The notes under the pieces: model-generated
Databases searched by the model: none
What the model was told of the DNA's origin: nothing
The model's input: only the letters and a program-made list of their open reading frames with translations
Program-made: the position numbers and the translations under genes
Assembly (NCBI RefSeq): GCF_030063475.1
Contig: NZ_JASIRT010000012.1
Location: forward strand, 62,001 to 126,000
DNA from: Roseomonas sp. E05
GTDB taxonomy: Bacteria > Pseudomonadota > Alphaproteobacteria > Acetobacterales > Acetobacteraceae
DNA: 64,000 nt
Reading direction: 5' to 3'
Shown here: in pieces, positions 1-64,000 of the stretch
Numbering within the stretch: the first letter of the stretch is position 1
Layout: the number at the start of each line of letters is the position of its first letter

Positions 1-2
1 CC

Positions 3-1478
3 GAGCGTTTCAGCGGCACGACCATCCCGGCCGGGCTGGTCCGGGTGATGCAGGGTCGCAGCATGGGCGGCGGCGAGGGGCGGGCGCTCGAAGGCGAGGA
101 AGTCCTCTACGCCTTCCGCGCCATCGAGGGGCTCCCTGGCTGGAACATCGTCGTCGCCGCCCCGCTCGCCGCCTCGCGGGCGATCTGGAACCGGCCGCTG
201 CTGGCGCTGGCCGGCGGCGGCCTGGCGGCGATGCTGCTGGCCCTGGCCGCGGCGCGGTGGCTCAGCCGGCGCGTGCTGGCGCCGATCGCGGCGCTGCAGC
301 GGCAGGCCGAGGCGGTCGCGCAGGGCAGGGACCTGCTGCTGCTGGCGCCCCTGGCCGAAACCGCGGAGATCAAGGAATTCGCCGCGCTGCAGCGCGCCCT
401 CGCCGCCGCCGCCGCCACGCTGCGGCGGCAGATGGAGGCCGAGCGGCACGCGGTGGATGCGCTTCTGGCCAGCGAGCGCCGCTACCGCGCCCTGGCCGAG
501 GCCGGGGCTGTCGCGCTCTGGCAGGCCGATGCGGCTGGCAACATTCTCGAAAGCCGGGGCTGGGAACTGCTGACGGGGCAGGCGCCGGAGCAGCTCCAGG
601 GCACCGGCTGGGCCGCCGCGATCCACCCGGAGGATGCCGCCACCACCCTGGCGGCCTGGCAGGCAGCCTTCCTCGAGCGTCGGCCGCTCAACGTGCAGTT
701 CCGGGTGCGGCGGCATGACGGCGCCTGGCTCTGGGTCCGCAGCCGGGGTGTGCCGGTGCTCAGTCCGGACGGCCGGCTGGTGGAATGGGCCGGCGTCGTC
801 GAGGACACGGACGCGCAGCGCCGCGCCGCGGAACTGCAGCGGCTGCTGGCGCGCGAAGTGGACCACCGCGCCAAGAACGTGCTCTCCATCGTGCAATCCG
901 TGGTGCGGCTGACCCGGACCGAGGAGCCCGGCGCCTTCGTCGCCGCCGTCGAGGCGCGCATCGCCGCACTGGCCCGCGCCCATGCGCTGCTGGCCCAGGA
1001 GGGATGGGCCGGTGCCGATCTGCGCGCCATCGCCGAGCGGGAGTTCGCGCCCTATGCGACGGTGCGCTGCCATGCCTGCAGCAGCATCCGGCTTGAGGGG
1101 CCGCCGCTGCCGCTGGCCGCCACGGCCGTGCAGCCCCTGGCCATGGTGCTGCACGAGCTGGCCACCAACGCCGCCAAATACGGCGCCCTCTCCCGGCCGG
1201 ACGGCACGTTGACCCTGCGTTGGGCACTCGACCGGAATGCGGACCTGCTGGTGCTGGACTGGCTGGAAACCGGCGGCCCGCCCCTGCAGGGGGCGCCGGC
1301 CCGGAGCGGCTTCGGCTCCCGCATCATCGAGGCCACCCTGCGCAGCCAGCTGCGCGGGCAGATGGAGCGCCGCTGGGAGGGCTCCGGCCTGGCCTGCCGC
1401 ATCACCCTGCCGCTGGCCCGGACGGCTCTGGCCGAGCCCGCCGGCGAAAGCCGGCCGGCCTTCATGGTCACCGCCTGA
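3..1478 (+). CDS. Membrane sensor histidine kinase, HWE family, PAS domain (5' end outside window)
   Basis: The reading frame is open from the left edge, so the N-terminal sensory part is missing; the first in-window start codons (45, 48) are probably internal. The visible protein has a short periplasmic end resembling a Cache-type domain, one membrane helix (LLALAGGGLAAMLLALAAA, about residues 65-85 of the visible part), a HAMP-like linker, a PAS/PAC domain (from ERRYRALAEAG to VVEDTDAQRR), and an HWE kinase core. The phospho-acceptor His is in the DHRAKNVL block, the N-box is HELATNAAKYG, the Trp-x-Glu signature is in LDWLETGG and the G-box is GFGSRIIE. HWE kinases autophosphorylate and pass phosphate to separate response regulators, often in stress or light signalling. 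No response regulator lies beside it in the window, so the partner and signal are unknown. Confidence 0.9.
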   Translation, partial: ERFSGTTIPAGLVRVMQGRSMGGGEGRALEGEEVLYAFRAIEGLPGWNIVVAAPLAASRAIWNRPLLALAGGGLAAMLLALAAARWLSRRVLAPIAALQRQAEAVAQGRDLLLLAPLAETAEIKEFAALQRALAAAAATLRRQMEAERHAVDALLASERRYRALAEAGAVALWQADAAGNILESRGWELLTGQAPEQLQGTGWAAAIHPEDAATTLAAWQAAFLERRPLNVQFRVRRHDGAWLWVRSRGVPVLSPDGRLVEWAGVVEDTDAQRRAAELQRLLAREVDHRAKNVLSIVQSVVRLTRTEEPGAFVAAVEARIAALARAHALLAQEGWAGADLRAIAEREFAPYATVRCHACSSIRLEGPPLPLAATAVQPLAMVLHELATNAAKYGALSRPDGTLTLRWALDRNADLLVLDWLETGGPPLQGAPARSGFGSRIIEATLRSQLRGQMERRWEGSGLACRITLPLARTALAEPAGESRPAFMVTA

Positions 1479-1487
1479 GGCGGCGCC

Positions 1488-1730
1488 TCAGGGGGTGGTG
1501 CGGAAATAGGGCTCGACCGGCCCCTGCAGCTTGATGGTCATCGGGTTGCCCTTGCGGTCCAGGGTGGTGCCCACGGTCAGGCGGACCCAGCCCTCGCTGA
1601 CGCAGTACTCTTCCACATTGGTCTTCTCGGCGCCCTTGAACCGCACGCCGATGCCGCGCTCCAGCAGGGCGGCGTCGTAATAGGGGCTGCGCGGGTTGCT
1701 CGACAGGCGATCAGGCGGGGTATCGGTCAT
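1488..1730 (-). CDS. DUF3297 family small protein
   Basis: An 80-residue acidic/basic soluble protein starting MTDTPPDRLSSNPRSPYYD. It contains the conserved stretch GIGVRFKGAEKTNVEEYC and a C-terminal KGNPMTIKLQGPVEPY, which I recognise as the DUF3297 family, a glutathione-peroxidase-annotated but functionally uncharacterised family common in Proteobacteria. The start is supported by GGAGGAA about ten bases upstream on the minus strand. It ends only nine bases from the stop of the converging histidine kinase. Longer upstream extensions of this frame run over unrelated DNA and are not believable. Confidence 0.85.
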   Translation of the reverse strand: MTDTPPDRLSSNPRSPYYDAALLERGIGVRFKGAEKTNVEEYCVSEGWVRLTVGTTLDRKGNPMTIKLQGPVEPYFRTTP

Positions 1731-1825
1731 CGGGTGGCTCTTCCTCCGGCGGAACAAGGGCGGGCATGCCGCGTCGGGTGATAACCAAGCGGCGCCGCCC
1801 TGCCAAATCGGCCATGGCGCCCGGC

Positions 1826-2206
1826 TCAGGCCTCGCGGGCGATGATGCCGTTCACCGTGCGGCAGGCCGCCACCACGGCGAGCAGCAACAGGCCCTGCCG
1901 GATCAGCCCGCCCGGGGTGAACAGGTATCCGCCCGCCCGCAGCTGGCTGGGGACGTAGTGCAGGAACTGCTGCAGCTCCGGGTCGAGCGTCAGGCCGCCC
2001 AGGGCCTGCAGCCCCAGCCACCAGAGCGCGCCCACCAGCAGCAGCAGCGGTCCGGCCAGTTCCGCCACCAACTCGATGAAGGTCAGGCTGAAGGTCACCA
2101 GCCCCCAGAAGAGGATCGAGGCCCCACGCAGGACCAGCCGGGACGTGCCGCCGCGGCTCTGGCGATAGGTGGCGAAGCTGTCGGAATGGGCCGGGGCGGT
2201 GGGCAT
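1826..2206 (-). CDS. Small membrane protein of unknown function, two or three helices
   Basis: A 126-residue protein starting MPTAPAHSDSFATYRQSRGG. I chose the ATG at 2206 because AAGGGAAAG lies just upstream and the longer frame (to 2338) is Arg/Pro-rich and looks non-coding. A hydrophobic segment from LVLRGASILFWGLVTFSL through LLLLVGALWWLGLQ gives two likely helices, and a third lies near the C-terminus (GLLLLAVVAACRTV). I do not recognise the family. It is transcribed away from the hyuAB operon and may share the divergent intergenic region. Confidence 0.6.
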   Translation of the reverse strand: MPTAPAHSDSFATYRQSRGGTSRLVLRGASILFWGLVTFSLTFIELVAELAGPLLLLVGALWWLGLQALGGLTLDPELQQFLHYVPSQLRAGGYLFTPGGLIRQGLLLLAVVAACRTVNGIIAREA

Positions 2207-2397
2207 GGCGGCTTTCCCTTCTGGATGCGGGCCCTTCTGGACAGGGGCGGCCCCCCTGGCGCCGGGCGGACCCCGTCCGCCCCCGCGGCGCGCGCGGCGC
2301 GACGGACCTGCAAGGCATACCGGCATCGGCGGCGGCATTCAAACCAATCACGCGCGCTGAACCGCCGCCTCGCCAAGCAGCCCCGGAATGGGCATGC

Positions 2398-2413
2398 TGG
2401 CACGAGAGTTGCT
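2398..2413 (+). promoter_or_regulatory. Sigma-54 (-24/-12) promoter for hyuAB-dctPQM
   Basis: The sequence TGGCACGAGAGTTGCT matches the RpoN consensus TGGCACG-N4-TTGC(A/T) at every conserved position. The GG is at 2399-2400, the GC at 2411-2412, with exactly 10 bases between them. Predicted transcription start is near 2424, about 80 bases before the hyuA start. It implies control by an enhancer-binding protein, which is not in the window. No convincing sigma-70 promoter was seen in the 2207-2502 gap. Confidence 0.75.
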
Positions 2414-2502
2414 CCGCCTCCGCCGCGCACGGAGGCCAGGCACGGGTTGCCCCGCCACGGGAAATCAGCCGGGCGGATCCAGAGACGCAGGGAGACAGGG
2501 AC

Positions 2503-4590
2503 TTGAGTTCGAGCTCAAACGTGCGGCTGGCGGCGGATATCGGCGGCACCTTCACCGACATCGTTCTCGATGCCGACGGTACGCGCCGCACGCGCAAGGT
2601 GCTGACCACGCCGGCTGCGCCGGAGGAGGGCGTGCTGGAGGGTGTTTCCCTGGTCCTGCAGGATGCGGGCCTGCGCTTTTCCGACATCGACGTCTTCGTC
2701 CATGGCACGACGCTGGCCACCAACGCCATCATCGAACGCCGTGGCGCCAGGACGGCGCTGATCGCCACGGCGGGCTTCCGCGACGTGCTGGAGATCGGCA
2801 CCGAGAGCCGCTACGACCAATACGACCTGACGCTGGAGAAGCCGGTGCCGCTGGTGCCGCGCGCGCTGCGCTTCACCGTGCCGGAGCGGATGGACGCCGC
2901 GGGCCGCGTGCGCCTGCCGCTCGACGAGGCGGCGCTGGACGCGCTGGTGCCGGCGCTCCGCGAGGCCGGGGTGCAGAGCGTCGCCTTCGCCTTCCTGCAC
3001 GCCTATGCCAACCCGGCGCATGAGCTGGCCGCCGGCGCCCGGCTGAAGGCGGCGATGCCGGGGCTTTCCATCACCCTCTCGCACGAGGTCTGCCCGGAGG
3101 TGCGGGAATACGAGCGCACCTCGACGGCGGTGGCCAATGCCTATGTGCAGCCGCTGATGGAGGGCTATCTCGGCCGCATGGCCGCCGCCCTGCGCGAGCG
3201 GCAGTACCGCGGCGCGACCTATCTGGTGACCTCCGGCGGCGGGCTGACCGCGCTGGAGACGGCACAGAAGTTCCCGGTGCGGCTGGTGGAATCCGGCCCC
3301 GCCGGCGGCGCCATCTTCGCCGCGCAGGTGGCCTTGCGGGCCGGCGAGCAGAAGGTGCTCTCCTTCGACATGGGCGGCACCACCGCCAAGATCTGCCTGA
3401 TCGAGAAGGGCGAGCCGGCCACCTCCCGCTTCTTCGAGGTGGACCGCACGGCGCGTTTCCTGAAGGGCTCCGGCCTGCCGCTGCGCATCCCCGTCATCGA
3501 GATGGTGGAGATCGGCGCCGGCGGCGGCTCGATCGCCCAGGTGGACGCGCTGCAGCGGGTGACGGTGGGGCCGGAAAGCGCCTCCTCCGTGCCCGGCCCG
3601 GCCTGCTACGGGCGCGGCGGCACCCGCCCGGCGGTGACCGACGCCGACGTGGCGCTCGGCCTGATCGAGCCGGAGGGTTTTGCCGGTGGCAGCATGACGC
3701 TGCAGCCGGAGCTTTCCCGCCAGGCGCTCGGCAGCGAGATCGGCAAGAAGCTCGGCCTGTCGCCCGACATGGCGGCCTATGCCGTCTATGAGATGGTCTG
3801 CGAGAACATGGCCAGCGCCGCCCGCGTGCACGCTGCCGAGCGCGGCGCCGTCATCGGCCAGCACACCATGATCGCCTTCGGCGGCGCCGCGCCGCTGCAT
3901 GCCGCGCGGGTGGCCGAGAAGGTCGGCGTGCCGCGCGTCGTGGTGCCGCCGAATGCCGGCGTCGGCTCGGCGGTCGGCTTCCTGGCCGCGCCGGTAGCCT
4001 ATGAGATCGTGCGCAGCCGCCATGCGTTGCTGGACGAGAGCTTCGACGGCCCGGCCATCTCGGCGCTGTTCCAGGAGATGGCGGTCTCGGCCCGCGCGCT
4101 GGTCGAGCCGGGCGCGCGCGGTGCGCCCCTCTTCGAGCGGCGCACCGCCTTCATGCGCTATGTCGGCCAGGGCCACGAGATCACCGTGGCGCTGCCGAAC
4201 CGCGAGCTGGGCGCCGAGGACGTGGCCGAGCTGCGCCGCATCTTCGAGGCGGAATACGCGGCGCAGTTCGCCCGCGCCATTCCGGCGGCGGCGATCGAGG
4301 TGCTGAACTGGTCGGTGCTGGTCTCCACGGTGGCCGAGCCGCCGGCGGTGGCGGCGCCCGTCGCCCCCGCGCCGGCGCCGAAGCCGGCCGGGCTGCGGCT
4401 GGTCTTCGACGGCCGCAGCGAGAAGGCCGTGGAGGTGCCGGTCTATGACCGCACCGCCATGGCGCCCGGCGCCGTGGTCCCCGGCCCGGCACTGATCGCC
4501 GAGGACGAGACCACCACCTACGTATCCGGCAGCTTCGATGCCCATGTGGACGGCAGCGGCTGCATCGTGATGGAGCAGAAGGCGGCATGA
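2503..4590 (+). CDS. hyuA: Hydantoinase/oxoprolinase family protein, subunit A
   Basis: A 695-residue ATP-dependent ring-opening amidohydrolase subunit (N-methylhydantoinase A / 5-oxoprolinase N-terminal half). The N-terminus has the ASKHA-type phosphate-binding motif AADIGGTFTDIVL, and FDMGGTTAKICLIEKG near residue 290 marks the second lobe; the C-terminal third is the acetone carboxylase/HyuA-like domain. Start is TTG at 2503, supported by GGGAGACAGGGAC directly upstream. It overlaps hyuB by four bases (ATGA), so the subunits are translationally coupled. The family acts on cyclic amides such as hydantoins, 5-oxoproline and creatinine derivatives; the specific substrate cannot be read from sequence. 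Co-transcription with a TRAP importer argues for catabolism of an imported compound. Confidence 0.93.
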   Translation: MSSSSNVRLAADIGGTFTDIVLDADGTRRTRKVLTTPAAPEEGVLEGVSLVLQDAGLRFSDIDVFVHGTTLATNAIIERRGARTALIATAGFRDVLEIGTESRYDQYDLTLEKPVPLVPRALRFTVPERMDAAGRVRLPLDEAALDALVPALREAGVQSVAFAFLHAYANPAHELAAGARLKAAMPGLSITLSHEVCPEVREYERTSTAVANAYVQPLMEGYLGRMAAALRERQYRGATYLVTSGGGLTALETAQKFPVRLVESGPAGGAIFAAQVALRAGEQKVLSFDMGGTTAKICLIEKGEPATSRFFEVDRTARFLKGSGLPLRIPVIEMVEIGAGGGSIAQVDALQRVTVGPESASSVPGPACYGRGGTRPAVTDADVALGLIEPEGFAGGSMTLQPELSRQALGSEIGKKLGLSPDMAAYAVYEMVCENMASAARVHAAERGAVIGQHTMIAFGGAAPLHAARVAEKVGVPRVVVPPNAGVGSAVGFLAAPVAYEIVRSRHALLDESFDGPAISALFQEMAVSARALVEPGARGAPLFERRTAFMRYVGQGHEITVALPNRELGAEDVAELRRIFEAEYAAQFARAIPAAAIEVLNWSVLVSTVAEPPAVAAPVAPAPAPKPAGLRLVFDGRSEKAVEVPVYDRTAMAPGAVVPGPALIAEDETTTYVSGSFDAHVDGSGCIVMEQKAA

Positions 4591-6260
4591 GCACCGAGAC
4601 CCGCCCGCAGGCGAGCCTGATCGACCTGCAGATCATGTGGAACCGCCTGATCGCCGTGGTCGGCGAGCAGGCGCAGGTGCTGATCCGCACCGCCTTCAGC
4701 CCGATCGTGCGCGAATGCGGCGACATCTCCGCCGGCATCTTCGACCTGGAGGGGCGGATGCTGGCGCAGGCCGTCACCGGCACCCCGGGCCATGTCAACT
4801 CGATGGCGGAATCGGTGAAGCACTTCCTCCGCCACTTCCCCATCGAGACGATGAAGGAGGGCGACGCCTACATCACCAACGACCCGTGGATGGGCACGGG
4901 CCACCTGAACGACTTCGTCATCACCACGCCCGCCTTCCACCGGGGCAAGCTGGTCGGCCTGTTCTCCTGCACCAGCCACCTGATGGACATCGGCGGCCTG
5001 GGCAACGGTCCCGAGGCCTCCGACGTCTTCATGGAGGGCCTCTATATCCCGATGCTGAAGCTCATCGACCAGGGCCAGGTCAATGAGACGCTGATGGCGA
5101 TGATCCGCGCCAACACGCGGCTGCCGGTGGACACCGAGGGCGACACCTACTCCCTCGCCGCCTGCAACGATGTCGGCGCGCGCGCCCTCTCCGCCATGAT
5201 GGAGGAGTTCGGCATCGACACGCTGGAGCCGCTCGCCGAATACATCATCGCGCGCTCGCGCGAGGCGGTGCTGGCCGAGGTGGCGAAGCTGCCCAGAGGC
5301 ACCTGGCGCTACAGCATGACGGTGGACGGCTACGACCACCCGCTGACGCTGCAGGCCGAGCTGACCGTCTCCGAGAGCGGCATCCATGTGGACTACACCG
5401 GCACCTCGCAGCAGGTGCGGCGTGGCATCAACGTGCCGCTGGCCTATACCACGGCCTATACGGTCTTCGGCCTGGGCTGCATCGTCGCCGCCAACATCCC
5501 GAACAATGCCGGCTCGCTGGCGCCGCTCACCGTCTCGGCGCCGCGCGGCGTGGTGCTGAACGCGCCGAAGCCGGCGCCGGTCTCCTCGCGGCATGTGCTC
5601 GGCCAGATGCTGCCCGACATGGTCTTCGGCTGCCTGCGCCAGGCCATCCCCGACCGCGTGCCGGCGGAGGGCACCTCCTGCCTCTGGAACATCGTCGTGC
5701 GCGGCGAGCGGCAGGAGAGCCGCGGGCCGAACCATGGCTATGCGCTGGCCATCACCACCAATGGCGGCACCGGCGGCCGCCCGGCGCAGGACGGGCTCTC
5801 GGCCACCGCCTTCCCCAGCGGCGTGCAGGGCACGCCGGTGGAGATCGCCGAGATCCAGTCGCCGCTGATCTTCTGGCGCAAGGAACTGCGGCCGGACAGC
5901 GGCGGCGCCGGCGCGCATCGCGGCGGCCTCGGGCAGATCATGGAGATCGGCAACAACGAGGACGCGCCCTTCGAGCTGCTGGCGGCCTTCGACCGCATCG
6001 CCTATCCGCCGCGCGGTGCGGAGGGCGGCGGCGGGGGCGCACCAGGCCATGTCGGCCTGGCCTCGGGCGCCACGCTGCGCGGCAAGGGGCTGCAGGTCAT
6101 CCCGCCCGGCGAGCGGCTGGTGGTGCTGACCCCCGGCGGCGGCGGCCTCGGCGACCCGAAGGCGCGCCCGGCGGCACAGCGCGCGGCCGACCTGCGCAAC
6201 GGGCTGGTGACGCCCGAGGCCGCGGCGCGGCTCTATGGGGCGCCACAGGCCGCCGAATAG
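4587..6260 (+). CDS. hyuB: Hydantoinase/oxoprolinase family protein, subunit B
   Basis: A 557-residue HyuB-type subunit. Family hallmarks include IRTAFSPIVRECGDISAGIFD near the N-terminus, GDAYITNDPWMGTGHLNDF, the central HLMDIGG, and the glycine-rich C-terminal HRGGLGQIMEIG followed by TPGGGGLGDP. It would complete the heteromeric enzyme with HyuA, which binds the nucleotide while HyuB contributes to the hydrolytic centre. Start ATG overlaps the hyuA stop. Length is normal for the family (about 550-600). It is followed by a 69-base gap with a hairpin before dctP. Confidence 0.93.
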   Translation: MSTETRPQASLIDLQIMWNRLIAVVGEQAQVLIRTAFSPIVRECGDISAGIFDLEGRMLAQAVTGTPGHVNSMAESVKHFLRHFPIETMKEGDAYITNDPWMGTGHLNDFVITTPAFHRGKLVGLFSCTSHLMDIGGLGNGPEASDVFMEGLYIPMLKLIDQGQVNETLMAMIRANTRLPVDTEGDTYSLAACNDVGARALSAMMEEFGIDTLEPLAEYIIARSREAVLAEVAKLPRGTWRYSMTVDGYDHPLTLQAELTVSESGIHVDYTGTSQQVRRGINVPLAYTTAYTVFGLGCIVAANIPNNAGSLAPLTVSAPRGVVLNAPKPAPVSSRHVLGQMLPDMVFGCLRQAIPDRVPAEGTSCLWNIVVRGERQESRGPNHGYALAITTNGGTGGRPAQDGLSATAFPSGVQGTPVEIAEIQSPLIFWRKELRPDSGGAGAHRGGLGQIMEIGNNEDAPFELLAAFDRIAYPPRGAEGGGGGAPGHVGLASGATLRGKGLQVIPPGERLVVLTPGGGGLGDPKARPAAQRAADLRNGLVTPEAAARLYGAPQAAE

Positions 6261-6284
6261 GCCTTCAGAACCAGAACAGGAAAA

Positions 6285-6304
6285 GCCGGGCCGCAGAGCC
6301 CGGC
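6285..6304 (+). other. Hairpin in the hyuB-dctP gap
   Basis: GCCGGGC, six-base loop, GCCCGGC: a perfect 7-bp stem lying between the hyuB stop and the ribosome-binding site (GGGAGA) of dctP. There is no U-tract, so it is more likely a processing or mRNA-stabilising structure than a terminator. Binding-protein genes in operons often need higher transcript levels than their neighbours. Confidence 0.45.
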
Positions 6305-6329
6305 GCAGAGCTTCACGGGAGACTTACGA

Positions 6330-7328
6330 ATGACCACGCGTCGCATCCTGATGACGGCGGCTCTCGGCACGCTCGCCGCCCCCGCCCTGATCCGCTCCGC
6401 CCGGGCGGCCACCCAGCTCGACCTCGCCACCGTCTGGCCGGACGGCAACTTCCACACCCAGAACGCCAAGCGCTTCGCCGCCGAGGTGGCCAAGGCCACC
6501 GGCAACGAGGTGCAGATCACCGTCCATTCCGGCGGCGCGCTCGGCTTCAAGGGGCCGGAGCTGCTGCGCTCGGTGCGCGACGGGCTGGTGCCGATGGCCG
6601 ATGTGCTGAACAACCAGCAGATCGGCGATGCGCCGATCATGGGCATCGAATCGATTCCCTTCCTGATCGGCTCCTTCGACGAGCTGAAGGTGCTGGATAA
6701 GTACCTTCTGCCGGAATACGAGCGCGTGGTGAAGGCCAACAACCAGAAGATGCTCTACACGGTGCCCTGGCCGACGCAGTACATGCACCTGAAGTCGCCG
6801 ATCGCCTCGATCGACGGGCTGCGCGGCGTGCGCATCCGCGCCTCCGACAAGGGCGTGGCCGACATGTGCACCGCGCTCGGCGCCGCCGGCACCATGATGC
6901 CCTGGGGCGAGGTGGTGCCCGCGCTCGCCTCCGGCCGCATCGATGGCGTCTGCACCTCGGCGACCTCGGGCGTGGACGGGCGGTTCTGGGAGTTCATGAA
7001 GGTCGCCTACCGCACCAACCACACCTTCTCCTCGCAGCTCGTCACCATCAATCTCGACACCTGGAACGACCTCTCCGCCGCCAACCGCGAGAAGATCGAG
7101 ACCCTGGCCAAGACGCTGCAGCCGGAGTTCTGGGACGTCGCCGCCAAGGACGACACCACCAGCGTGCAGCGGCTGACCAAGGAGGGCATGCAGGTGGTGG
7201 ACGTGGACCCCGCCATGCTGGCCGAGATGCGCAAGCGCACCGCCTTCATGAAGGACGACTTCATCAAGCGCGTGCCTTCCGCAAAGCCGATCATCGAGGC
7301 CTATCTGGCCGAGCTCGGGAGGGCCTGA
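6330..7328 (+). CDS. dctP: TRAP transporter substrate-binding protein, DctP family
   Basis: A 332-residue periplasmic solute receptor. The leader has an Arg-Arg pair in TTRRILMTAALG followed by a hydrophobic segment and an ARAA cleavage region, so Tat export is plausible. The body shows DctP features: GGALGFKGPELLRSVRDG, a GLRGVRIRAS strand and the WGEVVPALASGRIDGVCTS substrate-site region, where an Arg usually salt-bridges a carboxylate ligand. It precedes dctQ and dctM with almost no spacing. In this operon it presumably delivers the hyuAB substrate or its precursor, probably an organic acid-like cyclic amide. Confidence 0.92.
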   Translation: MTTRRILMTAALGTLAAPALIRSARAATQLDLATVWPDGNFHTQNAKRFAAEVAKATGNEVQITVHSGGALGFKGPELLRSVRDGLVPMADVLNNQQIGDAPIMGIESIPFLIGSFDELKVLDKYLLPEYERVVKANNQKMLYTVPWPTQYMHLKSPIASIDGLRGVRIRASDKGVADMCTALGAAGTMMPWGEVVPALASGRIDGVCTSATSGVDGRFWEFMKVAYRTNHTFSSQLVTINLDTWNDLSAANREKIETLAKTLQPEFWDVAAKDDTTSVQRLTKEGMQVVDVDPAMLAEMRKRTAFMKDDFIKRVPSAKPIIEAYLAELGRA

Positions 7329-7329
7329 T

Positions 7330-7920
7330 TTGGCCTCTCCCGTGCTGCATCCGGCACGGGCGGCGCCACCCTCGGGGATGGCGCCGGCGGTGCTGCGCTT
7401 CTCCGACGGCGTCGCGGCGGCCAGCGGCGCCTTCGCCTCGCTCTGCCTGGTGGCGCTCCTGCTGCTGATCCTGGCCGAGGTGGGGGCCGGCCTGCTCGGC
7501 AAGCTCTTTCCCGGCTTCGGCGGCGAGATCACCGTCGCCTGGGAATACGGCGCCTATCTGATGGGGGCCGTCTTCCTGTTCGGCGCGGCGGCGGGGCTGC
7601 GCGCCGGCACGCATATCCGCGTCTCCATCCTGCTGGCGCGTGCGGGGCGCGGCTTCACGCTGGTGCTGGAGCTGGTGGCGACGCTGATCGGCCTTTTCGT
7701 CACCGGGTTCCTGGCCTGGGCGCTGGTGCAGTTCGCGCTGCGCGCCTGGAGCAGCGGCCGGCTCTCCAGCGGCAGCCTGACGCCGCTCTGGATCCCCGAC
7801 GCCGTGCTGGCGCTCGGCGCCGTGTTGCTGGCCGTGCAGATGGCGACGCGGCTGCTGCGCGTGCTGCTCGGCCTGCCCACCGAGGATGAGAGCCTGAAGG
7901 CCGGGAGTGTCGGCGAATGA
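7330..7920 (+). CDS. dctQ: TRAP transporter small permease, DctQ family
   Basis: A 196-residue four-helix integral membrane protein, the small subunit of the TRAP permease. Hydrophobic segments lie near residues 30-52, 65-88, 100-130 and 150-170. I use TTG at 7330 because GGGAGG lies seven bases upstream inside the end of dctP; an in-frame ATG at 7378 would remove 16 residues and has a weaker ribosome-binding site. It overlaps dctM by four bases (ATGA). Confidence 0.85.
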   Translation: MASPVLHPARAAPPSGMAPAVLRFSDGVAAASGAFASLCLVALLLLILAEVGAGLLGKLFPGFGGEITVAWEYGAYLMGAVFLFGAAAGLRAGTHIRVSILLARAGRGFTLVLELVATLIGLFVTGFLAWALVQFALRAWSSGRLSSGSLTPLWIPDAVLALGAVLLAVQMATRLLRVLLGLPTEDESLKAGSVGE

Positions 7921-9221
7921 CGGGGGTGATGGGCGCGCTCTTCGCCGCGCTGTTCGGCATGCTCGCGGTCGGCGCCTGGGTCGGCATCGCGCTGATGGCG
8001 ACCTCCATGGTGCTGCTCTGGGGCTTCCGCAGCCTGCCGGTGGACCGGCTGCTGGCGCAGTACACCTTCAACATCCTGACCACCTCCGAGCTGGTGGCGC
8101 TGCCGCTCTTCATCCTGATGGGCGAGTTCCTGTTCCGCACGCGGCTCTCGCGCTCGTTGTTCAACGGGCTGGCGCCCTGGGCGGCGCTGCTGCCGGGGCG
8201 GCTGCTGCATGTCAACGTGGTCGGCTGCACCATCTTCGCGGCGATCTCCGGCTCCTCCGCCGCAACGACGCAGGTGGTGGGCCGCATCGCGCTGAGCGAG
8301 CTGAAGGCGCGCGGCTATGACCGGCGCATCGCCATCGGCAGCCTGGCGGGGGCGGGGACGCTCGGCTTCCTCATCCCGCCCTCCAGCGTGATGATCATCT
8401 ACGGCGTGCTGGCCGATGAATCCGTGCTGCGGCTGTTCACCGCCGGCTTCCTGCCGGGGATGCTGCTGGCCGGCTGCTTCATGGCCTGGGTGATGCTGCA
8501 CAGCAAGCTGCAGCCCGGGCTGCTGCCGCCGCAGAGCGCGGAGGAGCGTGGCATGCGCTGGGGTCAGCGCTTCGCCGCGCTGCGCGAGCTGGCGCCGACG
8601 CTGTTCCTGATCCTCTGCGTGCTGGGCTCGATGTATGCCGGCATCGCCACGCCCTCCGAGGCGGCGGCGGTGGGCGTGCTGGGCGCCGTGCTGGTCAGCG
8701 GGCTGCAGGGCGAGCTGAACTGGCCGACGCTGCGCGCCATCGGCATCGGTGCGGCGCAGACCTGTGGCATGATCGGGCTGATCGTGCTCGGCGCGTCGAT
8801 TCTCGGCAATGTCGCGGCCATCCTCGGCGTGCCGCGCCAGGTGGCGGAGATCGTCACGAGCTGGGGTCTCTCGCCGCTGATGCTGATCGTGGCGCTGACG
8901 CTGCTCTACCTGATCCTCGGCTGCTTCCTCGATGGCTTCTCAATGATCGTGATGACGCTGCCGGTGGTGCTGCCGCTCGTGACGGCCGCGGGCTTCGACA
9001 AGCTGTGGTTCGGCGTCTATCTCGTCATCGCCGTGGAGATGGCGCAGATCACGCCGCCGGTGGGGTTCAACCTCTTCGTCATCCAGGGGCTGACGGGGGA
9101 ATCGCTGAGCACCATCGCCCGTGTCACGCTGCCCTACCTGCTGATCATGATGGGCTTCGTCATCCTGCTGGCGCTGGTGCCGGGCATCGTCAGCCTCGGG
9201 CCTTCGCTGCTGCTGGGGTAA
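7917..9221 (+). CDS. dctM: TRAP transporter large permease, DctM family
   Basis: A 434-residue membrane protein with about a dozen hydrophobic segments, the ion-coupled channel-forming subunit of the TRAP system. Characteristic stretches are GSSAATTQVVGRIALSELK, YDRRIAIGSLAGAGTLGFLI and the IPPSSVMIIYGVLADES re-entrant region, then ITPPVGFNLFVIQG in the second half, matching the inverted-repeat ion-binding loops of TRAP transporters. It closes the hyuAB-TRAP operon and is followed at once by a family 1 repeat arm. Confidence 0.93.
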   Translation: MTGVMGALFAALFGMLAVGAWVGIALMATSMVLLWGFRSLPVDRLLAQYTFNILTTSELVALPLFILMGEFLFRTRLSRSLFNGLAPWAALLPGRLLHVNVVGCTIFAAISGSSAATTQVVGRIALSELKARGYDRRIAIGSLAGAGTLGFLIPPSSVMIIYGVLADESVLRLFTAGFLPGMLLAGCFMAWVMLHSKLQPGLLPPQSAEERGMRWGQRFAALRELAPTLFLILCVLGSMYAGIATPSEAAAVGVLGAVLVSGLQGELNWPTLRAIGIGAAQTCGMIGLIVLGASILGNVAAILGVPRQVAEIVTSWGLSPLMLIVALTLLYLILGCFLDGFSMIVMTLPVVLPLVTAAGFDKLWFGVYLVIAVEMAQITPPVGFNLFVIQGLTGESLSTIARVTLPYLLIMMGFVILLALVPGIVSLGPSLLLG

Positions 9222-9228
9222 GAAAAAG

Positions 9229-9270
9229 GCCGGGGGAAGGAATTCCCCCGGACCCCCATCTTTTTTCTTC
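9229..9270 (+). repeat. Family 1 palindromic repeat, arm 1
   Basis: Hairpin CCGGGGGAA-GGAA-TTCCCCCGG followed by ACCCCCATCTTTTTTCTTC, preceded by an A-run (AAAAAGG). It lies directly after the dctM stop, hairpin side towards the gene. No inverted partner follows. The A-run/hairpin/T-run layout resembles a bidirectional terminator. Confidence 0.8.
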
Positions 9271-9400
9271 GAGTGCGCTGCTCAGCCGCCAGGGCTCCCC
9301 TTTTTCCCGCACCCCGTCACAAGCCGATGGACTCCGCCGCCGAGTGGCGGCAGCGTGAAAGCGAAGCGCCGATCAAGGCGCCAAAAGGGAGGACAGGTTC

Positions 9401-10378
9401 ATGAAGCCTTGGACGAGGCGCGCCGTGGTGGCTGCCATGGGGGCTCTGCCGGCCATCCGGCCCGGCGCCGCTGCCGAAGCCGGAAACTGGCCCAGCGAGA
9501 CCATCCGGATCGTCGTGCCTTTCGCGCCCGGCGGCTCGACCGACGCCGCGGCCCGCCTGGTCGCGCCGGGGCTTCAGCAGCGCCTCGGGGTGCCCATCAT
9601 CGTCGAGAACCGCAGCGGCGCAGCCGGCAGCATCGGCGCGGATGTCGTGGCGAAGGCAAAGCCCGACGGGTACACGTGGCTGCTCACCTTCGACTCCCAC
9701 GCCCTGATGCCGATCCTGGTGCCGAGTCTGCCCTTCGATCTGGAGAAGGACCTGGACCCGGTGACGCAGATCGGCCGGGCGCCCTATGTCACGGCCTGCC
9801 AGCCCTCCAAGCCCTATCGCAGCATGGAGGATGTCTTCGCGGCCGCGCGCAAGGGGCCGGTCTCCTTCGGCTCGACGGGGAACGGCACGATCGGGCACCT
9901 GGTCATGCTGATGATGGCGCAGCGCAAGGACGTCGAGATCACCCACCTGCCGTATCGCAGCGGCGGCCTGGCGGTGAACGATGCCGTGGCCGGGCATGTG
10001 GACATGATGATCGGCAGCGCCGCCCTGCTGGCCTCCCAGATCTCGGGGGGCACGCTGCGGCCCCTGATGCAGTTCGGCAGCAAGCGCCTGCCGGCGCTGC
10101 CTGATGTGCCGACCGCCACGGAGTCCGGCTTCCCCGATCTGACCGCCGAGGCCTGGTGGGGCGTCTTCGCCCCGGCGGGCGTGCCGGCGCCGATCCTCGC
10201 CCGCTTCCAGGCCGCCGTGATCGACGCCTACCGCGAGCCCCGCATCGCCCGGCAGTTCACCGAGGTGAACCAGGCCGAGCTGGTGCTCGGCGACGCGCCG
10301 GCCCTGGCCAAGTTCGTGGAGAGCCAGATCCGCATCTGGGGCGAGGTGGCGCGCGCCAACCATGTCCGGCCGGATTGA
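9401..10378 (+). CDS. Bug/TctC-family periplasmic tripartite tricarboxylate-type binding protein
   Basis: A 325-residue periplasmic binding protein. The leader has Arg-Arg (TRRAVVAAMGAL) and an Ala-rich cleavage region. The mature start WPSETIRIVVPFAPGGSTD is the Bug family signature, and ENRSGAAGSIGADVVAKA plus GTGNGTIGHL are the usual ligand loops that bind a carboxylate through backbone amides. No TctA or TctB membrane gene is adjacent, as is usual for the many orphan Bug proteins of Burkholderia and Roseomonas relatives. The ligand is unknown. The gap before it (9271-9400) shows nothing beyond repeat arm 1. Confidence 0.9.
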   Translation: MKPWTRRAVVAAMGALPAIRPGAAAEAGNWPSETIRIVVPFAPGGSTDAAARLVAPGLQQRLGVPIIVENRSGAAGSIGADVVAKAKPDGYTWLLTFDSHALMPILVPSLPFDLEKDLDPVTQIGRAPYVTACQPSKPYRSMEDVFAAARKGPVSFGSTGNGTIGHLVMLMMAQRKDVEITHLPYRSGGLAVNDAVAGHVDMMIGSAALLASQISGGTLRPLMQFGSKRLPALPDVPTATESGFPDLTAEAWWGVFAPAGVPAPILARFQAAVIDAYREPRIARQFTEVNQAELVLGDAPALAKFVESQIRIWGEVARANHVRPD

Positions 10379-10480
10379 TGCCGCCTTCTTCGCGCGGCAC
10401 CACTGGCGAAGGCGAGCGGCCGGCAGGCGGCGGAACCGGGCGCCGGCCCGATCTCCAGGTTTCCGAAAAGGGAGTGCACC

Positions 10481-10852
10481 ATGAAGCAGGCTGACGAATT
10501 CCATAACCTCGATGATGCGGCCGGCGGCATCCTGCGCGAGCTCGCCCCTGGCCTGACCACGCGGATCTTCGCCGGCGAGCATGCCATGCTGTCCATCGTC
10601 ACCATCGCGCCCAATGCCGCGGGCGAGATGCATCACCATCCCGAGGAGCAATGGGGCGTCCTGCTGGAGGGGAGCGCCATCCGCATCCAGGGCGACGAGG
10701 AGATTCCCGTCCGCAAGGGCGATTTCTGGCGCACGCCGGGCGGGGTTCCGCACACCATGCGCGCCGGGCCGGAGGGCGCGCGGGTGCTCGACATCTTCAG
10801 CCCGCCGCGGCCGCAGTACCGCGTGGCCGGGAAGGGCTTCGGCACCACGTGA
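10481..10852 (+). CDS. Cupin domain protein
   Basis: A 123-residue single-domain cupin. The first metal motif is visible as EMHHHPEEQWGVLLEG and the second half has KGDFWRTPGGVPHTM, giving the His/His/Glu/His ligand set of the jelly-roll fold. Small cupins of this type may be dioxygenases, isomerases or sugar/acid binders, and nothing here decides between them. Start ATG follows AAAAGGGAG. It lies 100 bases after the Bug-type binding protein in the same direction and may be co-transcribed with it. Confidence 0.82.
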   Translation: MKQADEFHNLDDAAGGILRELAPGLTTRIFAGEHAMLSIVTIAPNAAGEMHHHPEEQWGVLLEGSAIRIQGDEEIPVRKGDFWRTPGGVPHTMRAGPEGARVLDIFSPPRPQYRVAGKGFGTT

Positions 10853-10924
10853 GATCGGATGACCCCCAGCCGCGCCTCCCGTGATGGGCGGGGTGGCGTA
10901 AACATGGCGCCTCGCGGCTGCTCC

Positions 10925-11035
10925 TCAGAGGGCCGCCGCGCCATCCGGGGGCGGCCTCAAGGAGGTCGAGCCTTTCCCGCCCAGCCAAGCGCAGAATAGG
11001 AACAGAAGACCGGCGGAAGCGAGGAGGAGAAGCAT
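10925..11035 (-). CDS. Possible 36-residue membrane peptide
   Basis: The frame reads MLLLLASAGLLFLFCAWLGG, then a short polar tail ending PDGAAAL. It would be a single-helix peptide. A weak purine-rich stretch (AGGGACAGAGG) precedes the ATG. Short hydrophobic frames arise by chance in GC-rich DNA, so this is only a candidate. Confidence 0.22.
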   Translation of the reverse strand: MLLLLASAGLLFLFCAWLGGKGSTSLRPPPDGAAAL

Positions 11036-11170
11036 GCCTCTGTCCCTGTGCCGCGGCGCTTCAGCCTGGAGTGCTGCCTTGCCGCCCTTCGGCGGCGGAA
11101 TGGCCAGCCCCCCGGCACCCGCAAGGTCCGGCACGGCGCCCGGCGGGAGGCCGGCCGGTCCGGGACGGGT

Positions 11171-11195
11171 TGGGGGGCAGTCCCCCGGACCCGCC
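11171..11195 (+). repeat. Degenerate family 2 repeat arm
   Basis: TGGGGGGCAGTCCCCCGG followed by ACCCGCC resembles the inner hairpin of the family 2 elements at 43111 and 46521 (CCGGGG...CCCCGG then ACCCCGCC). It sits at the 3' end of the FAH-family gene, the position favoured by these repeats. No paired arm was found. Confidence 0.45.
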
Positions 11196-11203
11196 CTGGC
11201 CTT

Positions 11204-11893
11204 TCACCCGGCGTAGGTGACGCGCACCTCGCCGACGCCCTCGCAGGTGCCGTGCAGGCTGTCGCCCGGCTTCACGGCGCTGACGCCGGCCGGGGTGCCG
11301 GTCATCAGCAGGTCGCCCGGCAGCAGTTCCACATAGCGCGAGAGATAGGCGATGCTCTCCGGCACCGACCAGATCATCTGGTTCATGTCGCCGGTCTGCT
11401 GCACCTTGCCGTTCACGCTGACCTCGATCTTGCCCTTGCCGGGATGGCCGATCCTGGACGCCGGGATGATGGCGCTGATCGGGCAGGACTGGTCGAAGCC
11501 CTTCGACAGCTCCCAGGGGCGGCCGAGCTTCTTGGCTTCCGCCTGGATGTCGCGCCGCGTCATGTCCAGACCGACGGCATAGCCATAGACGTGCGAGAGC
11601 GCGTCCTCCACGGCGATGTCCTTGCCGCCCTTGCCGATGGCGACGACCAGCTCGATCTCGTGGTGCAGGTCCTTGGTCTGCACGGGGAAGGGCAGGCTGC
11701 CGCCGCCCGGCACCACCGCCGTCGCCGGCTTGGCGAAGAAGAAGGGCGGCTCGCGGTCGGGGTCGTGGCCCATCTCGCGGGCGTGGTCGGCATAGTTGCG
11801 GCCGACGCACCAGATGCGGCGCACCGGGAAGACGGCGGTCTCGCCCTCGACCGGCACGGTGGCCGGCTGCGGGGCCTCGATGACGTACTGCAA
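11204..11893 (-). CDS. Fumarylacetoacetate hydrolase (FAH) family protein
   Basis: A 229-residue single-domain FAH fold protein. The start of the domain shows IWCVGRNYADHAREMG; the metal-binding acidic residues are in HHEIELVVAIGKGG and AVGLDMTRRDIQ, and LLPGDLLMTGTPAGVSAVKPGD is the C-terminal signature. Members include fumarylpyruvate hydrolase, acylpyruvases and oxaloacetate decarboxylases; the short length and sequence resemble acylpyruvate/fumarylpyruvate hydrolases (YcgM/NagK type). I set the start at TTG 11893 because GGGGAGGA lies seven bases upstream; the longer ATG frame adds a Pro/Arg-rich leader with no site. A sigma-70-like promoter lies upstream. Confidence 0.88.
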   Translation of the reverse strand: MQYVIEAPQPATVPVEGETAVFPVRRIWCVGRNYADHAREMGHDPDREPPFFFAKPATAVVPGGGSLPFPVQTKDLHHEIELVVAIGKGGKDIAVEDALSHVYGYAVGLDMTRRDIQAEAKKLGRPWELSKGFDQSCPISAIIPASRIGHPGKGKIEVSVNGKVQQTGDMNQMIWSVPESIAYLSRYVELLPGDLLMTGTPAGVSAVKPGDSLHGTCEGVGEVRVTYAG

Positions 11894-11945
11894 GGCAGGT
11901 CCTCCCCTGGCCCGCTGCCGGGCCGGTCCAAGCGGTTGCCGGAAT

Positions 11946-11974
11946 GGGTTAGGAGCGCCTGGAAAACCCGTCAA
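11946..11974 (-). promoter_or_regulatory. Candidate sigma-70 promoter for the FAH-family gene
   Basis: On the minus strand TTGACG (11969-11974), a 17-base spacer, then TAACCC (11946-11951). The -35 matches 5 of 6 positions and spacing is ideal; the -10 is weak, as is common in GC-rich Alphaproteobacteria. It would give a leader of about 45 bases. Confidence 0.4.
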
Positions 11975-12054
11975 GCCAGCGGCTTCCGCGCAATCCGGTG
12001 TTGGCGGCGGGGAGGGGGATGCTAGGCTTGCGGCCTCTGCGGAAGGAGGGGGCG

Positions 12055-13452
12055 ATGGGCCGCTATGTCAGCGACTTCCGGGGCGAGCGGCACCGCTTCG
12101 CGGACCTGCGGGCGGTGCTGGCGAAGGCCTCCCCCCGCCGCTCGGGCGACGAGCTGGCCGGGCTGGCGGCGGAGAGCGACGCGCAGCGCATCGCCGCCCG
12201 CGCCGTGCTGGCCGACCTGCCGCTGACCCGCTTCCTGGAGGAGCCGCTGGTTCCCTACGAGCGGGACGAGGTGACGCGGCTGATCCAGGATATGCAGGAC
12301 ATGGCCGCCTTCGCCCCCGTTCGCCACCTGACCGTGGGTGGGCTGCGGGACTGGCTGCTCTCCGACGAGGCCACCACCGAGGCGCTGGCCGCCCTGGCAC
12401 CGGGCCTGACGCCGGAGATGGCCGCCGCCGCCTGCAAGCTGATGCGCAACCAGGACCTGATCGCGGTGGCGCGGCGCTGCCGGGTGGTCACGGCATTCCG
12501 CAGCACGATCGGCCTGCCCGGGCGGCTCGCCACGCGCCTGCAGCCCAACCACCCCGCGGACGACCTGCGCGGCATCGCCGCCGCCACGCTGGACGGATTG
12601 CTCCTCGGCGCCGGTGATGCGGTGATCGGCGTCAACCCCGCCACCGACAGCCTCTCCAACGGCCTGGCGCTGCTGGAGATGCTGGACGGGCTGCGCGCCC
12701 GCCACGCCATCCCCACCCAGACCTGCGTGCTGACCCATGTGACCAACGCCATCCGCCTCGTCGAGCGCGGCGCGCCGGTGGACCTGGTGTTCCAGTCCAT
12801 CGCCGGGACGGAGGCGGCCAATGCCGGCTTCGGCGTTTCCCTTGCCGTGCTGCGGGAGGCGCAGGAGGCGGCGCTGGCGCTGAAGCGTGGCACGGCGGGC
12901 GACAACGTGATGTATTTCGAGACCGGCCAGGGTGCCGCGCTCTCCGCCGACGCGCATCACGGCATCGACCAGCAAACCGTGGAGGCGCGCAGCTACGCCG
13001 TCGCCCGCGCCTTCCGCCCGCTGCTGGTGAACACCGTGGTCGGCTTCATCGGACCGGAATACCTCTATGACGGCAAGCAGATCATCCGCGCCGGGCTGGA
13101 GGACCATTTCTGCGCCAAATTGCTCGGCGTGCCGATGGGCGTGGATGTCTGCTACACCAACCATGCCGAGGCCGACCAGGACGACATGGACACGCTGATG
13201 ACGCTGCTCGCCGTTGCCGGCTGCAACTTCATCATCACCGTGCCCGGCGCGGACGATATCATGCTCAACTACCAGAGCACCTCCTTCCATGACGCGCTCT
13301 ACCTGCGCTCCACGCTCGGCCTGCGCGCCGCGCCGGAATTCGAGGCCTGGCTGGAAGCGATGGGCCTGATGGACGGCGCCGGCCGCCTCCACACTCTGGC
13401 CGAGGCCCCGATGCGCCGCCTGCTGGCCGGAGGCGTCGCCGATGCCGCCTGA
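12055..13452 (+). CDS. eutB: Ethanolamine ammonia-lyase large subunit
   Basis: A 465-residue TIM-barrel subunit that, with EutC and adenosylcobalamin, converts ethanolamine to acetaldehyde and ammonia. Recognisable stretches are FADLRAVLAKASPRRSGDELAGLAA at the N-terminus, GLPGRLATRLQPNHPADD, AVIGVNPATDSLSNGLALLEMLD, QSIAGTEAANAGFGVSLAVL and MGVDVCYTNHAEADQDDMD. Start ATG 12055 follows GGAAGGAGGGGGCG; the longer frame from 11998 lacks a site. It overlaps eutC by 11 bases. No microcompartment shell, EutA reactivase or EutR regulator lies nearby, so the enzyme probably works free in the cytoplasm to release ammonia. Confidence 0.96.
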   Translation: MGRYVSDFRGERHRFADLRAVLAKASPRRSGDELAGLAAESDAQRIAARAVLADLPLTRFLEEPLVPYERDEVTRLIQDMQDMAAFAPVRHLTVGGLRDWLLSDEATTEALAALAPGLTPEMAAAACKLMRNQDLIAVARRCRVVTAFRSTIGLPGRLATRLQPNHPADDLRGIAAATLDGLLLGAGDAVIGVNPATDSLSNGLALLEMLDGLRARHAIPTQTCVLTHVTNAIRLVERGAPVDLVFQSIAGTEAANAGFGVSLAVLREAQEAALALKRGTAGDNVMYFETGQGAALSADAHHGIDQQTVEARSYAVARAFRPLLVNTVVGFIGPEYLYDGKQIIRAGLEDHFCAKLLGVPMGVDVCYTNHAEADQDDMDTLMTLLAVAGCNFIITVPGADDIMLNYQSTSFHDALYLRSTLGLRAAPEFEAWLEAMGLMDGAGRLHTLAEAPMRRLLAGGVADAA

Positions 13453-14191
13453 GCGCGACACCCCCGCCGCCGATCCCTGGGCGCCGCTGCGGCGGATGAC
13501 GCCGGCGCGCATCGGCCTCGGCCGCCGGGGTGACGCGCCGCCGCTGGAGGCTGTGCTCGACTTTCAACTCGCCCATGCACGGGCGCGCGACGCGGTCCAC
13601 GCGGCGCTCGACGTGGCCACGCTGGTCACCGCGCTGGAGGGGCGCCCGCATGTCGTCGTGCGCAGCCAGGCGCCGGAGCGCGGCACCTATCTCCGCCGGC
13701 CGGACCTTGGCCGGCGTCTCGATCCGGGGTGCCTCCGCGACCTGCCGCACGGCGCGTGGGACGCGGCCTTCGTCCTGGCGGACGGGCTTTCCGCCACGGC
13801 CGTGCAGCGGCACGCGCTTCCCTTGTTGCAGGCCACTCTCGCGCGGCTGCCGGGCTGGCGCATCGCGCCTGTCGTCATCGCCACCCAGGCGCGGGTGGCG
13901 CTGGGCGACGAGATCGGCGCTGCCCTCGGCGCGCGGCTCTGCGCCATGCTGATCGGCGAACGTCCCGGCCTTTCGGTGGCGGATAGCCTGGGCGTCTATC
14001 TCACCCATGCTCCGCAGCCGGGGCGGCGGGATTCGGAGCGCAACTGCATCTCCAACATCCATCAATCCGGCGGACTCTCCTATGAGGCCGCGGCCGACAA
14101 GCTGGCCTGGCTGATGGCCGAGGCGCTGCGTCTGAAGCTCACCGGGATCGGGTTGAAGGACGACCAGCAGGCGGCATTGCCTGGCACCTGA
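13442..14191 (+). CDS. eutC: Ethanolamine ammonia-lyase small subunit
   Basis: A 249-residue EutC subunit that forms the B12-binding interface with EutB. The family motif TPARIGLGRRGDAPPLEAVLDFQLAHARARDAVH is at the N-terminus, followed by RSQAPERGTYLRRPDLGRRL and the C-terminal SERNCISNIHQSGGLSYEAAADKL with its conserved Cys-Ile-Ser-Asn-Ile. Its ATG lies inside the end of eutB, giving coupled translation. It is followed within four bases by a paired family 1 repeat that separates it from convergent zwf. Confidence 0.96.
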   Translation: MPPERDTPAADPWAPLRRMTPARIGLGRRGDAPPLEAVLDFQLAHARARDAVHAALDVATLVTALEGRPHVVVRSQAPERGTYLRRPDLGRRLDPGCLRDLPHGAWDAAFVLADGLSATAVQRHALPLLQATLARLPGWRIAPVVIATQARVALGDEIGAALGARLCAMLIGERPGLSVADSLGVYLTHAPQPGRRDSERNCISNIHQSGGLSYEAAADKLAWLMAEALRLKLTGIGLKDDQQAALPGT

Positions 14192-14194
14192 AAG

Positions 14195-14314
14195 GCTGGG
14201 GGAATGAATTCCCCCAGACCCCCATCTTTTTCTTCGGGTTTCCCGTGCGGGCCGCCAGCGCGGCGCCAAACTGACAAAAAGAAGATGGGGGTCCGGGGGA
14301 ATTCCTTCCCCCGG
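14195..14314. repeat. Family 1 repeat, complete inverted pair (arms 2 and 3)
   Basis: Arm 2 (14195-14235) is GGGGGAATGAATTCCCCC plus AGACCCCCATCTTTTTCTTC. Arm 3 (14272-14314) is its inverse, GACAAAAAGAAGATGGGGG plus the hairpin, ending CCGGAC before a run of eight T. The 36-base spacer includes GCCGCCAGCGCGGCGCC next to AAACTGAC. Each arm faces the 3' end of its own gene (eutC, zwf). The T-run after arm 3 would make a good terminator for rightward transcripts. Confidence 0.85.
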
Positions 14315-14322
14315 ACTTTTTT

Positions 14323-15801
14323 TCAGTCCTCGCTCTCGTACCAGGTGCGGCCGTCGCGCTCGATCATGGCGATGGCGGCGGTCGGCCCCCAGCTTCCCGC
14401 CACATAGGGGCGCGGGGCCTCGGGGCGCTCGGCCCAGGTTTCGAGCAGCGGCTCCACCCAGCCCCAGGCGGCTTCCACCTCGTCGCGCCGCATGAAGAGC
14501 GTGGTATTGCCGCGCACCACATCCATCAGCAGGCGCTCATAGGCGTCGGGGTAGCGGGTGCCGAAGGCCTTCTCGAAGCTGATGTCGAGTCCGGTCGGGC
14601 GCAGATGCAGGCCGCCGGGGCCGGGTTCCTTGGTCATCATCTCCAGCCGCATGCCCTCCTCGGGCTGCAGGCGGATCAGCAGGCGGTTCGGCTGCAGATC
14701 GTGCTGCTCGCGCGGGAAGATGCTGAAGGGCGGCGTGCGGAACTGCACCACGATCTCCGACACCTTGCGCGGCAGCCGCTTGCCCGTGCGCAGATAGAAG
14801 GGCACGCCGGCCCAGCGCCAGGAATTCACCTGCACCTTCAGCGCCACGAAGGTCTCGGTCAGGCTGCGCTCGGTGCTGCCGATATCCACGAGATAGCCGG
14901 GCACGGCATGGCCGTTCGCCGCGCCGGCGGTGTACTGACCGCGCACGGTGAAGCTGTTCACCTCATGCGGCTCCACCCGGCGCAGCGCGCGCAGCACCTT
15001 CAGCTTCTCGTCCCGCACCGCGTCGGCGTCGAGCGAGATCGGGCTTTCCATCGCCAGCAGGCAGAGCAGCTGGAGCATGTGGTTCTGCACCATGTCGCGC
15101 AGCGCGCCGGAGCGGTCATAGTAGCCGCCGCGGCCTTCCACGCCGACCGTCTCGGCCACGGTGATCTGCACGTGGTCGATCATGTCGGCGTTCCACAGCC
15201 GCTCGAAGATCGGGTTGGCGAAGCGCAGCGCCAGCAGGTTCTGCACCGTCTCCTTGCCGAGATAGTGGTCGATGCGGAAGATCTGCGACTCCGGCATCAC
15301 CTCGCCGACGGCGTTGTTGATGGCGCGCGCCGAGGCGAGGTCGTGGCCGATGGGCTTTTCCAGCACCACACGGGAGAGCGGGTGCAGCCCGCCATGGCGC
15401 GCCAGCTTCTGGCAGATCGGCCCGTAAAGCTCCGGCGAGGTGGCGAGATAGAAGGGTCGCACCTGTTCCGGCCGCTCGCTCAGGGTCGCGACCAGATCCG
15501 CCCAGCCTTCGTCGGAGAGCGCATCCACCGTCTGGTAGCTCACGAGGGCGAGGAAGGCCTGCAGCGTCTCGGCATCCAGATTGGCCGGGAGCACGAACTG
15601 GCGGAGCGCCGTCTCCGCTTTCTGGCGGTATTCGTCGGTGTCCATGGCCGTGCGGGCGACGGCGATGATGCGGCTGGTCGAGGAGAACTGCCGGTCCCGG
15701 AAACGGTCGTAGAGCGCGGGCAGAAGCTTGCGCATGGTCAGGTCGCCCGTCGCGCCGAACACGACGCAGTCGAAAGGCGCTACGGGGAGAAATCGGGCCA
15801 T
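14323..15801 (-). CDS. zwf: Glucose-6-phosphate 1-dehydrogenase
   Basis: A 492-residue cytoplasmic enzyme oxidising glucose-6-phosphate to 6-phosphogluconolactone with NAD(P), the entry to the pentose phosphate and Entner-Doudoroff routes. The dinucleotide motif FGATGDLTMRKLLPALYDRF is at residues 15-34 and the substrate-binding RIDHYLGKETVQN near residue 180. Length is standard. The ATG has AGGAGCGG upstream on the minus strand. It stands alone; no pgl, edd or eda gene is adjacent, and its 3' end abuts a repeat arm. Confidence 0.97.
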   Translation of the reverse strand: MARFLPVAPFDCVVFGATGDLTMRKLLPALYDRFRDRQFSSTSRIIAVARTAMDTDEYRQKAETALRQFVLPANLDAETLQAFLALVSYQTVDALSDEGWADLVATLSERPEQVRPFYLATSPELYGPICQKLARHGGLHPLSRVVLEKPIGHDLASARAINNAVGEVMPESQIFRIDHYLGKETVQNLLALRFANPIFERLWNADMIDHVQITVAETVGVEGRGGYYDRSGALRDMVQNHMLQLLCLLAMESPISLDADAVRDEKLKVLRALRRVEPHEVNSFTVRGQYTAGAANGHAVPGYLVDIGSTERSLTETFVALKVQVNSWRWAGVPFYLRTGKRLPRKVSEIVVQFRTPPFSIFPREQHDLQPNRLLIRLQPEEGMRLEMMTKEPGPGGLHLRPTGLDISFEKAFGTRYPDAYERLLMDVVRGNTTLFMRRDEVEAAWGWVEPLLETWAERPEAPRPYVAGSWGPTAAIAMIERDGRTWYESED

Positions 15802-16069
15802 TGCTGCCGCTCCTCGGGATCAGACGGAGGGGCAAGGTAGCGTGCTGCGGCGCAAGGCTCCACGCGCCATCTGCGTCATTCCGCTCCATCCGACAAAATG
15901 ACGATAGAAGCTGCCCCTGACTGCTCCACTCGTGCGCGAGTTTCGGTGCGCCGGGCGGATATCGCCCGCTTTACGCCCGGCATGCCGCAAAAATGGGCAC
16001 GCTCATCAATCCGCCCATAACCGCGAAGAAAAAGATGGGGGTCTGGGGGAATTCCTTCCCCCAGCCTTC
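15802..16069. other. Intergenic region upstream of zwf
   Basis: Between zwf (leftward start) and the oppF-like gene (leftward end). It presumably holds the zwf promoter, though no clear -35/-10 pair stood out. Its right end holds family 1 repeat arm 4. Confidence 0.5.
16025..16064 (-). repeat. Family 1 palindromic repeat, arm 4 (single)
   Basis: GAAGAAAAAGATGGGGGTC then GGGGGAATTCCTTCCCCC and CAG, ending six bases before the stop of the leftward ABC ATPase gene. Read on the minus strand the hairpin comes first, then the pyrimidine tract. No partner arm was found to its left. Confidence 0.8.
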
Positions 16070-17091
<1,022 letters not shown>

Positions 17092-17095
<4 letters not shown>

Positions 17096-18075
17096 GCCGG
17101 CACGGTGTCCTGTTCGTAGAGGATGCAGTCCACCTGCCGTCCCGGCTCGGGCGTCAGCAGGTGCGGCGCGCGCGCGCTGCAGGCCGGTCGCGCATGGGCG
17201 CAGCGCGGCGCGAAACGGCAGCCGGGCGGCGCGCGCAGCGGCGAGGGCACGGCACCGGGAATGCCGGCAAAGCCTTCGCTGCGCTCGGGGTGGCAGCCCA
17301 GCAGCGCCCGGGTATAGGGGTGCAGCGGCGCCTTCAGCAGCGGGGCGGTCGGGCCACTCTCCACCGTCTGGCCGGAATAGATGACGCAGACCGCGTCGCA
17401 CAGTTCGGCCACCACGCCGAGATCATGCGTGACGAAGAGCATGGAGAGGCCGAATTCCGTCACCAGCTCGCGCAGCAGCACCAGGATCTGCTGCTGGGTG
17501 GTGACATCGAGCGCGGTGGTCGGCTCGTCGGCGATGACGAGGCGCGGCGAGCAGGCCAGCGCCGCGGCGATCAGCAGGCGCTGCCGCTGGCCGCCGGAGA
17601 ACTGATGCGGATAACGGTCCAGCGCGCCCTCGGCATCGGGGAGCTGCACGCGCCTCAGCAGCTCGACCAGCCGGGCGCGGCGCTGGGCATTGCTCCGCAG
17701 CGCAGGGGCGTGCCAGCGCAGCGTCTCGGTGAGTTGCTGGCCGATGGTGAAGAGCGGGTTCAGCGCCAGATAGGGGTCCTGCGGGATGAAGCTGATGCGG
17801 CTGCCGCGCACGTTGCGGTTCAGCTCCGCCTCGGAGAAGGCGAGCAGGTTCTCGCCCTCGAACATCACCTCGCCCGCCTCCACCCGCGCGCCCTCCGGCA
17901 GGATGCCGAGGATGGCGCGGATCAGCGTGGACTTGCCGCAGCCCGACTCGCCCACCACGCCGAGGATGCGCCCCGGCGCCAGGTGCAGGCGGATATGGTC
18001 GAGGATGCGCGCGGTGCCCTCGTCGCCCTGGATCGAGACCTTGAGGCCGGTCACGGCCAGCGTGTCCACGGCCAT
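17092..18075 (-). CDS. Peptide ABC transporter ATP-binding protein, OppD/DppD type
   Basis: A 327-residue ATPase with Walker [10 protein letters not shown] near residue 40, signature [16 protein letters not shown], Walker [13 protein letters not shown] and the C-terminal Cys motif [15 protein letters not shown]. Start is the ATG at 18075 ([13 protein letters not shown]), which shares one base with the stop of the upstream permease (TGATG). The longer frame reaching 18924 only reads out of frame through that permease. Confidence 0.92.
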
Positions 18076-18914
18076 CAGCGGGACCGCCTGAGGCGCGGGT
18101 CGGCGATGTCGCGCAGCCCGTCGCCGAGCAGGTTGAAGCCGAGCACGGCGACCAGGATGGCGAGGCCAGGGAAGGTGGCGAACCACCAGGCGCCGGGCAG
18201 GTAGGTGCGGCTCTGCGCCACGGCGAGGCCCCAGTCCGGGTCGGGCGGGGTCGCGCCCATGCCGAGGAAGCCGAGCACGGCGGCCACCAGGATGGTGAAG
18301 CCGAGCCCGATGGTGGCGCGCACGATCACCGGCGAGAGCGCGTTGGGCAGGATGTGCAGCAGCAGGATGCGCCAGGTGCCGGCGCCGAGCCCCTGCAGCG
18401 CGTCCACGAAGAGCGAGGCGGAGAGCCGCCGCGTCTCGGCCTGCACGATGCGGGTGAAATAGGGCCAGTAGGTGAGGGCGAGGGCCAGCATGGCGCTTTC
18501 CGTCGAGGCGCCGAGGAGCTGCGCCAGGGCCAGCGCCAGGATGAGCTGCGGCAGCGCCAGGAAGACGTCCGTCACGCGCATGATGAGCTCGGAGACGAAG
18601 CCGCGCGTGTAGCCGGCCAGCAGCCCGAGTGGCACGCCGATCGCCATGGCCGCGCCCACCACCGCCAGCGCCACCTTCAGCGCGCCGCGCGCGCCGAGGA
18701 TGACGCGCGAGAGGATGTCCCGCCCCAGATTGTCGGTGCCGAAGGGGAAGGCGGCGCTGGGCGGTTTCAGGCGCTGCAGCAGGTGGGACTGGAAGGCGTC
18801 CTGCGGGTATGGCGCCAGCCAGGGGCCGAAGATGGCCAGGAAGACCACGACGAGCACGATGCCGAGGCCGAGCATGGCCGGCAGGTCGCGCGCGAACTTG
18901 CGGAGGATCAGCAT
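18075..18914 (-). CDS. Peptide ABC transporter permease, DppC/OppC type
   Basis: A 279-residue inner-membrane permease starting MLILRKFARDLPAMLGLGIV, with an N-terminal helix and a BPD_transp_1 domain of five further helices. The family-typical GTDNLGRDILSRVILGAR precedes the domain, and the coupling-helix region is VDALQGLGAGTWRILLLHILPN. It overlaps both neighbours by a single base, showing tight translational coupling. Confidence 0.92.
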   Translation of the reverse strand: MLILRKFARDLPAMLGLGIVLVVVFLAIFGPWLAPYPQDAFQSHLLQRLKPPSAAFPFGTDNLGRDILSRVILGARGALKVALAVVGAAMAIGVPLGLLAGYTRGFVSELIMRVTDVFLALPQLILALALAQLLGASTESAMLALALTYWPYFTRIVQAETRRLSASLFVDALQGLGAGTWRILLLHILPNALSPVIVRATIGLGFTILVAAVLGFLGMGATPPDPDWGLAVAQSRTYLPGAWWFATFPGLAILVAVLGFNLLGDGLRDIADPRLRRSR

Positions 18915-19924
18915 CAGCCCTCATCCCGCAGGCGCGGGTCGATCAGCGCGTGCACCATGTCGGTGAGGATGTTGACCACGGCGTAGATCAGCCCGATCAG
19001 CAGCGTCACCGCCAGCATCACCTTGGAATCGGCGGTCAGGATGGCCTGCACGGTGTAGCTGCCGATGCCCGGCCAGTCGTAGATCGACTCCACCACCACC
19101 GCGCCGGCGATCAGCCCGCCGAAGAGCAGGCCGATCTGCGTCACCGTCGCCACCACCGAGTTGCGCAGCACATAGATCCAGACCAGCCGCCGCCGCGGGA
19201 CGCCAACGGCGCGGCCGTAGCCGACAAAGTCCTTCTGCAGCGTCTCCAGCACCCCGGCGCGGGTGAAGCGCGTGATGGTGGCGAGGCCGCCAAGAGAAAG
19301 CGTCACCGCCGGCAGCACGAGATGCCGCAGCGCATCGGTGAAGATGTCGAGGCGCCCGGCGATCAGGCTGTCGAGCAGCACCGAGCCGGTGGGGCCGTCC
19401 GGCGCGGTGAGGCCGACGCTGAGTTGCCCGCGCAATGGCAGCCAGCCGAGCCGCATGGCGAAGAGCATCTGCAGCATGATGGCCAGCCAGAAGGCCGCCA
19501 TGGCGATGCCGGCGACGGAGAGCACGCGCAGCAGGAAATCCGGCCAGCGGTTGTGGTGCACCGCCGCGATCACCCCGAGCGGCACGCCGAGCACCGTCGC
19601 GATCAGCAGCGCGGCGAAGGTCAGTTCCAGCGTGGCCGGCAGCCGCTCGCGGATGTCGAGCGCGACGGGGCGGCTGGAATAGGAGCTGTTGCCGAAATCC
19701 AGCCGCGCCACATCGCCGAGATAGCGCAGGAACTGCGCGGGGAGGGGCTGGTCCAGCCCCATCTGCTCGCGGATCGCCTGCACCTGCGCCGGCGTGGCGT
19801 TGTCGCCCGCCAGCGCCGCCGCCGGATCGGCCGGCACCATGCGGATCAGCAGGAAGGTGACGATCAGCAGCCCGAAGAGCGAGGGCAGGACCAGCAGGGC
19901 CCGCCGCAGGACGAAGCCCGCCAT
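18914..19924 (-). CDS. Peptide ABC transporter permease, DppB/OppB type
   Basis: A 336-residue permease starting MAGFVLRRALLVLPSLFGLL, with the classic DppB N-terminal helix, the extracytoplasmic MGLDQPLPAQFLRYLGDVARLDFG segment, and a BPD_transp_1 domain whose coupling loop is FVGYGRAVGVPRRRLVWIYVLRN. Second gene of the operon, with one-base overlaps on both sides. Confidence 0.93.
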   Translation of the reverse strand: MAGFVLRRALLVLPSLFGLLIVTFLLIRMVPADPAAALAGDNATPAQVQAIREQMGLDQPLPAQFLRYLGDVARLDFGNSSYSSRPVALDIRERLPATLELTFAALLIATVLGVPLGVIAAVHHNRWPDFLLRVLSVAGIAMAAFWLAIMLQMLFAMRLGWLPLRGQLSVGLTAPDGPTGSVLLDSLIAGRLDIFTDALRHLVLPAVTLSLGGLATITRFTRAGVLETLQKDFVGYGRAVGVPRRRLVWIYVLRNSVVATVTQIGLLFGGLIAGAVVVESIYDWPGIGSYTVQAILTADSKVMLAVTLLIGLIYAVVNILTDMVHALIDPRLRDEG

Positions 19925-21507
19925 CAGGCCTTCAACTGCAGCCAGCGCATCTCGCCGCCGCCGCCCACCGGGCAGAAGCGGTAGCCGCCGACGCGGTTGG
20001 AGACGCCGCGCAGCTCCACCGTGTTGTAGATCCAGACATCCACGCAGTCGGCCATGATGAGCTTCGTGGCCTCCTCGTAGAGCGGCGCGCGCTCCTCCTG
20101 CTTCACCAGGCCCCGGGCGCGGCGCAGCAGCTCGTCCACCTTCGGGTTCTTGTAGAAGGAGGAGGCCTTCCAGGTGCCGTGGAACTGGCTGTCATACATC
20201 TGGCCGATCCAGTTCTCCGGATCGACGAAATAGGTGCTGACCCAGTGGATCCACATGTCCGGCGAGCTGTCGGCGGCGGCCACATTGGTGGAGATGTTGG
20301 CCCAGGTGTCGGCGACGATCTGCAACCGCACGCCGAGCGAGGCGAGGTCGCTCTGGAAAAGCTGCGCCGCCTGGTTGGTCTGCTCCAGCTGCGACTGGAT
20401 GTGGATCTTTACCGGCGTGCGCAGCGAGAAACCCTCGGCCTGGGCTTTCTTCAGGTAGTCCCTGGCCTTGTCGAGATCGTAGTCGTAGCCCTGGGCGCCC
20501 TTCGGATAGCCCCAGATCCCGTTGGGCAGCGGCGTCGGGTCGCGGTCGGCATAGCCCTTCAGGATCTCGTTGATGAAGCCGTCATAGTTGAAGGCGTGCG
20601 CGAAGGCCTTGCGCAGGTTGAGGTTGTTGAAGGGCGCGCGGCCGTTGTTCATGCGGATGATGAAGGTCCGCATCGAGGGATGCTTCTCGACCCGCGCGAC
20701 CTTGCTCGCCTGGATCTGCTCGACCTGGTCGGTCGGCAGATAGGAGTCGGTCATGTCGATCGAGCCGTTCATCAGCCCGAGCACGCCGGTGGAGGTCTCC
20801 TTCACCGAGCGCATCGCCACCTTGTTGATCGGGCTAGGATTGTCGGACCAGCCCATGAAGTGGCCGGCGAAGCGCTCCAGATCGAGCTTCTCCGAGGGTG
20901 TCACGCTGCCCGCGACCACGGAATAGGCACCGGAGCCGGCATCGGCGGTGGCCAGCCAGGCGGTGCCGTTGTCGTCGCCCTTGACATTGGCCTGCACCAG
21001 CTTGGCGTTGACAATGGCAACGATCGGGATGGCCGCGAGGAAGGGGCCATAGGCTTTCTCCAGCCGGAAGCGCACCGTGGTCTCGTCCGGCGCGGTGACG
21101 TTCTCCGGCTTCAGGATCGGCAGGAAGGCGCTGGCCGGCGCCTTGCCGATGGCCAGCACGCGGCGAAAGCTGAACACCACGTCCTCGGCGGTCAGGGGCG
21201 CGCCGTCGTGGAACTTGGCGCCGCCGCGCAGCTTGAAGGTCCAGTCCAGCCCGTCCTCGGAGACCGTGTGGCTCTCGGCCAGCCAGGGCTTCAGCTCGGG
21301 CGGATTGTTCTCGTAGCGGTAGAGCCCGTCATAGACGTTCAACGCGAAGCCCATCATCGGCACGTCGAAGATCTGGTGCGGGTCGAGATTGACCGGCTGC
21401 CCGTCGGAGCGGACCAGAATGCCGGGGGTGGCGGCATGGCCGCGCATGGGGCCCGCCACCAATGCGGCGAAAGCGAGGGTGGCGGCCTCTCGTCGTGTCA
21501 AGCGCAT
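19924..21507 (-). CDS. Peptide ABC transporter substrate-binding protein, SBP_bac_5 family
   Basis: A 527-residue periplasmic binding protein for dipeptides, oligopeptides or similar solutes. The leader MRLTRREAATLAFAALVAG has an Arg-Arg pair and ends near RGHA, so Tat or Sec export is likely. The family region WTFKLRGGAKFHDGAPLTAEDVVFSF is near residue 90. I place the start at ATG 21507, about ten bases after GGGAG; a TTG two codons upstream (21513) is too close to that site. It is the first gene of the operon, so its order (binding protein, B, C, D, F) is standard. Confidence 0.92.
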   Translation of the reverse strand: MRLTRREAATLAFAALVAGPMRGHAATPGILVRSDGQPVNLDPHQIFDVPMMGFALNVYDGLYRYENNPPELKPWLAESHTVSEDGLDWTFKLRGGAKFHDGAPLTAEDVVFSFRRVLAIGKAPASAFLPILKPENVTAPDETTVRFRLEKAYGPFLAAIPIVAIVNAKLVQANVKGDDNGTAWLATADAGSGAYSVVAGSVTPSEKLDLERFAGHFMGWSDNPSPINKVAMRSVKETSTGVLGLMNGSIDMTDSYLPTDQVEQIQASKVARVEKHPSMRTFIIRMNNGRAPFNNLNLRKAFAHAFNYDGFINEILKGYADRDPTPLPNGIWGYPKGAQGYDYDLDKARDYLKKAQAEGFSLRTPVKIHIQSQLEQTNQAAQLFQSDLASLGVRLQIVADTWANISTNVAAADSSPDMWIHWVSTYFVDPENWIGQMYDSQFHGTWKASSFYKNPKVDELLRRARGLVKQEERAPLYEEATKLIMADCVDVWIYNTVELRGVSNRVGGYRFCPVGGGGEMRWLQLKA

Positions 21508-21638
21508 GCGCAATCTGCTCCCGGTTCAGGCAAGTGCCGTGCGGACAGGCGAAGCGGCGTTATCAGCGGGGCCGCCCTGCGGTGATGTCGGGGGAGCTTC
21601 AAGCAAGCACCGGGCCAGAAACGGTCGAGGGCTGGAAC

Positions 21639-21802
21639 CAGGGGAGAATGAATTCTCCCCCGGACCCCCTCTTCTTCTTTCTGTCAGTTCTGCCGCGTGG
21701 GTGGCACGCGCCCGCGCCGAGGCTGAAACAGCCTCAGTGGCAGTTTGGCGTTGAAGATCCGAAGAAAAAAGAAGGGGGTTCGGGGGAATTCATTCCCCCG
21801 AC
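21639..21802. repeat. Family 1 repeat, inverted pair (arms 5 and 6)
   Basis: Arm 5 (21639-21689): GGGGAGAATGAATTCTCCCC, CGGACCCCCTCTTCTTC and CTGTCAGTT. Arm 6 (21761-21802): GAAGAAAAAAGAAGGGGG, then the GGGGGAATTCATTCCCCC hairpin and ACCTTTTC. The spacer contains a further palindrome GAGGCTGAAACAGCCTC. Arm 6 abuts the M28 peptidase stop. The pair fills much of the 299-base gap 21508-21806, whose right part has no gene and whose left part must hold the ABC operon promoter. Confidence 0.85.
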
Positions 21803-21806
21803 CTTT

Positions 21807-23564
21807 TCAAAGCCCCACGCGTGTCGCGGCGATCAGCGCCGTGCAGTCTTCCAGCGCGTCCGCCACGCTGTTGCGGGCACGGCGCAACTCCACTTCCAGC
21901 AGGCGCGCCTCCACGCCTTCCGCCCTGGCGTAACGCGGGACGTCGAACAGGCCGGGGATCATGCTGCCCTGCGGCGTGTAGCCGTACATGTCCTGGCCAT
22001 AGGGGCCGCAGGCGGTGCTGGCGAGCGGGATCAGCCGGCGCGAAAGGGCGCGGAAGCAGGCGTTCAGCCGCGCGGCCGGGGCGGGGTCCAGGCCGGGCTC
22101 CGCGGCGTAGCGGGCGCGCCAGGCGGCGGCGAGGCGCTCCAGCGCGGCGGCTTCGGCTTCCAGTGCGCGGGCGCGGTCCAGCACGCTTTCCAGCCCGAGA
22201 CCGGGTGCGAGCGGCGCCAGTTCTGCCAGCCGTGCGACGAACTGCGCCGCCACCTCGGTATAGTCGAAGGGCAGCAGGGCCTCGGTGCAGAGCGCCCAGA
22301 GATAGCCGGCATAGACGCGCAGATGCGCGGGCATGCTGGCCCAGTCCACCTTGTCCAGCGTGTTCTCCAGCGAGTGGTGCCACCAGCCGATGGAGGCGCC
22401 CGCCGTCGCGGCCAGCTCGGCCTGGGTATAGCCGCCCTGGCCGCCGAACATCGGAATGCCGAGGCCGAAGAAGGAGGCGTCGCCCATTTTTCCGGCACGA
22501 TGCCAACGGCGCGGCCAGTCCGGCAGCATCCGCGCCTCGACGCCCTCATGGAAGCGGCGCAACTCGGCATTGGAGGAGGCGGACCATTCGGAGACGCCCA
22601 GGCAGGCCGGCTGGTCGATCTGCAGATAGGCCACGGCATGCGCGCGCAGCCGGTCCCAGTGCCGGTCGGCGAAGCGGGAGGAGCCGATCATCGTGCCCGT
22701 CTCGTGCCCCGCCCAGAAGCCGCAGACCAGCCCGCGGCGCAGCTTCTCCCGGTGCCGCGCGAAGACGCGCGCGAGTTCCAGCACGCAGGCATTGCCGGTG
22801 GCATTGTCCGTCGGCTGCGGGCCGAACCAGGAGTCCTGGTGGCCGCCGAGCAGCACGAAATCCTCGCTGCCCGGCACGGCCAGCTCACCCACGGTGACAT
22901 GCACCGGCGCCCAGCGATTCTCGGCGCGCGCCACCAGCCGCACCTGCACCGGCCCCTCCGCCAGCATGCCGCGCAGCATCAGCCCGGTGCTGCGGGCGAT
23001 GCCGATGCAGGGCAGGGTGGCCATCTCCTCCGCCATGCCGCGCCGCGTCGGGTTGCCCCAGGCGGGCTTCACCGAGCCGAAGGGAATGGCGGTGCTCTCC
23101 GGCGGCCCCCAGTTGAACATGATGCAGCCGAGGGCGCCCTGCAGCGCCGCGATGCGCTGCTTCTCGTGCCGCGCCGGCGAGTAGGAGAGTTCGGAAAGCG
23201 TGATGCAGCCGCGCGCGTCGCGCCCCTCGTAGTCGGCGAAGCCGCCGCCGCCGACATCGATCAGCGTGGCGGTGATCCCCTCCGGCGGCGTGGAGACGCT
23301 GTGGCCGAGCGTGAAGGCCTCGATGGCGATCTCGCGCGGCGCCAGCACGTTCAGCGCGCCCGGCTCCGGAAAGCTGACGAGCCCTTCGCCATCCTCGATC
23401 CAGGCTTCGAGCCCGGCCTCGCGCAGCGCCGCCGCGCTGTACTCCGCCATGCGCGCGCCATTGGGCGATCCGGCGAGGCGGGAGGGGATCTCGTGGGCGA
23501 TGTGCTCGACATGCGCGCGCACCGCATCGGTTGACAAGTCGGACAGGATCAGGTCGAGCGACAT
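21807..23564 (-). CDS. M28 family zinc metallopeptidase
   Basis: A 585-residue peptidase with a PA-domain-like insert and a catalytic M28 domain. Zinc-ligand motifs are visible as LGGHQDSWFGPQPTDNATGN (His and bridging Asp), FWAGHETGTMIGSSRF (catalytic Glu-Thr region), YLQIDQPACLG (Asp) and WWHHSLENTLDKVD (distal His). The architecture resembles glutamate carboxypeptidase II/aminopeptidase relatives, including a C-terminal dimerisation-like helical domain. There is no signal peptide from the chosen ATG (MSLDLILSDLSTDAV), so it is probably cytoplasmic. It sits between a peptide importer and a divergently read D-aminopeptidase-like gene, consistent with degrading imported peptides. Confidence 0.85.
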   Translation of the reverse strand: MSLDLILSDLSTDAVRAHVEHIAHEIPSRLAGSPNGARMAEYSAAALREAGLEAWIEDGEGLVSFPEPGALNVLAPREIAIEAFTLGHSVSTPPEGITATLIDVGGGGFADYEGRDARGCITLSELSYSPARHEKQRIAALQGALGCIMFNWGPPESTAIPFGSVKPAWGNPTRRGMAEEMATLPCIGIARSTGLMLRGMLAEGPVQVRLVARAENRWAPVHVTVGELAVPGSEDFVLLGGHQDSWFGPQPTDNATGNACVLELARVFARHREKLRRGLVCGFWAGHETGTMIGSSRFADRHWDRLRAHAVAYLQIDQPACLGVSEWSASSNAELRRFHEGVEARMLPDWPRRWHRAGKMGDASFFGLGIPMFGGQGGYTQAELAATAGASIGWWHHSLENTLDKVDWASMPAHLRVYAGYLWALCTEALLPFDYTEVAAQFVARLAELAPLAPGLGLESVLDRARALEAEAAALERLAAAWRARYAAEPGLDPAPAARLNACFRALSRRLIPLASTACGPYGQDMYGYTPQGSMIPGLFDVPRYARAEGVEARLLEVELRRARNSVADALEDCTALIAATRVGL

Positions 23565-23608
23565 GGGGCGACTATGAGCCGTCCGGAACGAAGCGGGAAG
23601 GTGCGACA

Positions 23609-25102
23609 ATGTCTCTCTCCTGGCAGCAGGCGGCGTCCTGCGCGGCCGAACTGGTCTCCGGCTGGGCGGCGGACGAGCCGGGCGGCATCGTGCTCGGCTT
23701 CGACGCCTCCGGCCCGCGCTTCGTCGAGGCGCGTGGCCTCGCCAGCATCGAGCACGACCTGCCTTTCGGCATCGCGACGCCGACGCGCCTCGCCTCCATC
23801 ACCAAGCACCTCTTCTGCGCCGTCGCGCTGCGCGAGGGGATGGACATGGCGGCGCCGCTCGGCGTGCTGGTGCCGGGCCTGCCGGAGGCGGTGGCTGCCG
23901 TGCCGCTCGGTCGCGCCCTGGGCATGACGGGCGGCCTGCCGGACCTGGCGGAGAGCTTCAGTCTGCTCGGCCTGCCTGCCAGCGCGAATTTCAGCCGTGC
24001 CACCCTGCTGGAGATGGCGCGCGCCCTGCCCGGGCTGAACTTTGCGCCCGGCAGCAGCATCTCCTACAGCAACACCGGCTACCGCCTCGCCGAGTCGGCG
24101 CTTTCCGCCCCCTTCGGCACCCTGCTGGAGCGGCATTTCCCCGGCCTCGGCCTCTTCTACCCGGAGGACGAGACAACCCCGGTGCCGAACCTTGCCACCG
24201 GCTACTGGCGGGATGCCGGGCGCGGCTGGCGGCGCGGCCGCTACGGGCTGAACTACTCGGCCTCCGGCGGACTCGCCTGCTCGGCCGAGGCGCTGATGCG
24301 CTGGTCGCTCCGCCTGATGGCCGGGGAGGGCGGCACGGCCGGGCTGTGGGACGCGCTCACCCGCTTCGGCACGCTGCTGGACGGGCGCGAGACCGGCTAT
24401 GGCCTCGGCCTCTCCCGCGTGCCGCTGGAGGGGCCGGTGCTCTGGGGTCATGGCGGCTCGCTGCCGGGCTACAAGAACCACCTGCTGCTGGCGCCGGAAC
24501 TGGGCACCGGCGTCATCGTCCTGAGCAACCGCGAGGAAACCGGCGCCTACCGCATGTCCCTCGCGGTCATGGCGGCGCTGACCGGCCTCGCCCTGCCGCC
24601 GCCCGGCCGCCTGCCCGCAGGTCTTTTCGCGCAGGCGGATGGCCCGCTCTGGGTGGACTCCACCGGCGATTCCCTTTTCCTGCTCGGCGCGCAGGAGGCG
24701 CTCTCCGAAGGTCCCGACGGGCTGGTGCATGGCCTCCAGGCGCATCTGGCCTTCGCGTTGCGGGCGGCGCCGGACGGCGCGCTGGAGGGCAGCCTCGGCC
24801 ATCAGCCTTGCCGCCTGCTGCCGGTGCCGGAGGATGCCGCGCTCGATCCGCGCCTGCTCGGGGACTGGGTGGGCGAGGGGTTGGGCTGCGAAGCGCGCCT
24901 CACCATCGCCGAGGATGGGCGCATCCGCCTGCCCGGCCAGCCCCGGCAATGGGCGGCGCTGCGGCCTCTCGGCCAGGGCAAGGCGCTGGCGGAACGCGCC
25001 TCGCCGCCCTCGCGCAGCCGCTTCGCGCTCTGGCTGGCGGCGCCGGACGCATTGCGCCTCGTCTCCCAACGCAGCCGGATGCTGACCTTCCGGCGCGGGT
25101 GA
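23609..25102 (+). CDS. S12 serine hydrolase, D-aminopeptidase-like
   Basis: A 497-residue penicillin-binding-protein-fold hydrolase. The nucleophile motif is SITKHLF (Ser-x-x-Lys) near residue 70, the Tyr-x-Asn motif is in SISYSNTGYRLAE, and the third element is HGGSLPGYKNH. After the catalytic domain (to about residue 330) come roughly 160 residues that look like the two small beta-barrel domains of Ochrobactrum D-aminopeptidase. Length also fits that enzyme (520) better than plain beta-lactamases. No signal peptide is visible. The ATG at 23609 lies 44 bases from the divergent M28 start, so the two probably share a regulatory region. A substrate with an N-terminal D-residue is inference. Confidence 0.8.
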   Translation: MSLSWQQAASCAAELVSGWAADEPGGIVLGFDASGPRFVEARGLASIEHDLPFGIATPTRLASITKHLFCAVALREGMDMAAPLGVLVPGLPEAVAAVPLGRALGMTGGLPDLAESFSLLGLPASANFSRATLLEMARALPGLNFAPGSSISYSNTGYRLAESALSAPFGTLLERHFPGLGLFYPEDETTPVPNLATGYWRDAGRGWRRGRYGLNYSASGGLACSAEALMRWSLRLMAGEGGTAGLWDALTRFGTLLDGRETGYGLGLSRVPLEGPVLWGHGGSLPGYKNHLLLAPELGTGVIVLSNREETGAYRMSLAVMAALTGLALPPPGRLPAGLFAQADGPLWVDSTGDSLFLLGAQEALSEGPDGLVHGLQAHLAFALRAAPDGALEGSLGHQPCRLLPVPEDAALDPRLLGDWVGEGLGCEARLTIAEDGRIRLPGQPRQWAALRPLGQGKALAERASPPSRSRFALWLAAPDALRLVSQRSRMLTFRRG

Positions 25103-25106
25103 ACAA

Positions 25107-25283
25107 GATCGGGGGAAAGAATTCCCCCGGTCAAACCTATAGGTTTGACCCTTCTTTCTTTTGCCAGTTTGCCGGTCACAGTCGCCGGGGCTGCTTCAGG
25201 CCCGGCGTGGGCGCGTGCCGCCAGCGCGGCAAAACTGATAGAAAGAAGAAGTGGGGGTCCGGGGGAGAATTCATTCTCCCCCG
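25107..25283. repeat. Family 1 repeat, inverted pair (arms 7 and 8), arm 7 carrying an extra palindrome
   Basis: Arm 7 (25107-25165) has hairpin CGGGGGAAAGAATTCCCCCG, but where other arms read GACCCCC it has a 22-base perfect palindrome (25129-25150, left half GGTCAAACCTA), then CTTCTTTCTTTTG and CCAGTTTGCCGG. Arm 8 (25231-25283) is AAACTGATAGAAAGAAGAAG, TGGGGGTCC and a GGGGGAGAATTCATTCTCCC hairpin. The spacer holds CCGCCAGCGCGGC, also found in the 14195 pair. The pair follows the D-aminopeptidase stop. Confidence 0.85.
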
Positions 25284-25299
25284 GTGCTGCCTCCCGCCC

Positions 25300-25316
25300 T
25301 GGCACGCATTTCGCTC
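25300..25316 (+). promoter_or_regulatory. Sigma-54-like promoter upstream of the LLM monooxygenase
   Basis: TGGCACGCATTTCGCT: GG at 25301-25302, GC at 25313-25314, 10 bases between. It matches TGGCACG-N4-TTGC(A/T) except one T-to-C change before the GC. Predicted start near 25326 gives a leader of about 30 bases to the ATG at 25355, a sensible layout. It lies just outside repeat arm 8. Confidence 0.55.
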
Positions 25317-25354
25317 GGCCCTGCGGTGCCCGTCGCGGTCTGGAGAACGAACCG

Positions 25355-26671
25355 ATGCCTGAAACGTCCCGGCAGATGCATCTCGGTGTCTTTGTGCTTG
25401 GCACCGGCAACCATATTGCCGGCTGGCGCTATCCGGGCGCGGCGGACAGTTTCCAGAGCCTGGAGGTCATCCAGCGGATTGCCCGCACCGCCGAGCGCGG
25501 CTTGTTCGACCTGCTGTTCCTGGGCGACGGGCTTTCCGCCAACATCAACGACCACCCGTCCTTCGCCTGCCGCTTCGAGCCGGTCACCATGCTCTCGGCG
25601 CTGGCGGTGACGACGACGCATCTCGGCCTCGGCGCCACCATGTCCACCACCTACTGCGAGCCCTACCAGGTGGCGCGCTTCTTCGCCTCGCTCGACCATC
25701 TCTCCGGCGGACGGGCGGCCTGGAACGCCGTCACCACCTCCGGCCCCAATGCCGCCGCCAATTTCGGCCGCGAGCACCCGCGCCATGGCGACCGCTACGA
25801 GATCGCCGAGGAATTCGTGGACGTGGTGCGCGGGCTCTGGGACTGCTGGGACGACGGCGCCATCCTCGCCGACCGCGAGGGCGGCCGCTATTTCGACAGC
25901 AGCAAGGTGCGCCCGCTGGAGCACAAGGGCCGCCACTTCCAGGTGAAGGGGCCGATGAACATCGGCCGCACGCCGCAGGGCCGGCCGGTGATCCTGCAGG
26001 CCGGCTCCTCCGAGCCGGGCCAGCGGCTGGCCGCCCGCACGGCCGACGCCATCTTCTCCGTGACCCAGGACCTCGACGAATCCCGCGCCTTCCGCACCGG
26101 CTTCCATGACCGGCTCGCCGGCTTCGGCCGCCGGCCGGAGGAGGTCGCCATCCTGCCCGGCGTCATGCCGGTGATCGGCCGCACGCGGGAGGAGGCACGC
26201 GCGGTGCTGAACCGGCTGCAGTCCTTCGTCGGCGAGACGGACGCGCTGGCCATGCTGGGCTACCGCCTGGGCACGGACATGTCGGCCTATCCGCTGGACG
26301 GGCCGGTGCCCGACCTGCCGCTGCCCGACACCTCGCACGGCTTCGCCCGCGCCCTGCTGGCCAAGGCGCGGCGCGAGAAGATGACGCTGCGCGACCTCTA
26401 CAACCTGACCGCCGCGGCGCGCGGCCACTGGGTGATCTGCGGCACGCCCGCCGACATCGCCGACACGCTGGAGGAATGGTTCATCAGCGGTGCCTGCGAC
26501 GGCTTCAACATCCTGCCGCCCTACTTCCACGGCGCCTTCGAGGACTTCGTGGACCTGGTGGTGCCGGAACTGCAGCGGCGCGGGCTCTACCGGCGCGAAT
26601 ACCGCGGCCGCACCCTGCGCGACCATCTCGGGCTGGAGCGCCCGGCCAGCGCCCTTTTCGCCGCGGGGTAG
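25355..26671 (+). CDS. LLM-class FMN-dependent monooxygenase, NtaA/SnaA/DszA type
   Basis: A 438-residue reduced-flavin-dependent monooxygenase of the bacterial luciferase fold. Family features include HLGVFVLGTGNHIAGWRYPG at the N-terminus, EPYQVARFFASLDHLSGGRAAWNAVTTS, GREHPRHGDRYEIAEEFVDVVRGLWDCWDD and VILQAGSSEPGQRLAARTADAIF. Relatives oxidise nitrilotriacetate, pristinamycin, sulfones or alkane sulfonates with FMNH2 supplied by a separate reductase, which is not adjacent. Start ATG follows GGAGAACGAACC. The upstream sigma-54-like promoter suggests control by nitrogen or sulfur limitation. The substrate is unknown. Confidence 0.88.
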   Translation: MPETSRQMHLGVFVLGTGNHIAGWRYPGAADSFQSLEVIQRIARTAERGLFDLLFLGDGLSANINDHPSFACRFEPVTMLSALAVTTTHLGLGATMSTTYCEPYQVARFFASLDHLSGGRAAWNAVTTSGPNAAANFGREHPRHGDRYEIAEEFVDVVRGLWDCWDDGAILADREGGRYFDSSKVRPLEHKGRHFQVKGPMNIGRTPQGRPVILQAGSSEPGQRLAARTADAIFSVTQDLDESRAFRTGFHDRLAGFGRRPEEVAILPGVMPVIGRTREEARAVLNRLQSFVGETDALAMLGYRLGTDMSAYPLDGPVPDLPLPDTSHGFARALLAKARREKMTLRDLYNLTAAARGHWVICGTPADIADTLEEWFISGACDGFNILPPYFHGAFEDFVDLVVPELQRRGLYRREYRGRTLRDHLGLERPASALFAAG

Positions 26672-26754
26672 GGAACCTCGGGCGCCGCCGCCGCGTTCCC
26701 CCTGCGCGGGCAGGTGACTGGACGGAAGGCCCGCTGCAAGGGCAGGCTGCGCGC

Positions 26755-28794
<2,040 letters not shown>

Positions 28795-28796
28795 AA

Positions 28797-28847
28797 AAGT
28801 CCGGGGGAAGGAATTCCCCCGGCCCCCATCTTCTTTTTGTCAGTTCA
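28797..28847 (+). repeat. Family 1 palindromic repeat, arm 9 (single)
   Basis: AAAAAAGT, hairpin CCGGGGGAA-GGAA-TTCCCCCGG, CCCCCATCTTCTTTTTGTCAG. It fills the whole gap between convergent nadE and the DUF2254 gene, and its last bases overlap the DUF2254 stop codon. Confidence 0.82.
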
Positions 28848-30092
28848 GGAGAGGTCCTGCCGCTCCGTGAGCGCCAGCTCGCGCAGGATCTGGCGCTCCG
28901 AAGACATGCCGAGCGCCTGCTCCGCACGCTCCAGCGCCTCCTGCGAATGCCGCCGCGCGATGAACCGGAAGCCGCCAAGCGGCGCCAGCATCCGGAGCGT
29001 CTTCTGCAGCCGGATACCGACCTCCAGCATCCCCGCCCCGTCGCGGGCGATGGGATGGAAGAAGTCGTCGAACATCTCCTCGGCCGAGAGGCCGGGCGCA
29101 TGCACATGCGGCAATGGGTTCTCCGACTGGTGCTGCGCCTGCGCCTCGGCCCATTCGGCAAGCAGCTTGCCGCCGCCGGTGAGCACGCCGATCGCTGTGC
29201 CCGGATCATTCACCGCCGACGAAAGAGCGCGGGAGGCGATTTCCGACAGCACGATCAGCCCGAAGCGCGGGTCCTGGTCGTAGGAGCGGCTGCTGCCGAG
29301 CGTGAAGGCGGCGCGCAGGCGGGCGGCCATCTCGTCATCGCAGGGGCGCGCCAGCCAGAGCAGGGGGCGGTGCGGGTGCAGATAGGCGCCGGGGAGCACC
29401 AGCAGGTGGACCGCTTGGCCCATCTCCTCGCCCAGGGTGGAGAGCCGGCCGAGATCGGCATGCTGCAGGTAGCCCCGCTCCTCCGGAAAGATCTGCGGAG
29501 CGCCCTCCGGCTCCGGCACGGGCGGGCGGGCGCCCAGATAGGGCCGCTCAACCCACTGCTGCAGTGCCTCGCGCGTGGCCGCTTCGACGCGGGCGGTCGT
29601 TTCCTCGACACGCCCGAGTCCGGAGAGGCGCTCGATCCAGCGGAGCAGGGTGACGACGATCCAGATGATCACCAGGATGGTGACGACGAACAGGATGACC
29701 CGCCCGTTCTCGCCGTAGATGCCCGTGCTGAGCGCGACGATGCCGGCGACGCTGAACAGGAAGCTGCCGAGGAAGGTGGCGATGGCGTTCTGCGCCGTCC
29801 GGTCCTCGATCACCAGGCGGGTGGCGCGCGGGGTGGCGTTGCTGGTGGCAGCAGCATAGGCCGAGACCATGGTGGTGAGGGAGAAGGTGGTCACCGCCAG
29901 CATGCTGGAAGCCAGGATGCCGAGGATGTTGTCCACCGCCTGGGCGCCGATGGTGACGGTGATCTTGTAGGGGATGAAGGGTTCGGCGACCGAGGCCACC
30001 AGGGCGGTGGCCACCGCGAGCAGCGTGAACAGCGCGGCGCGGAACCACAGGCGATGTGTCAGCCGCCGCCACAGCCATTGCCAGCGACTCAT
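28845..30092 (-). CDS. DUF2254 family inner-membrane protein
   Basis: A 415-residue protein with four helices in its first 150 residues (ALFTLLAVATALVASV, NILGILASSMLAVTTFSL, FLGSFLFSVAGIVALST, VILFVVTILVIIWIVV) and a long soluble C-terminal half. The segment SMLAVTTFSLTTMVSAYAAA and the later DEMAARLRAAFTLGSSRSYDQDPRFGLIVLSEIASRALSSAVNDPGTA are DUF2254 hallmarks. The family's role is not established. Its stop codon lies within repeat arm 9. Confidence 0.85.
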   Translation of the reverse strand: MSRWQWLWRRLTHRLWFRAALFTLLAVATALVASVAEPFIPYKITVTIGAQAVDNILGILASSMLAVTTFSLTTMVSAYAAATSNATPRATRLVIEDRTAQNAIATFLGSFLFSVAGIVALSTGIYGENGRVILFVVTILVIIWIVVTLLRWIERLSGLGRVEETTARVEAATREALQQWVERPYLGARPPVPEPEGAPQIFPEERGYLQHADLGRLSTLGEEMGQAVHLLVLPGAYLHPHRPLLWLARPCDDEMAARLRAAFTLGSSRSYDQDPRFGLIVLSEIASRALSSAVNDPGTAIGVLTGGGKLLAEWAEAQAQHQSENPLPHVHAPGLSAEEMFDDFFHPIARDGAGMLEVGIRLQKTLRMLAPLGGFRFIARRHSQEALERAEQALGMSSERQILRELALTERQDLS

Positions 30093-30158
30093 GCAGGCTT
30101 TTCCTCCGTTGCGTGCCGGCTGAACCCGGCGCGGTGCGGAGAAGTTGCCCTGCCCAAG

Positions 30159-30200
30159 GCTGGGGGAATGAATTCCCCCAGACTCCCTTCTTTTTTCTTC
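30159..30200 (+). repeat. Family 1 palindromic repeat, arm 10
   Basis: CTGGGGGAATGAATTCCCCC, AGACTCCCTTC and TTTTTTCTTCAGG, lying between the trpA stop (30235) and the DUF2254 start (30092), both leftward. It points away from the usual hairpin-towards-gene orientation for trpA; the degenerate CTCGGGGGAACTCCGG at about 30215 may be the decayed partner arm. Confidence 0.78.
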
Positions 30201-30234
30201 AGGTTCCCCGCGGGGCTCGGGGGAACTCCGGCCT

Positions 30235-31065
30235 TCAGGCGGAAACGCGCGCTCCGCGCACTGCCTCGGCGAGGCCGCGAACCTGGTCCAGCACCTTGCG
30301 CAGCGTGTCCGGCCGGGCGCGGCCCTTCTCGTCCAGGCTGGCGGCGAGGGTCTCGATCAGCGCCGAGGCGACCACCGCGCCATCCGCCACCTGCACCGCC
30401 TCGGCGGCCTGTTGCGGCGTGCGCACGCCGAAGCCGATGGCGATCGGCAGGTCGGTGTACCGGCGCAGGCGCGGAATGGCCGCGGCCAGTGCCTCCTGGG
30501 TGGCGCTGCGCGTCCCGGTGATGCCGGTGATGGCCACGTAGTAGATGAAGCCGCTGGTGCCTTCGAGCACCTTGGGCAGCCGCTCGTCATGGGTGGTGGG
30601 GGCGACGAGGCGGATCAGGTCCAATCCCTGCTCGCGTGCCGGCCCGGCCAGCTCGTCGGCCTCCTCCGGCGGCATGTCCACGACGATCAGCCCATCCACG
30701 CCGGAATCGGCCGCCTCGGTGCAGAAGCTCTCGACGCCGTAGGAGAGGATGGGGTTCAGATAGCCCATCAGCACCACCGGCGTCTCGTCGTCCTCGCGGC
30801 GGAAGTCGCGCACCATGGCGAGCGCCCCGGCCAGGCTGCCGCCAGCCTTCAGCGCGCGTTGCCCGGCGCGCTGCACGGTCGGTCCGTCGGCCATCGGGTC
30901 GGTGAAGGGCACGCCAATCTCGATCAGGTCCGCCCCCGCGCCGGGCAGGCCGCGCAGCAGCGCCATGGAGGTCGCGGGATCGGGGTCGTAGGCCTCCAGG
31001 AAGGGCATCAGCGCGCCGCGGCCTTCCGCCTTGAGCTGCGCGAAGCGGGCGGCGATGCGGCTCAC
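30235..31065 (-). CDS. trpA: Tryptophan synthase alpha chain
   Basis: A 276-residue TIM barrel that cleaves indole-3-glycerol phosphate to indole for TrpB. Catalytic Glu lies in [20 protein letters not shown] and Asp in [13 protein letters not shown]; the phosphate loop [10 protein letters not shown] and the [12 protein letters not shown] region are intact. Its ATG overlaps the trpB stop by four bases. It is the last gene of the leftward trp block. Confidence 0.97.
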
Positions 31066-32279
31066 AGCGACTCTCCCAGGTGCTTGGCGACGGTGAAGAT
31101 GTCCTTGTCGCCGCGGCCGGACAGGTTGAGGACGATGATCTTGTCCTTGGCCATGGTCGGCGCGAGCTTCATGACGTAGGCCAGCCCGTGCGCCGACTCC
31201 AGCGCGGGGATGATGCCCTCCAGCCGTGAGCAGAGCTGGAAGGCCTCCAGCGCCTCCTGGTCCGTCACCGCCACGTATTGCACGCGGCCGATCTCGTGCA
31301 GCCAGGAGTGCTCCGGCCCGATGCCGGGATAGTCCAGCCCGGCCGAGATCGAGTGCGCCTCCTGGATCTGGCCGTCGCCGTTCTGCAGCAGGTAGGTCTT
31401 GTTGCCGTGCAGCACGCCCGGGCGCCCGCCACCGATGGCGGCGGCATGCTCGCCCGTCTCCATGCCGCGCCCGGCGGCCTCGACCCCGATGATCTGGACC
31501 TCGGCGTCATCGAGGAAGGGGTGGAACAGCCCCATGGCGGAGGAACCGCCGCCCACGGCGCAGACCAGCGCGTCCGGCAGGCGCCCCTCGGCGGCCAGGA
31601 TCTGCTGCTTCGTCTCCTCGCCGATCACGCACTGGAAGTCGCGCACCATCTGCGGGAAGGGGGCGGGGCCGGCGACGGTGCCGATGCAGTAGTAGGTGTC
31701 CGAGACATTGGCGACCCAGTCACGCATCGCCTCGTTCATCGCGTCCTTCAGCGTGCCGGCGCCTGACGTGACGGGGATGACCTCCGCCCCCAGCAGCTTC
31801 ATGCGGAAGACGTTGGGCTGCTGCCGCTCGACGTCGGTGGCGCCCATGTAGACGATGCACTTCAGGCCGAACAGCGCACAGGCGGTGGCGGTGGCGACAC
31901 CGTGCTGCCCGGCGCCGGTCTCGGCAATGATGCGCGGCTTGCCCATCCGCCTGGCCAGCAGGATCTGGCCGAGCACGGCATTGATCTTGTGCGCGCCGGT
32001 GTGGTTCAGCTCCTCGCGCTTGAAGTAGACCTTCGCGCCGCCGAGGTGCTCCGTCAGCCGCTCGCAGAGCCAGAGCGGGCTGGGGCGGCCGACATAGTCC
32101 TTCAGCAGCCGCCGCCATTCCGTCATGAAGGCCGGGTCCTGCCGCGCGGCATTGTAGGCCTGCTCGACCTCCTGAATGACCGGCATCAGCGTCTCGGCGA
32201 CATAGCGGCCGCCGAACTGACCGAAACGACCCCGTCCGTCGGGGCCCTGGCGCAGGGAATTGGGCAGAGGCTGGTTCAC
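31062..32279 (-). CDS. trpB: Tryptophan synthase beta chain
   Basis: A 405-residue PLP enzyme condensing indole with serine. The PLP lysine is in [15 protein letters not shown] near residue 95, with [17 protein letters not shown] and the phosphate-binding [17 protein letters not shown] place the start at GTG 32279 because TTGGAGGGAC lies immediately upstream; the ATG at 32321 would add 14 residues and has no good site. A paired family 1 repeat separates it from trpF. Confidence 0.96.
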
Positions 32280-32356
32280 GCGTCCCTCCAAGCTGCGCCG
32301 AGTGTTAGCGCGCCCTGCCATATGGGGATAGAGGCGCCATTGGGGGGAGGGGAAAG

Positions 32357-32482
32357 GTCGGGGGAATGAATTCCCCCGAACCCCCTTCTTTCTTTTGTCG
32401 ATTCTGGCGTGTGCTGGCCACCCGCGCGGGAGACCCGAAGAAAAAAGAAGGGGGTCTGGGGGAATTCATTCCCCCGGCCTTT
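32357..32482. repeat. Family 1 repeat, inverted pair (arms 11 and 12)
   Basis: Arm 11 (32357-32402): GTCGGGGGAATGAATTCCCC, CGAACCCCCTTCTTTCTTTT and GTCGATT. Arm 12 (32437-32482): GAAGAAAAAAGAAGGGGG, TCT and the GGGGGAATTCATTCCCCC hairpin, then GGCCTTTC. The spacer is about 34 bases. Arm 12 abuts the trpF stop, and the pair interrupts what is otherwise a trpF-trpB-trpA run. Confidence 0.85.
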
Positions 32483-33151
32483 CTAATCCTGCTCCGCGTG
32501 CGCGGCCGCGACGAAGGCGGCGATCAGCACCGGATCCTTCACGCCGCGCATGCGCTCGACGCCGGAGGAGACATCCACCGCCGGCGCGCCCGTGGCACGG
32601 ATGGCAGAGGCCACGTTGACCGGCGTCAGCCCGCCCGCCAGCATCCAGGGGCGGGGGATCGGGTGGCCGGCCAGCAGGGACCAGTCGAAGCTGGCGGCAT
32701 TGCCGCCCGGCAGGGTGGCGCCGCGCGGCGGCTTGGCGTCCAGCAGGAAGCGGTCCACCGACGGCGCATAGGCCTCCAGCAGCCCGAGGTCCTCCGGCGT
32801 GGCGATGCCCAGCGCCTTCATCACCGGCAGGCCGAAGCGCGCGCGGATGGCGGCGCAGCGCTCCGGGCTCTCGGTGCCGTGCAGTTGCAGCAGGCTCAGG
32901 GGCGCGGCCTCCAGCACCGCACCGATCTCGGCATCCGTCGCGTCCACGAACAGGCCGGCGCAGAGCGGGCGGCGCCCGGTGCTGCCGCGCGCCGCCAACT
33001 CGCCGGCCTGCTCGGGCGTCACCGCACGCGGGGAGGGGGGATAGAAGACGAAGCCCACCCAGTCGGCCCCGGCGCGGCAGGCCGCGTCATAGGCCGCCGC
33101 GTCGTTGATACCGCAGATCTTGACCTGCACCTTTGGGAGGGAGCCGGACAT
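32483..33151 (-). CDS. trpF: Phosphoribosylanthranilate isomerase
   Basis: A 222-residue single-domain TIM barrel for the third step of tryptophan synthesis. The catalytic Cys is in VQVKICGINDAAAY (residues 8-21), the general-acid Asp in RFLLDAKPP, and LAGGLTPVNVASAI forms the phosphate site. Its ATG shares one base with the pyrF stop (TGATG). Confidence 0.95.
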   Translation of the reverse strand: MSGSLPKVQVKICGINDAAAYDAACRAGADWVGFVFYPPSPRAVTPEQAGELAARGSTGRRPLCAGLFVDATDAEIGAVLEAAPLSLLQLHGTESPERCAAIRARFGLPVMKALGIATPEDLGLLEAYAPSVDRFLLDAKPPRGATLPGGNAASFDWSLLAGHPIPRPWMLAGGLTPVNVASAIRATGAPAVDVSSGVERMRGVKDPVLIAAFVAAAHAEQD

Positions 33152-33861
33152 CAGCGCGGCAAGCTGGCGGCGATGGCGGCGGCGGCGGCGGCCGGGTCGG
33201 GCGCCGCGGTGATCGGGCGGCCGACCACCAGCCAGTCCGCCCCGGCGGCGGCAGCCTCCTCGGGCGCGGCGACGCGCGCCTGGTCGCCCTTGTCGCTGCC
33301 GGCCGGGCGCACGCCGGGCACCACCAGCAGCGGCGCCTCGCCGAAGGCGTCGCGCAGCCGGGAGATCTCCTGGGGAGAGCAGACCAGCCCGTCCGCCCCG
33401 GCCTCCAGCGCCAGCCGCGCCAGCCGCAGCACGTGCTGCGTCGGGCCGCCGATGACGCCGGTCTCGGCCAGACCAGCGGCGGTGAAGCTGGTCAGCACCG
33501 TCACCGCCAGGATGGCGGGGCGCGCCTCGCCCAGGCTGTCCTCGGCGGCGCGGCGGGCGGCCTCGATCATGGCGCCGCCGCCGCCGCCATGCAGGGTCAG
33601 CATCGCCGGGCGGGTGGCGCAGACCGAGCGCACGGCGCCGGCCACGGTGTTCGGGATGTCGTGGAACTTCAGGTCCAGGAAGACCGGGCGGTGCGCGGCG
33701 ATGCGCGCCACCACCGCCGGGCCGGCGGCGCAGAACAGCTCCAGCCCCACCTTCACCAGCCCGACATGCGGCGCGACGGCGCGCGCCCAGGCCTCGGCGC
33801 GGGCGGCATCGGGCGTGTCGAGCGCGGTGATCAGCCCGGTGCTGTTGGGCTTCCCGCGCAT
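33151..33861 (-). CDS. pyrF: Orotidine 5'-phosphate decarboxylase
   Basis: A 236-residue TIM barrel, last step of UMP synthesis. The catalytic Asp-Lys-x-x-Asp set is in [18 protein letters not shown], with LITALDTPD at the start and [16 protein letters not shown] as the phosphate-gripping loop. Start ATG gives [11 protein letters not shown]; it lies one base from the lapA stop. Confidence 0.96.
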
Positions 33862-33862
33862 C

Positions 33863-34207
33863 TCAGTGGGTCGGGGCCAGGGCCGTGGAGGCGGCCGGCG
33901 CGGTGGAGGGAACCGGGTTGGCGGCGTCCTGCTGCGCCCGGATTTCGGCCAGCTCGGCCTCCAGCAGCTGCGCGGCGCGCTGCATCTTGCGGGCGCGGCG
34001 GCGGTAATGCAGGGCGCTGCCCCAGGCCAGCAGCGCGCCGAGCAGGAAGGCGAGCGCCGCGGCACCCAGCACCGCGCCGGCCAGCGGCACCTCCCAGCTC
34101 ACGTCGAAAGGCCAGAGCTGCAGCGCGACCGGGGCGGCGTTGGAGATGGCGAAGAGCACCAGCACCAGCAGCAGCAGGGCGGTGAGCAGGAGGCCGATGA
34201 TGGTCAT
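33863..34207 (-). CDS. lapA: LapA-domain inner-membrane protein
   Basis: A 114-residue protein with two N-terminal helices ([17 protein letters not shown] and [17 protein letters not shown]) and a cytoplasmic coiled coil ([20 protein letters not shown]) plus a Pro/Ala tail. This is the DUF1049/LapA architecture; in E. coli LapA works with LapB in controlling lipopolysaccharide synthesis, but no lapB lies here. Its ATG overlaps the ihfB stop by four bases, a placement common in Alphaproteobacteria. Confidence 0.85.
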
Positions 34208-34533
34208 GGAGTGGTCACCGTGGTGCGGGGGCTGCGCTTCGGCGCCTGCAGCGGGCCGCCATTGACGCGCTCGCGCAGTTCCTTGCCGGGCTTGAAATAG
34301 GGAACGGACTTGCCGGCGACCGGCACGGACTCGCCGGTGCGCGGGTTGCGGCCGGTGCGCGGGTCGCGCTGCTTGGCGGAGAAGGCGCCGAAGCCGCGCA
34401 GCTCCACCCGGTCCCCGCGTGACAGGGCGGCGGTGATCTCGTCGAAGATGGTGCTGACGATCAGCTCCACGTCAGGCTGGCGCAGGTGCGGGTTGGCCGC
34501 GGCCAGCTGCGCGATCAGTTCGGATTTGGTCAT
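34204..34533 (-). CDS. ihfB: Integration host factor beta subunit
   Basis: A 109-residue DNA-bending HU/IHF protein beginning [17 protein letters not shown]. The beta-ribbon arm motif is [20 protein letters not shown], with [17 protein letters not shown] before it; the ELRGFGAF core is diagnostic of IHF-beta over HU. The C-terminal tail is about 10 residues longer than E. coli IhfB. It lies downstream of sppA in the usual rpsA-ihfB neighbourhood. A sigma-54 promoter in this window makes IHF functionally relevant, though no IHF site was mapped. Confidence 0.94.
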
Positions 34534-34618
34534 GGCCCGCCTGCCTCCTGCCCTGCGCCGGAACCCCGGCCGGAAGATTGCCACCCCGCCGCCAGGCCGC
34601 AAGCGCGCTTGCGGCCCT

Positions 34619-35527
34619 TCATCGCGGAAGCTGCCAAACAGCCTGCGGGCCGTCAATTGCAAGCCATTCTGAAATCAGGCTTTTCATCAGCATATGCACG
34701 GAGACGCCCAGCGCGCGCTCCACCGTGTCCCGCGGGTCCAGATCCCGCACGCGCAGGTCGGCGGGGATGTCATGCGCGCCGGCCAGCCAAGTGCGCGCCT
34801 CCGGCTCCCCGCCGATGGCATCCACCAGCTTCAGGTCCAGCGCCTGCTTCCCGGTGTAGATGCGGCCATCCGCCAGCATCTCCACCTGCTCGCGCGGCAG
34901 GCTGCGGCCTGCCGCCACCATGCTGACGAACTGCCCGTGCAGGTCGCGCAGCACCGTCTCCAGCGCCGCCCGCCCCTCGGGCGTGAGCGGGCGGAAGGGG
35001 CTGGGCACGCCCTTCAGCGGCCCGGAGGTCAGCATCTCCGGCTGGACGCCCAGCATATCCAGCAGCCCGCTGACGTTGAAGGACTGCAGGATCACGCCGA
35101 TCGAGCCGGTGACGGTGGATTCGCGGGCGAAAATCCGCTCCGCCGGCAGGGCGATCATGTAGGCGGCGGAGGCGGCGGTGCCGCGCATCACCGCCACCAG
35201 CGGCTTGCGCTCGCGGAAACGGCCGAGCGCGGCGTGCAGCCCCTCGCCGCCGGCCACCGTGCCGCCGGGACTGTCGATGGAGAGGATCATGCCGCGCACC
35301 GACGGGTCGCGCGCGGCCTTGGCGATCGCCTCGGTGATGCGGTGGTCGTCGCCGATGGTGCCTTCGACGCTGAAGCGCACCAGGTGCTCCCGCGTCTCCA
35401 GCCGCGTGCCGAACACGGCGAACAGCGCCGCCGCCGCCAGCAGCACAGCCGCCACGCGCCAGCCCAGCAGGCGGCGCTTGAGGCGGCGGCGATCGACCAG
35501 CAGATCATGTTCCAGGGGAGCGCTCAT
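34619..35527 (-). CDS. sppA: Signal peptide peptidase SppA, short (36K) type
   Basis: A 302-residue membrane-anchored Ser-Lys peptidase degrading cleaved signal peptides. One N-terminal helix ([16 protein letters not shown], residues 25-42) precedes the protease domain. The Ser is in [15 protein letters not shown] near residue 120 and the Lys about 50 residues later in [31 protein letters not shown] is the oxyanion region. Single-domain length matches the Bacillus-type enzyme. It sits between the rpsA terminator and ihfB. Confidence 0.94.
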
Positions 35528-35594
35528 GCTGCGCGCATCAATGGCGGTGGGCGGGCCGCCCGGTCAAGGCTTGCCGGCGCCCCCGAGACGCAAA

Positions 35595-35622
35595 CGCCCC
35601 GGGTGGCGGACCACCCGGGGCG
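35595..35622 (-). terminator. Intrinsic terminator of rpsA
   Basis: A perfect 12-bp stem CGCCCCGGGTGG with loop CGGA, located about 30 bases beyond the rpsA stop. On the minus strand it is followed by TTTGCG, a short U-tract. It is unrelated to the family 1 repeats. Confidence 0.72.
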
Positions 35623-35651
35623 CTGCAGTTCCTCCAGAGGGGAGGGGACGA

Positions 35652-37373
35652 TTACTCGTCGCCCGCCATCTGGTTGCGGCGGCGGATCGCCGCGCCGAGG
35701 ATGTCGCCCAGGGAGGCGCCGGAGTCGGTGGTGCCGTACTCCTTCATCGCCTCGCGCTCCTCCTCCACTTCCTTGCCCTTGATGGTCAGGGCCAGGCGGC
35801 GGGCGGCGCGGTCCACGGCGGTGACCTTCGCATCGACCTTCTCGCCGATGGCGAACTTGTCGGGGCGCTGGTCGCCACGGTCGCGGGCCAGCTCGGCGCG
35901 GCGGATGAAGCCGGTGAGCACCTCCTCGACCTTCACCTCGATGCCGTTCTGCTCGACCTTGGTCACGATGCAGGTGACGACGTCACCCTTGCGGACGCGG
36001 TCCAGCACCTCGGCGGCCGGATCGGCCTGGAGCTGCTTGATGCCGAGGGAGATACGCTCCTTCTCGACGTCAACATCCAGCACCTTCGCCTTGACGATGT
36101 CGCCCTTCTTGTAGTCGGCCATGGCCTGCTCGCCAGGGACGTCCCAGGAAAGGTCGGACATGTGCACCATGCCGTCGATCTCGGGAGCCAGACCCACGAA
36201 CAGACCGAACTCGGTGATGTTGCGGATCTCGCCCTCGACGATGGAGCCGGGGCCATGCGCCTCGAGGAACAGCTCCCAGGGATTGCCCTGGGCCTGCTTG
36301 AGGCCGAGGCTGATGCGGCGCTTCGGCTCGTCCACGTCCAGGATCATCACGTCGACCTCCTGCGAGGTGGCGACGATCTTGCCCGGATGGACGTTCTTCT
36401 TGGTCCAGCTCATCTCGGAGACGTGGACCAGGCCCTCGACGCCCGGCTCCAGCTCCACGAAGGCGCCGTAGTCGGTGATGTTGGTCACGCGGCCGGAGAA
36501 CTTGGCGCCGACCGGGTACTTGATCGACACACCCTCCCACGGGTCGGACATCAGCTGCTTCATGCCCAGCGAGATGCGCTGCGTCTCGGGGTTGAAGCGG
36601 ATGACCTGCACGCGGACCTGCTGACCGATGGTCAGGGCCTCGGAGGGGTGGTTGATGCGGCGCCAGGCGATGTCGGTGACGTGCAGCAGGCCGTCCACGC
36701 CGCCCAGATCCACGAAGGCGCCGTAGTCGGTGATGTTCTTCACCACGCCGTCCAGGATCATGCCTTCCTTGAGGCCCTGGATCAGTTCGCTGCGCTGCTC
36801 GGCGCGGGTCTCTTCCAGCACCGCGCGGCGGCTGACGACGATGTTGCCGCGGGCGCGGTCCATCTTCAGGATCTGGAAGGGCTGCGGCGAGCCCATCAGC
36901 GGCCCGACGTCGCGCACCGGGCGGATATCCACCTGGGAGCCAGGGAGGAAGGCCACGGCGCCGCCGAGATCGACGGTGAAGCCACCCTTCACGCGCCCGA
37001 AGATGACGCCGTTGACGCGCTGCTGCGCGTTGAAGGCCTTCTCCAGGTTGGTCCAGGCTTCCTCGCGGCGCGCCTTCTCGCGGGACAGGACGATGGAGCC
37101 GTCCTTGTCCTCGTAGCGCTCGACGAACAGCTCGACGGTGTCGCCGGCCTTCACCTCGGGCTTCTGGCCCTGCGGCGCGAATTCCTTGAGGGGTACGCGC
37201 CCCTCGCTCTTCAGCCCGACATCCACGACCGCGAAATCGTCGTCGATCCGGACCACCTTGCCGGTGACGACCGAGCCGGCGAAGCCAGTGTCGGCGCCGA
37301 GCGTGGCGTCGAGCAGGGCGGCGAAGTCCTCACCACCGGCCGGGGTCGTGGAAAGGCTGTCGGCATGTGCCAT
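35652..37373 (-). CDS. rpsA: 30S ribosomal protein S1
   Basis: A 573-residue protein with six S1 RNA-binding domains. Successive repeats are recognisable, for example GKVVRIDDDFAVVDVGLKSEG, GVVKNITDYGAFVDLGGVDG, GRVTNITDYGAFVELEPGVEG and GEIRNITEFGLFVGLAPEIDG. S1 unwinds and delivers mRNA to the 30S subunit. The start ATG (MAHADSLSTTP) is preceded at some distance by AGGAA, consistent with the autoregulated, SD-poor starts known for rpsA. It lies downstream of cmk across a 472-base gap. Confidence 0.97.
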   Translation of the reverse strand: MAHADSLSTTPAGGEDFAALLDATLGADTGFAGSVVTGKVVRIDDDFAVVDVGLKSEGRVPLKEFAPQGQKPEVKAGDTVELFVERYEDKDGSIVLSREKARREEAWTNLEKAFNAQQRVNGVIFGRVKGGFTVDLGGAVAFLPGSQVDIRPVRDVGPLMGSPQPFQILKMDRARGNIVVSRRAVLEETRAEQRSELIQGLKEGMILDGVVKNITDYGAFVDLGGVDGLLHVTDIAWRRINHPSEALTIGQQVRVQVIRFNPETQRISLGMKQLMSDPWEGVSIKYPVGAKFSGRVTNITDYGAFVELEPGVEGLVHVSEMSWTKKNVHPGKIVATSQEVDVMILDVDEPKRRISLGLKQAQGNPWELFLEAHGPGSIVEGEIRNITEFGLFVGLAPEIDGMVHMSDLSWDVPGEQAMADYKKGDIVKAKVLDVDVEKERISLGIKQLQADPAAEVLDRVRKGDVVTCIVTKVEQNGIEVKVEEVLTGFIRRAELARDRGDQRPDKFAIGEKVDAKVTAVDRAARRLALTIKGKEVEEEREAMKEYGTTDSGASLGDILGAAIRRRNQMAGDE

Positions 37374-37601
37374 GTAGCAGTGTGTTCCTGATCCACCCGG
37401 GAGGCCCCGGAAGGATTCATGCGCCCCCGCCTGCGCGAGCACGGCTTAGCCGGGCGCCTGCCTGCAGGCGGCGCCGTTCGGCCCTATTGCGATAAGCGGT
37501 GTTCCGGTCCGCCCTTCCCGGTCCGGCGGGTGCGGGCGCCTGTACAGCGCTTCGCAGAGATCCGGACGCCCCGGCACCAGCCGGTGACAGGGTTTAGGGC
37601 T

Positions 37602-37631
37602 CGCCTAGGCCAGTCCGGCCCCTGGCGTCAA
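37602..37631 (-). promoter_or_regulatory. Weak candidate promoter for rpsA
   Basis: On the minus strand TTGACG (37626-37631), 18-base spacer, TAGGCG (37602-37607). The -35 is good and the -10 poor. It would give a long leader of about 220 bases, plausible for the translationally autoregulated rpsA. Confidence 0.28.
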
Positions 37632-37763
37632 GGGGAATCGGACAGGAGCGCAACGTTTCACCGTCGCGGAGGGGCGGGCGAGGGGAGGCCTGTTCCCCTG
37701 AAGAAGGGGCGAGGAAAGCCTGGGGGCCTGAGGCCCCGGCCTGCGTGCTCTCCGGCAGTGCTG

Positions 37764-37820
37764 GAAAAACTGACAGAAAAGAAGAAGAGGGGGTTCCGGG
37801 GGAGAATTCATTCTCCCCCG
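37764..37820 (-). repeat. Family 1 palindromic repeat, arm 13 (single)
   Basis: GGAAAAACTGACAGAAAAGA, AGAAGAGGGGGTTCC and a GGGGGAGAATTCATTCTCCC hairpin. It retains the AAACTGACA motif seen in arms 3, 5, 8 and 15. The hairpin side faces the cmk stop. No partner was found. Confidence 0.82.
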
Positions 37821-37845
37821 GCTCTGCCCTCGCCGGGCGTGCCGT

Positions 37846-38511
37846 TCAGAGGCCGAGGCGCTCCGCCACCAGGGCGCGGGCGGTCCGGAAGGCGGCTTCG
37901 GCATCCAGTGTCGTGGTATCCAGCAGCAGCGCGTCCGCCGCCGGCTTCAGCGGTGCCGTGGCGCGGCTGGCATCCTGCGCGTCCCGCGCGCGGAGATCGG
38001 CCAGCACCGCCGGCAGCTCGGCCGTGACGCCACGCCCCTGCAGCTCCAGCCAGCGGCGACGGGCGCGCTCCTCATCCTTGGCGGTGACGAACAGCTTTAC
38101 CGGCGCCTCGGGGAAGACCACCGTGCCGATGTCCCGTCCATCCAGCACCGCGCCATGCGTGCGGCCGAAGTCGCGCTGCCAGTCCAGAAGCGCGGCGCGC
38201 ACGGCGGGGATGGCGGCGACGGCGCTCGCGGCCCTGTCCGCCTCCGGGCCGCGCAGGTCCGGGCGCTCCAGGTCGGCCGGCGCCAGGGCGCGGGCGGCGG
38301 CCTCGGCGGCGACGGGGTCGCGCGGATCGGCGCCGGCGTCCAGCAGCCGGCGGCCGGTCGCGCGGTAGAGCAGGCCGGTGTCGAGATAGGGCAGGCCCAG
38401 CTCGGCGGCGAGGCGGCGCGCCAGCGTGCCCTTGCCGGCCGCCGCCGGTCCGTCCACGGCGATGACCATGCCGGCTAGGCTCCGGATGGTGACCTCCGGC
38501 GACATGCTCAC
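37846..38511 (-). CDS. cmk: Cytidylate kinase
   Basis: A 221-residue (or about 207) NMP kinase phosphorylating CMP and dCMP. P-loop [34 protein letters not shown] for base binding and [20 protein letters not shown] for the LID region are intact. The start is uncertain: GTG 38511 overlaps the aroA stop as GTGA; ATG 38505 is two codons in; ATG 38469 gives the usual family N-terminus (MVIAVDG) with a GGAG ten bases upstream. Order aroA-cmk-rpsA is widely conserved. Confidence 0.94.
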
Positions 38512-39875
38512 GGCTTGCCCGGGCGGTTCAGGCGCTGCAGGGCGTCGCCGCCCGCGGCACGGTTGATGAGGTCGGCGAAGCCGGGGAAGGAGGTGTCGAT
38601 GAAGCTGGCATCGTCCACCGTCACCGGCGCCTGGGTCGCCAGCCCGAGCACCAGCGCGCTCATGGCGATGCGGTGGTCCATATGGGTGACGACATGGCCG
38701 CCGCCCGCCGGCGGGGCGCCGGTGCCGTGCACCAGCATGTCATCGCCCTCGATCTCCACCATCACCCCGTTGACGGCGAGCAGGGCGGCGGTGGCGGCAA
38801 CGCGGTCGCTCTCCTTCACCCGCAGCTCGGCCAGGCCACGGAAGCGGCTGACGCCGGCGGCGCAGGCGGCCGCCACGGCCAGGATCGGGTATTCGTCCAC
38901 CATGGAGGGCACGCGCCCGGCCGGCACGTCCACCGCGCGCAGGGCGCCGTGGCGGGCGGTGAGGTCGCCCATCGGCTCGCCGCCCTCGGTGCGCGCGTCG
39001 CTGACCGTGAGGTCGGCGCCCATCTCGCGCAGCGTGGTGAACAGGCCGGTGCGCAGCGGGTTCAGTCCGACGCTTTCCACCGTCACCTCGGAGCCCGGCA
39101 CCAGCAGCGCCGCCACCAGGGGAAAGGCGGCGGAGGAGGGATCGCCCGGCACCGCCACCGGCGCCGCCACCAGCTCCGGCTGGCCCTCCAGCTCAATCAC
39201 GCGGCCCTGCCCCTGCGGCGCGACCCGCACGGTGGCGCCGAAATGGCGCAGCATGTTCTCGGTGTGGTCGCGACTCGCCTCCGGCTCGACCACGCGGGTC
39301 ACGCCGCGCGCCCCGAGTCCCGCCAGCAGCACCGCCGACTTCACCTGGGCCGAGGCCATCGGCAGGGTGTAGTCCAGCGGCAGCGGCTCGGCCGCGCCCT
39401 CGATGGCCAGCGGCAGCCGGCCGCCCTGGCGGCTCGTGAAGCGGGCGCCGGAGGCGGCGAGCGGGTCGGTCACGCGCTTCATCGGCCGCTTGCGCAGGGA
39501 GGCGTCGCCGGTCAGCACGGCGAAGATCGGGTGGCCGGCGATCAGCCCGCAGATCAGCCGCGCGGCGGTGCCGGAATTGCCCATGTCCAGCACGTCCTCG
39601 GGCTCGGTGAGGCCGCCGACGCCGCGCCCCGCCACCTGCCAGTGCCCGGGCGCCAGCCGCTCCACCGTGGCGCCCAGGGCGCGCATGGCGGCGGCGGTGC
39701 GCAGCACGTCCTCGCCCTCCAGCAGTCCGGTGATTTCCGTGCGGCCGACCGCGAGGGCGCCGAACATCAGCGCCCGATGGCTGATCGACTTGTCGCCGGC
39801 GACGGTGAGGCGGCCGGAGAGGCCTTTCTGCGGCCTGGCGGCACGCAGCGGCCTGGCATTCGATTCGTGTCCCAC
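38508..39875 (-). CDS. aroA: 3-phosphoshikimate 1-carboxyvinyltransferase (EPSP synthase)
   Basis: A 455-residue two-lobed enzyme of the shikimate pathway joining PEP to shikimate-3-phosphate. Substrate motifs are [37 protein letters not shown] and [15 protein letters not shown]; the Ala-Ala/Gly pattern hints at the class II, glyphosate-tolerant type, which is inference. The start is uncertain: GTG 39875 ([10 protein letters not shown]) is the most sensible, since longer frames run into the divergent FYDLN gene and no SD is obvious. Confidence 0.93.
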
Positions 39876-39886
39876 GAGGCGAGGGT

Positions 39887-39916
39887 TTGACACGGAGCCT
39901 GGGGGCGTGGCAATGC
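39887..39916 (+). promoter_or_regulatory. Candidate promoter for the FYDLN-type gene
   Basis: Perfect -35 TTGACA at 39887-39892 followed 17-18 bases later by a weak CAATGC. Predicted start is about 55 bases before the ATG at 39976. It lies in the 100-base divergent gap next to aroA. Confidence 0.33.
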
Positions 39917-39975
39917 GCGCCCCTGTTTCGCGGCCGGCCCGCGCCTGGCCCCTTTTTCCCGGGATACTCACGCTG

Positions 39976-40293
39976 ATGGCCAAGCCCGATCTGGGTCTGA
40001 AACGCACCTGCGTCGCCTGCGGCGCCAAGTTCTACGATCTGGGGCGCCAGCCTGCCGTGTGCCCGAAATGCGGCACCGAGCAGCCGGCCGAGCAGCCCCG
40101 CCTGCGCCGCGCCGCCGCGCCGGTGGAGGAAAAGGTCAAGAAGCGCCCCGCCCCCGAGGCCGACTCCGACGAGGTCGACCTGGAGGACGTGGACACCGAC
40201 GAGGCGCTCGACGACGCCGAGGACCTTGAGGACGCCGAGGACGACATCGACGCCGACATCGAGGTCGAGACCGACCGCGAGGAAGAGAGCTGA
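39976..40293 (+). CDS. TIGR02300 (FYDLN acid) family protein
   Basis: A 105-residue protein with an N-terminal zinc ribbon (CVACGAKFYDLGRQPAVCPKCG, four Cys) and a strongly acidic C-terminal half made of Asp/Glu repeats (VDLEDVDTDEALDDAEDLED...). FYDL followed by the Cys pair is the family signature; members are restricted mainly to Alphaproteobacteria and have no established function. It is read divergently from aroA and ends in a hairpin with a T-run. Confidence 0.9.
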   Translation: MAKPDLGLKRTCVACGAKFYDLGRQPAVCPKCGTEQPAEQPRLRRAAAPVEEKVKKRPAPEADSDEVDLEDVDTDEALDDAEDLEDAEDDIDADIEVETDREEES

Positions 40294-40342
40294 GCCGCCC
40301 CGGGCGCCGCCGCAGGCGCGCCCGGAAACGGCTGGGCGAGCG

Positions 40343-40376
40343 GGCCGGGGGAAGCGATTCTCCCGGCCTTTTCTTA
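40343..40376 (+). terminator. Terminator resembling a truncated family 1 repeat head
   Basis: GGCCGGGGGAA-GCGA-TTCTCCCGGCC: an 11-bp stem with one G-U pair, immediately followed by TTTTCTT. It ends the FYDLN-type gene. The head is like family 1 but the CCCCCATC tail is missing; it abuts the stop of the convergent dehydrogenase gene. Confidence 0.72.
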
Positions 40377-41291
40377 TGCCTTGCCTTCTGCCGGCGCCTT
40401 GCTGTCCCCAGGCAGCGCGATGCCGGCGAGTGCCTGCCAGACGCGAATGACGAAGCCGTCATCCTTCTGCCCCTGCCCCATGGCATGCGCCGCCGTGAAG
40501 AGTTGCTGCGCCTGCGCTGCCAGCGGCACCGGGAAGCCCAGCGAGCGGGCCATTTCCGTCACCAGCCCCAGGTCCTTCACGAAGATGTCCACCGCCGAGC
40601 GCGGCGCGTCGTCGCCCGTCAGCACCCGTGCCATACGGTTCTCGAACATCCAGGAGTTGCCCGCGGCCGAGGTGACGACGTCGTAGAGCGTCTTCGGGTC
40701 CGCCCCGGCGCGGATGCCAAGCGCCATGGCCTCCGCCGCCACGGCGATATGCACCCCGGCGAGGAGCTGGTGCACCACCTTCACCGTGGCGCCTAGTCCT
40801 GGCGCCTCGCCGAGCCGCCAGACCTTGATGGCAATGGCGTCCAGCACGGGTGCCGCCTTGCCGAAGGCCGCCGCGCCGCCGGCGGCCATCACGGTCATCG
40901 CGCCCTCGCGCGCCTTGGCCGCCCCGCCCGAGACAGGCGCGTCGAGCGGCAGCATGCCGGCCTCTTCCAGCCGCGCCGCGATGCGGCGGGCCGCGTCCGG
41001 CGCCATGGTGGCGCAGGAGAGCACCACCGCGCCCCGCGCCAGGCGGGGCAGGGCGCCCTCGGGGCCGAACAGCGCCGCCTCGGTCTGCGCGGCATTCACC
41101 ACCAGCACCACCAGGGCCTCGGTGCCCTGCGGCAGTTCGGCGGCGCTGGCCACCGCCGCGCCACCGGCGGCGACGAACTCGTCGCGTGCCGCCGGGCGGG
41201 GGTCGCAGCCCGTCACCGCGAGCCCGGCCCGCAGCAGCGACAGCGCCGCGCCCATCCCCATGCTGCCCAAGCCGATGACGCCAACCTGCAT
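40374..41291 (-). CDS. ltnD: 3-hydroxyisobutyrate dehydrogenase-family enzyme, L-threonate dehydrogenase-like
   Basis: A 305-residue NAD-dependent beta-hydroxyacid dehydrogenase. Rossmann motif VGVIGLGSMGMGAALSLL opens the protein; the substrate loop is DAPVSGGAAKAREGAMTVMA; the catalytic Lys is in GATVKVVHQLLAGVHIAVAA. The segment AAGNSWMFENRM...TPRSAVDIFVKDLGLV-like (here DDAPRSAVDIFVKDLGLV) is close to what I know of E. coli YgbJ/LtnD, so threonate dehydrogenase is the best guess; the kinase and decarboxylase partners (OtnK/OtnC) are not adjacent. Start ATG 41291 is eight bases from GGAGG; ATG 41297 is too close. Confidence 0.8.
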   Translation of the reverse strand: MQVGVIGLGSMGMGAALSLLRAGLAVTGCDPRPAARDEFVAAGGAAVASAAELPQGTEALVVLVVNAAQTEAALFGPEGALPRLARGAVVLSCATMAPDAARRIAARLEEAGMLPLDAPVSGGAAKAREGAMTVMAAGGAAAFGKAAPVLDAIAIKVWRLGEAPGLGATVKVVHQLLAGVHIAVAAEAMALGIRAGADPKTLYDVVTSAAGNSWMFENRMARVLTGDDAPRSAVDIFVKDLGLVTEMARSLGFPVPLAAQAQQLFTAAHAMGQGQKDDGFVIRVWQALAGIALPGDSKAPAEGKA

Positions 41292-41412
41292 GGTCATCTC
41301 CTCCCGTTCCTCCGCCGCAGGGTGGCGCCGGGCGTGGCGGCTGCCAAGGCAGCCCCTTTTCAGCGGCGCGCGGATGCCTGCTGATGCGCTCCATGACCGC
41401 CGCAGGACCCGC

Positions 41413-42132
41413 ATGCCGCCCGATACCGCCATCGCCCGCCTGACCGGGAGGCCGGGCCAGCCGCATCCCGTGCCCGGGGTGAAGTTCGCCCCGGACGGTA
41501 CGGCGCTGCCCTTTGCGGGGAACACGGTGCTCTGCCCCCTGCCGCCGGAGGCGCCGGAGCATGCCGCGCTGGCAGCGATCGCCGCCGAACTGGCCGCGGC
41601 GCCGGGCTGGGGCACAAAGCTCGTCGCGCTGGACCCCGCCAGCTTTCACATGACGGTGTTCAACGGCGTGCACGACCGCGCGCGCCACCCGCAGGACTGG
41701 CCCGCCGGCCTGCCGCTCGATGCCTCCGTCCCCGGAGTGACGCGGCACTTTGCCGATTGCTTGAACGGGTTCCACGTGCCCGGCGGCTTCACCATGCGCC
41801 CGACCGCGCTCGGCCCGACCTCCGGCGGCGGCACGGTGCTGTGGCTGGAGCCGCAGGATGTCGCCACCGCGCAGCGGCTCGCCGCCCTGCGGCAGGCGCT
41901 GGCGCGGAGACTCGGCCTGAGGCGCGCGAGCCATGGCCGCTACGCCTTCCATCTCACGTTGAACTACTCCCTTGCCTGGCTGGACCCGCCCGAGGCGGCC
42001 GGCTTGACGGCGGCACAGCGCCGCCTCGGCGAGGCCTTCGCCATCCGGTACCCCGTGCTGCGCTTCCCCGCGCCCAGCCTCTGCGCCTTCGAGACGCTGA
42101 ACGCCTTTCGCCCGGTCCTGCGACTCGGCTGA
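41413..42132 (+). CDS. DUF1868 / 2H-phosphoesterase-like protein
   Basis: A 239-residue protein with two His-x-Thr motifs, FHMTVFNGVHD near residue 85 and YAFHLTLNYSLAWL near residue 180, the layout of the 2H phosphoesterase superfamily; the surrounding sequence matches DUF1868. Members may hydrolyse 2',3'-cyclic nucleotides or related esters, unproven for this family. Start ATG 41413 follows AGGA; an ATG at 41374 would add 13 residues. It is divergent from the dehydrogenase gene. Confidence 0.75.
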   Translation: MPPDTAIARLTGRPGQPHPVPGVKFAPDGTALPFAGNTVLCPLPPEAPEHAALAAIAAELAAAPGWGTKLVALDPASFHMTVFNGVHDRARHPQDWPAGLPLDASVPGVTRHFADCLNGFHVPGGFTMRPTALGPTSGGGTVLWLEPQDVATAQRLAALRQALARRLGLRRASHGRYAFHLTLNYSLAWLDPPEAAGLTAAQRRLGEAFAIRYPVLRFPAPSLCAFETLNAFRPVLRLG

Positions 42133-42206
42133 GGGAGTGGGCTGAGGAGTCGGGGCAACTGGCCCGTTGTCCCTCACGTTGCAGGTGGCGCAGCGGAGAT
42201 GGCGAA

Positions 42207-42722
42207 ATGGCCGGAACGGCGGAGAAGACCGATCCAAGGCTCTGGGAGAAGGTGAAGCGCAAGGTCACGCACGGGGCCAGGGGCGGCAAGCCCGGCCAGT
42301 GGTCGGCCCGCAAGGCGCAGCTCGCGGTCAGCGAGTACAAGGCGGAAGGCGGCGGCTATCGCGGCCCCAAGTCGGCCGACAATCATCTGGAGCAGTGGCA
42401 GCGCGAGGACTGGGGCACCAAGTCCGGCCGCAGGAGCGGCACGACCGGCGAGCGTTACCTGCCGCGCAAGGCGCGCGAATCGCTCTCCGGCGAGGAGTAC
42501 CGCCGCACGACCGCCAAGAAGCGCGCCGACAGCCGCAAGGGCCGTCAGTCCAGTGCCCAGCCGGAGGAGGTGGCGCGCAAGACTGCCACCGCCCGCCGCA
42601 CCGCCGATGTGGAAAGCACCACCAAGGCGGCGCTGCTGGCCGAGGCGCGGCGGCGCGACATTCCCGGCCGCTCCCGCATGAACAAGGGCGAACTGGCCAG
42701 GGCGCTGGGGCGTGCGGCATGA
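42207..42722 (+). CDS. DUF5872-like basic protein
   Basis: A 171-residue, Lys/Arg-rich protein. The N-terminal part (DPRLWEKVKRKVTHGARGGKPGQWSARKAQLAVSEYK, then GGGYRGPKSADNHLEQWQREDW) resembles DUF5872, found in bacteria and large viruses. The C-terminal TTKAALLAEARRRDIPGRSRMNKGELARAL looks like a SAP/Rho-N-type DNA- or RNA-binding helix pair. A nucleic-acid role is inference. Start ATG 42207 follows GGAGATGGCGAA. Confidence 0.72.
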   Translation: MAGTAEKTDPRLWEKVKRKVTHGARGGKPGQWSARKAQLAVSEYKAEGGGYRGPKSADNHLEQWQREDWGTKSGRRSGTTGERYLPRKARESLSGEEYRRTTAKKRADSRKGRQSSAQPEEVARKTATARRTADVESTTKAALLAEARRRDIPGRSRMNKGELARALGRAA

Positions 42723-42767
42723 CGGGGGCGGCGAAGGACCGCAGGGCGATCCGCCGGGTTCCGCCGG

Positions 42768-43040
42768 GTGGTGAACAGGCCGCCGGCGAAGCCGCGCCAA
42801 TGGGTGAAGAGCGGAGAAAGCCGCTCGGCCGGCATGGCGCCCGGTGGAGAGAAGGTGGCCGGCCCGAAGCAGCATGAAGCCGTCGGCCACCACATGGGCG
42901 CGCATTTGGCGGTCAGAGCCCTCCGGCAGGCCGGGCTGACCGAGGCAGGCTGGGCCGACATGCTCAAGGTCGTCGGTTACGTCCACCGGCACATGGCGCA
43001 ACGGCCGATGTCAGCGACACCCGCTGGCGGAGGCCGCTGA
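42768..43040 (+). CDS. Hypothetical small protein
   Basis: A 90-residue frame starting GTG (42768; another GTG at 42771). The second half, MGAHLAVRALRQAGLTEAGWADMLKVVGYVHRHM, has helical, protein-like composition, but there is no strong ribosome-binding site and I recognise no family. It follows the DUF5872-like gene in the same direction. Confidence 0.35.
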   Translation: MVNRPPAKPRQWVKSGESRSAGMAPGGEKVAGPKQHEAVGHHMGAHLAVRALRQAGLTEAGWADMLKVVGYVHRHMAQRPMSATPAGGGR

Positions 43041-43079
43041 TGAACGAGGGGGCATGATCCGCTTGCCGGCTGAGCGGGG

Positions 43080-43253
43080 CCAAGGAGGCGCTGCCTCCTT
43101 GGATCCTCCGCCGGGGGGACAGTGTCCCCCCGGACCCCGCCAGGAACGGCCGCTGCGTCGCCTCGCGCCGGGGGGCAAGGAACGAATGCCGGGGTCCGGG
43201 GTGGTTCAACCACCCCGGCGGGAGGGTCCAGGGAGGGCGGCGCCCTCCCTGGC
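43080..43253. repeat. Family 2 repeat, inverted pair of double hairpins
   Basis: Left arm: hairpin A CCAAGGAGGC-gct-GCCTCCTTGG, link ATCCTCCG, hairpin B CCGGGGGGAC-agt-GTCCCCCCGG, then ACCCCGCC and a conserved stretch up to GCGCCGGGGGGC (about 43185). Right arm inverted: hairpin B' CCGGGGTGGT-tca-ACCACCCCGG (43196-43218), link GGAGGGT, hairpin A' CCAGGGAGGGC-ggc-GCCCTCCCTGG (43229-43253). The stretch CCCCGCCAGGAACGGCC recurs, inverted, in the element at 46495-46744. With the small ORF at 43258 it accounts for the gap 43041-43425. Confidence 0.8.
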
Positions 43254-43257
43254 CGCG

Positions 43258-43347
43258 TCACTCAAAGGCGTAGAGGGCGATGCGCACCAGCGCGCTCACC
43301 GCCAGCAACACGAGGACGATGCGGGAAAGGGTGGAAATCGGCGGCAT
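43258..43347 (-). CDS. Possible 29-residue single-helix membrane peptide
   Basis: The frame reads MPPISTLSRIVLVLLAVSAL then VRIALYAFE and stop. It is a compact hydrophobic peptide with a short N-terminal polar lead, typical of tiny membrane proteins. No clear Shine-Dalgarno sequence precedes it. Its stop is five bases from the family 2 repeat, the 3'-end position those repeats favour, which mildly supports it. Confidence 0.33.
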   Translation of the reverse strand: MPPISTLSRIVLVLLAVSALVRIALYAFE

Positions 43348-43425
43348 GGACCGGAGATGGGGGGGCCGGGCCCCGGCGGGAAGCCCGCTGGCGCACCCGC
43401 CGCGCATCGCCTATCCCAGCGGGCC

Positions 43426-44664
43426 ATGGACGCCACCGATGCCCGCCTCGCCGCGCAGTACGAAGCCTATCCCTACCCGCAGCGCGACCCGCGCGAGGAG
43501 GCGAAGCGGCTGATCGTCGGCAGCCCCAGCCACCTGCGCGAGATCGACCATTGGATCTTCGGCGCCCGCCGCCCGGCGAGCCAGCCCCTGCGCGCGCTGA
43601 TGGCCGGCGGCGGCAGTGGCGACGGCACCATGATGCTGGCCCAGCAGATGGCCTGGGCCGGGCGCCCTGGCGAGGTGGTCTGGCTCGATCGCTCGGCCGC
43701 CGCGCGGGAGGTGGCGGAGGCGCGGGCCAGGGCGCGCGGCCTGACCAACATCCGCTTCGTCGGCGGCTCGCTGCTGGACCTGCCGGAACTCGGGCTGGGC
43801 GAATTCGACTACATCGATTGCTGCGGCGTGCTGCACCACCTGCCCGACCCGGCGGCGGGGCTGGCGGCGCTGGCGGGGGCGCTGGCGCCGGGCGGCGGCC
43901 TTGGGCTGATGGTCTATGCCCCGCATGGCCGCACCGGCGTCTACATGCTGCAGGACGCGCTGCGCCTGCTCGCCCCCGATTCCGAGCCGCCGCCCGAGCG
44001 CGTGGAGGCCGCGAAGCGCCTCTGGAAGCAGGCGCCCGAGACCGCCTGGCTGCGCCGCAATCCCTGGATCACCGACCATCTCGACGGCGGCGACGCCGGC
44101 CTCTACGACCTGCTGCTGAACCCGCGGGACGCCGCCTTCACCGTGCCCGCCCTGGCGCGGCTGATCGAGGGGGCAGGGCTTACGCTCCGCTGCTTCGTCG
44201 AGCCGCTGCGCTACGACCCCGACCGCTACCTGAACGACCCGAAGCTGCGCGCCCGTACCGCGCGGCTGGACCCGGTGGCGCGCGCGGCGCTCGCCGAGGC
44301 CATCACCGGCAACATGGGCATCCACATCGCCTACTGCACGCGCGACCCGGCACCGCTGCCGGACTGGGAGAACCCCGCCGCCATCCCCGTTCTGCGCGAG
44401 CTGGATGGCCCGGCTCTGGCCAGGGGCCTGCCCGCGGACGGCGTGCTGCGCGTCACCTTCGACGGGCTGCGCGTCGGCGTGCCGGTGCCGCGCCTGGCGG
44501 CGGCCATCCTGGCGCAGGTGGACGGGCGGCGCAGCCTTGGCGAGATCGGCGGCGTGCTGGCGGGGCGCGGCATCTCCCGCGAGGCCTATGCCCGCGACCT
44601 GGCCGCCCTGCGCGGCGCGATGGAGCCGCTGAACCGGCTCCTGCTGGCGGCCCCGCCCGGATGA
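43426..44664 (+). CDS. SAM-dependent methyltransferase with C-terminal winged-helix-like domain
   Basis: A 412-residue protein beginning MDATDARLAAQYEAYPYPQRDPREEAKRL. The class I methyltransferase domain has motif I as LMAGGGSGDGTMML, the acidic residue in VVWLDRSAAAREVA and a motif IV-like FDYIDCCGVLHHLPDP. The last 80 residues (LRVGVPVPRLAAAILAQVDGRRSLGEI) look like the PqqD-like/winged helix seen in peptide-processing and methyltransferase fusions. The YEAYPYP start is typical of a family annotated as small-molecule or tRNA-type methyltransferases of unknown substrate. Stop lies ten bases from the DUF218 gene. Confidence 0.83.
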   Translation: MDATDARLAAQYEAYPYPQRDPREEAKRLIVGSPSHLREIDHWIFGARRPASQPLRALMAGGGSGDGTMMLAQQMAWAGRPGEVVWLDRSAAAREVAEARARARGLTNIRFVGGSLLDLPELGLGEFDYIDCCGVLHHLPDPAAGLAALAGALAPGGGLGLMVYAPHGRTGVYMLQDALRLLAPDSEPPPERVEAAKRLWKQAPETAWLRRNPWITDHLDGGDAGLYDLLLNPRDAAFTVPALARLIEGAGLTLRCFVEPLRYDPDRYLNDPKLRARTARLDPVARAALAEAITGNMGIHIAYCTRDPAPLPDWENPAAIPVLRELDGPALARGLPADGVLRVTFDGLRVGVPVPRLAAAILAQVDGRRSLGEIGGVLAGRGISREAYARDLAALRGAMEPLNRLLLAAPPG

Positions 44665-44674
44665 GCCACCCCCG

Positions 44675-45175
44675 ATGAGCAGGCCGGCCATTGTCATCTT
44701 CGGCGCGGCGGTGCGGGCCGATGGCGGCCCCAGCCTGACCATGCGCCGCCGGGTGATGGCCGCCGCCGCCTTCGGCGCCACGCTGCAGGACCCCCTCTAC
44801 ATCCCGACCGGCGGGCAGGGCCGCAACGGCCCGCCCGAGGCCGAGGTGATGGCGCGGCTGCTGCAGGATCTCGGCGTGCCCGGCCCCGCCATCCGGCCGG
44901 AGCTCACCGCCACTGACACGCTCAGCTCCGCCCGCGCCTGCGCCCGGATGCTGCAAGGCCATGAGGGGCCGGTCTTTGCCGTCAGCAGCGGCTATCATCT
45001 GCTGCGCTGCGTGATGCTGCTGCGCACCTTCGGCGTGCCGGCCCACGCCGCACCGCCGCCCGAGGCCGCCCATGACTGGCGCGAGCGCTGGTGGTGGCGG
45101 GCGCGTGAGGGGCTGGCGCTCCCCTACGACGCCCTCCTGGCGGGCTGGGAAAGACTGCGGCGGCGCCAGGACTGA
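44675..45175 (+). CDS. YdcF-like DUF218 family protein
   Basis: A 166-residue protein with DUF218 motifs IVIFGAAVRADGGPSLTMRRR at the N-terminus, YIPTGGQGRNGPPEAEVM and TLSSARACARMLQGHEGPVFAVSSGYHLLR. In ElyC/SanA/YdcF relatives this domain acts in envelope or AdoMet-related processes; no membrane helix is present here. It follows the methyltransferase by ten bases and is probably in the same operon. Confidence 0.83.
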   Translation: MSRPAIVIFGAAVRADGGPSLTMRRRVMAAAAFGATLQDPLYIPTGGQGRNGPPEAEVMARLLQDLGVPGPAIRPELTATDTLSSARACARMLQGHEGPVFAVSSGYHLLRCVMLLRTFGVPAHAAPPPEAAHDWRERWWWRAREGLALPYDALLAGWERLRRRQD

Positions 45176-45262
45176 GACGCCACGCCGCCGCCGCGATGGA
45201 ACGGCGCCGCCGCTTCGGCGTTCAGGACGGGTGTTCCAGGCAGAGCAGAAGGGAGGCCCCGC

Positions 45263-45448
45263 ATGACCGCCAAGCCGCCGGAAGGTCCGAAGGCCCGCTA
45301 CCCCGCCGAAAAGGCCTCGGAGGGCTACATCCCGAAACCCCCCTCCGGGCGCGAGCAGGACCGGATCAGCGAGGCCCAGGCGCTGATCACCGACGAATGG
45401 ACCGGCGATCCGCCGGCGCAGAAAAAGCCCGGACAGCGCAATCCCTGA
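45263..45448 (+). CDS. Small hypothetical protein, proline-rich
   Basis: A 61-residue hydrophilic protein, MTAKPPEGPKARYPAEKASE at the start and SEAQALITDEWTGDPPAQKK near the end. A strong AGAAGGGAGG precedes the ATG, making translation likely. It may be intrinsically disordered. I recognise no family. Confidence 0.6.
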   Translation: MTAKPPEGPKARYPAEKASEGYIPKPPSGREQDRISEAQALITDEWTGDPPAQKKPGQRNP

Positions 45449-45529
45449 GCGCCGATTGACGGCTGCCCCTCCCTGGCCGTGCCGTGGCGCCCATGGCAGG
45501 CTGCGGCCGCCCGAAGGGAGAGAGGCCCG

Positions 45530-46486
45530 ATGATTCAGAACGAGACGCCCTGGGAGCCGAGCCAGCGCTACCCGGACCCGCGCTTCCGCGCCTTCCATCC
45601 TTCCTTCCACCGCTTCCGGGCGATGAACGGGGCGGTGGAGAAGCTGGCCGGCGGCTGCCGCTGGGCGGAGGGGCCGGTCTGGTTCGGCGACCATCGCGCC
45701 CTGCTGTGGTCCGACATCCCGAACGACCGCATCCTGCGCTGGGACGAGGTCACCGGGCAGGTCACGGTGTTCCGCCAGTCCTCCAACTTCGCCAATGGCA
45801 ACACGCGGGACCGGCAGGGCCGGCTCGTCACCTGCGAGCATGGCGGCCGCCGCGTCACCCGCACCGAGCATGACGGCCGCATCACCGTGCTGGCCGACCG
45901 CTACGACGGCAAGCGGCTGAACTCGCCGAACGACGTCGTGGTGAAGTCGGACGGCAGCGTCTGGTTCACCGACCCGCCCTTCGGCATCGCCGGCCATATC
46001 GAGGGCCACAAGGCCGAGCCCGAGCTGCCGCACGGCGTCTACCGCATCGACGGCCAGACCGGCGCCGTGACGCTGCTGACCGACGAACTGGCCGGCCCCA
46101 ACGGCCTGGCCTTCTCGCCCGACGAGCGCATCCTCTATGTGGTGGAGAGCCGCGCCGAGCCGCGCCGCATCGCCGCCTATGACGTGACGGAAGACGGGCG
46201 CATCGCGAACCGCCGCGTGGCCGTGCAGGGCGAGCCGGGCGACACGCCGGACGGCTTCCGCCTGGACACCGAGGGCAATCTCTGGTGCGGCTGGGGCATG
46301 GGCGGGCCGGACTTCGACGGCGTCCGCGTGTTCAGCCCGCAGGGCGAGCCGCTCGGTCATATCGACCTGCCGGAACGCTGCGCCAATCTCTGCTTCGGTG
46401 GCCTTTACCGGAACCGGCTGTTCATGGCGGCCTCACGCTCGATCTACAGCGTGCTGCTGACGGTACAGGGCGTCGCAGGCGGCTGA
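45530..46486 (+). CDS. SMP-30/gluconolactonase/LRE family protein
   Basis: A 318-residue six-bladed beta-propeller lactonase-type enzyme. Metal-site motifs are WAEGPVWFGDHRALLWSDI (Glu), RLNSPNDVVVKSDGSVWFTDPPFG (Asn, Asp) and AGPNGLAFSPDERILYVVES (Asn/Asp). Relatives hydrolyse gluconolactone and other sugar or organophosphate lactones. It could feed 6-carbon acids into metabolism alongside zwf, but the genes are far apart. Start ATG is preceded by AAGGGAGAGAGG; the longer frame from 45479 lacks a site. Confidence 0.87.
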   Translation: MIQNETPWEPSQRYPDPRFRAFHPSFHRFRAMNGAVEKLAGGCRWAEGPVWFGDHRALLWSDIPNDRILRWDEVTGQVTVFRQSSNFANGNTRDRQGRLVTCEHGGRRVTRTEHDGRITVLADRYDGKRLNSPNDVVVKSDGSVWFTDPPFGIAGHIEGHKAEPELPHGVYRIDGQTGAVTLLTDELAGPNGLAFSPDERILYVVESRAEPRRIAAYDVTEDGRIANRRVAVQGEPGDTPDGFRLDTEGNLWCGWGMGGPDFDGVRVFSPQGEPLGHIDLPERCANLCFGGLYRNRLFMAASRSIYSVLLTVQGVAGG

Positions 46487-46494
46487 AAGCGGAG

Positions 46495-46744
46495 CAGGGG
46501 GCGCTGCCCCCTGATCCCCGCCGGGGTGGCAGTGCCACCCCGGACCCCGCCTTGCGTTTTTTGCTCTCAGGCTTCCAGGCGCGCGCTTGCCGGATGGCAG
46601 GAACATTCAAACGGCAGCGCATACGGCACCGGCAGTCGCCGGAGGGCCATGCCCTCCGGCGCGAAGCGATGCAGTGGCCGTTGCTGGCGGGGTCCGGGGG
46701 GATACTATCCCCCCGGCGGGGGCCCAGGGGGCAGCGCCCCCTGG
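46495..46744. repeat. Family 2 repeat, inverted pair of double hairpins
   Basis: Left arm: CAGGGGGC-GCT-GCCCCCTG (46495-46513), link, CCGGGGTGGC-agt-GCCACCCCGG (46521-46543), ACCCCGCC. Right arm, inverted: CGCCGGAGGGC-cat-GCCCTCCGGCG (46637-46661), a conserved link with ACTGCATCGCTTCGCG in reverse, CCGGGGGGAT-act-ATCCCCCCGG (46694-46716) and CCAGGGGGC-agc-GCCCCCTGG (46724-46744). It occupies nearly the whole 46487-46748 gap between the convergent SMP-30 and lipoprotein genes. Confidence 0.82.
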
Positions 46745-46748
46745 CCTT

Positions 46749-47048
46749 TCACCGCGGTGGCCCCGGCGATTCGACGCCGCCCGGCGAGGCGAGCCCGTTG
46801 CGACGCAGGCAGTCGCGATAGGCGCGCAGCTCCGCCACCCGCATGTCGTGCATCACCCGGTCCCGGTTGTTGGGGTTGTTCATGTTCAGCTGCCGGGCGA
46901 AGTCGTCCACGGACTGGGCCTTCCGCGCCTCATCGCGGCAGGCCGCCTGCACCGGCGAGAGCGGCTCGTCGGTCGGGATGGGGCTGGGCGTCCTGGCGCA
47001 GGCGGCGAGCAGCGGCAGCAGGGCCAGGAGAGGGAGGGTGCGCATCAT
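46749..47048 (-). CDS. Small lipoprotein
   Basis: A 99-residue protein with a lipoprotein signal: MMRTLPLLALLPLLAACART, lipobox LAAC at residues 14-17. The mature part (SPVQAACRDEARKAQSVDDFARQLNMNNPNNRDRVMHDMRVAELRAYRDCLRRNG) contains two further Cys that might form a disulfide and a conserved phospholipid-binding-like Asn-rich stretch. Family not recognised. The first ATG overlaps the nudC stop by four bases; the second Met is an equal candidate. Confidence 0.72.
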   Translation of the reverse strand: MMRTLPLLALLPLLAACARTPSPIPTDEPLSPVQAACRDEARKAQSVDDFARQLNMNNPNNRDRVMHDMRVAELRAYRDCLRRNGLASPGGVESPGPPR

Positions 47049-47971
47049 TCGGCCTCCAGCCAGTCCTCGATCAGCCGCCGCGCGATCGAGTCGAGGCGCG
47101 GCAGCGCGAAGCCGTGCTGCTCCGGGGCGCGGATCTCGGCGCGGGTGAACCAGCGCGCGTCGCGCAGCTCCTCCGGGTCGATGCTGATCTCGCCGGAGAG
47201 CGCCTCGGCATGGAAGCCGAGCATGATCGAGGCGGGGAAGGGCCAGGGCTGCGAGGAGTGGTAGTGCACCGCGCCGACCTGCACGCCGACCTCCTCCATC
47301 ACCTCGCGCCGCACCGCCTCCTCCAGGCTCTCGCCCGGCTCCACGAAGCCGGCCAGCGTCGAGTACATCACGCTGTTGGGGAAACGGGTGGAATGGCCGA
47401 GCAGGGCGCGAGGGCCGTCCGTCACCAGCATGATCACCGCCGGGTCGGTGCGCGGGAAGTGCTGCGCATTGCAGACCGTGCAGGCCATGGCATTGCCGGC
47501 CGAGCGCGGCTCGCAGGCGCCGCCGCAGACGCCGCAGAAGCGGTGCCGCACGCGCCAGTGCATCAGCCCGCGGGCATGCGCCAGCACGCTGGCCTCGCCC
47601 GGCGGCAGCAGGCCGGCCACGGCGCGCAGATCGGTGAAACCGCCGAAGCCCTCGGGGAGCAGGGGGAGGGGGTCCTCGGCGGCGGAGCAGTCCACCGCGA
47701 AGACCGGGCGGCCGTCCCACAGGCCCAGGAAGGCCCAGGGGCCGCCGGCCATGCGCACCGCCTCGGCGGCGGCGGGGGAGAGCAGGACGGCCTCCGGGTG
47801 GCCTTCCTCGACACCTCGCATCAGCGAGCGGCTGCGCCAGACCGGCACGTAGAGCGCCTCGGGCGAGCTCAGGGCGGCGTTGATGAAGTCGGCATCCTCC
47901 CGCCGGCCGGAGGCGCGGTCGAGGGGGCTGCCGGTATAGGCGTTGGGACGGGAAGCCGGGATGGACAGCAT
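47045..47971 (-). CDS. nudC: NAD(+) diphosphatase / NADH pyrophosphatase (Nudix)
   Basis: A 308-residue Nudix hydrolase. An N-terminal domain is followed by a zinc ribbon (FCGVCGGACEPR...CTVCNAQHFPRTDPAVI), the NudC signature, and the Nudix box GFVEPGESLEEAVRREVMEEVGV, then SQPWPFPASIMLGFHAEA, where the SQPWPFP motif is specific to NADH pyrophosphatases and RNA de-NADding enzymes. The start ATG reads MLSIPASRPNAYTG. It shares four bases with the lipoprotein gene downstream. Confidence 0.95.
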   Translation of the reverse strand: MLSIPASRPNAYTGSPLDRASGRREDADFINAALSSPEALYVPVWRSRSLMRGVEEGHPEAVLLSPAAAEAVRMAGGPWAFLGLWDGRPVFAVDCSAAEDPLPLLPEGFGGFTDLRAVAGLLPPGEASVLAHARGLMHWRVRHRFCGVCGGACEPRSAGNAMACTVCNAQHFPRTDPAVIMLVTDGPRALLGHSTRFPNSVMYSTLAGFVEPGESLEEAVRREVMEEVGVQVGAVHYHSSQPWPFPASIMLGFHAEALSGEISIDPEELRDARWFTRAEIRAPEQHGFALPRLDSIARRLIEDWLEAE

Positions 47972-48065
47972 GCTGCCCCGGACCCTGCCACGCGGCGGCC
48001 GCCCCGGCAACCGGCCGGGAGTTTCGCCACCCCCCCCTTGCTCCGGCGGGGGCCAGGCATGATAT

Positions 48066-48176
48066 TGGGCGGTGGAAGGTCGGCGGCGGACAGGCGCCTC
48101 GCCAACCCGGTCAGGTCCGGAAGGAAGCAGCCGCAACGAGTTTCCGTCTGGGTCGTTCCGCCGGTCTTCCACCGGA
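48066..48176 (+). ncRNA. ffs: Signal recognition particle RNA (4.5S-type)
   Basis: The universally conserved SRP core is present: CGCCAACCCGGTCAGGTCCG followed by GAAGGAAGCAGCCGCAACGAG. The ends pair: CGGTGGAAG (48070-48078) with CTTCCACCG (48166-48174), closing a roughly 105-nt hairpin of the small bacterial type. Location directly upstream of dnaX is the standard alphaproteobacterial position. Exact ends are estimated from the closing stem. Confidence 0.93.
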
Positions 48177-48254
48177 GGCCTCCCCCATCTGGCGGCCTTC
48201 CAAACTCCCGCCCCACGGCCCGCCGCGGCCAGCACCGGATTCACGCCGCGCGCC

Positions 48255-50129
48255 ATGCCAAGCGACCTGCTCCCCGACAGCCTCGACCAGCCGCCCCCGC
48301 CCGAGGGGCCGGGCCTGTTCGGCGAGGAGCCCGCGCCGGCCGCCGCTGCGCCCGCCCCGGCCGCCGCCGAGGCGCCGGCCACCCCCTACCGCGTCCTCGC
48401 CCGCAAGTACCGCCCGCAGACCTTCGCCGACCTGATCGGCCAGGAGGCGCTGGTGCGGACCTTGAGGAATGCCTTCGCGCAGAACCGGGTGGCGCATGCC
48501 TTCATGCTCACCGGCGTGCGCGGCGTCGGCAAGACCACCACCGCCCGCATCATCGCCCGCGCGCTGAACTGCGTCGGGCCGGACGGGAATGGCGGCCCGA
48601 CCGCCGATCCCTGCGGCGTCTGCCCGGAATGCCAGGCGATCCTGGCTGACCGCCACCCGGACGTGCTGGAGCTGGACGCCGCCTCCAACAACGGCGTGGA
48701 CAATATCCGCGAGCTGCGCGAGGCGGTGCGCTACCGCCCGGCCCGGGCGCGCTTCAAGGTCTATATCCTTGACGAGGTCCACATGCTCTCGACAGCGGCG
48801 TTCAACGCGCTGCTGAAGACGCTGGAGGAACCGCCGCCCCAGGTCAAATTCCTCTTCGCAACGACCGAGATCCGCAAGGTCCCGACCACCATCCTCTCGC
48901 GCTGCCAGCGCTTCGACCTGCGCCGCGTGCCGCAGGAGCAGCTGCGCGCGCATTTCGCCCGCATCGCCGAGGCCGAGGCCGTGCCCGCCTCCGAGGAGGC
49001 GCTGGCCATGGTCGCCCGCGCGGCGGACGGCTCGGTGCGCGACGGTCTTTCCCTGCTCGACCAGGCCATCGCCCAGGCCGCCGGCAGCCCGGAGGGCGTG
49101 CAGGCCAACCTGGTGCGGGACATGCTGGGCCTCGCGGACCGCGGCCTGCTCTTCGACCTGCTGGAGGCCACCTTCCAGGGCGACATCGCCGCCGTGCTGG
49201 CCGCCATGGACCGCGGGCATGAGCGCGGCGCCGATCCCGGCGTGGTGCTGGCCGACCTGCTGGACCTCACCCACACCCTGACCCGCCTGCGCGCCGTGCC
49301 CGCCCTGCGGCAGGACCCCGCGCTGCCCGAGGCGGAGCGGGTGCGCGGCGTGGCGCTGGCGGAAAAGCTTTCGGTGCCCGTGCTGGGCCGTGCCTGGCAG
49401 GTGCTGCTGAAGGGCATCAGCGAGGTGGCCGAGGCGCCGGACCGCCGCGCGGCGGCCGAGATGGTGCTGATCCGCCTCGCGCATCTGGCCGACATGCCGA
49501 CGCCGGGCGACCTGGTGAAGCGGCTGACCGAGGGCGGCGCCAGCCTTGCGCAGCCCGGAATGGCGCAGCCCGGCCTGGCACCCGGCGGCGGCGGCAGCCG
49601 TGCCATGGCCGGCGGCGGCGCCGTGATGGCCGCCGAGCCCGCTCCCGCCGCCCCGCCGCAGCCGCGCAACTTCCGCGAGGTGGTGGCGCTGGCCTCCGGC
49701 CGGGCGCCGATGCTGCATGCCCACCTGCTGCACCACACGCATCTGGTGGGTTTCGCCCCCGGCCGCATCGAGCTGCGCCAGACCGAGAACGCCCCGCGCG
49801 ACCTCGCCGCCCAGCTCTCGCGTCTGCTGCAGGAGCAGACCGGCAGCCGCTGGACCATCTCGCTGTCCAACGCGCCGGGCGAGCCGACCATCGCCGAGCA
49901 GCGCAGCCACGTCGCCAGCGAGCGGCTGGAGATGGCCAAGGCGCATCCCCTGGTGCAGTCCATCCTGCTCGCCTTTCCCGGCGCCCAGGTGGAGGCGCTG
50001 CGGGACGACAGCCTGGACGAATACGGCCTGCCGCCCATTCCGGAAGCGCCGGATGACGGGCCGGACTTCGCGCCGCCCGATGCCGAACCGGCCGATCTCG
50101 ACGACTTCGACCCATCCGATTCCACCTGA
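48255..50129 (+). CDS. dnaX: DNA polymerase III subunits gamma/tau
   Basis: A 624-residue clamp-loader ATPase. After a Pro/Ala-rich, acidic N-terminal extension (about 45 residues) comes YRVLARKYRPQTFADLIGQE, Walker A GVRGVGKTTTARIIARALNC near residue 88, a Cys4 zinc module (CVGP...CGVCPEC), Walker B YILDEVHML and the sensor LFATTEIRKVPTTILSRCQRF. The C-terminal tau part is full-length. No A-rich slippery heptamer for gamma production was seen. ATG 48255 has no good SD; the extension makes the exact start uncertain. Confidence 0.95.
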   Translation: MPSDLLPDSLDQPPPPEGPGLFGEEPAPAAAAPAPAAAEAPATPYRVLARKYRPQTFADLIGQEALVRTLRNAFAQNRVAHAFMLTGVRGVGKTTTARIIARALNCVGPDGNGGPTADPCGVCPECQAILADRHPDVLELDAASNNGVDNIRELREAVRYRPARARFKVYILDEVHMLSTAAFNALLKTLEEPPPQVKFLFATTEIRKVPTTILSRCQRFDLRRVPQEQLRAHFARIAEAEAVPASEEALAMVARAADGSVRDGLSLLDQAIAQAAGSPEGVQANLVRDMLGLADRGLLFDLLEATFQGDIAAVLAAMDRGHERGADPGVVLADLLDLTHTLTRLRAVPALRQDPALPEAERVRGVALAEKLSVPVLGRAWQVLLKGISEVAEAPDRRAAAEMVLIRLAHLADMPTPGDLVKRLTEGGASLAQPGMAQPGLAPGGGGSRAMAGGGAVMAAEPAPAAPPQPRNFREVVALASGRAPMLHAHLLHHTHLVGFAPGRIELRQTENAPRDLAAQLSRLLQEQTGSRWTISLSNAPGEPTIAEQRSHVASERLEMAKAHPLVQSILLAFPGAQVEALRDDSLDEYGLPPIPEAPDDGPDFAPPDAEPADLDDFDPSDST

Positions 50130-50157
50130 TTCCACCTGATTCCCTGGGGGAGAGCCC

Positions 50158-50499
50158 ATGAAGAACCTTGGCGCGATGATGAAGCAGGCCCAGCAGATGC
50201 AGGCCCGCATGCAGGAAATGCAGGCCAAGCTGGAGGCCATGACGGTCGAGGGCGCCGCCGGGGCCGGCATGGTCAAGGTGACGCTGACGGGCAAGGGCGA
50301 CCTGAAGCGCCTGGCCATCGACCCCAGCCTGATGGCGGCCGATGAGCGCGAGGTGCTGGAGGACCTGATCGTTGCCGCCCATGCCGACGCCAAGCAGAAG
50401 GTGGAGACGATGATGGCCGAGGAAATGCAGAAGGCCACGGCCGGGCTGAACATCCCGGGCATGGGCGGCGGCCTGGGCGGCTTCAAGCTGCCGTTCTGA
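50158..50499 (+). CDS. Nucleoid-associated protein, YbaB/EbfC family
   Basis: A 113-residue DNA-binding protein, [20 protein letters not shown] with the coiled N-terminal helix, then [28 protein letters not shown], the YbaB core, and a Gly/Met-rich tail. It binds DNA as a dimer. Order dnaX-ybaB-recR is conserved across bacteria. GGGGGAGAG precedes the ATG. Confidence 0.95.
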
Positions 50500-50501
50500 G
50501 C

Positions 50502-51107
50502 ATGTCGGGTGTGCGTGGCCCGGATCAGGTCGAGCGCCTGGTCGCCATGCTCGCCCGGCTCCCCGGCATGGGCCGGCGCAGCGCCCGCCGCGCCGCGCTG
50601 AAGCTGCTGCAGGACCCGGGCGGGCTGATGCTGCCGCTGGCGCAGTCGCTGCGCGAGACGGCGGAGGCGGTGCGCCCCTGCCGCATCTGCGGCAATCTCG
50701 ACACCCAGGACCCCTGCCGCATCTGCACCGACCCCTCCCGCGAGCAGGAGGTGCTCTGCGTGGTGGAAGGTGTGGCCGACCTCTGGGCGCTGGAGCGCGC
50801 CCATGTCCATCGCGGCCTGTACCATGTGCTGGGCGGGGTGCTTTCGGCGCTGGCCGGCGTCGGCCCGGAGGACCTGCGGGTGGCCGCGCTGCTGGAGCGC
50901 GTGGCGGCGGGGGAGGTGCGGGAGGTGATCCTGGCGCTGCCCGCAACCGTCGATGGCGCCACCACGGCGCACTACCTGACCGACCGCCTGCGCCCCTCGG
51001 GCGTCGCCGTCACCCAGCTCGCCCAGGGCGTGCCGATGGGCGGGGCGCTGGACGTGATGGACGACGGCACCCTGGCGGCGGCGCTGAAGGCGCGGCGCCC
51101 GGCGTGA
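50502..51107 (+). CDS. recR: Recombination protein RecR
   Basis: A 201-residue protein acting with RecO/RecF in gap repair. Helix-hairpin-helix RLPGMGRRSARRAALKLLQD is at the N-terminus, the Cys4 zinc finger is CRICGNLDTQDPCRICTDPS near residues 58-77, followed by the Toprim core LCVVEGVADLWALERA and C-terminal GVAVTQLAQGVPMGGALDVMDDGTL with the Walker B-like segment. It begins two bases after ybaB ends. Confidence 0.96.
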   Translation: MSGVRGPDQVERLVAMLARLPGMGRRSARRAALKLLQDPGGLMLPLAQSLRETAEAVRPCRICGNLDTQDPCRICTDPSREQEVLCVVEGVADLWALERAHVHRGLYHVLGGVLSALAGVGPEDLRVAALLERVAAGEVREVILALPATVDGATTAHYLTDRLRPSGVAVTQLAQGVPMGGALDVMDDGTLAAALKARRPA

Positions 51108-51150
51108 GGCGGGGCCGGCAGGGCACCGCCCCGCCGGCCCCGCCCGCCGC

Positions 51151-52872
51151 TCAGGCGAAGAGGAAGTCGCCGGCGCTCAGGCTGGCGGCCTCGACGCCGG
51201 CCAGGGTGATGCTGTCATCGGCATCGAGCTGGATCACGGCGCGCCCGCTCTGCGCGACGATCTGCAGCGCCTCGAAGCCCGTGAAGCCATAGGCGCTGAC
51301 GTCGATCCGGTCCTGGCCCGGCGCGAAGCCGTTGATGCGGTCGGTGCCGGAACCGGGGGCGAAGACGAAGCGGTCGGCACCCGCCCCGCCCAGCAGCACG
51401 TCGTCGCCGGCGCCGCCGATCAGCACGTCGTTGCCTTCGCCGCCCTCCAGGCGGTCGGTGTCCGCGCCGCCATCCAGCCGGTCGGCGCCCGCCCCGCCCA
51501 GCAGCACGTCGTCGCCGGCGCCGCCGAGCAGCACGTCGTTGCCCTCGCCACCCGTCAGGCGGTCGGCGCCCGCACCGCCGTCCAGCCGGTCGTTGCCGAT
51601 GCCGCCATCCAGCACGTCGTCGCCGTCATCGCCGAAGAGGCGGTCGTCGCCGGCGCCGCCGAACAGCCGGTCGTTGCCGGCCTGGCCGTAGAGGCCGTCA
51701 TTGCCCTCGCCGCCCTCCAGGCGGTCATCGCCATTGCCGCCGAGCAGCACGTCATTGCCGCCCAGGCCCTTGATGAGGTCCGCGCCGTTGCCGCCGGCGA
51801 TGTAGTCGATCACGTCGCCGCCGGTCAGGCGGTCATCGGCGTCCGTGGCGTCGCTGACCAGATAGGCGTTCAGCGTCTCGACGCCGATATCGGCGTTGTC
51901 GGTGAACAGGCCGTCCACGCCGAGCCTGATCAGCGCCAGGATCTCCTGCTCCGCCGTCTGCGGCGTGCCGTCCGGGTTCAGCGCCTGGAAGCTCTCCTCG
52001 GCGCGGACGGTGTAGGGGATCACCTCCAGCCCGGCGGCATGCGCGTTTTCCACCAGCGGGCTGACCGCCCCGGTCAGCGTGTAGCGCATCTCGGCCACGC
52101 CATCGCCATCGGCATCCACCGGCTCCGCCAGGCGCGCGCGCAGGCGGATGGCGTCCTTGCTGGGCCCCACCGCGTCGGCATAGCGCGCGATCGCCGCCAG
52201 GGCCTCGGGGGTGGAGGCGTTGCCGAGCTGCACCAGCGGGATGTCCACGCCGGCCGCCGGCATGATGCTGTCATGCAGGGCGATCAGGTTGCCGGATTCG
52301 AAGGACTGGATGTAGACGCGGTCGGGGTCGGTGAAGCCTTCCGCCACCAGCACCTCGATCAGCATCTCGCTGGTGTCGTAGCCGATCGACTCGAAATAGG
52401 TCGGGTGCTTGGTCTCGGGCGCGATGGCGATCTGGCGGCCCGTCTCGGCCTCGACCTGCTTCACCAGGCCGATGATCTCCTCCAGCGTCACGAGCTGGAA
52501 CTGCCCGTCATAGGACTGGCTCTCCGGCCGCGCGTCGCCGAGGCGTTCCTTGGCGCGCAGCGTCTTCAGCTCGTCGAGCGTGAAGTCCTCGATGAACCAG
52601 TCGGTGACGGTGGTGCCGTCGATCACCTTAGTGGTGCGGCGGTCGGCGAATTCCGGATGGTCGGCGACGTTCGTGGTGTCGGCCAGCAGCGGCTCGTGGC
52701 GGGCGATCAGGTGGCCGTCCTTGGTCGGCACCAGGTCGGGCTCGATGACCGAGACACCCATCTCGATCGCCAGCTTGTAGGCTTCCAGCGTGTGCTCGGG
52801 TCGGTAACCGCTGGCGCCGCGATGGGCGATGATGGTGGTGGGCAGGCCGTCAAGCGTGGCGAAGCTGACCAT
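51151..52872 (-). CDS. Glycerophosphodiester phosphodiesterase with RTX calcium-binding repeats
   Basis: A 573-residue two-part protein. Residues 1-340 form a GDPD TIM barrel: [19 protein letters not shown] supplies catalytic His/Arg and the PE(N/H)T motif, and [22 protein letters not shown] the Glu, Asp and second His. Residues about 347-502 are some 15 nonapeptide repeats of the type GGxGxDxLx ([20 protein letters not shown]), and the end ([20 protein letters not shown]) matches the M10/serralysin-type C-terminal domain. There is no N-terminal signal, so type I secretion via the C-terminus is expected, but no ABC exporter genes are nearby. It probably scavenges phosphodiesters outside the cell. 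Confidence 0.9.
51360..51830 (-). repeat. RTX nonapeptide-coding tandem repeats
   Basis: A tract of imperfect 27-base units rich in GGCGGCGCCGGCGACGAC on the minus strand, encoding the calcium-binding beta-roll of the glycerophosphodiesterase. The near-identical units (two copies of [20 protein letters not shown]-like sequence) suggest recent unit duplication. Confidence 0.85.
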
Positions 52873-53142
52873 GGCGGCGTTCTCCGTCTGGCGTGGGTGG
52901 CGGTCGCGGGAGGCGAGGAGCGGCACCGCTTCTCGCCTGGTGCGGGGTCCGCTTAGGCGGCGGAGATGGCGCCTGGATGATCGAGGGGTTACGGCAGTGT
53001 TATATTGGCGGGCCTGTGCCGGGCTGGCCGCGGCAGGAGAGATCCGGCAGGCGCGACCGCTGCGGAGGCAAAGCGGATTTTCCTTGAAATTCACGAATCC
53101 GTGATGAGAGAAAGGGGCTCTCCTCCAAAATCGAGGGTGGCC

Positions 53143-53613
53143 ATGACGACGATCGCCTGGGACGGGACCACGCTGGCTGCGGACCGCCGCATCAGCAGCG
53201 GCACGACGACCTACTCCACCACCAAGATCCGCCGCACCGACGATGGCCGCCTGATCGGCGCCACGGGCGATTTCGGCGTCTGCACGCAGATGCTGGAGTG
53301 GCTGGAGAAAGGCGGCGACCGCCCGAACTGCCAGGACAGCGACCGCTGGGCCTCGGCGCTGGAGATCCTGCCGGACGGCATCTGCTGGATGCACAACCGC
53401 GACAGCCGCTGGCCGGTGGAGGACGGTTTCGTCGCCATCGGCTCGGGGCGGGACTATGCCATGGCCGTCATGGCGCTCGGCCACGCGGCGGCGAAGGCGG
53501 TGGAGGTCGCCGCCCGCTTCGATCCCGGCACCGGCAACGGCATGGATCTGCTGGAGCTGACTCCGGCCGCCGCCGAGGCGGCGCCGGAGGACGGCATCAA
53601 GCTGGTGGCCTGA
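53143..53613 (+). CDS. Orphan Ntn hydrolase, HslV/proteasome-beta-like
   Basis: A 156-residue protein starting [20 protein letters not shown]. Removal of Met would expose Thr1 as the Ntn nucleophile; Asp in AADRR and Lys in STTKIRR occupy the positions of the proteasome Asp17 and Lys33. [20 protein letters not shown] and [29 protein letters not shown] continue the fold (the last resembling the Hsl[15 protein letters not shown]). It is shorter than HslV (188 here) and lacks a propeptide. Phage-encoded relatives are known. A start upstream (53104) would bury Thr1 and is disfavoured. It lies about 2.2 kb from true hslVU, read in the opposite direction. Confidence 0.75.
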
Positions 53614-53620
53614 GGGGCCT

Positions 53621-54478
53621 TCAGGCGGTGCGATGCCTCGCCCGCGCCGCCAGCACCTCATAGGCCGAGCGCACGGCATCGGCGCCGTATTCCCGCTCCA
53701 GCCGCCGGACGCAGAAATGCGCGCGGGCGATGGCGCGGAAATGCTCGAGGAAGGCGAGGTTCACCGCCGCCCCCGCCGCCGCCCCGAGTACCGGCGCGGC
53801 CTGCACCGAGAGCTTGAACATCAGCGGCCCGGTGAAGCGCGCGGCAATGGCGGCGATGAAGCGCGGCAGCAGCGCCGCGCTCATGTTCGGCAGGAACTGC
53901 GCCAGCGCCAGGCGGGTGGCGAAGTAGCCGGTCTCGCTCGCATCGTCCGCCGGGTTGGGGCCACCCAGGGCGAAGACCTTCAGGCACTCGGCGCCGGTTT
54001 CGGGTTGCGTCGGGTCTTCCCCGGCGGCGGCGGCCTCGGCCCCGATCTGCCGCAGCAGCAGCGTGGTCGAGACCGGCAGCTCCACCAGCGTGCCGGGCAG
54101 GCCGAAGGCGCCGCCCGCCGCGCCGCTGGCGGCGGCGAGGCCGCGGTGCAGCCATTCCGTGCTGAGCCCCGGCAGGCTGCGCCCGGGCTCGCTGCGCATG
54201 GCGGCCTCCAGCGCCTTGGCCAGCGCCTTGCGCACCGCCGTGTCCACCATGCCCCGCGCCGCGGCGGGCAGCCGCGCGCGCAGCGCCTCCACCGGCGTGC
54301 CGGCCATGCCGGCGAGCCGCGCGGCGAGCGAGGACTCGTCGAGCACCCGCCGCGCCTCGGCGAGCTGCGCCTCGGCCTCGGCAGGCAGCGGCAGGGGCGC
54401 GGGCAGGGTCTCGCTGCGGGTTTCCCTCTGGGTTTCCCCCTGGCTCTCCCCCTGGGTTTCGCCGGTCGTTTCGCTCAT
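53621..54478 (-). CDS. EcsC family protein
   Basis: A 285-residue protein with an N-terminal low-complexity segment of Gly-Glu-Thr/Ser-Gln units ([19 protein letters not shown], residues 6-24) and then an EcsC domain: [30 protein letters not shown] and [13 protein letters not shown] with several amphipathic helices ([21 protein letters not shown]). EcsC proteins are membrane-associated, of unknown mechanism. It ends facing the orphan Ntn hydrolase (gap 7 bases, convergent) and begins 15 bases after hslU ends. Confidence 0.85.
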
Positions 54479-54493
54479 GCGCAGATGCCCCCG

Positions 54494-55822
54494 TTACAGG
54501 ATGAAGCGGCTGAGGTCGGCGTTGGCGGCCAGCGGCGCGACCTTCTCCTTCACATAGGCCGCATCCACCCGCACCGTTTCACCCGCGCGGTCGCTGGCGC
54601 CGAAGGAGACCTCCTCCAGCAGCCGCTCCAGCACCGTGGCCAGCCGGCGGGCGCCGATATTCTCGACCCGCGCGTTGATCTCGGCGGCGAGGTCGGCGAT
54701 CGCCTCGATGGCGTCCTCCGTCAGGTCGAGCGTGACGCCCTCGGTGCCCAGCAGCGCGACATACTGCTTCGCCAGGCTGTGCTCCGGCTCGGTCAGGATG
54801 CGGCGGAAGTCCTCCCGCGTCAGCGCGCCCAGCTCGACGCGGATCGGCAGGCGGCCCTGCAGCTCCGGCAGCAGGTCGGAGGGCTTGGCCACGTGGAAGG
54901 CGCCGGAGGCGATGAACAGCACGTGGTCGGTCTTCACCGGCCCGTACTTGGTGGTGATGGTGGTGCCCTCGATCAGCGGCAGCAGGTCGCGCTGCACGCC
55001 TTCACGTGAAACATCGCCGCCGCGGAAGCCGCCCTCGCCGGTGCGGGCGCAGACCTTGTCGATCTCGTCCACGAAGACGATGCCGTGGTTCTCGGCATGC
55101 TCGACAGCGGCGCGGGTCAGCTTGTCCTGGTCGAGCAGCCGGTCGGCCTCGTCCTGGGTGAGGGCGATGCGGGCCTCGGCCACCGTCATCTTGCGGTTGC
55201 GCGCCGGCTTGCCGAACATCTTGCCCATCATCTCCTGGATGTTGGCCATCTGCCCGGGCGGCATGCCCGGCATGTCCATCATCCCGATCGGCGTGCCGCC
55301 GCCCTGGTCGGCAACCTGGACCTCGACCTCCTTCTGCTCGATCTGGCCCTCGCGCAGCATGCGGCGGAACTTCATCCGCGTCTCGCCCGAGGCGCCCTCG
55401 CCGACCAGCGCGGTGATCAGCCGCTCCTCGGCCGCCAGCTCCGCCTTGGCCTGCACCTCCTTGCGCGCGGCCTCCCGCGTGCGGGTGATGGAGACCTCGA
55501 TCAGGTCACGGACGATGCTCTCCACGTCCCGCCCGACATAGCCGACCTCGGTGAACTTGGTCGCCTCGACCTTGATGAAGGGGGCATCGGCCAGGCGGGC
55601 CAGGCGGCGGGCGATCTCGGTCTTGCCGCAGCCCGTCGGGCCGATCATCAGGATGTTCTTCGGCACCACCTCCTCGCGCATCCCCTCGGGGAGCTGCTGG
55701 CGGCGCCAGCGGTTGCGCAGGGCGATGGCGACGGCGCGCTTCGCCTCATGCTGGCCGACGATGAAGCGGTCCAGCTCGGAGACGATCTCGCGCGGGGAGA
55801 GATTGACGGTCTCGGTCATCAT
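54494..55822 (-). CDS. hslU: ATP-dependent protease ATPase subunit HslU
   Basis: A 442-residue AAA+ unfoldase for HslV. Start region [23 protein letters not shown]; Walker [17 protein letters not shown], pore loop [11 protein letters not shown], Walker [13 protein letters not shown], sensor/arginine-finger region [34 protein letters not shown], and the C-terminal tail SRFIL that docks on HslV. The two adjacent ATGs (55822, 55819) are both possible; the gene directly follows hslV with no gap. Confidence 0.96.
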
Positions 55823-56389
55823 TCAGAGGGTTTCCAGCACGAAGCGGCCATTGGTGTAGACGCAGATGCCCGCGGCGATGGTCATGGCCTTCTTCGCGAT
55901 CTCCTCGGCGGTGAGGCCGTCCACGTCGATCAGGGCACGCGCGGCGGCCAGCGCGAAGTTGCCGCCCGAGCCGATGCCGATGATCTCGTCCTCCGGCTCC
56001 AGCACGTCGCCATTGCCGGTGATCAGCAGGGAGCGGCTCTTGTCGGCCACCGCCAGCAGCGCCTCCAGCCGGCGCAGGTAGCGGTCGGTGCGCCAGTCCT
56101 TGGCCAGTTCCACGGCGGCGCGTTCGAGCTGGTCGGGGAAGCGCTCCAGCTTGGCCTCAAGGCGCTCCAGCAGGGTGAAGGCATCGGCCGTGGCGCCGGC
56201 GAAGCCCGCCAGCACACGGCCATTGGCGATGCGGCGCACCTTGCGCGCATTGCCCTTGACCACGGTCTGCCCGAGGCTGACCTGGCCATCGCCGGCCATG
56301 GCCACCTTGCCGTCCTTGCGCACGCACAGGATGGTGGTGCCGTGCCAGCCAATCGGATCGTTGATCTGAGTCTGGGAAGTCACGTTCAT
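55823..56389 (-). CDS. hslV: ATP-dependent protease peptidase subunit HslV
   Basis: A 188-residue Ntn peptidase. A 17-residue propeptide ([17 protein letters not shown]) precedes catalytic Thr in [20 protein letters not shown]; Lys in [12 protein letters not shown] and the [16 protein letters not shown] segment complete the site. It pairs with HslU to degrade misfolded and heat-shock regulatory proteins. The ATG has no Shine-Dalgarno sequence and a heat-shock-like promoter ends eight bases before it, suggesting a leaderless transcript. Confidence 0.96.
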
Positions 56390-56396
56390 GCAGGGC

Positions 56397-56425
56397 AGAT
56401 GGCATCGCGCCCCCGCGGCCACAAG
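56397..56425 (-). promoter_or_regulatory. Candidate heat-shock (RpoH) promoter for hslVU
   Basis: On the minus strand CTTGTGG (56419-56425), a spacer of 15-16 bases, then GCCATCT (56397-56403), resembling CTTGAAA-N(13-17)-CCCATNT. The predicted start falls at or within a few bases of the hslV ATG. hslVU is a classic RpoH target in Proteobacteria. Confidence 0.42.
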
Positions 56426-56496
56426 CGGGGGGCGCCGCGAGCCGGACCTCGGCGGTTCGGCCGCCCCGCCGCCCGCCCCAAGGGCGATCGCAGTGG

Positions 56497-56778
56497 CTAT
56501 TCCGGTGGCTGCGCAGGGTGCGGCGGTTTCCTCCGCCTCTCGGGCGGCCGGGTCAGCCACGCCAGCCTGAGCCGCTGCTGCGGCGGGGGCTCCAGGAAGC
56601 GCACGCGCAGCAGGCCCTCGGCGTGATGCACCACCCGCGCTTGCAGCGCGCCCAGCGCCTCGACCTCCAGCACGACGCGCTGACCCCGCCGCGCCGGCAG
56701 GCTGAGTGCCAGGGCGCCCAGGGTCATGGCGCGGCGAGTCAGGGCGTGGCGGAAGGCAGTGCCGGTGCGCGGCGGCAC
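56497..56778 (-). CDS. Small PilZ-like protein
   Basis: A 93-residue frame starting GTG at 56778, preceded by CAAGGAG at good spacing. The middle, [33 protein letters not shown], resembles the beta-barrel half of a PilZ domain (pattern G-x-R-V-x-L-x-x-x-x-LG-x-x-x-A-x-VV), but the N-terminal c-di-GMP-binding RxxxR is not clear, and the tail is Arg/Pro-rich. It lies upstream of hslV in the same direction. Could also be a chance frame. Confidence 0.42.
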
Positions 56779-56956
56779 GGAGTGGCAACTCCTTGTGACG
56801 GCAGGGGCGCTGCGCAGGGTGACTGCCGGGGCTTGCCAAAGGAGGAAGCCGCTGCGGCGTGCCCGGGCGCGCCGCCTTTCCCCGTCCTCCGTCCTGCGTT
56901 TGCCGTGCTGTGTTCTCCCCTGGGCAAGCCCCCCTCCGCCGGTCTAGGAAGCGCCC

Positions 56957-57562
56957 ATGGAGTCCAAGCCCCGCACTGCCGACATCGCCCGCAGCACCAG
57001 CGAGACGGAGATCCGCATCTCCCTCGGCCTGGACGGCGCCGGCCATGGCGAGATCGCCACCGGCATCGGCTTCCTCGACCACATGCTGACCGCCCTGGCG
57101 CGGCACGGCATGCTGGACCTGCAGGTGGAGGCCAAGGGCGACCTGCACATCGACTTCCACCACACCACCGAGGATGTGGGTATCGTGCTCGGCCAGGCGG
57201 TGAAGCGCGCACTGGGCGACAAGCGCGGCATCCGCCGCTACGGCCATGCCGTGGTGCCGATGGACGAGGCGCTGGCCGAGGCCGCCATCGACATCTCCGG
57301 CCGCCCCTTCCTGGCCTGGAACGTGAGCTTCCCGCGCGACAAGGTCGGCGCGATGGACACCGAGCTGTTCGAGGAGTTTTTCCGCGCCTTCGCGACGAAT
57401 GCCGGCATCACGCTGCATGTCGTCCAGCGCGCGGGCAGCAATGCCCACCACATCGCCGAGGCCGCCTTCAAGGCGGTGGCGCGGGCGCTGCGGCAGGCCG
57501 TGGAGCATGACCCGCGCGCCGGCGGCGCCATCCCTTCCACCAAGGGCACGCTGGAGGGCTGA
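56957..57562 (+). CDS. hisB: Imidazoleglycerol-phosphate dehydratase
   Basis: A 201-residue enzyme of histidine synthesis, the monofunctional type. Manganese-binding motifs are [53 protein letters not shown] and [19 protein letters not shown]. The ATG follows TAGGAAG. It overlaps the DUF2628 gene by one base and starts the his cluster, which runs opposite to hslVU. Confidence 0.97.
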
Positions 57563-58011
57563 TGCGCGCCTGGACCGTCCACTCGCCGCCGGAGCCGCCC
57601 CGCGCCTCGGTGCCGTCGGCCGGGAAGCCGGCGGCCGAGGCCCCGCGGCGCCGGAAGCGGCCGGCCGGGCTGGTGCTGGTGCCCGAGCGCTTCTCGCTGC
57701 TCGCCGCGCTGTTCCCGGCGCTGTGGTTCCTGATGCACCGGATGTGGCTGGTGCTGGTGATCTATCTGGCGCTCGCCGTCCTGGCGGCGGTGCTGCTGCC
57801 GGCGGGCACCGGCTTCTATGTCGGGCTCGCGGCGCAGGTGCTGGTCGGGCTGCACGCGCAGGACCTGCGGCGCTGGACCCTGGCGCGGCAGGGTCGCCCC
57901 GCCGTCGGCGTGGTGCTGGGGCGGGACGAGGAGGCGGCGCTGCTGCGCGCACTGGCCGCCCGCCCGGACTGGGCGCGGCTGGAAGCCGGCATGGAAGGCA
58001 GGATGGCATGA
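57562..58011 (+). CDS. DUF2628 family membrane protein
   Basis: A 149-residue protein: a Pro/Arg-rich N-terminal third, then [20 protein letters not shown] and [17 protein letters not shown] as two or three helices, then a cytoplasmic tail ([18 protein letters not shown]). DUF2628 proteins regularly sit between hisB and hisH in Alphaproteobacteria; the role is unknown. ATG overlaps the hisB stop and its own stop overlaps hisH (ATGA). Confidence 0.83.
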
Positions 58012-58661
58012 AGGTCGCGGTCGTCGATCCCGGTTCGGGCAATCTCGCCTCGGTGCTGCGGGCGCTGCATCGCGCCGCGCGCGATGGCGGGCATGCCGCC
58101 GAGATCACCGTCGAGACCCGGCCGGAGGCGGTGGCGAAGGCCGATCGCATCGTGCTGCCGGGGCAGGGCGCCTTCGCCGCCTGCCGGCACGGGCTGGACG
58201 CCATGCCCGGCATGGTGGAGGCGGTGCAGGAGGCGGCCGGCCGCCGCGCCGTGCCCTTCCTCGGCATCTGCGTCGGCATGCAGCTGATGGTACAGCGCGG
58301 CCTGGAGCATGGCGTGACGCCCGGCCTCGGCTGGATCGCCGGCGAGATGGCGCCGATGGACCCGCGCGACGCCGGGGGAAACCCGCTGCCGCTGCCGCAG
58401 ATGGGCTGGAACGCGCTGGACTTCACGCCGGGCGCGCACCCCGTGCTGGAAGGGCTGAAACCGGGCGATTACGCCTATTTCGTGCATTCCTATGCGTTGG
58501 CCGGTGGCCGGCCGGAGGAGATCCTGGCGACCACCGACTATGGCGGGCCGGTGGTCGCCATCATCGGCCGCGACAACCTGTTCGGCACCCAGTTCCATGT
58601 CGAGAAGAGCCAGTTCACCGGGCTCCGCATGCTGGCAAACTTTCTCTCCTGGCGCCCCTGA
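58008..58661 (+). CDS. hisH: Imidazole glycerol phosphate synthase, glutamine amidotransferase subunit
   Basis: A 217-residue class I glutaminase. [20 protein letters not shown] opens the protein; the nucleophile Cys is in [16 protein letters not shown] near residue 85, and His/Glu are in [11 protein letters not shown]. It supplies ammonia to HisF, whose gene is not in this window. It directly abuts the GNAT gene. Confidence 0.96.
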
Positions 58662-59231
58662 ATGACCACGACTGAGCATGAACTCCTCGTCGAGCGCACC
58701 GAGGCGCTGGATGAGGCGGAACTCGCCGATCTCTGCGAGGCGACGGACGCGGCGATCATCGAGGGCGGCGGCTTCGGCTGGGTCGAGCCGCAAGGCCGCG
58801 AGGCGCTGGCGCGGCATTTCCGCGGCGTGCTGCTGGTGCCGGCGATCGAGCTGTTCATCGCGCGGCTGGACGGCGTGCCGGTCGGCTCGGCGCAGCTCAT
58901 CCGCCCGCCGCGCAACAACGAGGCGCAGGCCTTCAGCGCCCAGCTCACCCATGCCTATGTGGCGCCCTATGCGCGGGGCCATGGCCTGGCGCGGCTGATG
59001 GTGCGCCGGGTGGAGGAGCGCGCCGCCGCGCTGGGCCACCGCGTGCTGAACCTGGACGTGCGGGAGACGCAGACCACCGCCATCGCGCTGTTCGAGGGCA
59101 TGGGCTACACCCGCTGGGGCACGCATCCGGCCTATGCGCGGGTGCGCGGCCGCACAGTGGCCGGCCACTACTACCACAAGCTGCTGGAGCCGCCGCATGG
59201 CCGCGCGCTCGACCTGCGCGCCGGCGCCTGA
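58662..59231 (+). CDS. GNAT family N-acetyltransferase
   Basis: A 189-residue protein with the GNAT core: substrate strands [19 protein letters not shown]-like segment, acetyl-CoA motif [20 protein letters not shown] and [26 protein letters not shown] at the end. Its ATG starts on the base after the hisH stop, so it is in the his operon. The substrate is unknown; such genes within his operons may be moonlighting or acquired. Confidence 0.83.
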
Positions 59232-59276
59232 CTGACAGAAAAAAGACGGGGGTTCGGGGGAATTCCGTCCCCCGAC
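59231..59276 (-). repeat. Family 1 palindromic repeat, arm 15 (single)
   Basis: ACTGACAGAAAAAAGACGGG, GGTT and a CGGGGGAATTCCGTCCCCCG hairpin, followed by ACCTTTTTC. It lies between the GNAT and hisA genes, both rightward, with the tail against the GNAT stop. Confidence 0.8.
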
Positions 59277-59302
59277 CTTTTTCTCCGACCGGACCTCGCC
59301 CC

Positions 59303-60022
59303 ATGCCCTTCACCCTCTACCCCGCCATCGACCTGAAAGCCGGCCAGGTGGTGCGCCTCAAGCGCGGCGACATGGCGCAGGCCACCATCTATGGCGACCC
59401 GGCCACCCAGGCCCGCGCCTTCGACGAATCGGGCTTCGAGTGGCTGCATGTGGTGGACCTGGACGGCGCCTTTGCCGGCCGCCCCGCCAATGCGGAAGCC
59501 GTCGCCGCCATCCTCGCCGCCACCACCCGCCCGGTGCAACTCGGCGGCGGCATCCGCGACATGGCGACGGTGGAGGCCTGGCTCGCGCGCGGCATCGCCC
59601 GCGTGATCCTCGGCTCGGCGGCGGTGAAGGACCCGGATTTCGCCCGCGCCGCCTGCCGCGCCTTCCCGGGCAAGGTGGCCGTCGGCATCGACGCCCGGGA
59701 GGGCATGGTGGCCACCGAGGGCTGGGCCGAAGTCAGCAGCGTCTCCGCCCTCGACCTGGCGCTGGCCTTCGAGGATGCCGGGGCGGCGGCCATCATCCAC
59801 ACCGACATCGAGCGGGACGGGATGCTGGGCGGCGTCAATGTCGAGGCCACGGCAGAGCTGGCCCGGCGCCTCGCTACCCCGGTCATCGCCTCGGGTGGCG
59901 TCGCGGGCGTGGCCGACATCGCCGCGCTGAAGGCCACCGGCAGCGTGGCGGGCACCATCATCGGGCGCGCGCTCTATGACGGGCGCCTGACGCCGGACGA
60001 GGCGCTGGCGGCGAGCCGGTAG
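59303..60022 (+). CDS. hisA: 1-(5-phosphoribosyl)-5-[(5-phosphoribosylamino)methylideneamino]imidazole-4-carboxamide isomerase
   Basis: A 239-residue TIM barrel of the histidine pathway. Catalytic Asp at residue 8 ([19 protein letters not shown]), the second Asp in [14 protein letters not shown], and the phosphate loops LGGGIRD and [14 protein letters not shown] are intact. Normally hisF would follow, but the next gene is an inverted nitroreductase after two repeat arms. Confidence 0.96.
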
Positions 60023-60028
60023 GAAAAA

Positions 60029-60263
60029 GGCCGGGGGAAGGAATTCCCCCAGGCCCCCATCTTTTTCTTCGAGTTGGCGGCTCCGGACCTTTTCTCCATC
60101 CGGCCGCGGGGCAGGGGGCGGAGGTTGCCTCCTGGCGCAGCCCATGGCGCGCGCTCCGGCTCGATGGTGGAGACCATCCCGAACGGCTGACGGACCACCG
60201 CGCTGCTACCGGCGCGCAAACCGGCAGAAAAAAGATGGGGGTTCGGGGGAATTCCTTCCCCCG
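60029..60263. repeat. Family 1 repeat, wide inverted pair (arms 16 and 17)
   Basis: Arm 16 (60029-60069): AAAAAGG, CCGGGGGAA-GGAA-TTCCCCC, AGGCCCCCATCTTTTTCTTC. Arm 17 (60221-60263): CCGGCAGAAAAAAGATGGGG, GTT and CGGGGGAATTCCTTCCCCCG. The spacer is about 150 bases, the longest seen, with no gene. Each arm faces the 3' end of its neighbour (hisA, nitroreductase), filling the 60023-60284 gap. Confidence 0.82.
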
Positions 60264-60284
60264 ACCTTCTTCTTTCTGCGCCGC

Positions 60285-60875
60285 TCAGGCGAGCTGCACG
60301 GCCTCGTCGAAGCCGAGGCGGGGCAGGCGGCCGAACAGGCCGGAGGCGTCGCCATAGCCCAGGTTGACCAGCATGTTGGACTTGCAGCTGCCATCGGGGA
60401 AGAAGGCGGCATCCACCTTGGCATTGTCGAAGCCGCTCATCGGGCCGGTGTCGAGGCCGAGCGAGCGGGCCGCCAGGATCAGGTACGCCGCCTGGAGGGA
60501 GGCGTTGCGGAAGGCGGTCGCCTCCGCGAAGGCCGGGCTGCTGGTGAACCAGGACTTGGCATCGGCATGCGGGAAGAGCACCGGCAGCTTGTCGTAGAAC
60601 TTCACGTCCCAGGCGACCACGACCACCACCGGGGCAGTCATCGTCTTCTCCAGATTGCCGGAGCTGAGGGCGGGGCGCAGCTTCTCCTTGCCCTCGGGTG
60701 TCCGGATGAAGACGAAGCGGGCCGGCTCGCAGTTGGCGCTGGTGGGGCCCATCTTCACCAGGTCGTACAGCTCGCGCAGCGTCTCGTCGGAGACGGGGCG
60801 GTCCTGCCACTTGTTGTGCGTGCGGGCGGTCCGGAAGAGCTGGTCCAGGGCGGCGCTGTCGAGGGGTTCGGCCAT
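60285..60875 (-). CDS. rutE: RutE-like malonic semialdehyde reductase / nitroreductase family
   Basis: A 196-residue flavin-dependent oxidoreductase. The start region [48 protein letters not shown] and [20 protein letters not shown] match RutE, which in E. coli reduces malonic semialdehyde to 3-hydroxypropionate during pyrimidine breakdown. No other rut gene is nearby, so an orphan role (aldehyde or nitro-group reduction) is possible. Start ATG 60875 gives the normal length; the longer frame adds an unlikely leader. Confidence 0.87.
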
Positions 60876-61012
60876 ATCGGTCACTCCAGTGCGGTGCACC
60901 AGAATGGGGGCAGCGGCGCCCTCTGCCAATCCTGCCCGGGAATGGGCTTCATTCATCCCCTGAATGCTGCGGGCGGAAGCGGGGGGCGGCGAACCGCCCC
61001 CGCAGTCCGGCC

Positions 61013-61576
61013 TCAGGCCTCGACCTGCTCCACGGCGACCACTTCCGGCACGTAGTGGCGGAGCATGTTCTCGACGCCGTGCTTCAGCGTGGCGCGCGAG
61101 GAGGGGCAGCCGGAGCAGGCACCCTGCAGGTGCAGCCGGACGATGCCGTCGCGATAGCTGCGGAAGACGATGTCGCCGCCATCCCCGGCCACCGCCGGGC
61201 GCACGCGGGTGTCGAGCAGCTCCTTGATCTGGGCGACGATCTCGGCATCCGCCGGGTCGCTGTCCTCCAGCGCCGCCTCGCCCTCGGCCTCCAGCACCAC
61301 CGGGCGGCCGGCCATGTAGTGTTCCATGATGGCGCCGAGCACCTGCGGCTTCAGCGCCTGCCAGTCGGTCTCGTCGACTTTGGTGACGGTGACGAAGTCG
61401 CCGCCCAGGAAGACGCGGGCGACACCCTCCAGCCCGAACAGGCGTTCGGCCAGCGGGCTGCGGCCGGCGGTCTCGGCGCTGGTGAAGTCGGCGGTACCGC
61501 GCTGCCCCATGACATCCTGGCCGGGCAGGAACTTCAGGGTGGCAGGGTTGGGCGTGGCTTCCGTCTCGATGAACAT
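61013..61576 (-). CDS. nfuA: NifU family Fe-S scaffold protein, Nfu type
   Basis: A 187-residue iron-sulfur carrier. An N-terminal Nfu_N domain ([20 protein letters not shown]) is followed by a C-terminal NifU domain with the cluster Cys pair in [21 protein letters not shown]. The absence of an A-type domain distinguishes it from E. coli NfuA; it matches the mitochondrial/alphaproteobacterial Nfu1 type. It stands alone, leftward. Confidence 0.94.
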
Positions 61577-61706
61577 GGGTCTGGCTTTTCCGTGCGTGGA
61601 GGTCGGGTTCTGGCTATCCGAGATTTGGGCAATCGGGGCCGCTCCCGCAACCCGCGCCGTCATTCGCCACAGGCGGGACAGGGGCGAGCCGGGGCGGCCC
61701 GGCGGC

Positions 61707-62186
61707 TCAGGTGACGCGCTCCAGCTCCTTGTCGTCCAGGTTGCCTGGCACGATGGTCATCGGCACGCGCAGGCGCGGTGCGTAGCGGCCGGTCAGCGCG
61801 GTGATCAGCGGGCCCGGCGCGCCACCGCTCGCCGCGGTGGCCAGGATCAGGATGGAGAGGCGCGGGTCCTCGTCGAGCAGCGCCAGCAGCTCGTCGCGCG
61901 GCTCGCCCTCGCGGATCAGCAGGATCGGCAGGCCGCCGGTGATCTCCTGCACCTCGGCGGCGAGGCCGGAGAGCAGCTTCTCCGCCTCCTCCCGCCGCTC
62001 CTCCTGCAGCATGGCGCCGACGCCGGCCCATTCCACGGTGCCTTCCTCCTCGATCACCCGCAGCAGGGCGACGCGGCCGCCGCCGTTCTTGGCGCGCAGG
62101 CAGGCATAGCGCAGGGCGACACGGCGCTCCGGGCTGTCATCGACAACCACCAGGAAGACGCGGTCGCGTCGGGCGGCTTCGGGCAT
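61707..62186 (-). CDS. Universal stress protein family
   Basis: A 159-residue Usp-fold protein: RVFLVVVDDSPERRVALRYA at the N-terminus and ILILATAASGGAPGPLITALTGR near the C-terminus (Gly-rich nucleotide-site region). Its ATG shares one base with the TIGR02186 gene (TGATG). It is last in a three-gene leftward operon with a TauE/SafE transporter. Confidence 0.87.
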   Translation of the reverse strand: MPEAARRDRVFLVVVDDSPERRVALRYACLRAKNGGGRVALLRVIEEEGTVEWAGVGAMLQEERREEAEKLLSGLAAEVQEITGGLPILLIREGEPRDELLALLDEDPRLSILILATAASGGAPGPLITALTGRYAPRLRVPMTIVPGNLDDKELERVT

Positions 62187-63019
62187 CAACCCCTCCGGAA
62201 CAGCACGCTGCCCAGCCAGCCGGCGAAGGCCGCGAGCAGGACGCAGATCAGGCCGTATAGCACCGGCTGCCCGGTTGCGACATCGGCGATGCGGGCGGCG
62301 GCCCCGACGCGCACGACGCGGAAGCCCAGCTCCTGCCGCGCCACCACGCGGCCCTCGCGCAGCAGCAGCACGGAGACCTGGTAGTCGCCGGTATCGGTGG
62401 TGGCGGGTAGCGGCAGGCGGGCGCGGAACAGGCGGGCGCCGGAGACCTGCATCAGCGCCTCGTCCTCGTACCACAGCCGTGCATCCTGCTTCAGGCGCAT
62501 CAGCGCCTCGCGGAAGGCGGGGTCCTGCGTGCCGCTGGCCTGCAGCGGCAGGTTGTCGAGGCCGAGCCGCTTGGCGTGCCGCTCCTCCGGCGGCAGCATC
62601 GCGCGCAGCGGGCGGGTGCCGGTGAGCAGGTAGAAGCCGGGAACCTGGCGGAAGCGCGCGGCGGCACCGTTGATCCAGAAGCCCAGCACACGCGTCTTGC
62701 GCCGCACCACCATCGGCTCCGGCGCGCTCTGCGCCACCACCAGCACATCGTCGCCACCCGGCCCGAGCAGCCGCTCGGTGGCCCCGAAGACCAGCACCTC
62801 GGTGCCGCTGAAGCCGGTGGTGATCTCGATGCGCGACTGCGACAGTTCCGCCACCAGCGGCGGACGGCCGTTGACGGGGGCGCCAGGGGCGGGCGGCGGG
62901 GGAGGCGGCAAGGCCAGGGGCGCGCCCGGCGCCGGCGGTGGAGGCTGCTGCGCCAGGACCGGCCCGGCGAGCAGCCCGAGGGCGAGGCCGAGCGCCAGCA
63001 GCGGCCGCGAGGCTCTCAT
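62186..63019 (-). CDS. TIGR02186 family periplasmic/membrane protein
   Basis: A 277-residue protein with a signal peptide (LLALGLALGLLAGPVLAQ), a proline-rich stretch, a beta-rich body (VAELSQSRIEITTGFSGTEVLVFGA) and a C-terminal helix (LYGLICVLLAAFAGWLGSVL) ending in Arg. This matches TIGR02186, an uncharacterised alphaproteobacterial family found with TauE/SafE transporters. A role in anion export is inference. Confidence 0.85.
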   Translation of the reverse strand: MRASRPLLALGLALGLLAGPVLAQQPPPPAPGAPLALPPPPPPAPGAPVNGRPPLVAELSQSRIEITTGFSGTEVLVFGATERLLGPGGDDVLVVAQSAPEPMVVRRKTRVLGFWINGAAARFRQVPGFYLLTGTRPLRAMLPPEERHAKRLGLDNLPLQASGTQDPAFREALMRLKQDARLWYEDEALMQVSGARLFRARLPLPATTDTGDYQVSVLLLREGRVVARQELGFRVVRVGAAARIADVATGQPVLYGLICVLLAAFAGWLGSVLFRRG

Positions 63020-63029
63020 GCGGCCGGCC

Positions 63030-63944
63030 TCATGACGGGATCGGGCCGATGGCGAACTGGCTCGCCGGCGTGGAGATCAGTCCCCAGAGCAGGCTGGCGG
63101 CGACCGAGAGCACCAGCAGGCCGAGCAGCGCGCGCGTCTCCTCGCCGCGCAGCCGGGTGCCCATGGCGGCGCCGAACTGCGCCCCGGCCACGCCGCCCAG
63201 CAGCAGCAGCAGGGTCAGCACGATGTCCACGCTGCCGGTCTGCACCGCCAGCAGCATCGTCACGTTGGCGGAGACGAAGACCACCTGGAACAGCGAGGTA
63301 CCGATCACCACCGCCGTCGGCATCCCCAGCAGGTAGATCATCGCCGGCACCAGCATGAAGCCGCCGCCCACACCCATGGTGGCCGAGAGCGCGCCGATGC
63401 AGAAGCCGACCAGCAGCGGCGGGATGACGGAGATGTAGAGCCGCGACTTGCGGAAGCGCAGCTTCAGCGGCAGGCCGTGCATCCAGAAATGCGGGTGCAG
63501 CCGCACCGGCCCGGTCTGCCGGCGGCGGCGCAGGATGGCGCGCACGCTCTCCCGCACCATCAGCCCGCCGACGCTGCCGAGCACGACGATGTAGAGCACC
63601 GACACCGCCAGGTCGAACTGGCCGAGATGGCGCATCCAGTCGAAGAGCTGCACGCCGACCGCCGAGCCGGTGAAGCCGCCGGCCAGCAGCACCATTCCCA
63701 TCCGCACGTCCACATTGCCGCGCCGCCACTGCGCCAGCAGGCCGGAGACCGAGGCGCCGAGCGTCTGGTTGGCGCCGCAGGCGACGGCGACCGGGGCAGG
63801 GATGCCGATCAGGATCAGGATCGGCGTCAGCAGGAAGCCGCCGCCGACGCCGAACAGGCCGGACAGCCAGCCGATGCCGAAGCCGATGCCCAGAAGCAGC
63901 AGCGCATCCACCGACATCTCGGCGATGGGCAGGTAGACCTGCAT
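63030..63944 (-). CDS. TauE/SafE-type sulfite/anion exporter family protein
   Basis: A 304-residue protein with eight or so hydrophobic segments in two repeats; each opens with GWLSGLFGVGGGFLLTPILI and GALSATMGVGGGFMLVPAMI, the duplicated TauE motif. The family transports sulfite, sulfoacetate or other sulfur-containing organic anions. First gene of the operon with TIGR02186 and a stress protein. ATG 63944 preferred; GTG 63962 would add six residues. Bases 63945-64000 show no gene. Confidence 0.88.
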   Translation of the reverse strand: MQVYLPIAEMSVDALLLLGIGFGIGWLSGLFGVGGGFLLTPILILIGIPAPVAVACGANQTLGASVSGLLAQWRRGNVDVRMGMVLLAGGFTGSAVGVQLFDWMRHLGQFDLAVSVLYIVVLGSVGGLMVRESVRAILRRRRQTGPVRLHPHFWMHGLPLKLRFRKSRLYISVIPPLLVGFCIGALSATMGVGGGFMLVPAMIYLLGMPTAVVIGTSLFQVVFVSANVTMLLAVQTGSVDIVLTLLLLLGGVAGAQFGAAMGTRLRGEETRALLGLLVLSVAASLLWGLISTPASQFAIGPIPS

Positions 63945-64000
63945 CGCGTTCCCACTCTTCACGCCACGAGGGAAGGGCCGGCGATTCGAGCCCGTCGCCC

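Follow-up and report, generated by a model that had tools for sequence, protein, structure and literature searches.

Control of nitrogen scavenging by NtrC and sigma-54 is textbook knowledge in Proteobacteria, where it extends to rut, glnK-amtB, nitrate and amino-acid uptake genes. The locus described here resembles such operons in its consensus -24/-12 promoter, in a host genome that encodes RpoN and a GAFTGA-bearing NtrC, and in the similar boxes that stand there before rutA, glnK-like, nitrate and amino-acid uptake genes, but differs from them in carrying a hydantoinase-family enzyme together with a TRAP importer, a combination that to our knowledge is not among the textbook NtrC/sigma-54 members. 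A hydantoin-utilisation gene of Bradyrhizobium diazoefficiens is described as a direct RpoN target, and an RpoN box precedes the Paraburkholderia phymatum hydantoinase operon Bphy_6150-52 (PMC5979394). Both share with our locus, as far as they are described, a hydantoinase-type gene under RpoN; the Bradyrhizobium loci that we examined ourselves carry an orthologous hyuA with a box. On the import side, the closest solved relatives of the receptor DctP are Bordetella pertussis DctP6 and DctP7 and the marine protein 6wgm, which have in common with it a WPxQ motif and a conserved arginine region but are only 23-29% identical to it, with several positions that are common to pyroglutamate receptors changed in DctP (MAD for IGE, QYM for QGI/QGF). 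DctP6 and DctP7 bind 5-oxoproline, DctP7 at 0.3 uM, and are encoded close to a gene for a eukaryotic-type 5-oxoprolinase (PMC13274462), whereas the enzyme linked to the importer here is the two-subunit HyuAB. HyuAB in turn resembles Pseudomonas jessenii CapAB in its two subunits, its phosphate-binding motifs and its Asp-His-Asp-His metal site, but HyuA is 33% identical to CapA and scores far below the equivalog cut-off, and the context here is that of a TRAP importer. The parts are ordinary and their arrangement is well conserved, and RpoN control of a Bradyrhizobium hydantoin gene has already been reported. Our literature search found no paper that deals with this hyuAB-TRAP operon, with the conserved promoter or with the substrate, which does not prove that none exists.

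We propose, with a probability of roughly three in four, that the locus is an NtrC/sigma-54-driven hyuAB-TRAP operon for a carboxylated cyclic amide, most likely 5-oxoproline or a close analogue. We infer the NtrC dependence, the substrate and the reaction as follows: at low cellular nitrogen, phosphorylated NtrC would activate RpoN-RNA polymerase at one sigma-54 promoter (2397-2413), from which hyuA-hyuB-dctP-dctQ-dctM would be transcribed; the TRAP system would import a small carboxylate-bearing cyclic amide, with 5-oxo-L-proline (pyroglutamate) or a close analogue likeliest to judge by the receptor's relatives; HyuA would activate the ring amide with ATP and HyuB would hydrolyse it at its metal site; and nitrogen would be assimilated from the resulting open-chain amino acid, which in the case of 5-oxoproline would be glutamate. 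More broadly, and with the odds somewhat against it, we tentatively suggest a widespread, unnamed NtrC/sigma-54 pathway that scavenges pyroglutamate or a close carboxylated lactam through a 5-oxoprolinase-like HyuAB and a dedicated TRAP importer, replacing pxpABC in this Pseudoroseomonas-group genome and common to many Bradyrhizobium. Many genes of the hydantoinase/oxoprolinase family carry an annotation but no known substrate. For the hyuAB set, a promoter shared by two alphaproteobacterial groups would provide a tie to nitrogen starvation; the receptor linked to it yields a short list of ligands, 5-oxoproline first, which allows a direct choice of growth and binding tests. For Bradyrhizobium, whether in soil or in nodules, the operon could be relevant to nitrogen nutrition.

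Operon layout and the HyuAB enzyme

Sequence analysis supports the promoter and the conservation of this element, the gene content of the operon, its catalytic motifs, and NtrC as the one GAFTGA activator recognised. All five genes lie on the plus strand with overlaps or with gaps of at most 70 bases (Table 1), and are probably co-transcribed; the Pfam matches of DctP, DctQ and DctM are all three above cut-off. The hairpin that follows dctM likely marks the end of the operon; on the minus strand it has a T-run, and on the plus strand one was read about 10 bases past the stem.

Table 1. Features of the hyuAB-TRAP operon; positions are those of the window, the whole 64 kb stretch of DNA that was analysed
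Feature	Position	Strand	Description
sigma-54 (-24/-12) promoter CTGGCACGAGAGTTGCT	2397..2413	+	exact consensus; sole such match in window; conserved in orthologues
hyuA	2503..4590	+	695 aa, TTG start; putative ATPase subunit, ATP-dependent lactamase/hydantoinase family; Pfam Hydant_A_N, Hydantoinase_A, Hydant_A_C
hyuB	4587..6260	+	557 aa, putative metal-site subunit; 4-base overlap with hyuA stop; Pfam Hydantoinase_B 504 bits
stem-loop GCCGGGC-CGCAGA-GCCCGGC	6285..6304	+	hyuB-dctP gap, directly before dctP ribosome-binding site
dctP	6330..7328	+	332 aa, TRAP solute-binding protein, signal peptide-like start; Pfam DctP
dctQ	7330..7920	+	196 aa, TRAP small membrane subunit; Pfam DctQ
dctM	7917..9221	+	434 aa, TRAP large permease; Pfam DctM 283 bits; TIGR00786 349 bits (cut-off 268)
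terminator-like hairpin CCGGGGGAAGGAATTCCCCCGG	9230..9251	.	3' of dctM; 9-pair stem

The initial annotation had called HyuAB a two-subunit, ATP-dependent ring-opening enzyme, and both the family matches and the conserved catalytic residues argue for this. Hydantoinase_A (270 bits) and Hydantoinase_B (504 bits) cover most of the two subunits, and the HyuA phosphate motifs DxGGTxTD and DxGGT are present as DIGGTFTD at residue 12 and DMGGT at residue 289. HyuB has counterparts of all four CapB metal ligands, D41, H99, D102 and H124, which are essential in CapB and belong to the residues named for the family (PMC8453981). The adenosine motif GxxPGP reads SSVPGP in HyuA, with the first glycine replaced and PGP kept; we do not take this alone to exclude the family, and keep the assignment because the domain matches are full-length and all other motifs are present. 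By these matches, HyuAB is an ATP-dependent enzyme of the lactamase/hydantoinase family. Within it HyuA forms a clade of its own: its PDB relatives are CapA and N-methylhydantoinase, to which it is 33% and 34% identical, and with a fused paralogue encoded in its own genome it shares 46% identity. Against the caprolactamase (CapAB) equivalog, the scores were 470 (HyuA) and 201 bits versus cut-offs of 1000. The usual bacterial 5-oxoprolinase subunit is pxpA, for which we found no match (PF03746) in the genome, and by sequence HyuAB itself does not belong to the PxpABC 5-oxoprolinase family. Lys40 of CapA, considered as a divider between oxoprolinases and lactamases, was dropped when position 40 of the CapA PDB sequence was counted as a residue other than lysine.

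Receptor and candidate substrate

Import of a nitrogen-containing ring compound by the operon's own TRAP system, as first suggested, agrees with the family matches, with the refinement that the TRAP genes are adjacent in part of the loci; the substrate, earlier left unassigned, is probably a carboxylated lactam, and 5-oxoproline heads the list. The three best PDB matches of the DctP sequence are the pyroglutamate receptors 2pfy (DctP7), 6wgm and 2pfz (DctP6), and the same three come first when its predicted structure (mean pLDDT 80.8) is searched with Foldseek; VIA-align 2 puts four chains level at the top, among them 4n4u, which is not annotated as a pyroglutamate receptor. Because the closest relatives by sequence and by Foldseek bind pyroglutamate, 5-oxoproline would be the leading candidate, at a little short of an even bet, with another carboxylated cyclic amide about as likely.

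The strongest alternative accordingly concerns the ligand: with the same promoter and regulation, the operon would serve a different cyclic amide (a hydantoin, a lactam, a succinimide-like compound or an oxidised purine or pyrimidine ring), DctP having diverged from its pyroglutamate-binding relatives. We give this close to an even chance, given the changed positions in DctP, the separation of the HyuA clade from CapA (33%) and N-methylhydantoinase (34%), and the diverse activities of the ATP-dependent lactamase family, in which CapAB, a relative of HyuAB, has no 5-oxoprolinase activity (PMC8453981). It has against it, however, that the closest solved relatives of DctP all bind pyroglutamate, that pxpA was not detectable in the genome, and that, in a few genomes only, a D-glutamate cyclase gene lies by or near hyuA relatives.

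Enzymes of the D-glutamate cyclase family yield 5-oxo-D-proline. Such a gene directly precedes a 58%-identical hyuAB pair in one genome (G009; L071 1626-2540) and lies near a 52%-identical hyuA in another (G029), which hints at 5-oxoproline chemistry in the G009-related clade. As a general partner of the operon it was rejected, being found near a hyuA relative in three genomes only.

NtrC and the nitrogen regulon

Two forms of control had been offered at the outset, nitrogen limitation or an inducer-specific activator; our results support the former and argue against the latter. The host genome (5.73 Mb, estimated 100% complete) contains one copy of rpoN (225 bits) with an intact RpoN box, ARRTVAKYRE. 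Two of its proteins match PF00158 strongly (192-243 bits) and four others weakly (22-27 bits). The two strong ones are encoded near each other on one contig and are named NtrC (TIGR01818, 699 bits) and NtrX (709 bits) by curated models. The GAFTGA loop is required for action on sigma-54; it is present in NtrC, at residue 278 of the ORF read, and missing from NtrX. By these matches, NtrC is the sole recognisable sigma-54-competent activator in the genome, and because it alone qualifies among the strong PF00158 proteins we favour nitrogen limitation, acting through NtrC, as the probable control of the operon.

The distribution of boxes is in line with NtrC and nitrogen limitation, since the others precede nitrogen-acquisition genes. 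As counted from search matches, the genome holds nine near-consensus boxes, that of hyuA included; the other eight stand before two peptide ABC systems, rutA with an amidase, an amino-acid ABC system, a CN-hydrolase with an M20 hydrolase, an NMT1-type ABC system, an ANTAR-type regulator with an NMT1-type protein, and a NarK-family transporter. An 11/12 box, TGGCACGCCGCTCGCA, also lies at -57 of a glnK-like PII gene. The boxes before the NarK-family nitrate transporter and the ANTAR regulator/NMT1-type gene pair lie at 4221-4236 and 6193-6208 (minus) of locus L055. A search for NtrC sites in the 300 nt upstream of the nine boxes and of 13 orthologues, by enteric-type dyads and de novo inverted 4-mers, returned GC-rich background only, and no clear TGCACC-N5-GGTGCA dyad or shared inverted repeat was picked out.

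A sigma-54-dependent operon driven by a substrate-specific enhancer-binding protein instead of NtrC is improbable. The element GCATAGGTGCCNNGCA, conserved some 50 nt ahead of the box in most Bradyrhizobium loci, makes a dedicated factor possible there, but the strong candidates in the host genome are NtrC and the GAFTGA-less NtrX only, its other boxes precede general nitrogen genes, and no activator gene adjoins the operon.

The same element, which stands some 110 nt before hyuA in L144 and in the majority of the other Bradyrhizobium loci, was not seen in the Roseomonas group. One other copy occurs in three of the four Bradyrhizobium genomes searched, in each case inside a coding region, and as a general regulon motif the element (GCATAGGTGCC) was discarded on that ground.

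The sigma-54 box, its conservation and the neighbourhood

The box, TGGCACGAGAGTTGCT at 2398-2413 (plus strand), matches TGGCAC-N5-TTGCW exactly, and its GG (2399-2400) and GC (2411-2412) stand in -24/-12 spacing. The TTG start of hyuA (2503) lies 89 bases downstream, which confirms the RpoN consensus with exact spacing that had been placed some 90 bases before the gene, and the predicted transcription start is near 2424. TGGCAYNNNNNTTGCW has one match in the whole window, the hyuA box itself, against 0.05 expected from shuffling (a match in 5 of 100 shuffles). TGGCACNNNNNTTGCW has 6 matches in the window's own genome, versus 1 for the reversed control, and 83 versus 37 in 19 same-genus genomes. 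A single match is by itself weak evidence and the bare pattern is not decisive; the box convinces by its position and conservation.

We scored a 12-position sigma-54 box, at a threshold of at least 11/12, within 260 nt upstream of hyuA in 80 orthologue loci (7 of the Pseudoroseomonas/Roseomonas group, 71 labelled Bradyrhizobium, 1 labelled Frankia with the same arrangement, and 1 Bosea; the Frankia-labelled locus is counted below among 72 Bradyrhizobium loci). The HyuA orthologues in Pseudoroseomonas/Roseomonas and about 72 Bradyrhizobium loci are 71-96% identical. A box of at least 11/12 was found in 77 of the 80 loci, which are related by descent and are not 80 independent events, versus 2 of the 870 remaining ORFs of these loci; 55 of the 80 have a 12/12 box. 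Bradyrhizobium is placed in a different order from Roseomonas, and the flanking sequence is largely unlike between the two sets of loci. Among the 14 same-genus loci (HyuA 84-96% identical, own copy counted), some of which come from the same genomes as the 7 above, the box reaches at least 11/12 in 13, with TGGCAY allowed, and is a degenerate 9/12 in one; both the distance to hyuA and the surroundings vary, and 0.5% of dinucleotide shuffles of the 200 nt upstream score at least 11. More distant HyuA relatives (56-58%) from the same bacterial family lack the box. Because the box is conserved and the genome encodes an RpoN whose RpoN box is intact, sigma-54 control of the hyuA operon, as originally claimed, is strongly supported. 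A chance match, with another sigma factor reading the operon, is already disfavoured and very improbable: nearly half of the 83 matches in the genus could be chance, but the 77 of 80 orthologues against 2 of 870 control ORFs, and the finding of no sigma-70-like promoter across 2200-11000, speak against it.

The order hyuA-hyuB-dctP-dctQ-dctM is found in 48 of the 72 Bradyrhizobium loci, in Bosea and in 4 of the 14 same-genus loci, and the TRAP genes are non-adjacent in the remaining 24 and 10, respectively. Four other species of the genus have TRAP orthologues (DctP 73-77%) at other places; for the TRAP genes so placed in G001, G002, G003 and G007 we found no strict sigma-54 box and, in two, a looser one of 10/12. 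The hyuAB pair can keep its promoter without an adjoining importer. In Bosea sp. BH3 (L213), hyuAB and the TRAP genes stand together and the best box within 260 nt upstream scores 7/12, so that the pairing is kept there without a recognisable sigma-54 box. We gave up the idea that TRAP linkage arose late and locally within the genus, since the 48 Bradyrhizobium loci and Bosea share the order.

The stem-loop between hyuB and dctP is present in all four same-genus genomes with linked TRAP genes, with one pair changed on both sides, and may tune dctP expression or mRNA stability. Between dctM and an FAA-hydrolase gene, the window holds a TctC-type binding-protein gene and a cupin gene (9401-10852), which had no match at this place in G013, G015 and G004, where the FAA-hydrolase gene follows dctM; by this comparison the two look like a local insertion. 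The FAA-hydrolase gene and the ethanolamine ammonia-lyase genes eutB and eutC (11204-14191) come after the operon and are kept beside it in those three genomes, and eutBC possibly represent another nitrogen-release function.

What the first reader, a model, noticed from the sequence alone, without database searches (positions are those of the whole stretch)
9229..60263. Family 1: dispersed intergenic palindrome-plus-pyrimidine-tract repeats
At least 16 arms share GGGGGAA(N4)TTCCCCC, a GG(A/T)CCCCC(A/T)TC link, a T/C tract, and often TGTCAGTTT then GC-rich sequence. They occur at 9229, 14195/14272, 16025, 21639/21761, 25107/25231, 28797, 30159, 32357/32437, 37764, 59231, 60029/60221, with a mini copy at 40343. 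None interrupts a gene. Five sites are tail-to-tail inverted pairs; most arms face a gene's 3' end. Many heads have an A-run outside and a T-run inside, so they could be bidirectional terminators as well as BIME/MITE-like elements. The hairpin loops vary while stems stay perfect, which implies selection on structure.
Basis: partly seen in the sequence, partly recalled or inferred. Interest (0 to 1): 0.8.

Follow-up and report, generated by a model that had tools for sequence, protein, structure and literature searches.

The report
Dispersed terminator-like repeats beside stop codons
A bacterial genome carries roughly 300 copies of a short hairpin sequence, often as mirror-image pairs placed just after the ends of genes, which looks like a spreading family of ready-made transcription stop signals with no recognisable enzyme to move it.

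Summary
The window has 16 arms, a mini hairpin and 5 tail-to-tail pairs; shuffles give 0.36 head matches. The genome has 260-316 arms by two patterns; 16 congeners range from 0 to 165. In 464 kb I found 74 heads forming 27 pairs; 24 of 27 pairs align nearly end to end with another pair. In the main class, 44 of 50 arms facing a gene 3' end start 5-16 nt after the stop codon. Outer stem pairs show compensatory changes. In that class 52 of 62 arms have a T-rich stretch just after the hairpin on the gene-facing side; the minor class has none (0 of 8). Congeners show derived insertions. A pair also lies between major head and tail genes of a prophage, and at the matching place in 6 IMG/VR contigs. 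No full RAYT was found in the genus and GTAG/CGTC tags are nearly absent. Best reading: a BIME/REPIN-like inverted-dimer repeat whose main-class heads act as intrinsic terminators, spread by an unidentified route. Termination is inferred, not shown.

The parts
9222..9285 (+). single arm, head 9232-9249, 10 nt after the DctM-family gene stop; a TctC gene follows where sister G012 has the other half of a pair
   Evidence: sister G012 has a full long-type pair right after the same stop
14188..14251 (+). left arm of convergent pair between eutC and G6PD genes
   Evidence: sister G012 has one simple hairpin here
14259..14322 (-). right arm of the same pair
16009..16072 (-). single arm, 7 nt after an ABC-transporter gene stop
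21632..21695 (+). left arm, GGGAG class without outward T-run
21746..21809 (-). right arm, GGGGG class, 7 nt after the M28 peptidase gene stop
25101..25164 (+). left arm with the link replaced by palindrome GGTCAAACCTATAGGTTTGACC; left out of the 70-arm alignment
25227..25290 (-). right arm, GGGAG class
28793..28856 (+). single arm filling the 50-bp convergent gap after the NAD synthase gene
   Evidence: diverged ortholog in G012
30152..30215 (+). arm between the trpA 3' end and the DUF2254 gene; right partner apparently decayed, the reverse in G012
32350..32413 (+). left arm of pair between trpB-like and trpF genes
   Evidence: pair shared with G012
32422..32485 (-). right arm of the same pair, 7 nt after the trpF stop
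37764..37827 (-). single arm, GGGAG class, 28 nt after the cytidylate kinase gene stop
40340..40370 (.). mini copy: simple terminator-like hairpin, not a full arm (no link or pyrimidine tract)
59220..59283 (-). single arm inserted between a GNAT gene and hisA; empty in sister G012
60023..60086 (+). left arm, 10 nt after the hisA stop
60209..60272 (-). right arm, 22 nt after the nitroreductase-family gene stop

Best explanation
This is a family of non-coding dispersed elements. Each arm reads, from the gene outward: A-run, variable stem bases, GGGGGAANGAATTCCCCC with matching stem bases, C5, [A/T]TC, pyrimidine tract, then often TG[T/C]CAGTTT. Two arms often join tail to tail into an inverted dimer, typically about 131 bp, with a GC-rich core. 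Shown: dispersal, dimer homology, derived insertions, placement 5-16 nt after stop codons, and compensatory stem changes. Inferred: RNA polymerase that has crossed the element (from the convergent gene, or from the same gene through the far arm) meets a hairpin followed closely by a T-rich stretch and terminates just before the opposite stop codon, so that a dimer of two main-class arms works as a bidirectional terminator. Insertions survive mainly at gene 3' ends because they do no harm there or help. Also inferred: the elements spread as whole dimers or single arms by a machinery other than RAYT, sometimes on phages.
For: Copies: 282 exact heads in the genome; 260 arms by a 31-mer with up to 3 mismatches, reversed control 0; 316 by a 25-mer with up to 2, control 0 in this genome. 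Dimers: 27 pairs among 74 heads, no other order within 260 bp; 24 of 27 align over at least 85% of the shorter length with another pair, at 69-88% identity. A 141-bp match at 89% lies on another contig of G012. Placement: 25 of 74 convergent gaps against 20 of 369 other gaps carry a head (Fisher p 2e-10); 44 of 50 main-class arms facing a 3' end lie 5-16 nt from the stop; the 9 tandem pairs sit 7-22 nt from the upstream stop (p 0.005 against uniform). Hairpin: 68 both-side-changed cells against 18 shuffled; covariation 0.231 against 0.078 shuffled and at most 0.068 slid. T-rich stretch: 52 of 62 main-class arms have at least 4 T in nt 4-12 outward; as a rough base line, 14 of 337 arm-less genes have at least 4 A in the 9 nt after the stop. 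Insertion. Phage position.
Against: No transcript data. All 8 GGGAG-class arms lack the outward T-rich stretch, so part of the family is not a standard terminator. The inward T-tract starts about 8 nt after the hairpin, which is not canonical. Two of the five covariation measures do not exceed shuffles (pairs with a change on both sides, further pair types). Some arms lie between genes that may be co-transcribed (trpF-trpB; GNAT-hisA), where a strong terminator would be costly. Arm-less convergent gaps manage with other hairpins or none. No mobilising enzyme and no target duplication was identified.
Confidence: 0.66

Rival explanations
1. Selfish REPIN-type repeats moved by a RAYT-like transposase that is lost or too diverged to recognise. 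3' placement reflects only where insertions are tolerated, and termination is incidental.
For: Same architecture and same gene-end placement as described REP families (PMC3733652 section 15). REP singlets as decaying remnants of REPINs (PMC8049555 passage) resemble some single arms here. Derived insertions.
Against: No RAYT model match in 17 of 17 genus genomes, while the model rings in 6 of 14 control genomes (over its cut-off in 1); no Y1_Tnp match in this genome, only a 36-position fragment in G005; GTAG or CGTC near the head in only 1 and 3 of 70 arms. The outward T-rich stretch and stem compensation are more than a transposition signal needs.
Confidence: 0.15
2. Ordinary intrinsic terminators, independently arising or spread by gene conversion between near-identical palindromes, with pairs built by recombination rather than transposition.
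For: Simple hairpins with similar heads occur at orthologous gaps in G012 (the G6PD gap; 251435; 308257). Arm class is switched at one end of an orthologous pair at 237385. Palindromic heads would promote recombination.
Against: Whole pairs, including link, tract and core, align across separate loci. No head at GNAT-hisA in 11 of 11 further congeners that keep the neighbours, nor at 246542/246637 in 10 of 10. Zero arms in G008 against hundreds elsewhere.
Confidence: 0.12
3. 3'-UTR elements that act on RNA after transcription: mRNA 3'-end protection or ribosome stalling just after the stop codon, as reported for E. coli REPs.
For: Heads begin within the stretch covered by a terminating ribosome (5-16 nt; ribosome footprint recalled). 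Stable hairpins. PMC8049555 cites work on REP effects on neighbouring genes by transcription termination or mRNA half-life, Liang et al. 2015 among it (passage); the 15-nt rule itself is recalled and my search did not find that paper.
Against: Does not explain the outward T-rich stretch or the inverted pairing. The sense hairpin would often be covered by the ribosome.
Confidence: 0.12
4. MITEs of a DDE-type insertion sequence whose ends match the arms.
For: Long inverted ends, a common dimer length of about 131 bp, derived insertions.
Against: No target duplication seen at GNAT-hisA (read by eye). Among consecutive arms in C1:1-400 kb, the window and 160 kb of G012, the only tail-to-tail arms 0.26-5 kb apart enclose a TctC gene, not a transposase. 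The outermost bases vary widely.
Confidence: 0.1

Closest known systems
REP / BIME / REPIN repeats (GTAG and CGTC super-families)
   Same: Short high-copy palindromes, inverted dimers, intergenic, often less than 20 bp from the 3' end of flanking ORFs; REP ends may supply a stop codon (PMC3733652 section 15). Transcription termination has already been reported for REPs (PMC8049555 passage).
   Different: GTAG/CGTC tag nearly absent (1 and 3 of 70 arms); no full RAYT in the genus; main-class heads carry an outward T-rich stretch like intrinsic terminators. PMC3733652 states CGTC repeats are missing in Acetobacteraceae (passage).
Bidirectional Rho-independent terminators, including those built from DNA uptake sequences
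   Same: GC hairpin flanked by A-run and T-run between convergent genes; a genome-wide repeated word inside terminators (PMC1852404 passages).
   Different: Here the repeat extends 50-60 bp per arm and forms a dimer of about 131 bp; the repeated unit includes link, pyrimidine tract and core; whole units show presence/absence between species.
MITEs
   Same: Small non-coding inverted-repeat elements with presence/absence polymorphism (general features recalled).
   Different: No target duplication or parent insertion sequence identified here.
REPs as listed by RepRanger
   Same: Computational palindrome families; PMC12306157 names a REP-rich alphaproteobacterium, Lichenicola cladoniae (passage; that it is in Acetobacteraceae is recalled).
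   Different: RepRanger classes palindromes with T-rich tails as terminators, so elements of this kind, being both, could be split between classes (inference).

Membership tests
REP/REPIN (RAYT-linked) | High-copy intergenic palindrome | tested here: met
   260-316 arms genome-wide; 72 of 74 sampled heads outside predicted ORFs
REP/REPIN (RAYT-linked) | Inverted dimers with a spacer | tested here: met
   27 pairs, no other order within 260 bp; in two pairs the link is altered in one arm and orientation was read from the loop
REP/REPIN (RAYT-linked) | GTAG or CGTC tag beside the stem | tested here: not met
   1 of 70 (GTAG) and 3 of 70 (CGTC) arms within 12 nt
REP/REPIN (RAYT-linked) | RAYT transposase in the lineage | tested here: not met
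   0 of 17 genus genomes with NF047646; PF01797 absent in G000, a 36-position fragment in G005 only among 17
Intrinsic terminator | GC-rich hairpin supported by covariation | tested here: met
   (3 of 5 measures above shuffles)
Intrinsic terminator | T-rich stretch soon 3' of the hairpin | tested here: met
   Outward in 52 of 62 GGGGG-class arms; not met in the GGGAG class, 0 of 8
Intrinsic terminator | Stops transcription | not testable with these tools
   needs Term-seq or a reporter
MITE | Terminal inverted repeats and insertion polymorphism | tested here: met
MITE | Target-site duplication | tested here: inconclusive
   None seen by eye at GNAT-hisA; other junctions too diverged
MITE | Parent element with the same ends | tested here: inconclusive
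   None between consecutive arms in the sampled stretches; the whole genome was not scanned for it
Rfam families | Match to a known RNA family | tested here: not met
   Only small SRP RNA reaches its gathering score in the window
DNA uptake sequence | Promotes DNA uptake | not tested
   needs transformation assays

The most novel reading that the evidence does not exclude
A mobile terminator module: a non-autonomous inverted dimer that inserts as a unit at gene 3' ends, takes over or supplies termination there, is moved by an as yet unknown non-RAYT machinery, and is carried between hosts by phages that use a copy between their capsid and tail genes.
Probability: 0.3. Interest if true: 0.75.

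Novelty: new variant of a known kind. Interest (0 to 1): 0.5.

Why it matters
REPs have been reported to terminate transcription before, but here the repeated unit itself carries the full anatomy of an intrinsic terminator, with clear derived insertions and a sister species holding empty sites. That makes it possible to ask whether repeats spread because they terminate transcription, and what moves REP-like dimers when no RAYT is found. The zero-copy congener G008 and this genome with about 260 copies are a natural comparison. If termination is real, the family is also a source of compact terminators for high-GC alphaproteobacteria.

Tried and rejected
RAYT link: two models, negative but for one fragment. 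Rfam: no family at gathering score. Head as a target-site duplication of a palindromic terminator: rejected because heads in a pair are inverted, with the asymmetric loop NGAA on one strand and TTCN on the other, and differ in outer pairs. Arms as ends of a gene-carrying transposon: the only distant tail-to-tail arms found (C1 76575/77857) enclose a TctC gene, and a TctC gene follows the 9232 arm; two cases, not pursued. Pairing between the loop base and the base after C5: the commonest combinations (loop G with A, 29 of 70; loop T with T, 12 of 70) are not complementary, so I take them as linkage. The covariance-model genome search scored at most 91 candidates per genome and was not used for copy numbers. 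Literature: Roseomonas plus 'repetitive extragenic palindromic', 0 papers; Roseomonas plus inverted repeat, intergenic and terminator, 0 papers; in the broader searches no listed title or shown abstract start describes this family, and the longer lists were cut at 10-20 rows. Opened: PMC12306157, PMC8049555 and PMC1852404 (passages), PMC3733652 (passages and section 15). First gene caller was discarded because it picked shadow ORFs; a retrained one was used.
Full report
1. Observation. The head GGGGGAANNNNTTCCCCC, allowing 2 mismatches, occurs 21 times in the window against 0.36 expected in dinucleotide shuffles; 4 of those 21 belong to a different palindrome family. The window contains 16 arms in 5 tail-to-tail pairs and 6 singles, plus the mini hairpin at 40347, which lacks link and tract and is better called a simple terminator-like hairpin. 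In the whole 5.73-Mb genome there are 282 exact heads, 260 arms by a stricter 31-base pattern with a reversed-pattern control of 0, and 316 by a 25-base pattern, control 0 in this genome.

2. Anatomy. I studied 464 kb (400 kb of contig C1 and the window). It has 74 heads: 27 tail-to-tail pairs, no other order within 260 bp, and 20 singles, the mini hairpin among them. Two pairs (window 25111/25263 and C1 364003/364115) have a palindrome in place of one link; their orientation was read from the loop. Of the 74, 70 had a recognisable link and were aligned; the 4 left out are window 25111, window 40347, C1 364115 and C1 392104. The consensus from the gene outward is A-run, two or three variable stem bases, GGGGG-AA-NGAA-TT-CCCCC, matching stem bases, C5, A/T-TC, pyrimidine tract; TG[T/C]CAG follows in 26 of 70 and TTCG[A/G] in 22 of 70. 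Whole pairs are homologous units: 24 of 27 align over at least 85% of the shorter length with another pair (69-88% identity), and a 141-bp match at 89% lies on another contig of sister genome G012. Two arm classes exist: GGGGG (62 arms) and GGGAG (8 arms). The second has no outward T-rich stretch (0 of 8 against 52 of 62), and the 6 of 8 that face a 3' end lie 13-59 nt from the stop.

3. Structure. On the 70-arm alignment the 10-pair hairpin has 89.3% paired cells, 68 cells with both sides changed (shuffle mean 18) and covariation 0.231 (shuffle 0.078; slid versions at most 0.068). The two pairs just outside the G5/C5 stem carry 25 both-side changes each. One inner pair changes G-C to A-U in 8 arms, which may be a single inherited event. 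The pair furthest out (columns 8-31) is unpaired in 48 of 68. The count of pairs with changes on both sides (4 against 3.7 shuffled) and of further pair types (10 against 11.8) do not exceed shuffles, so the support rests on paired cells, changed cells and covariation. Congeneric arms show further stem versions, for example CCAGGGG...CCCCTGG in G010 and G011 and GGAGGGAG...CTCCCTCC in G006.

4. Placement. With a retrained gene caller (I had no external annotation of this genome), 25 of 74 convergent gaps, 19 of 295 tandem and 1 of 74 divergent gaps carry a head; convergent against rest gives p 2e-10. These are lower bounds: one 'arm-less' convergent gap (C1 251424) in fact holds a pair with two mismatches per head. 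Nine of 17 convergent gaps with two heads are 131-141 bp long, that is, the dimer nearly fills the gap. Of 50 main-class arms whose outer end faces a 3' end, 44 start 5-16 nt after the stop and 47 within 22 nt; two of the other three are the ORF-overlapping heads below. In the 9 tandem pairs the near head is 7-22 nt from the upstream stop and the far head 26-182 nt from the downstream start (combined p 0.005). Two of 74 heads overlap predicted ORFs: in one the loop TGA is the stop codon, and in the other the start is doubtful. An independently annotated Pseudoroseomonas cervicalis plasmid shows the same: one arm fills the 50-bp convergent gap between two annotated genes.

5. History. Sister G012 (mostly 83-94% nucleotide identity in long matches) shows many stages: empty site at 59256; one simple hairpin at the G6PD gap; shared pair at 32360/32458; diverged single arm at 28803; reciprocal decay at 30162; an arm of the other class right after the same stop at 9232; arm class switched at one end at 237385. 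Of 12 C1 pairs between 171 and 330 kb, 11 could be mapped to G012: 6 have two head matches there, 3 one and 2 none, weak matches of up to 2 mismatches included. Outgroups set direction. GNAT and hisA are neighbours in 11 of 15 further congeners, and none of those 11 gaps has a head even at 3 mismatches. Against a simple picture, G010 and G011, in which GNAT was not found in the stretch held, do have an arm upstream of hisA, and three congeners (G005, G009, G014) hold a different T-rich palindrome in the gap. At 246542/246637 the gap is 59-122 bp without heads in the 10 congeners that keep the neighbours, 205 bp with a pair here, and 123 bp with a partial hairpin in G012; 4 of 15 lacked the neighbours in the stretch held. 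At 251435, G008 has a 21-bp gap. At 240602, 3 of 7 comparable congeners also hold a pair. Many other sites could not be compared because neighbours were not found together. Copy number in 16 congeners runs from 0 (G008) to 165. In a family-wide draw 34 of 299 genomes and 15 of 102 genera, our own included, match the 25-base pattern, many with one to a few copies; one reversed-control match occurred in all 299. Two genomes of one other genus have 90 and 103. In six short stretches from each of two other genera, G043 and G027, heads mostly have a C-rich link and T-tract, and one G027 pair has only 64 bp from head to head.

6. Phage copies. A pattern scan of IMG/VR found 6 contigs. All 6 carry a pair with edges alignable to a C1 prophage site lying between a gene matching major head protein families and one matching tail protein families. 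Mean pairwise identity across the 7 sequences is 95% and 100% in the heads, 45% in the core and 60-74% in the outer flanks. Since the contigs were found by an exact arm, head conservation is partly built in; in three of them only one arm of the pair matched the search, yet the stem of the other head is intact. The head and tail gene identity was tested on the prophage only. A terminator after the major capsid gene is familiar from T7 (recalled). This supports a function and a possible carrier.

7. Mechanism. Reading outward toward the adjacent gene, the hairpin is followed closely by a T-rich stretch; reading away from the gene, the T-tract starts about 8 nt later, after C5-[A/T]TC. Folding agrees with a stable hairpin in both directions, although single-arm z-scores are modest (-0.6 to -3.4), and the full pair folds far better than shuffles (z -7.6 and -8.2), as any long inverted repeat would. 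So for a convergent pair of main-class arms each transcript should end at the far arm, just before the opposing stop codon, which would keep antisense transcription out of the opposite gene. This step is inferred. Against it stand the GGGAG arms and copies inside possible operons (trpF-trpB, GNAT-hisA). How the element moves is unknown: the RAYT model found nothing in 17 of 17 genus genomes, Y1_Tnp only a fragment in G005, and in the stretches scanned the only widely spaced tail-to-tail arms enclose a TctC gene.

8. Known relatives. Architecture and placement match described REP dimers: PMC3733652 reports most convergent REPs within 20 bp of both 3' ends and REP ends supplying stop codons (section 15), and PMC8049555 cites REPs terminating transcription (passage). 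The tags defining both REP super-families are nearly absent (1 and 3 of 70), and PMC3733652 says CGTC repeats are missing from Acetobacteraceae (passage). RepRanger separates REPs from terminators by T-rich tails (passage), so this family would fall between the two classes. I file it as a variant that works like a BIME and, probably, like an intrinsic terminator, not as a member of the RAYT-linked REP families. Named relatives and equal contig lengths put the window's genome in or near Pseudoroseomonas; this is an inference.

Noticed in passing
window 43060-43190 and 46480-46760; C1 gaps near 94828, 160705, 303233: A second palindrome family (CCGGGGTGG..CCACCCCGG with ACCCCGCC, and CCAGGGGGC..GCCCCCTGG or near versions), also in convergent gaps.
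   Followed up: no
C1 16144 and 44827 (L001, L003): A third repeat with TTCCGATGATGCCATCGGAA-like hairpin and AGAGCATTTTCCGTTC-like edge, in convergent gaps.
   Followed up: no
window 25129-25150; C1 364093-364114; L158 and L161: In some arms the C5 link is replaced by a perfect short palindrome (GGTCAAACCTATAGGTTTGACC here, ATCGACGTATACGTCGAT in another genus), as if a tiny palindrome had entered the same position twice.
   Followed up: partly
window 9232-11204 and C1 76575-77857: TctC receptor genes lie beside or between arms; the window one is absent in sister G012, where a complete pair occupies the place.
   Followed up: partly
C1 about 255-264 kb (L013/L014) and L191-L196: Prophage structural genes with a pair between major head and tail protein genes; a pair with alignable edges in 6 IMG/VR contigs.
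   Followed up: yes
L165, L167, L168 (G005, G009, G014) upstream of hisA: A different T-rich palindrome, CTTCTTTTTCTTCAGAAAAAGAAG, occupies the GNAT-hisA gap in three congeners.
   Followed up: no
L197 2413-2419; window 59229-59238; window 28838-28847: In some single arms the inner end (CTGACAG or its complement) overlaps or abuts the stop codon of the neighbouring gene, so one arm fills the whole gap.
   Followed up: no
L140 near 8920: A run of more than 40 G in G012, possibly an assembly artefact.
   Followed up: no
window 48078-48169: Small SRP RNA, the only Rfam match in the window.
   Followed up: no
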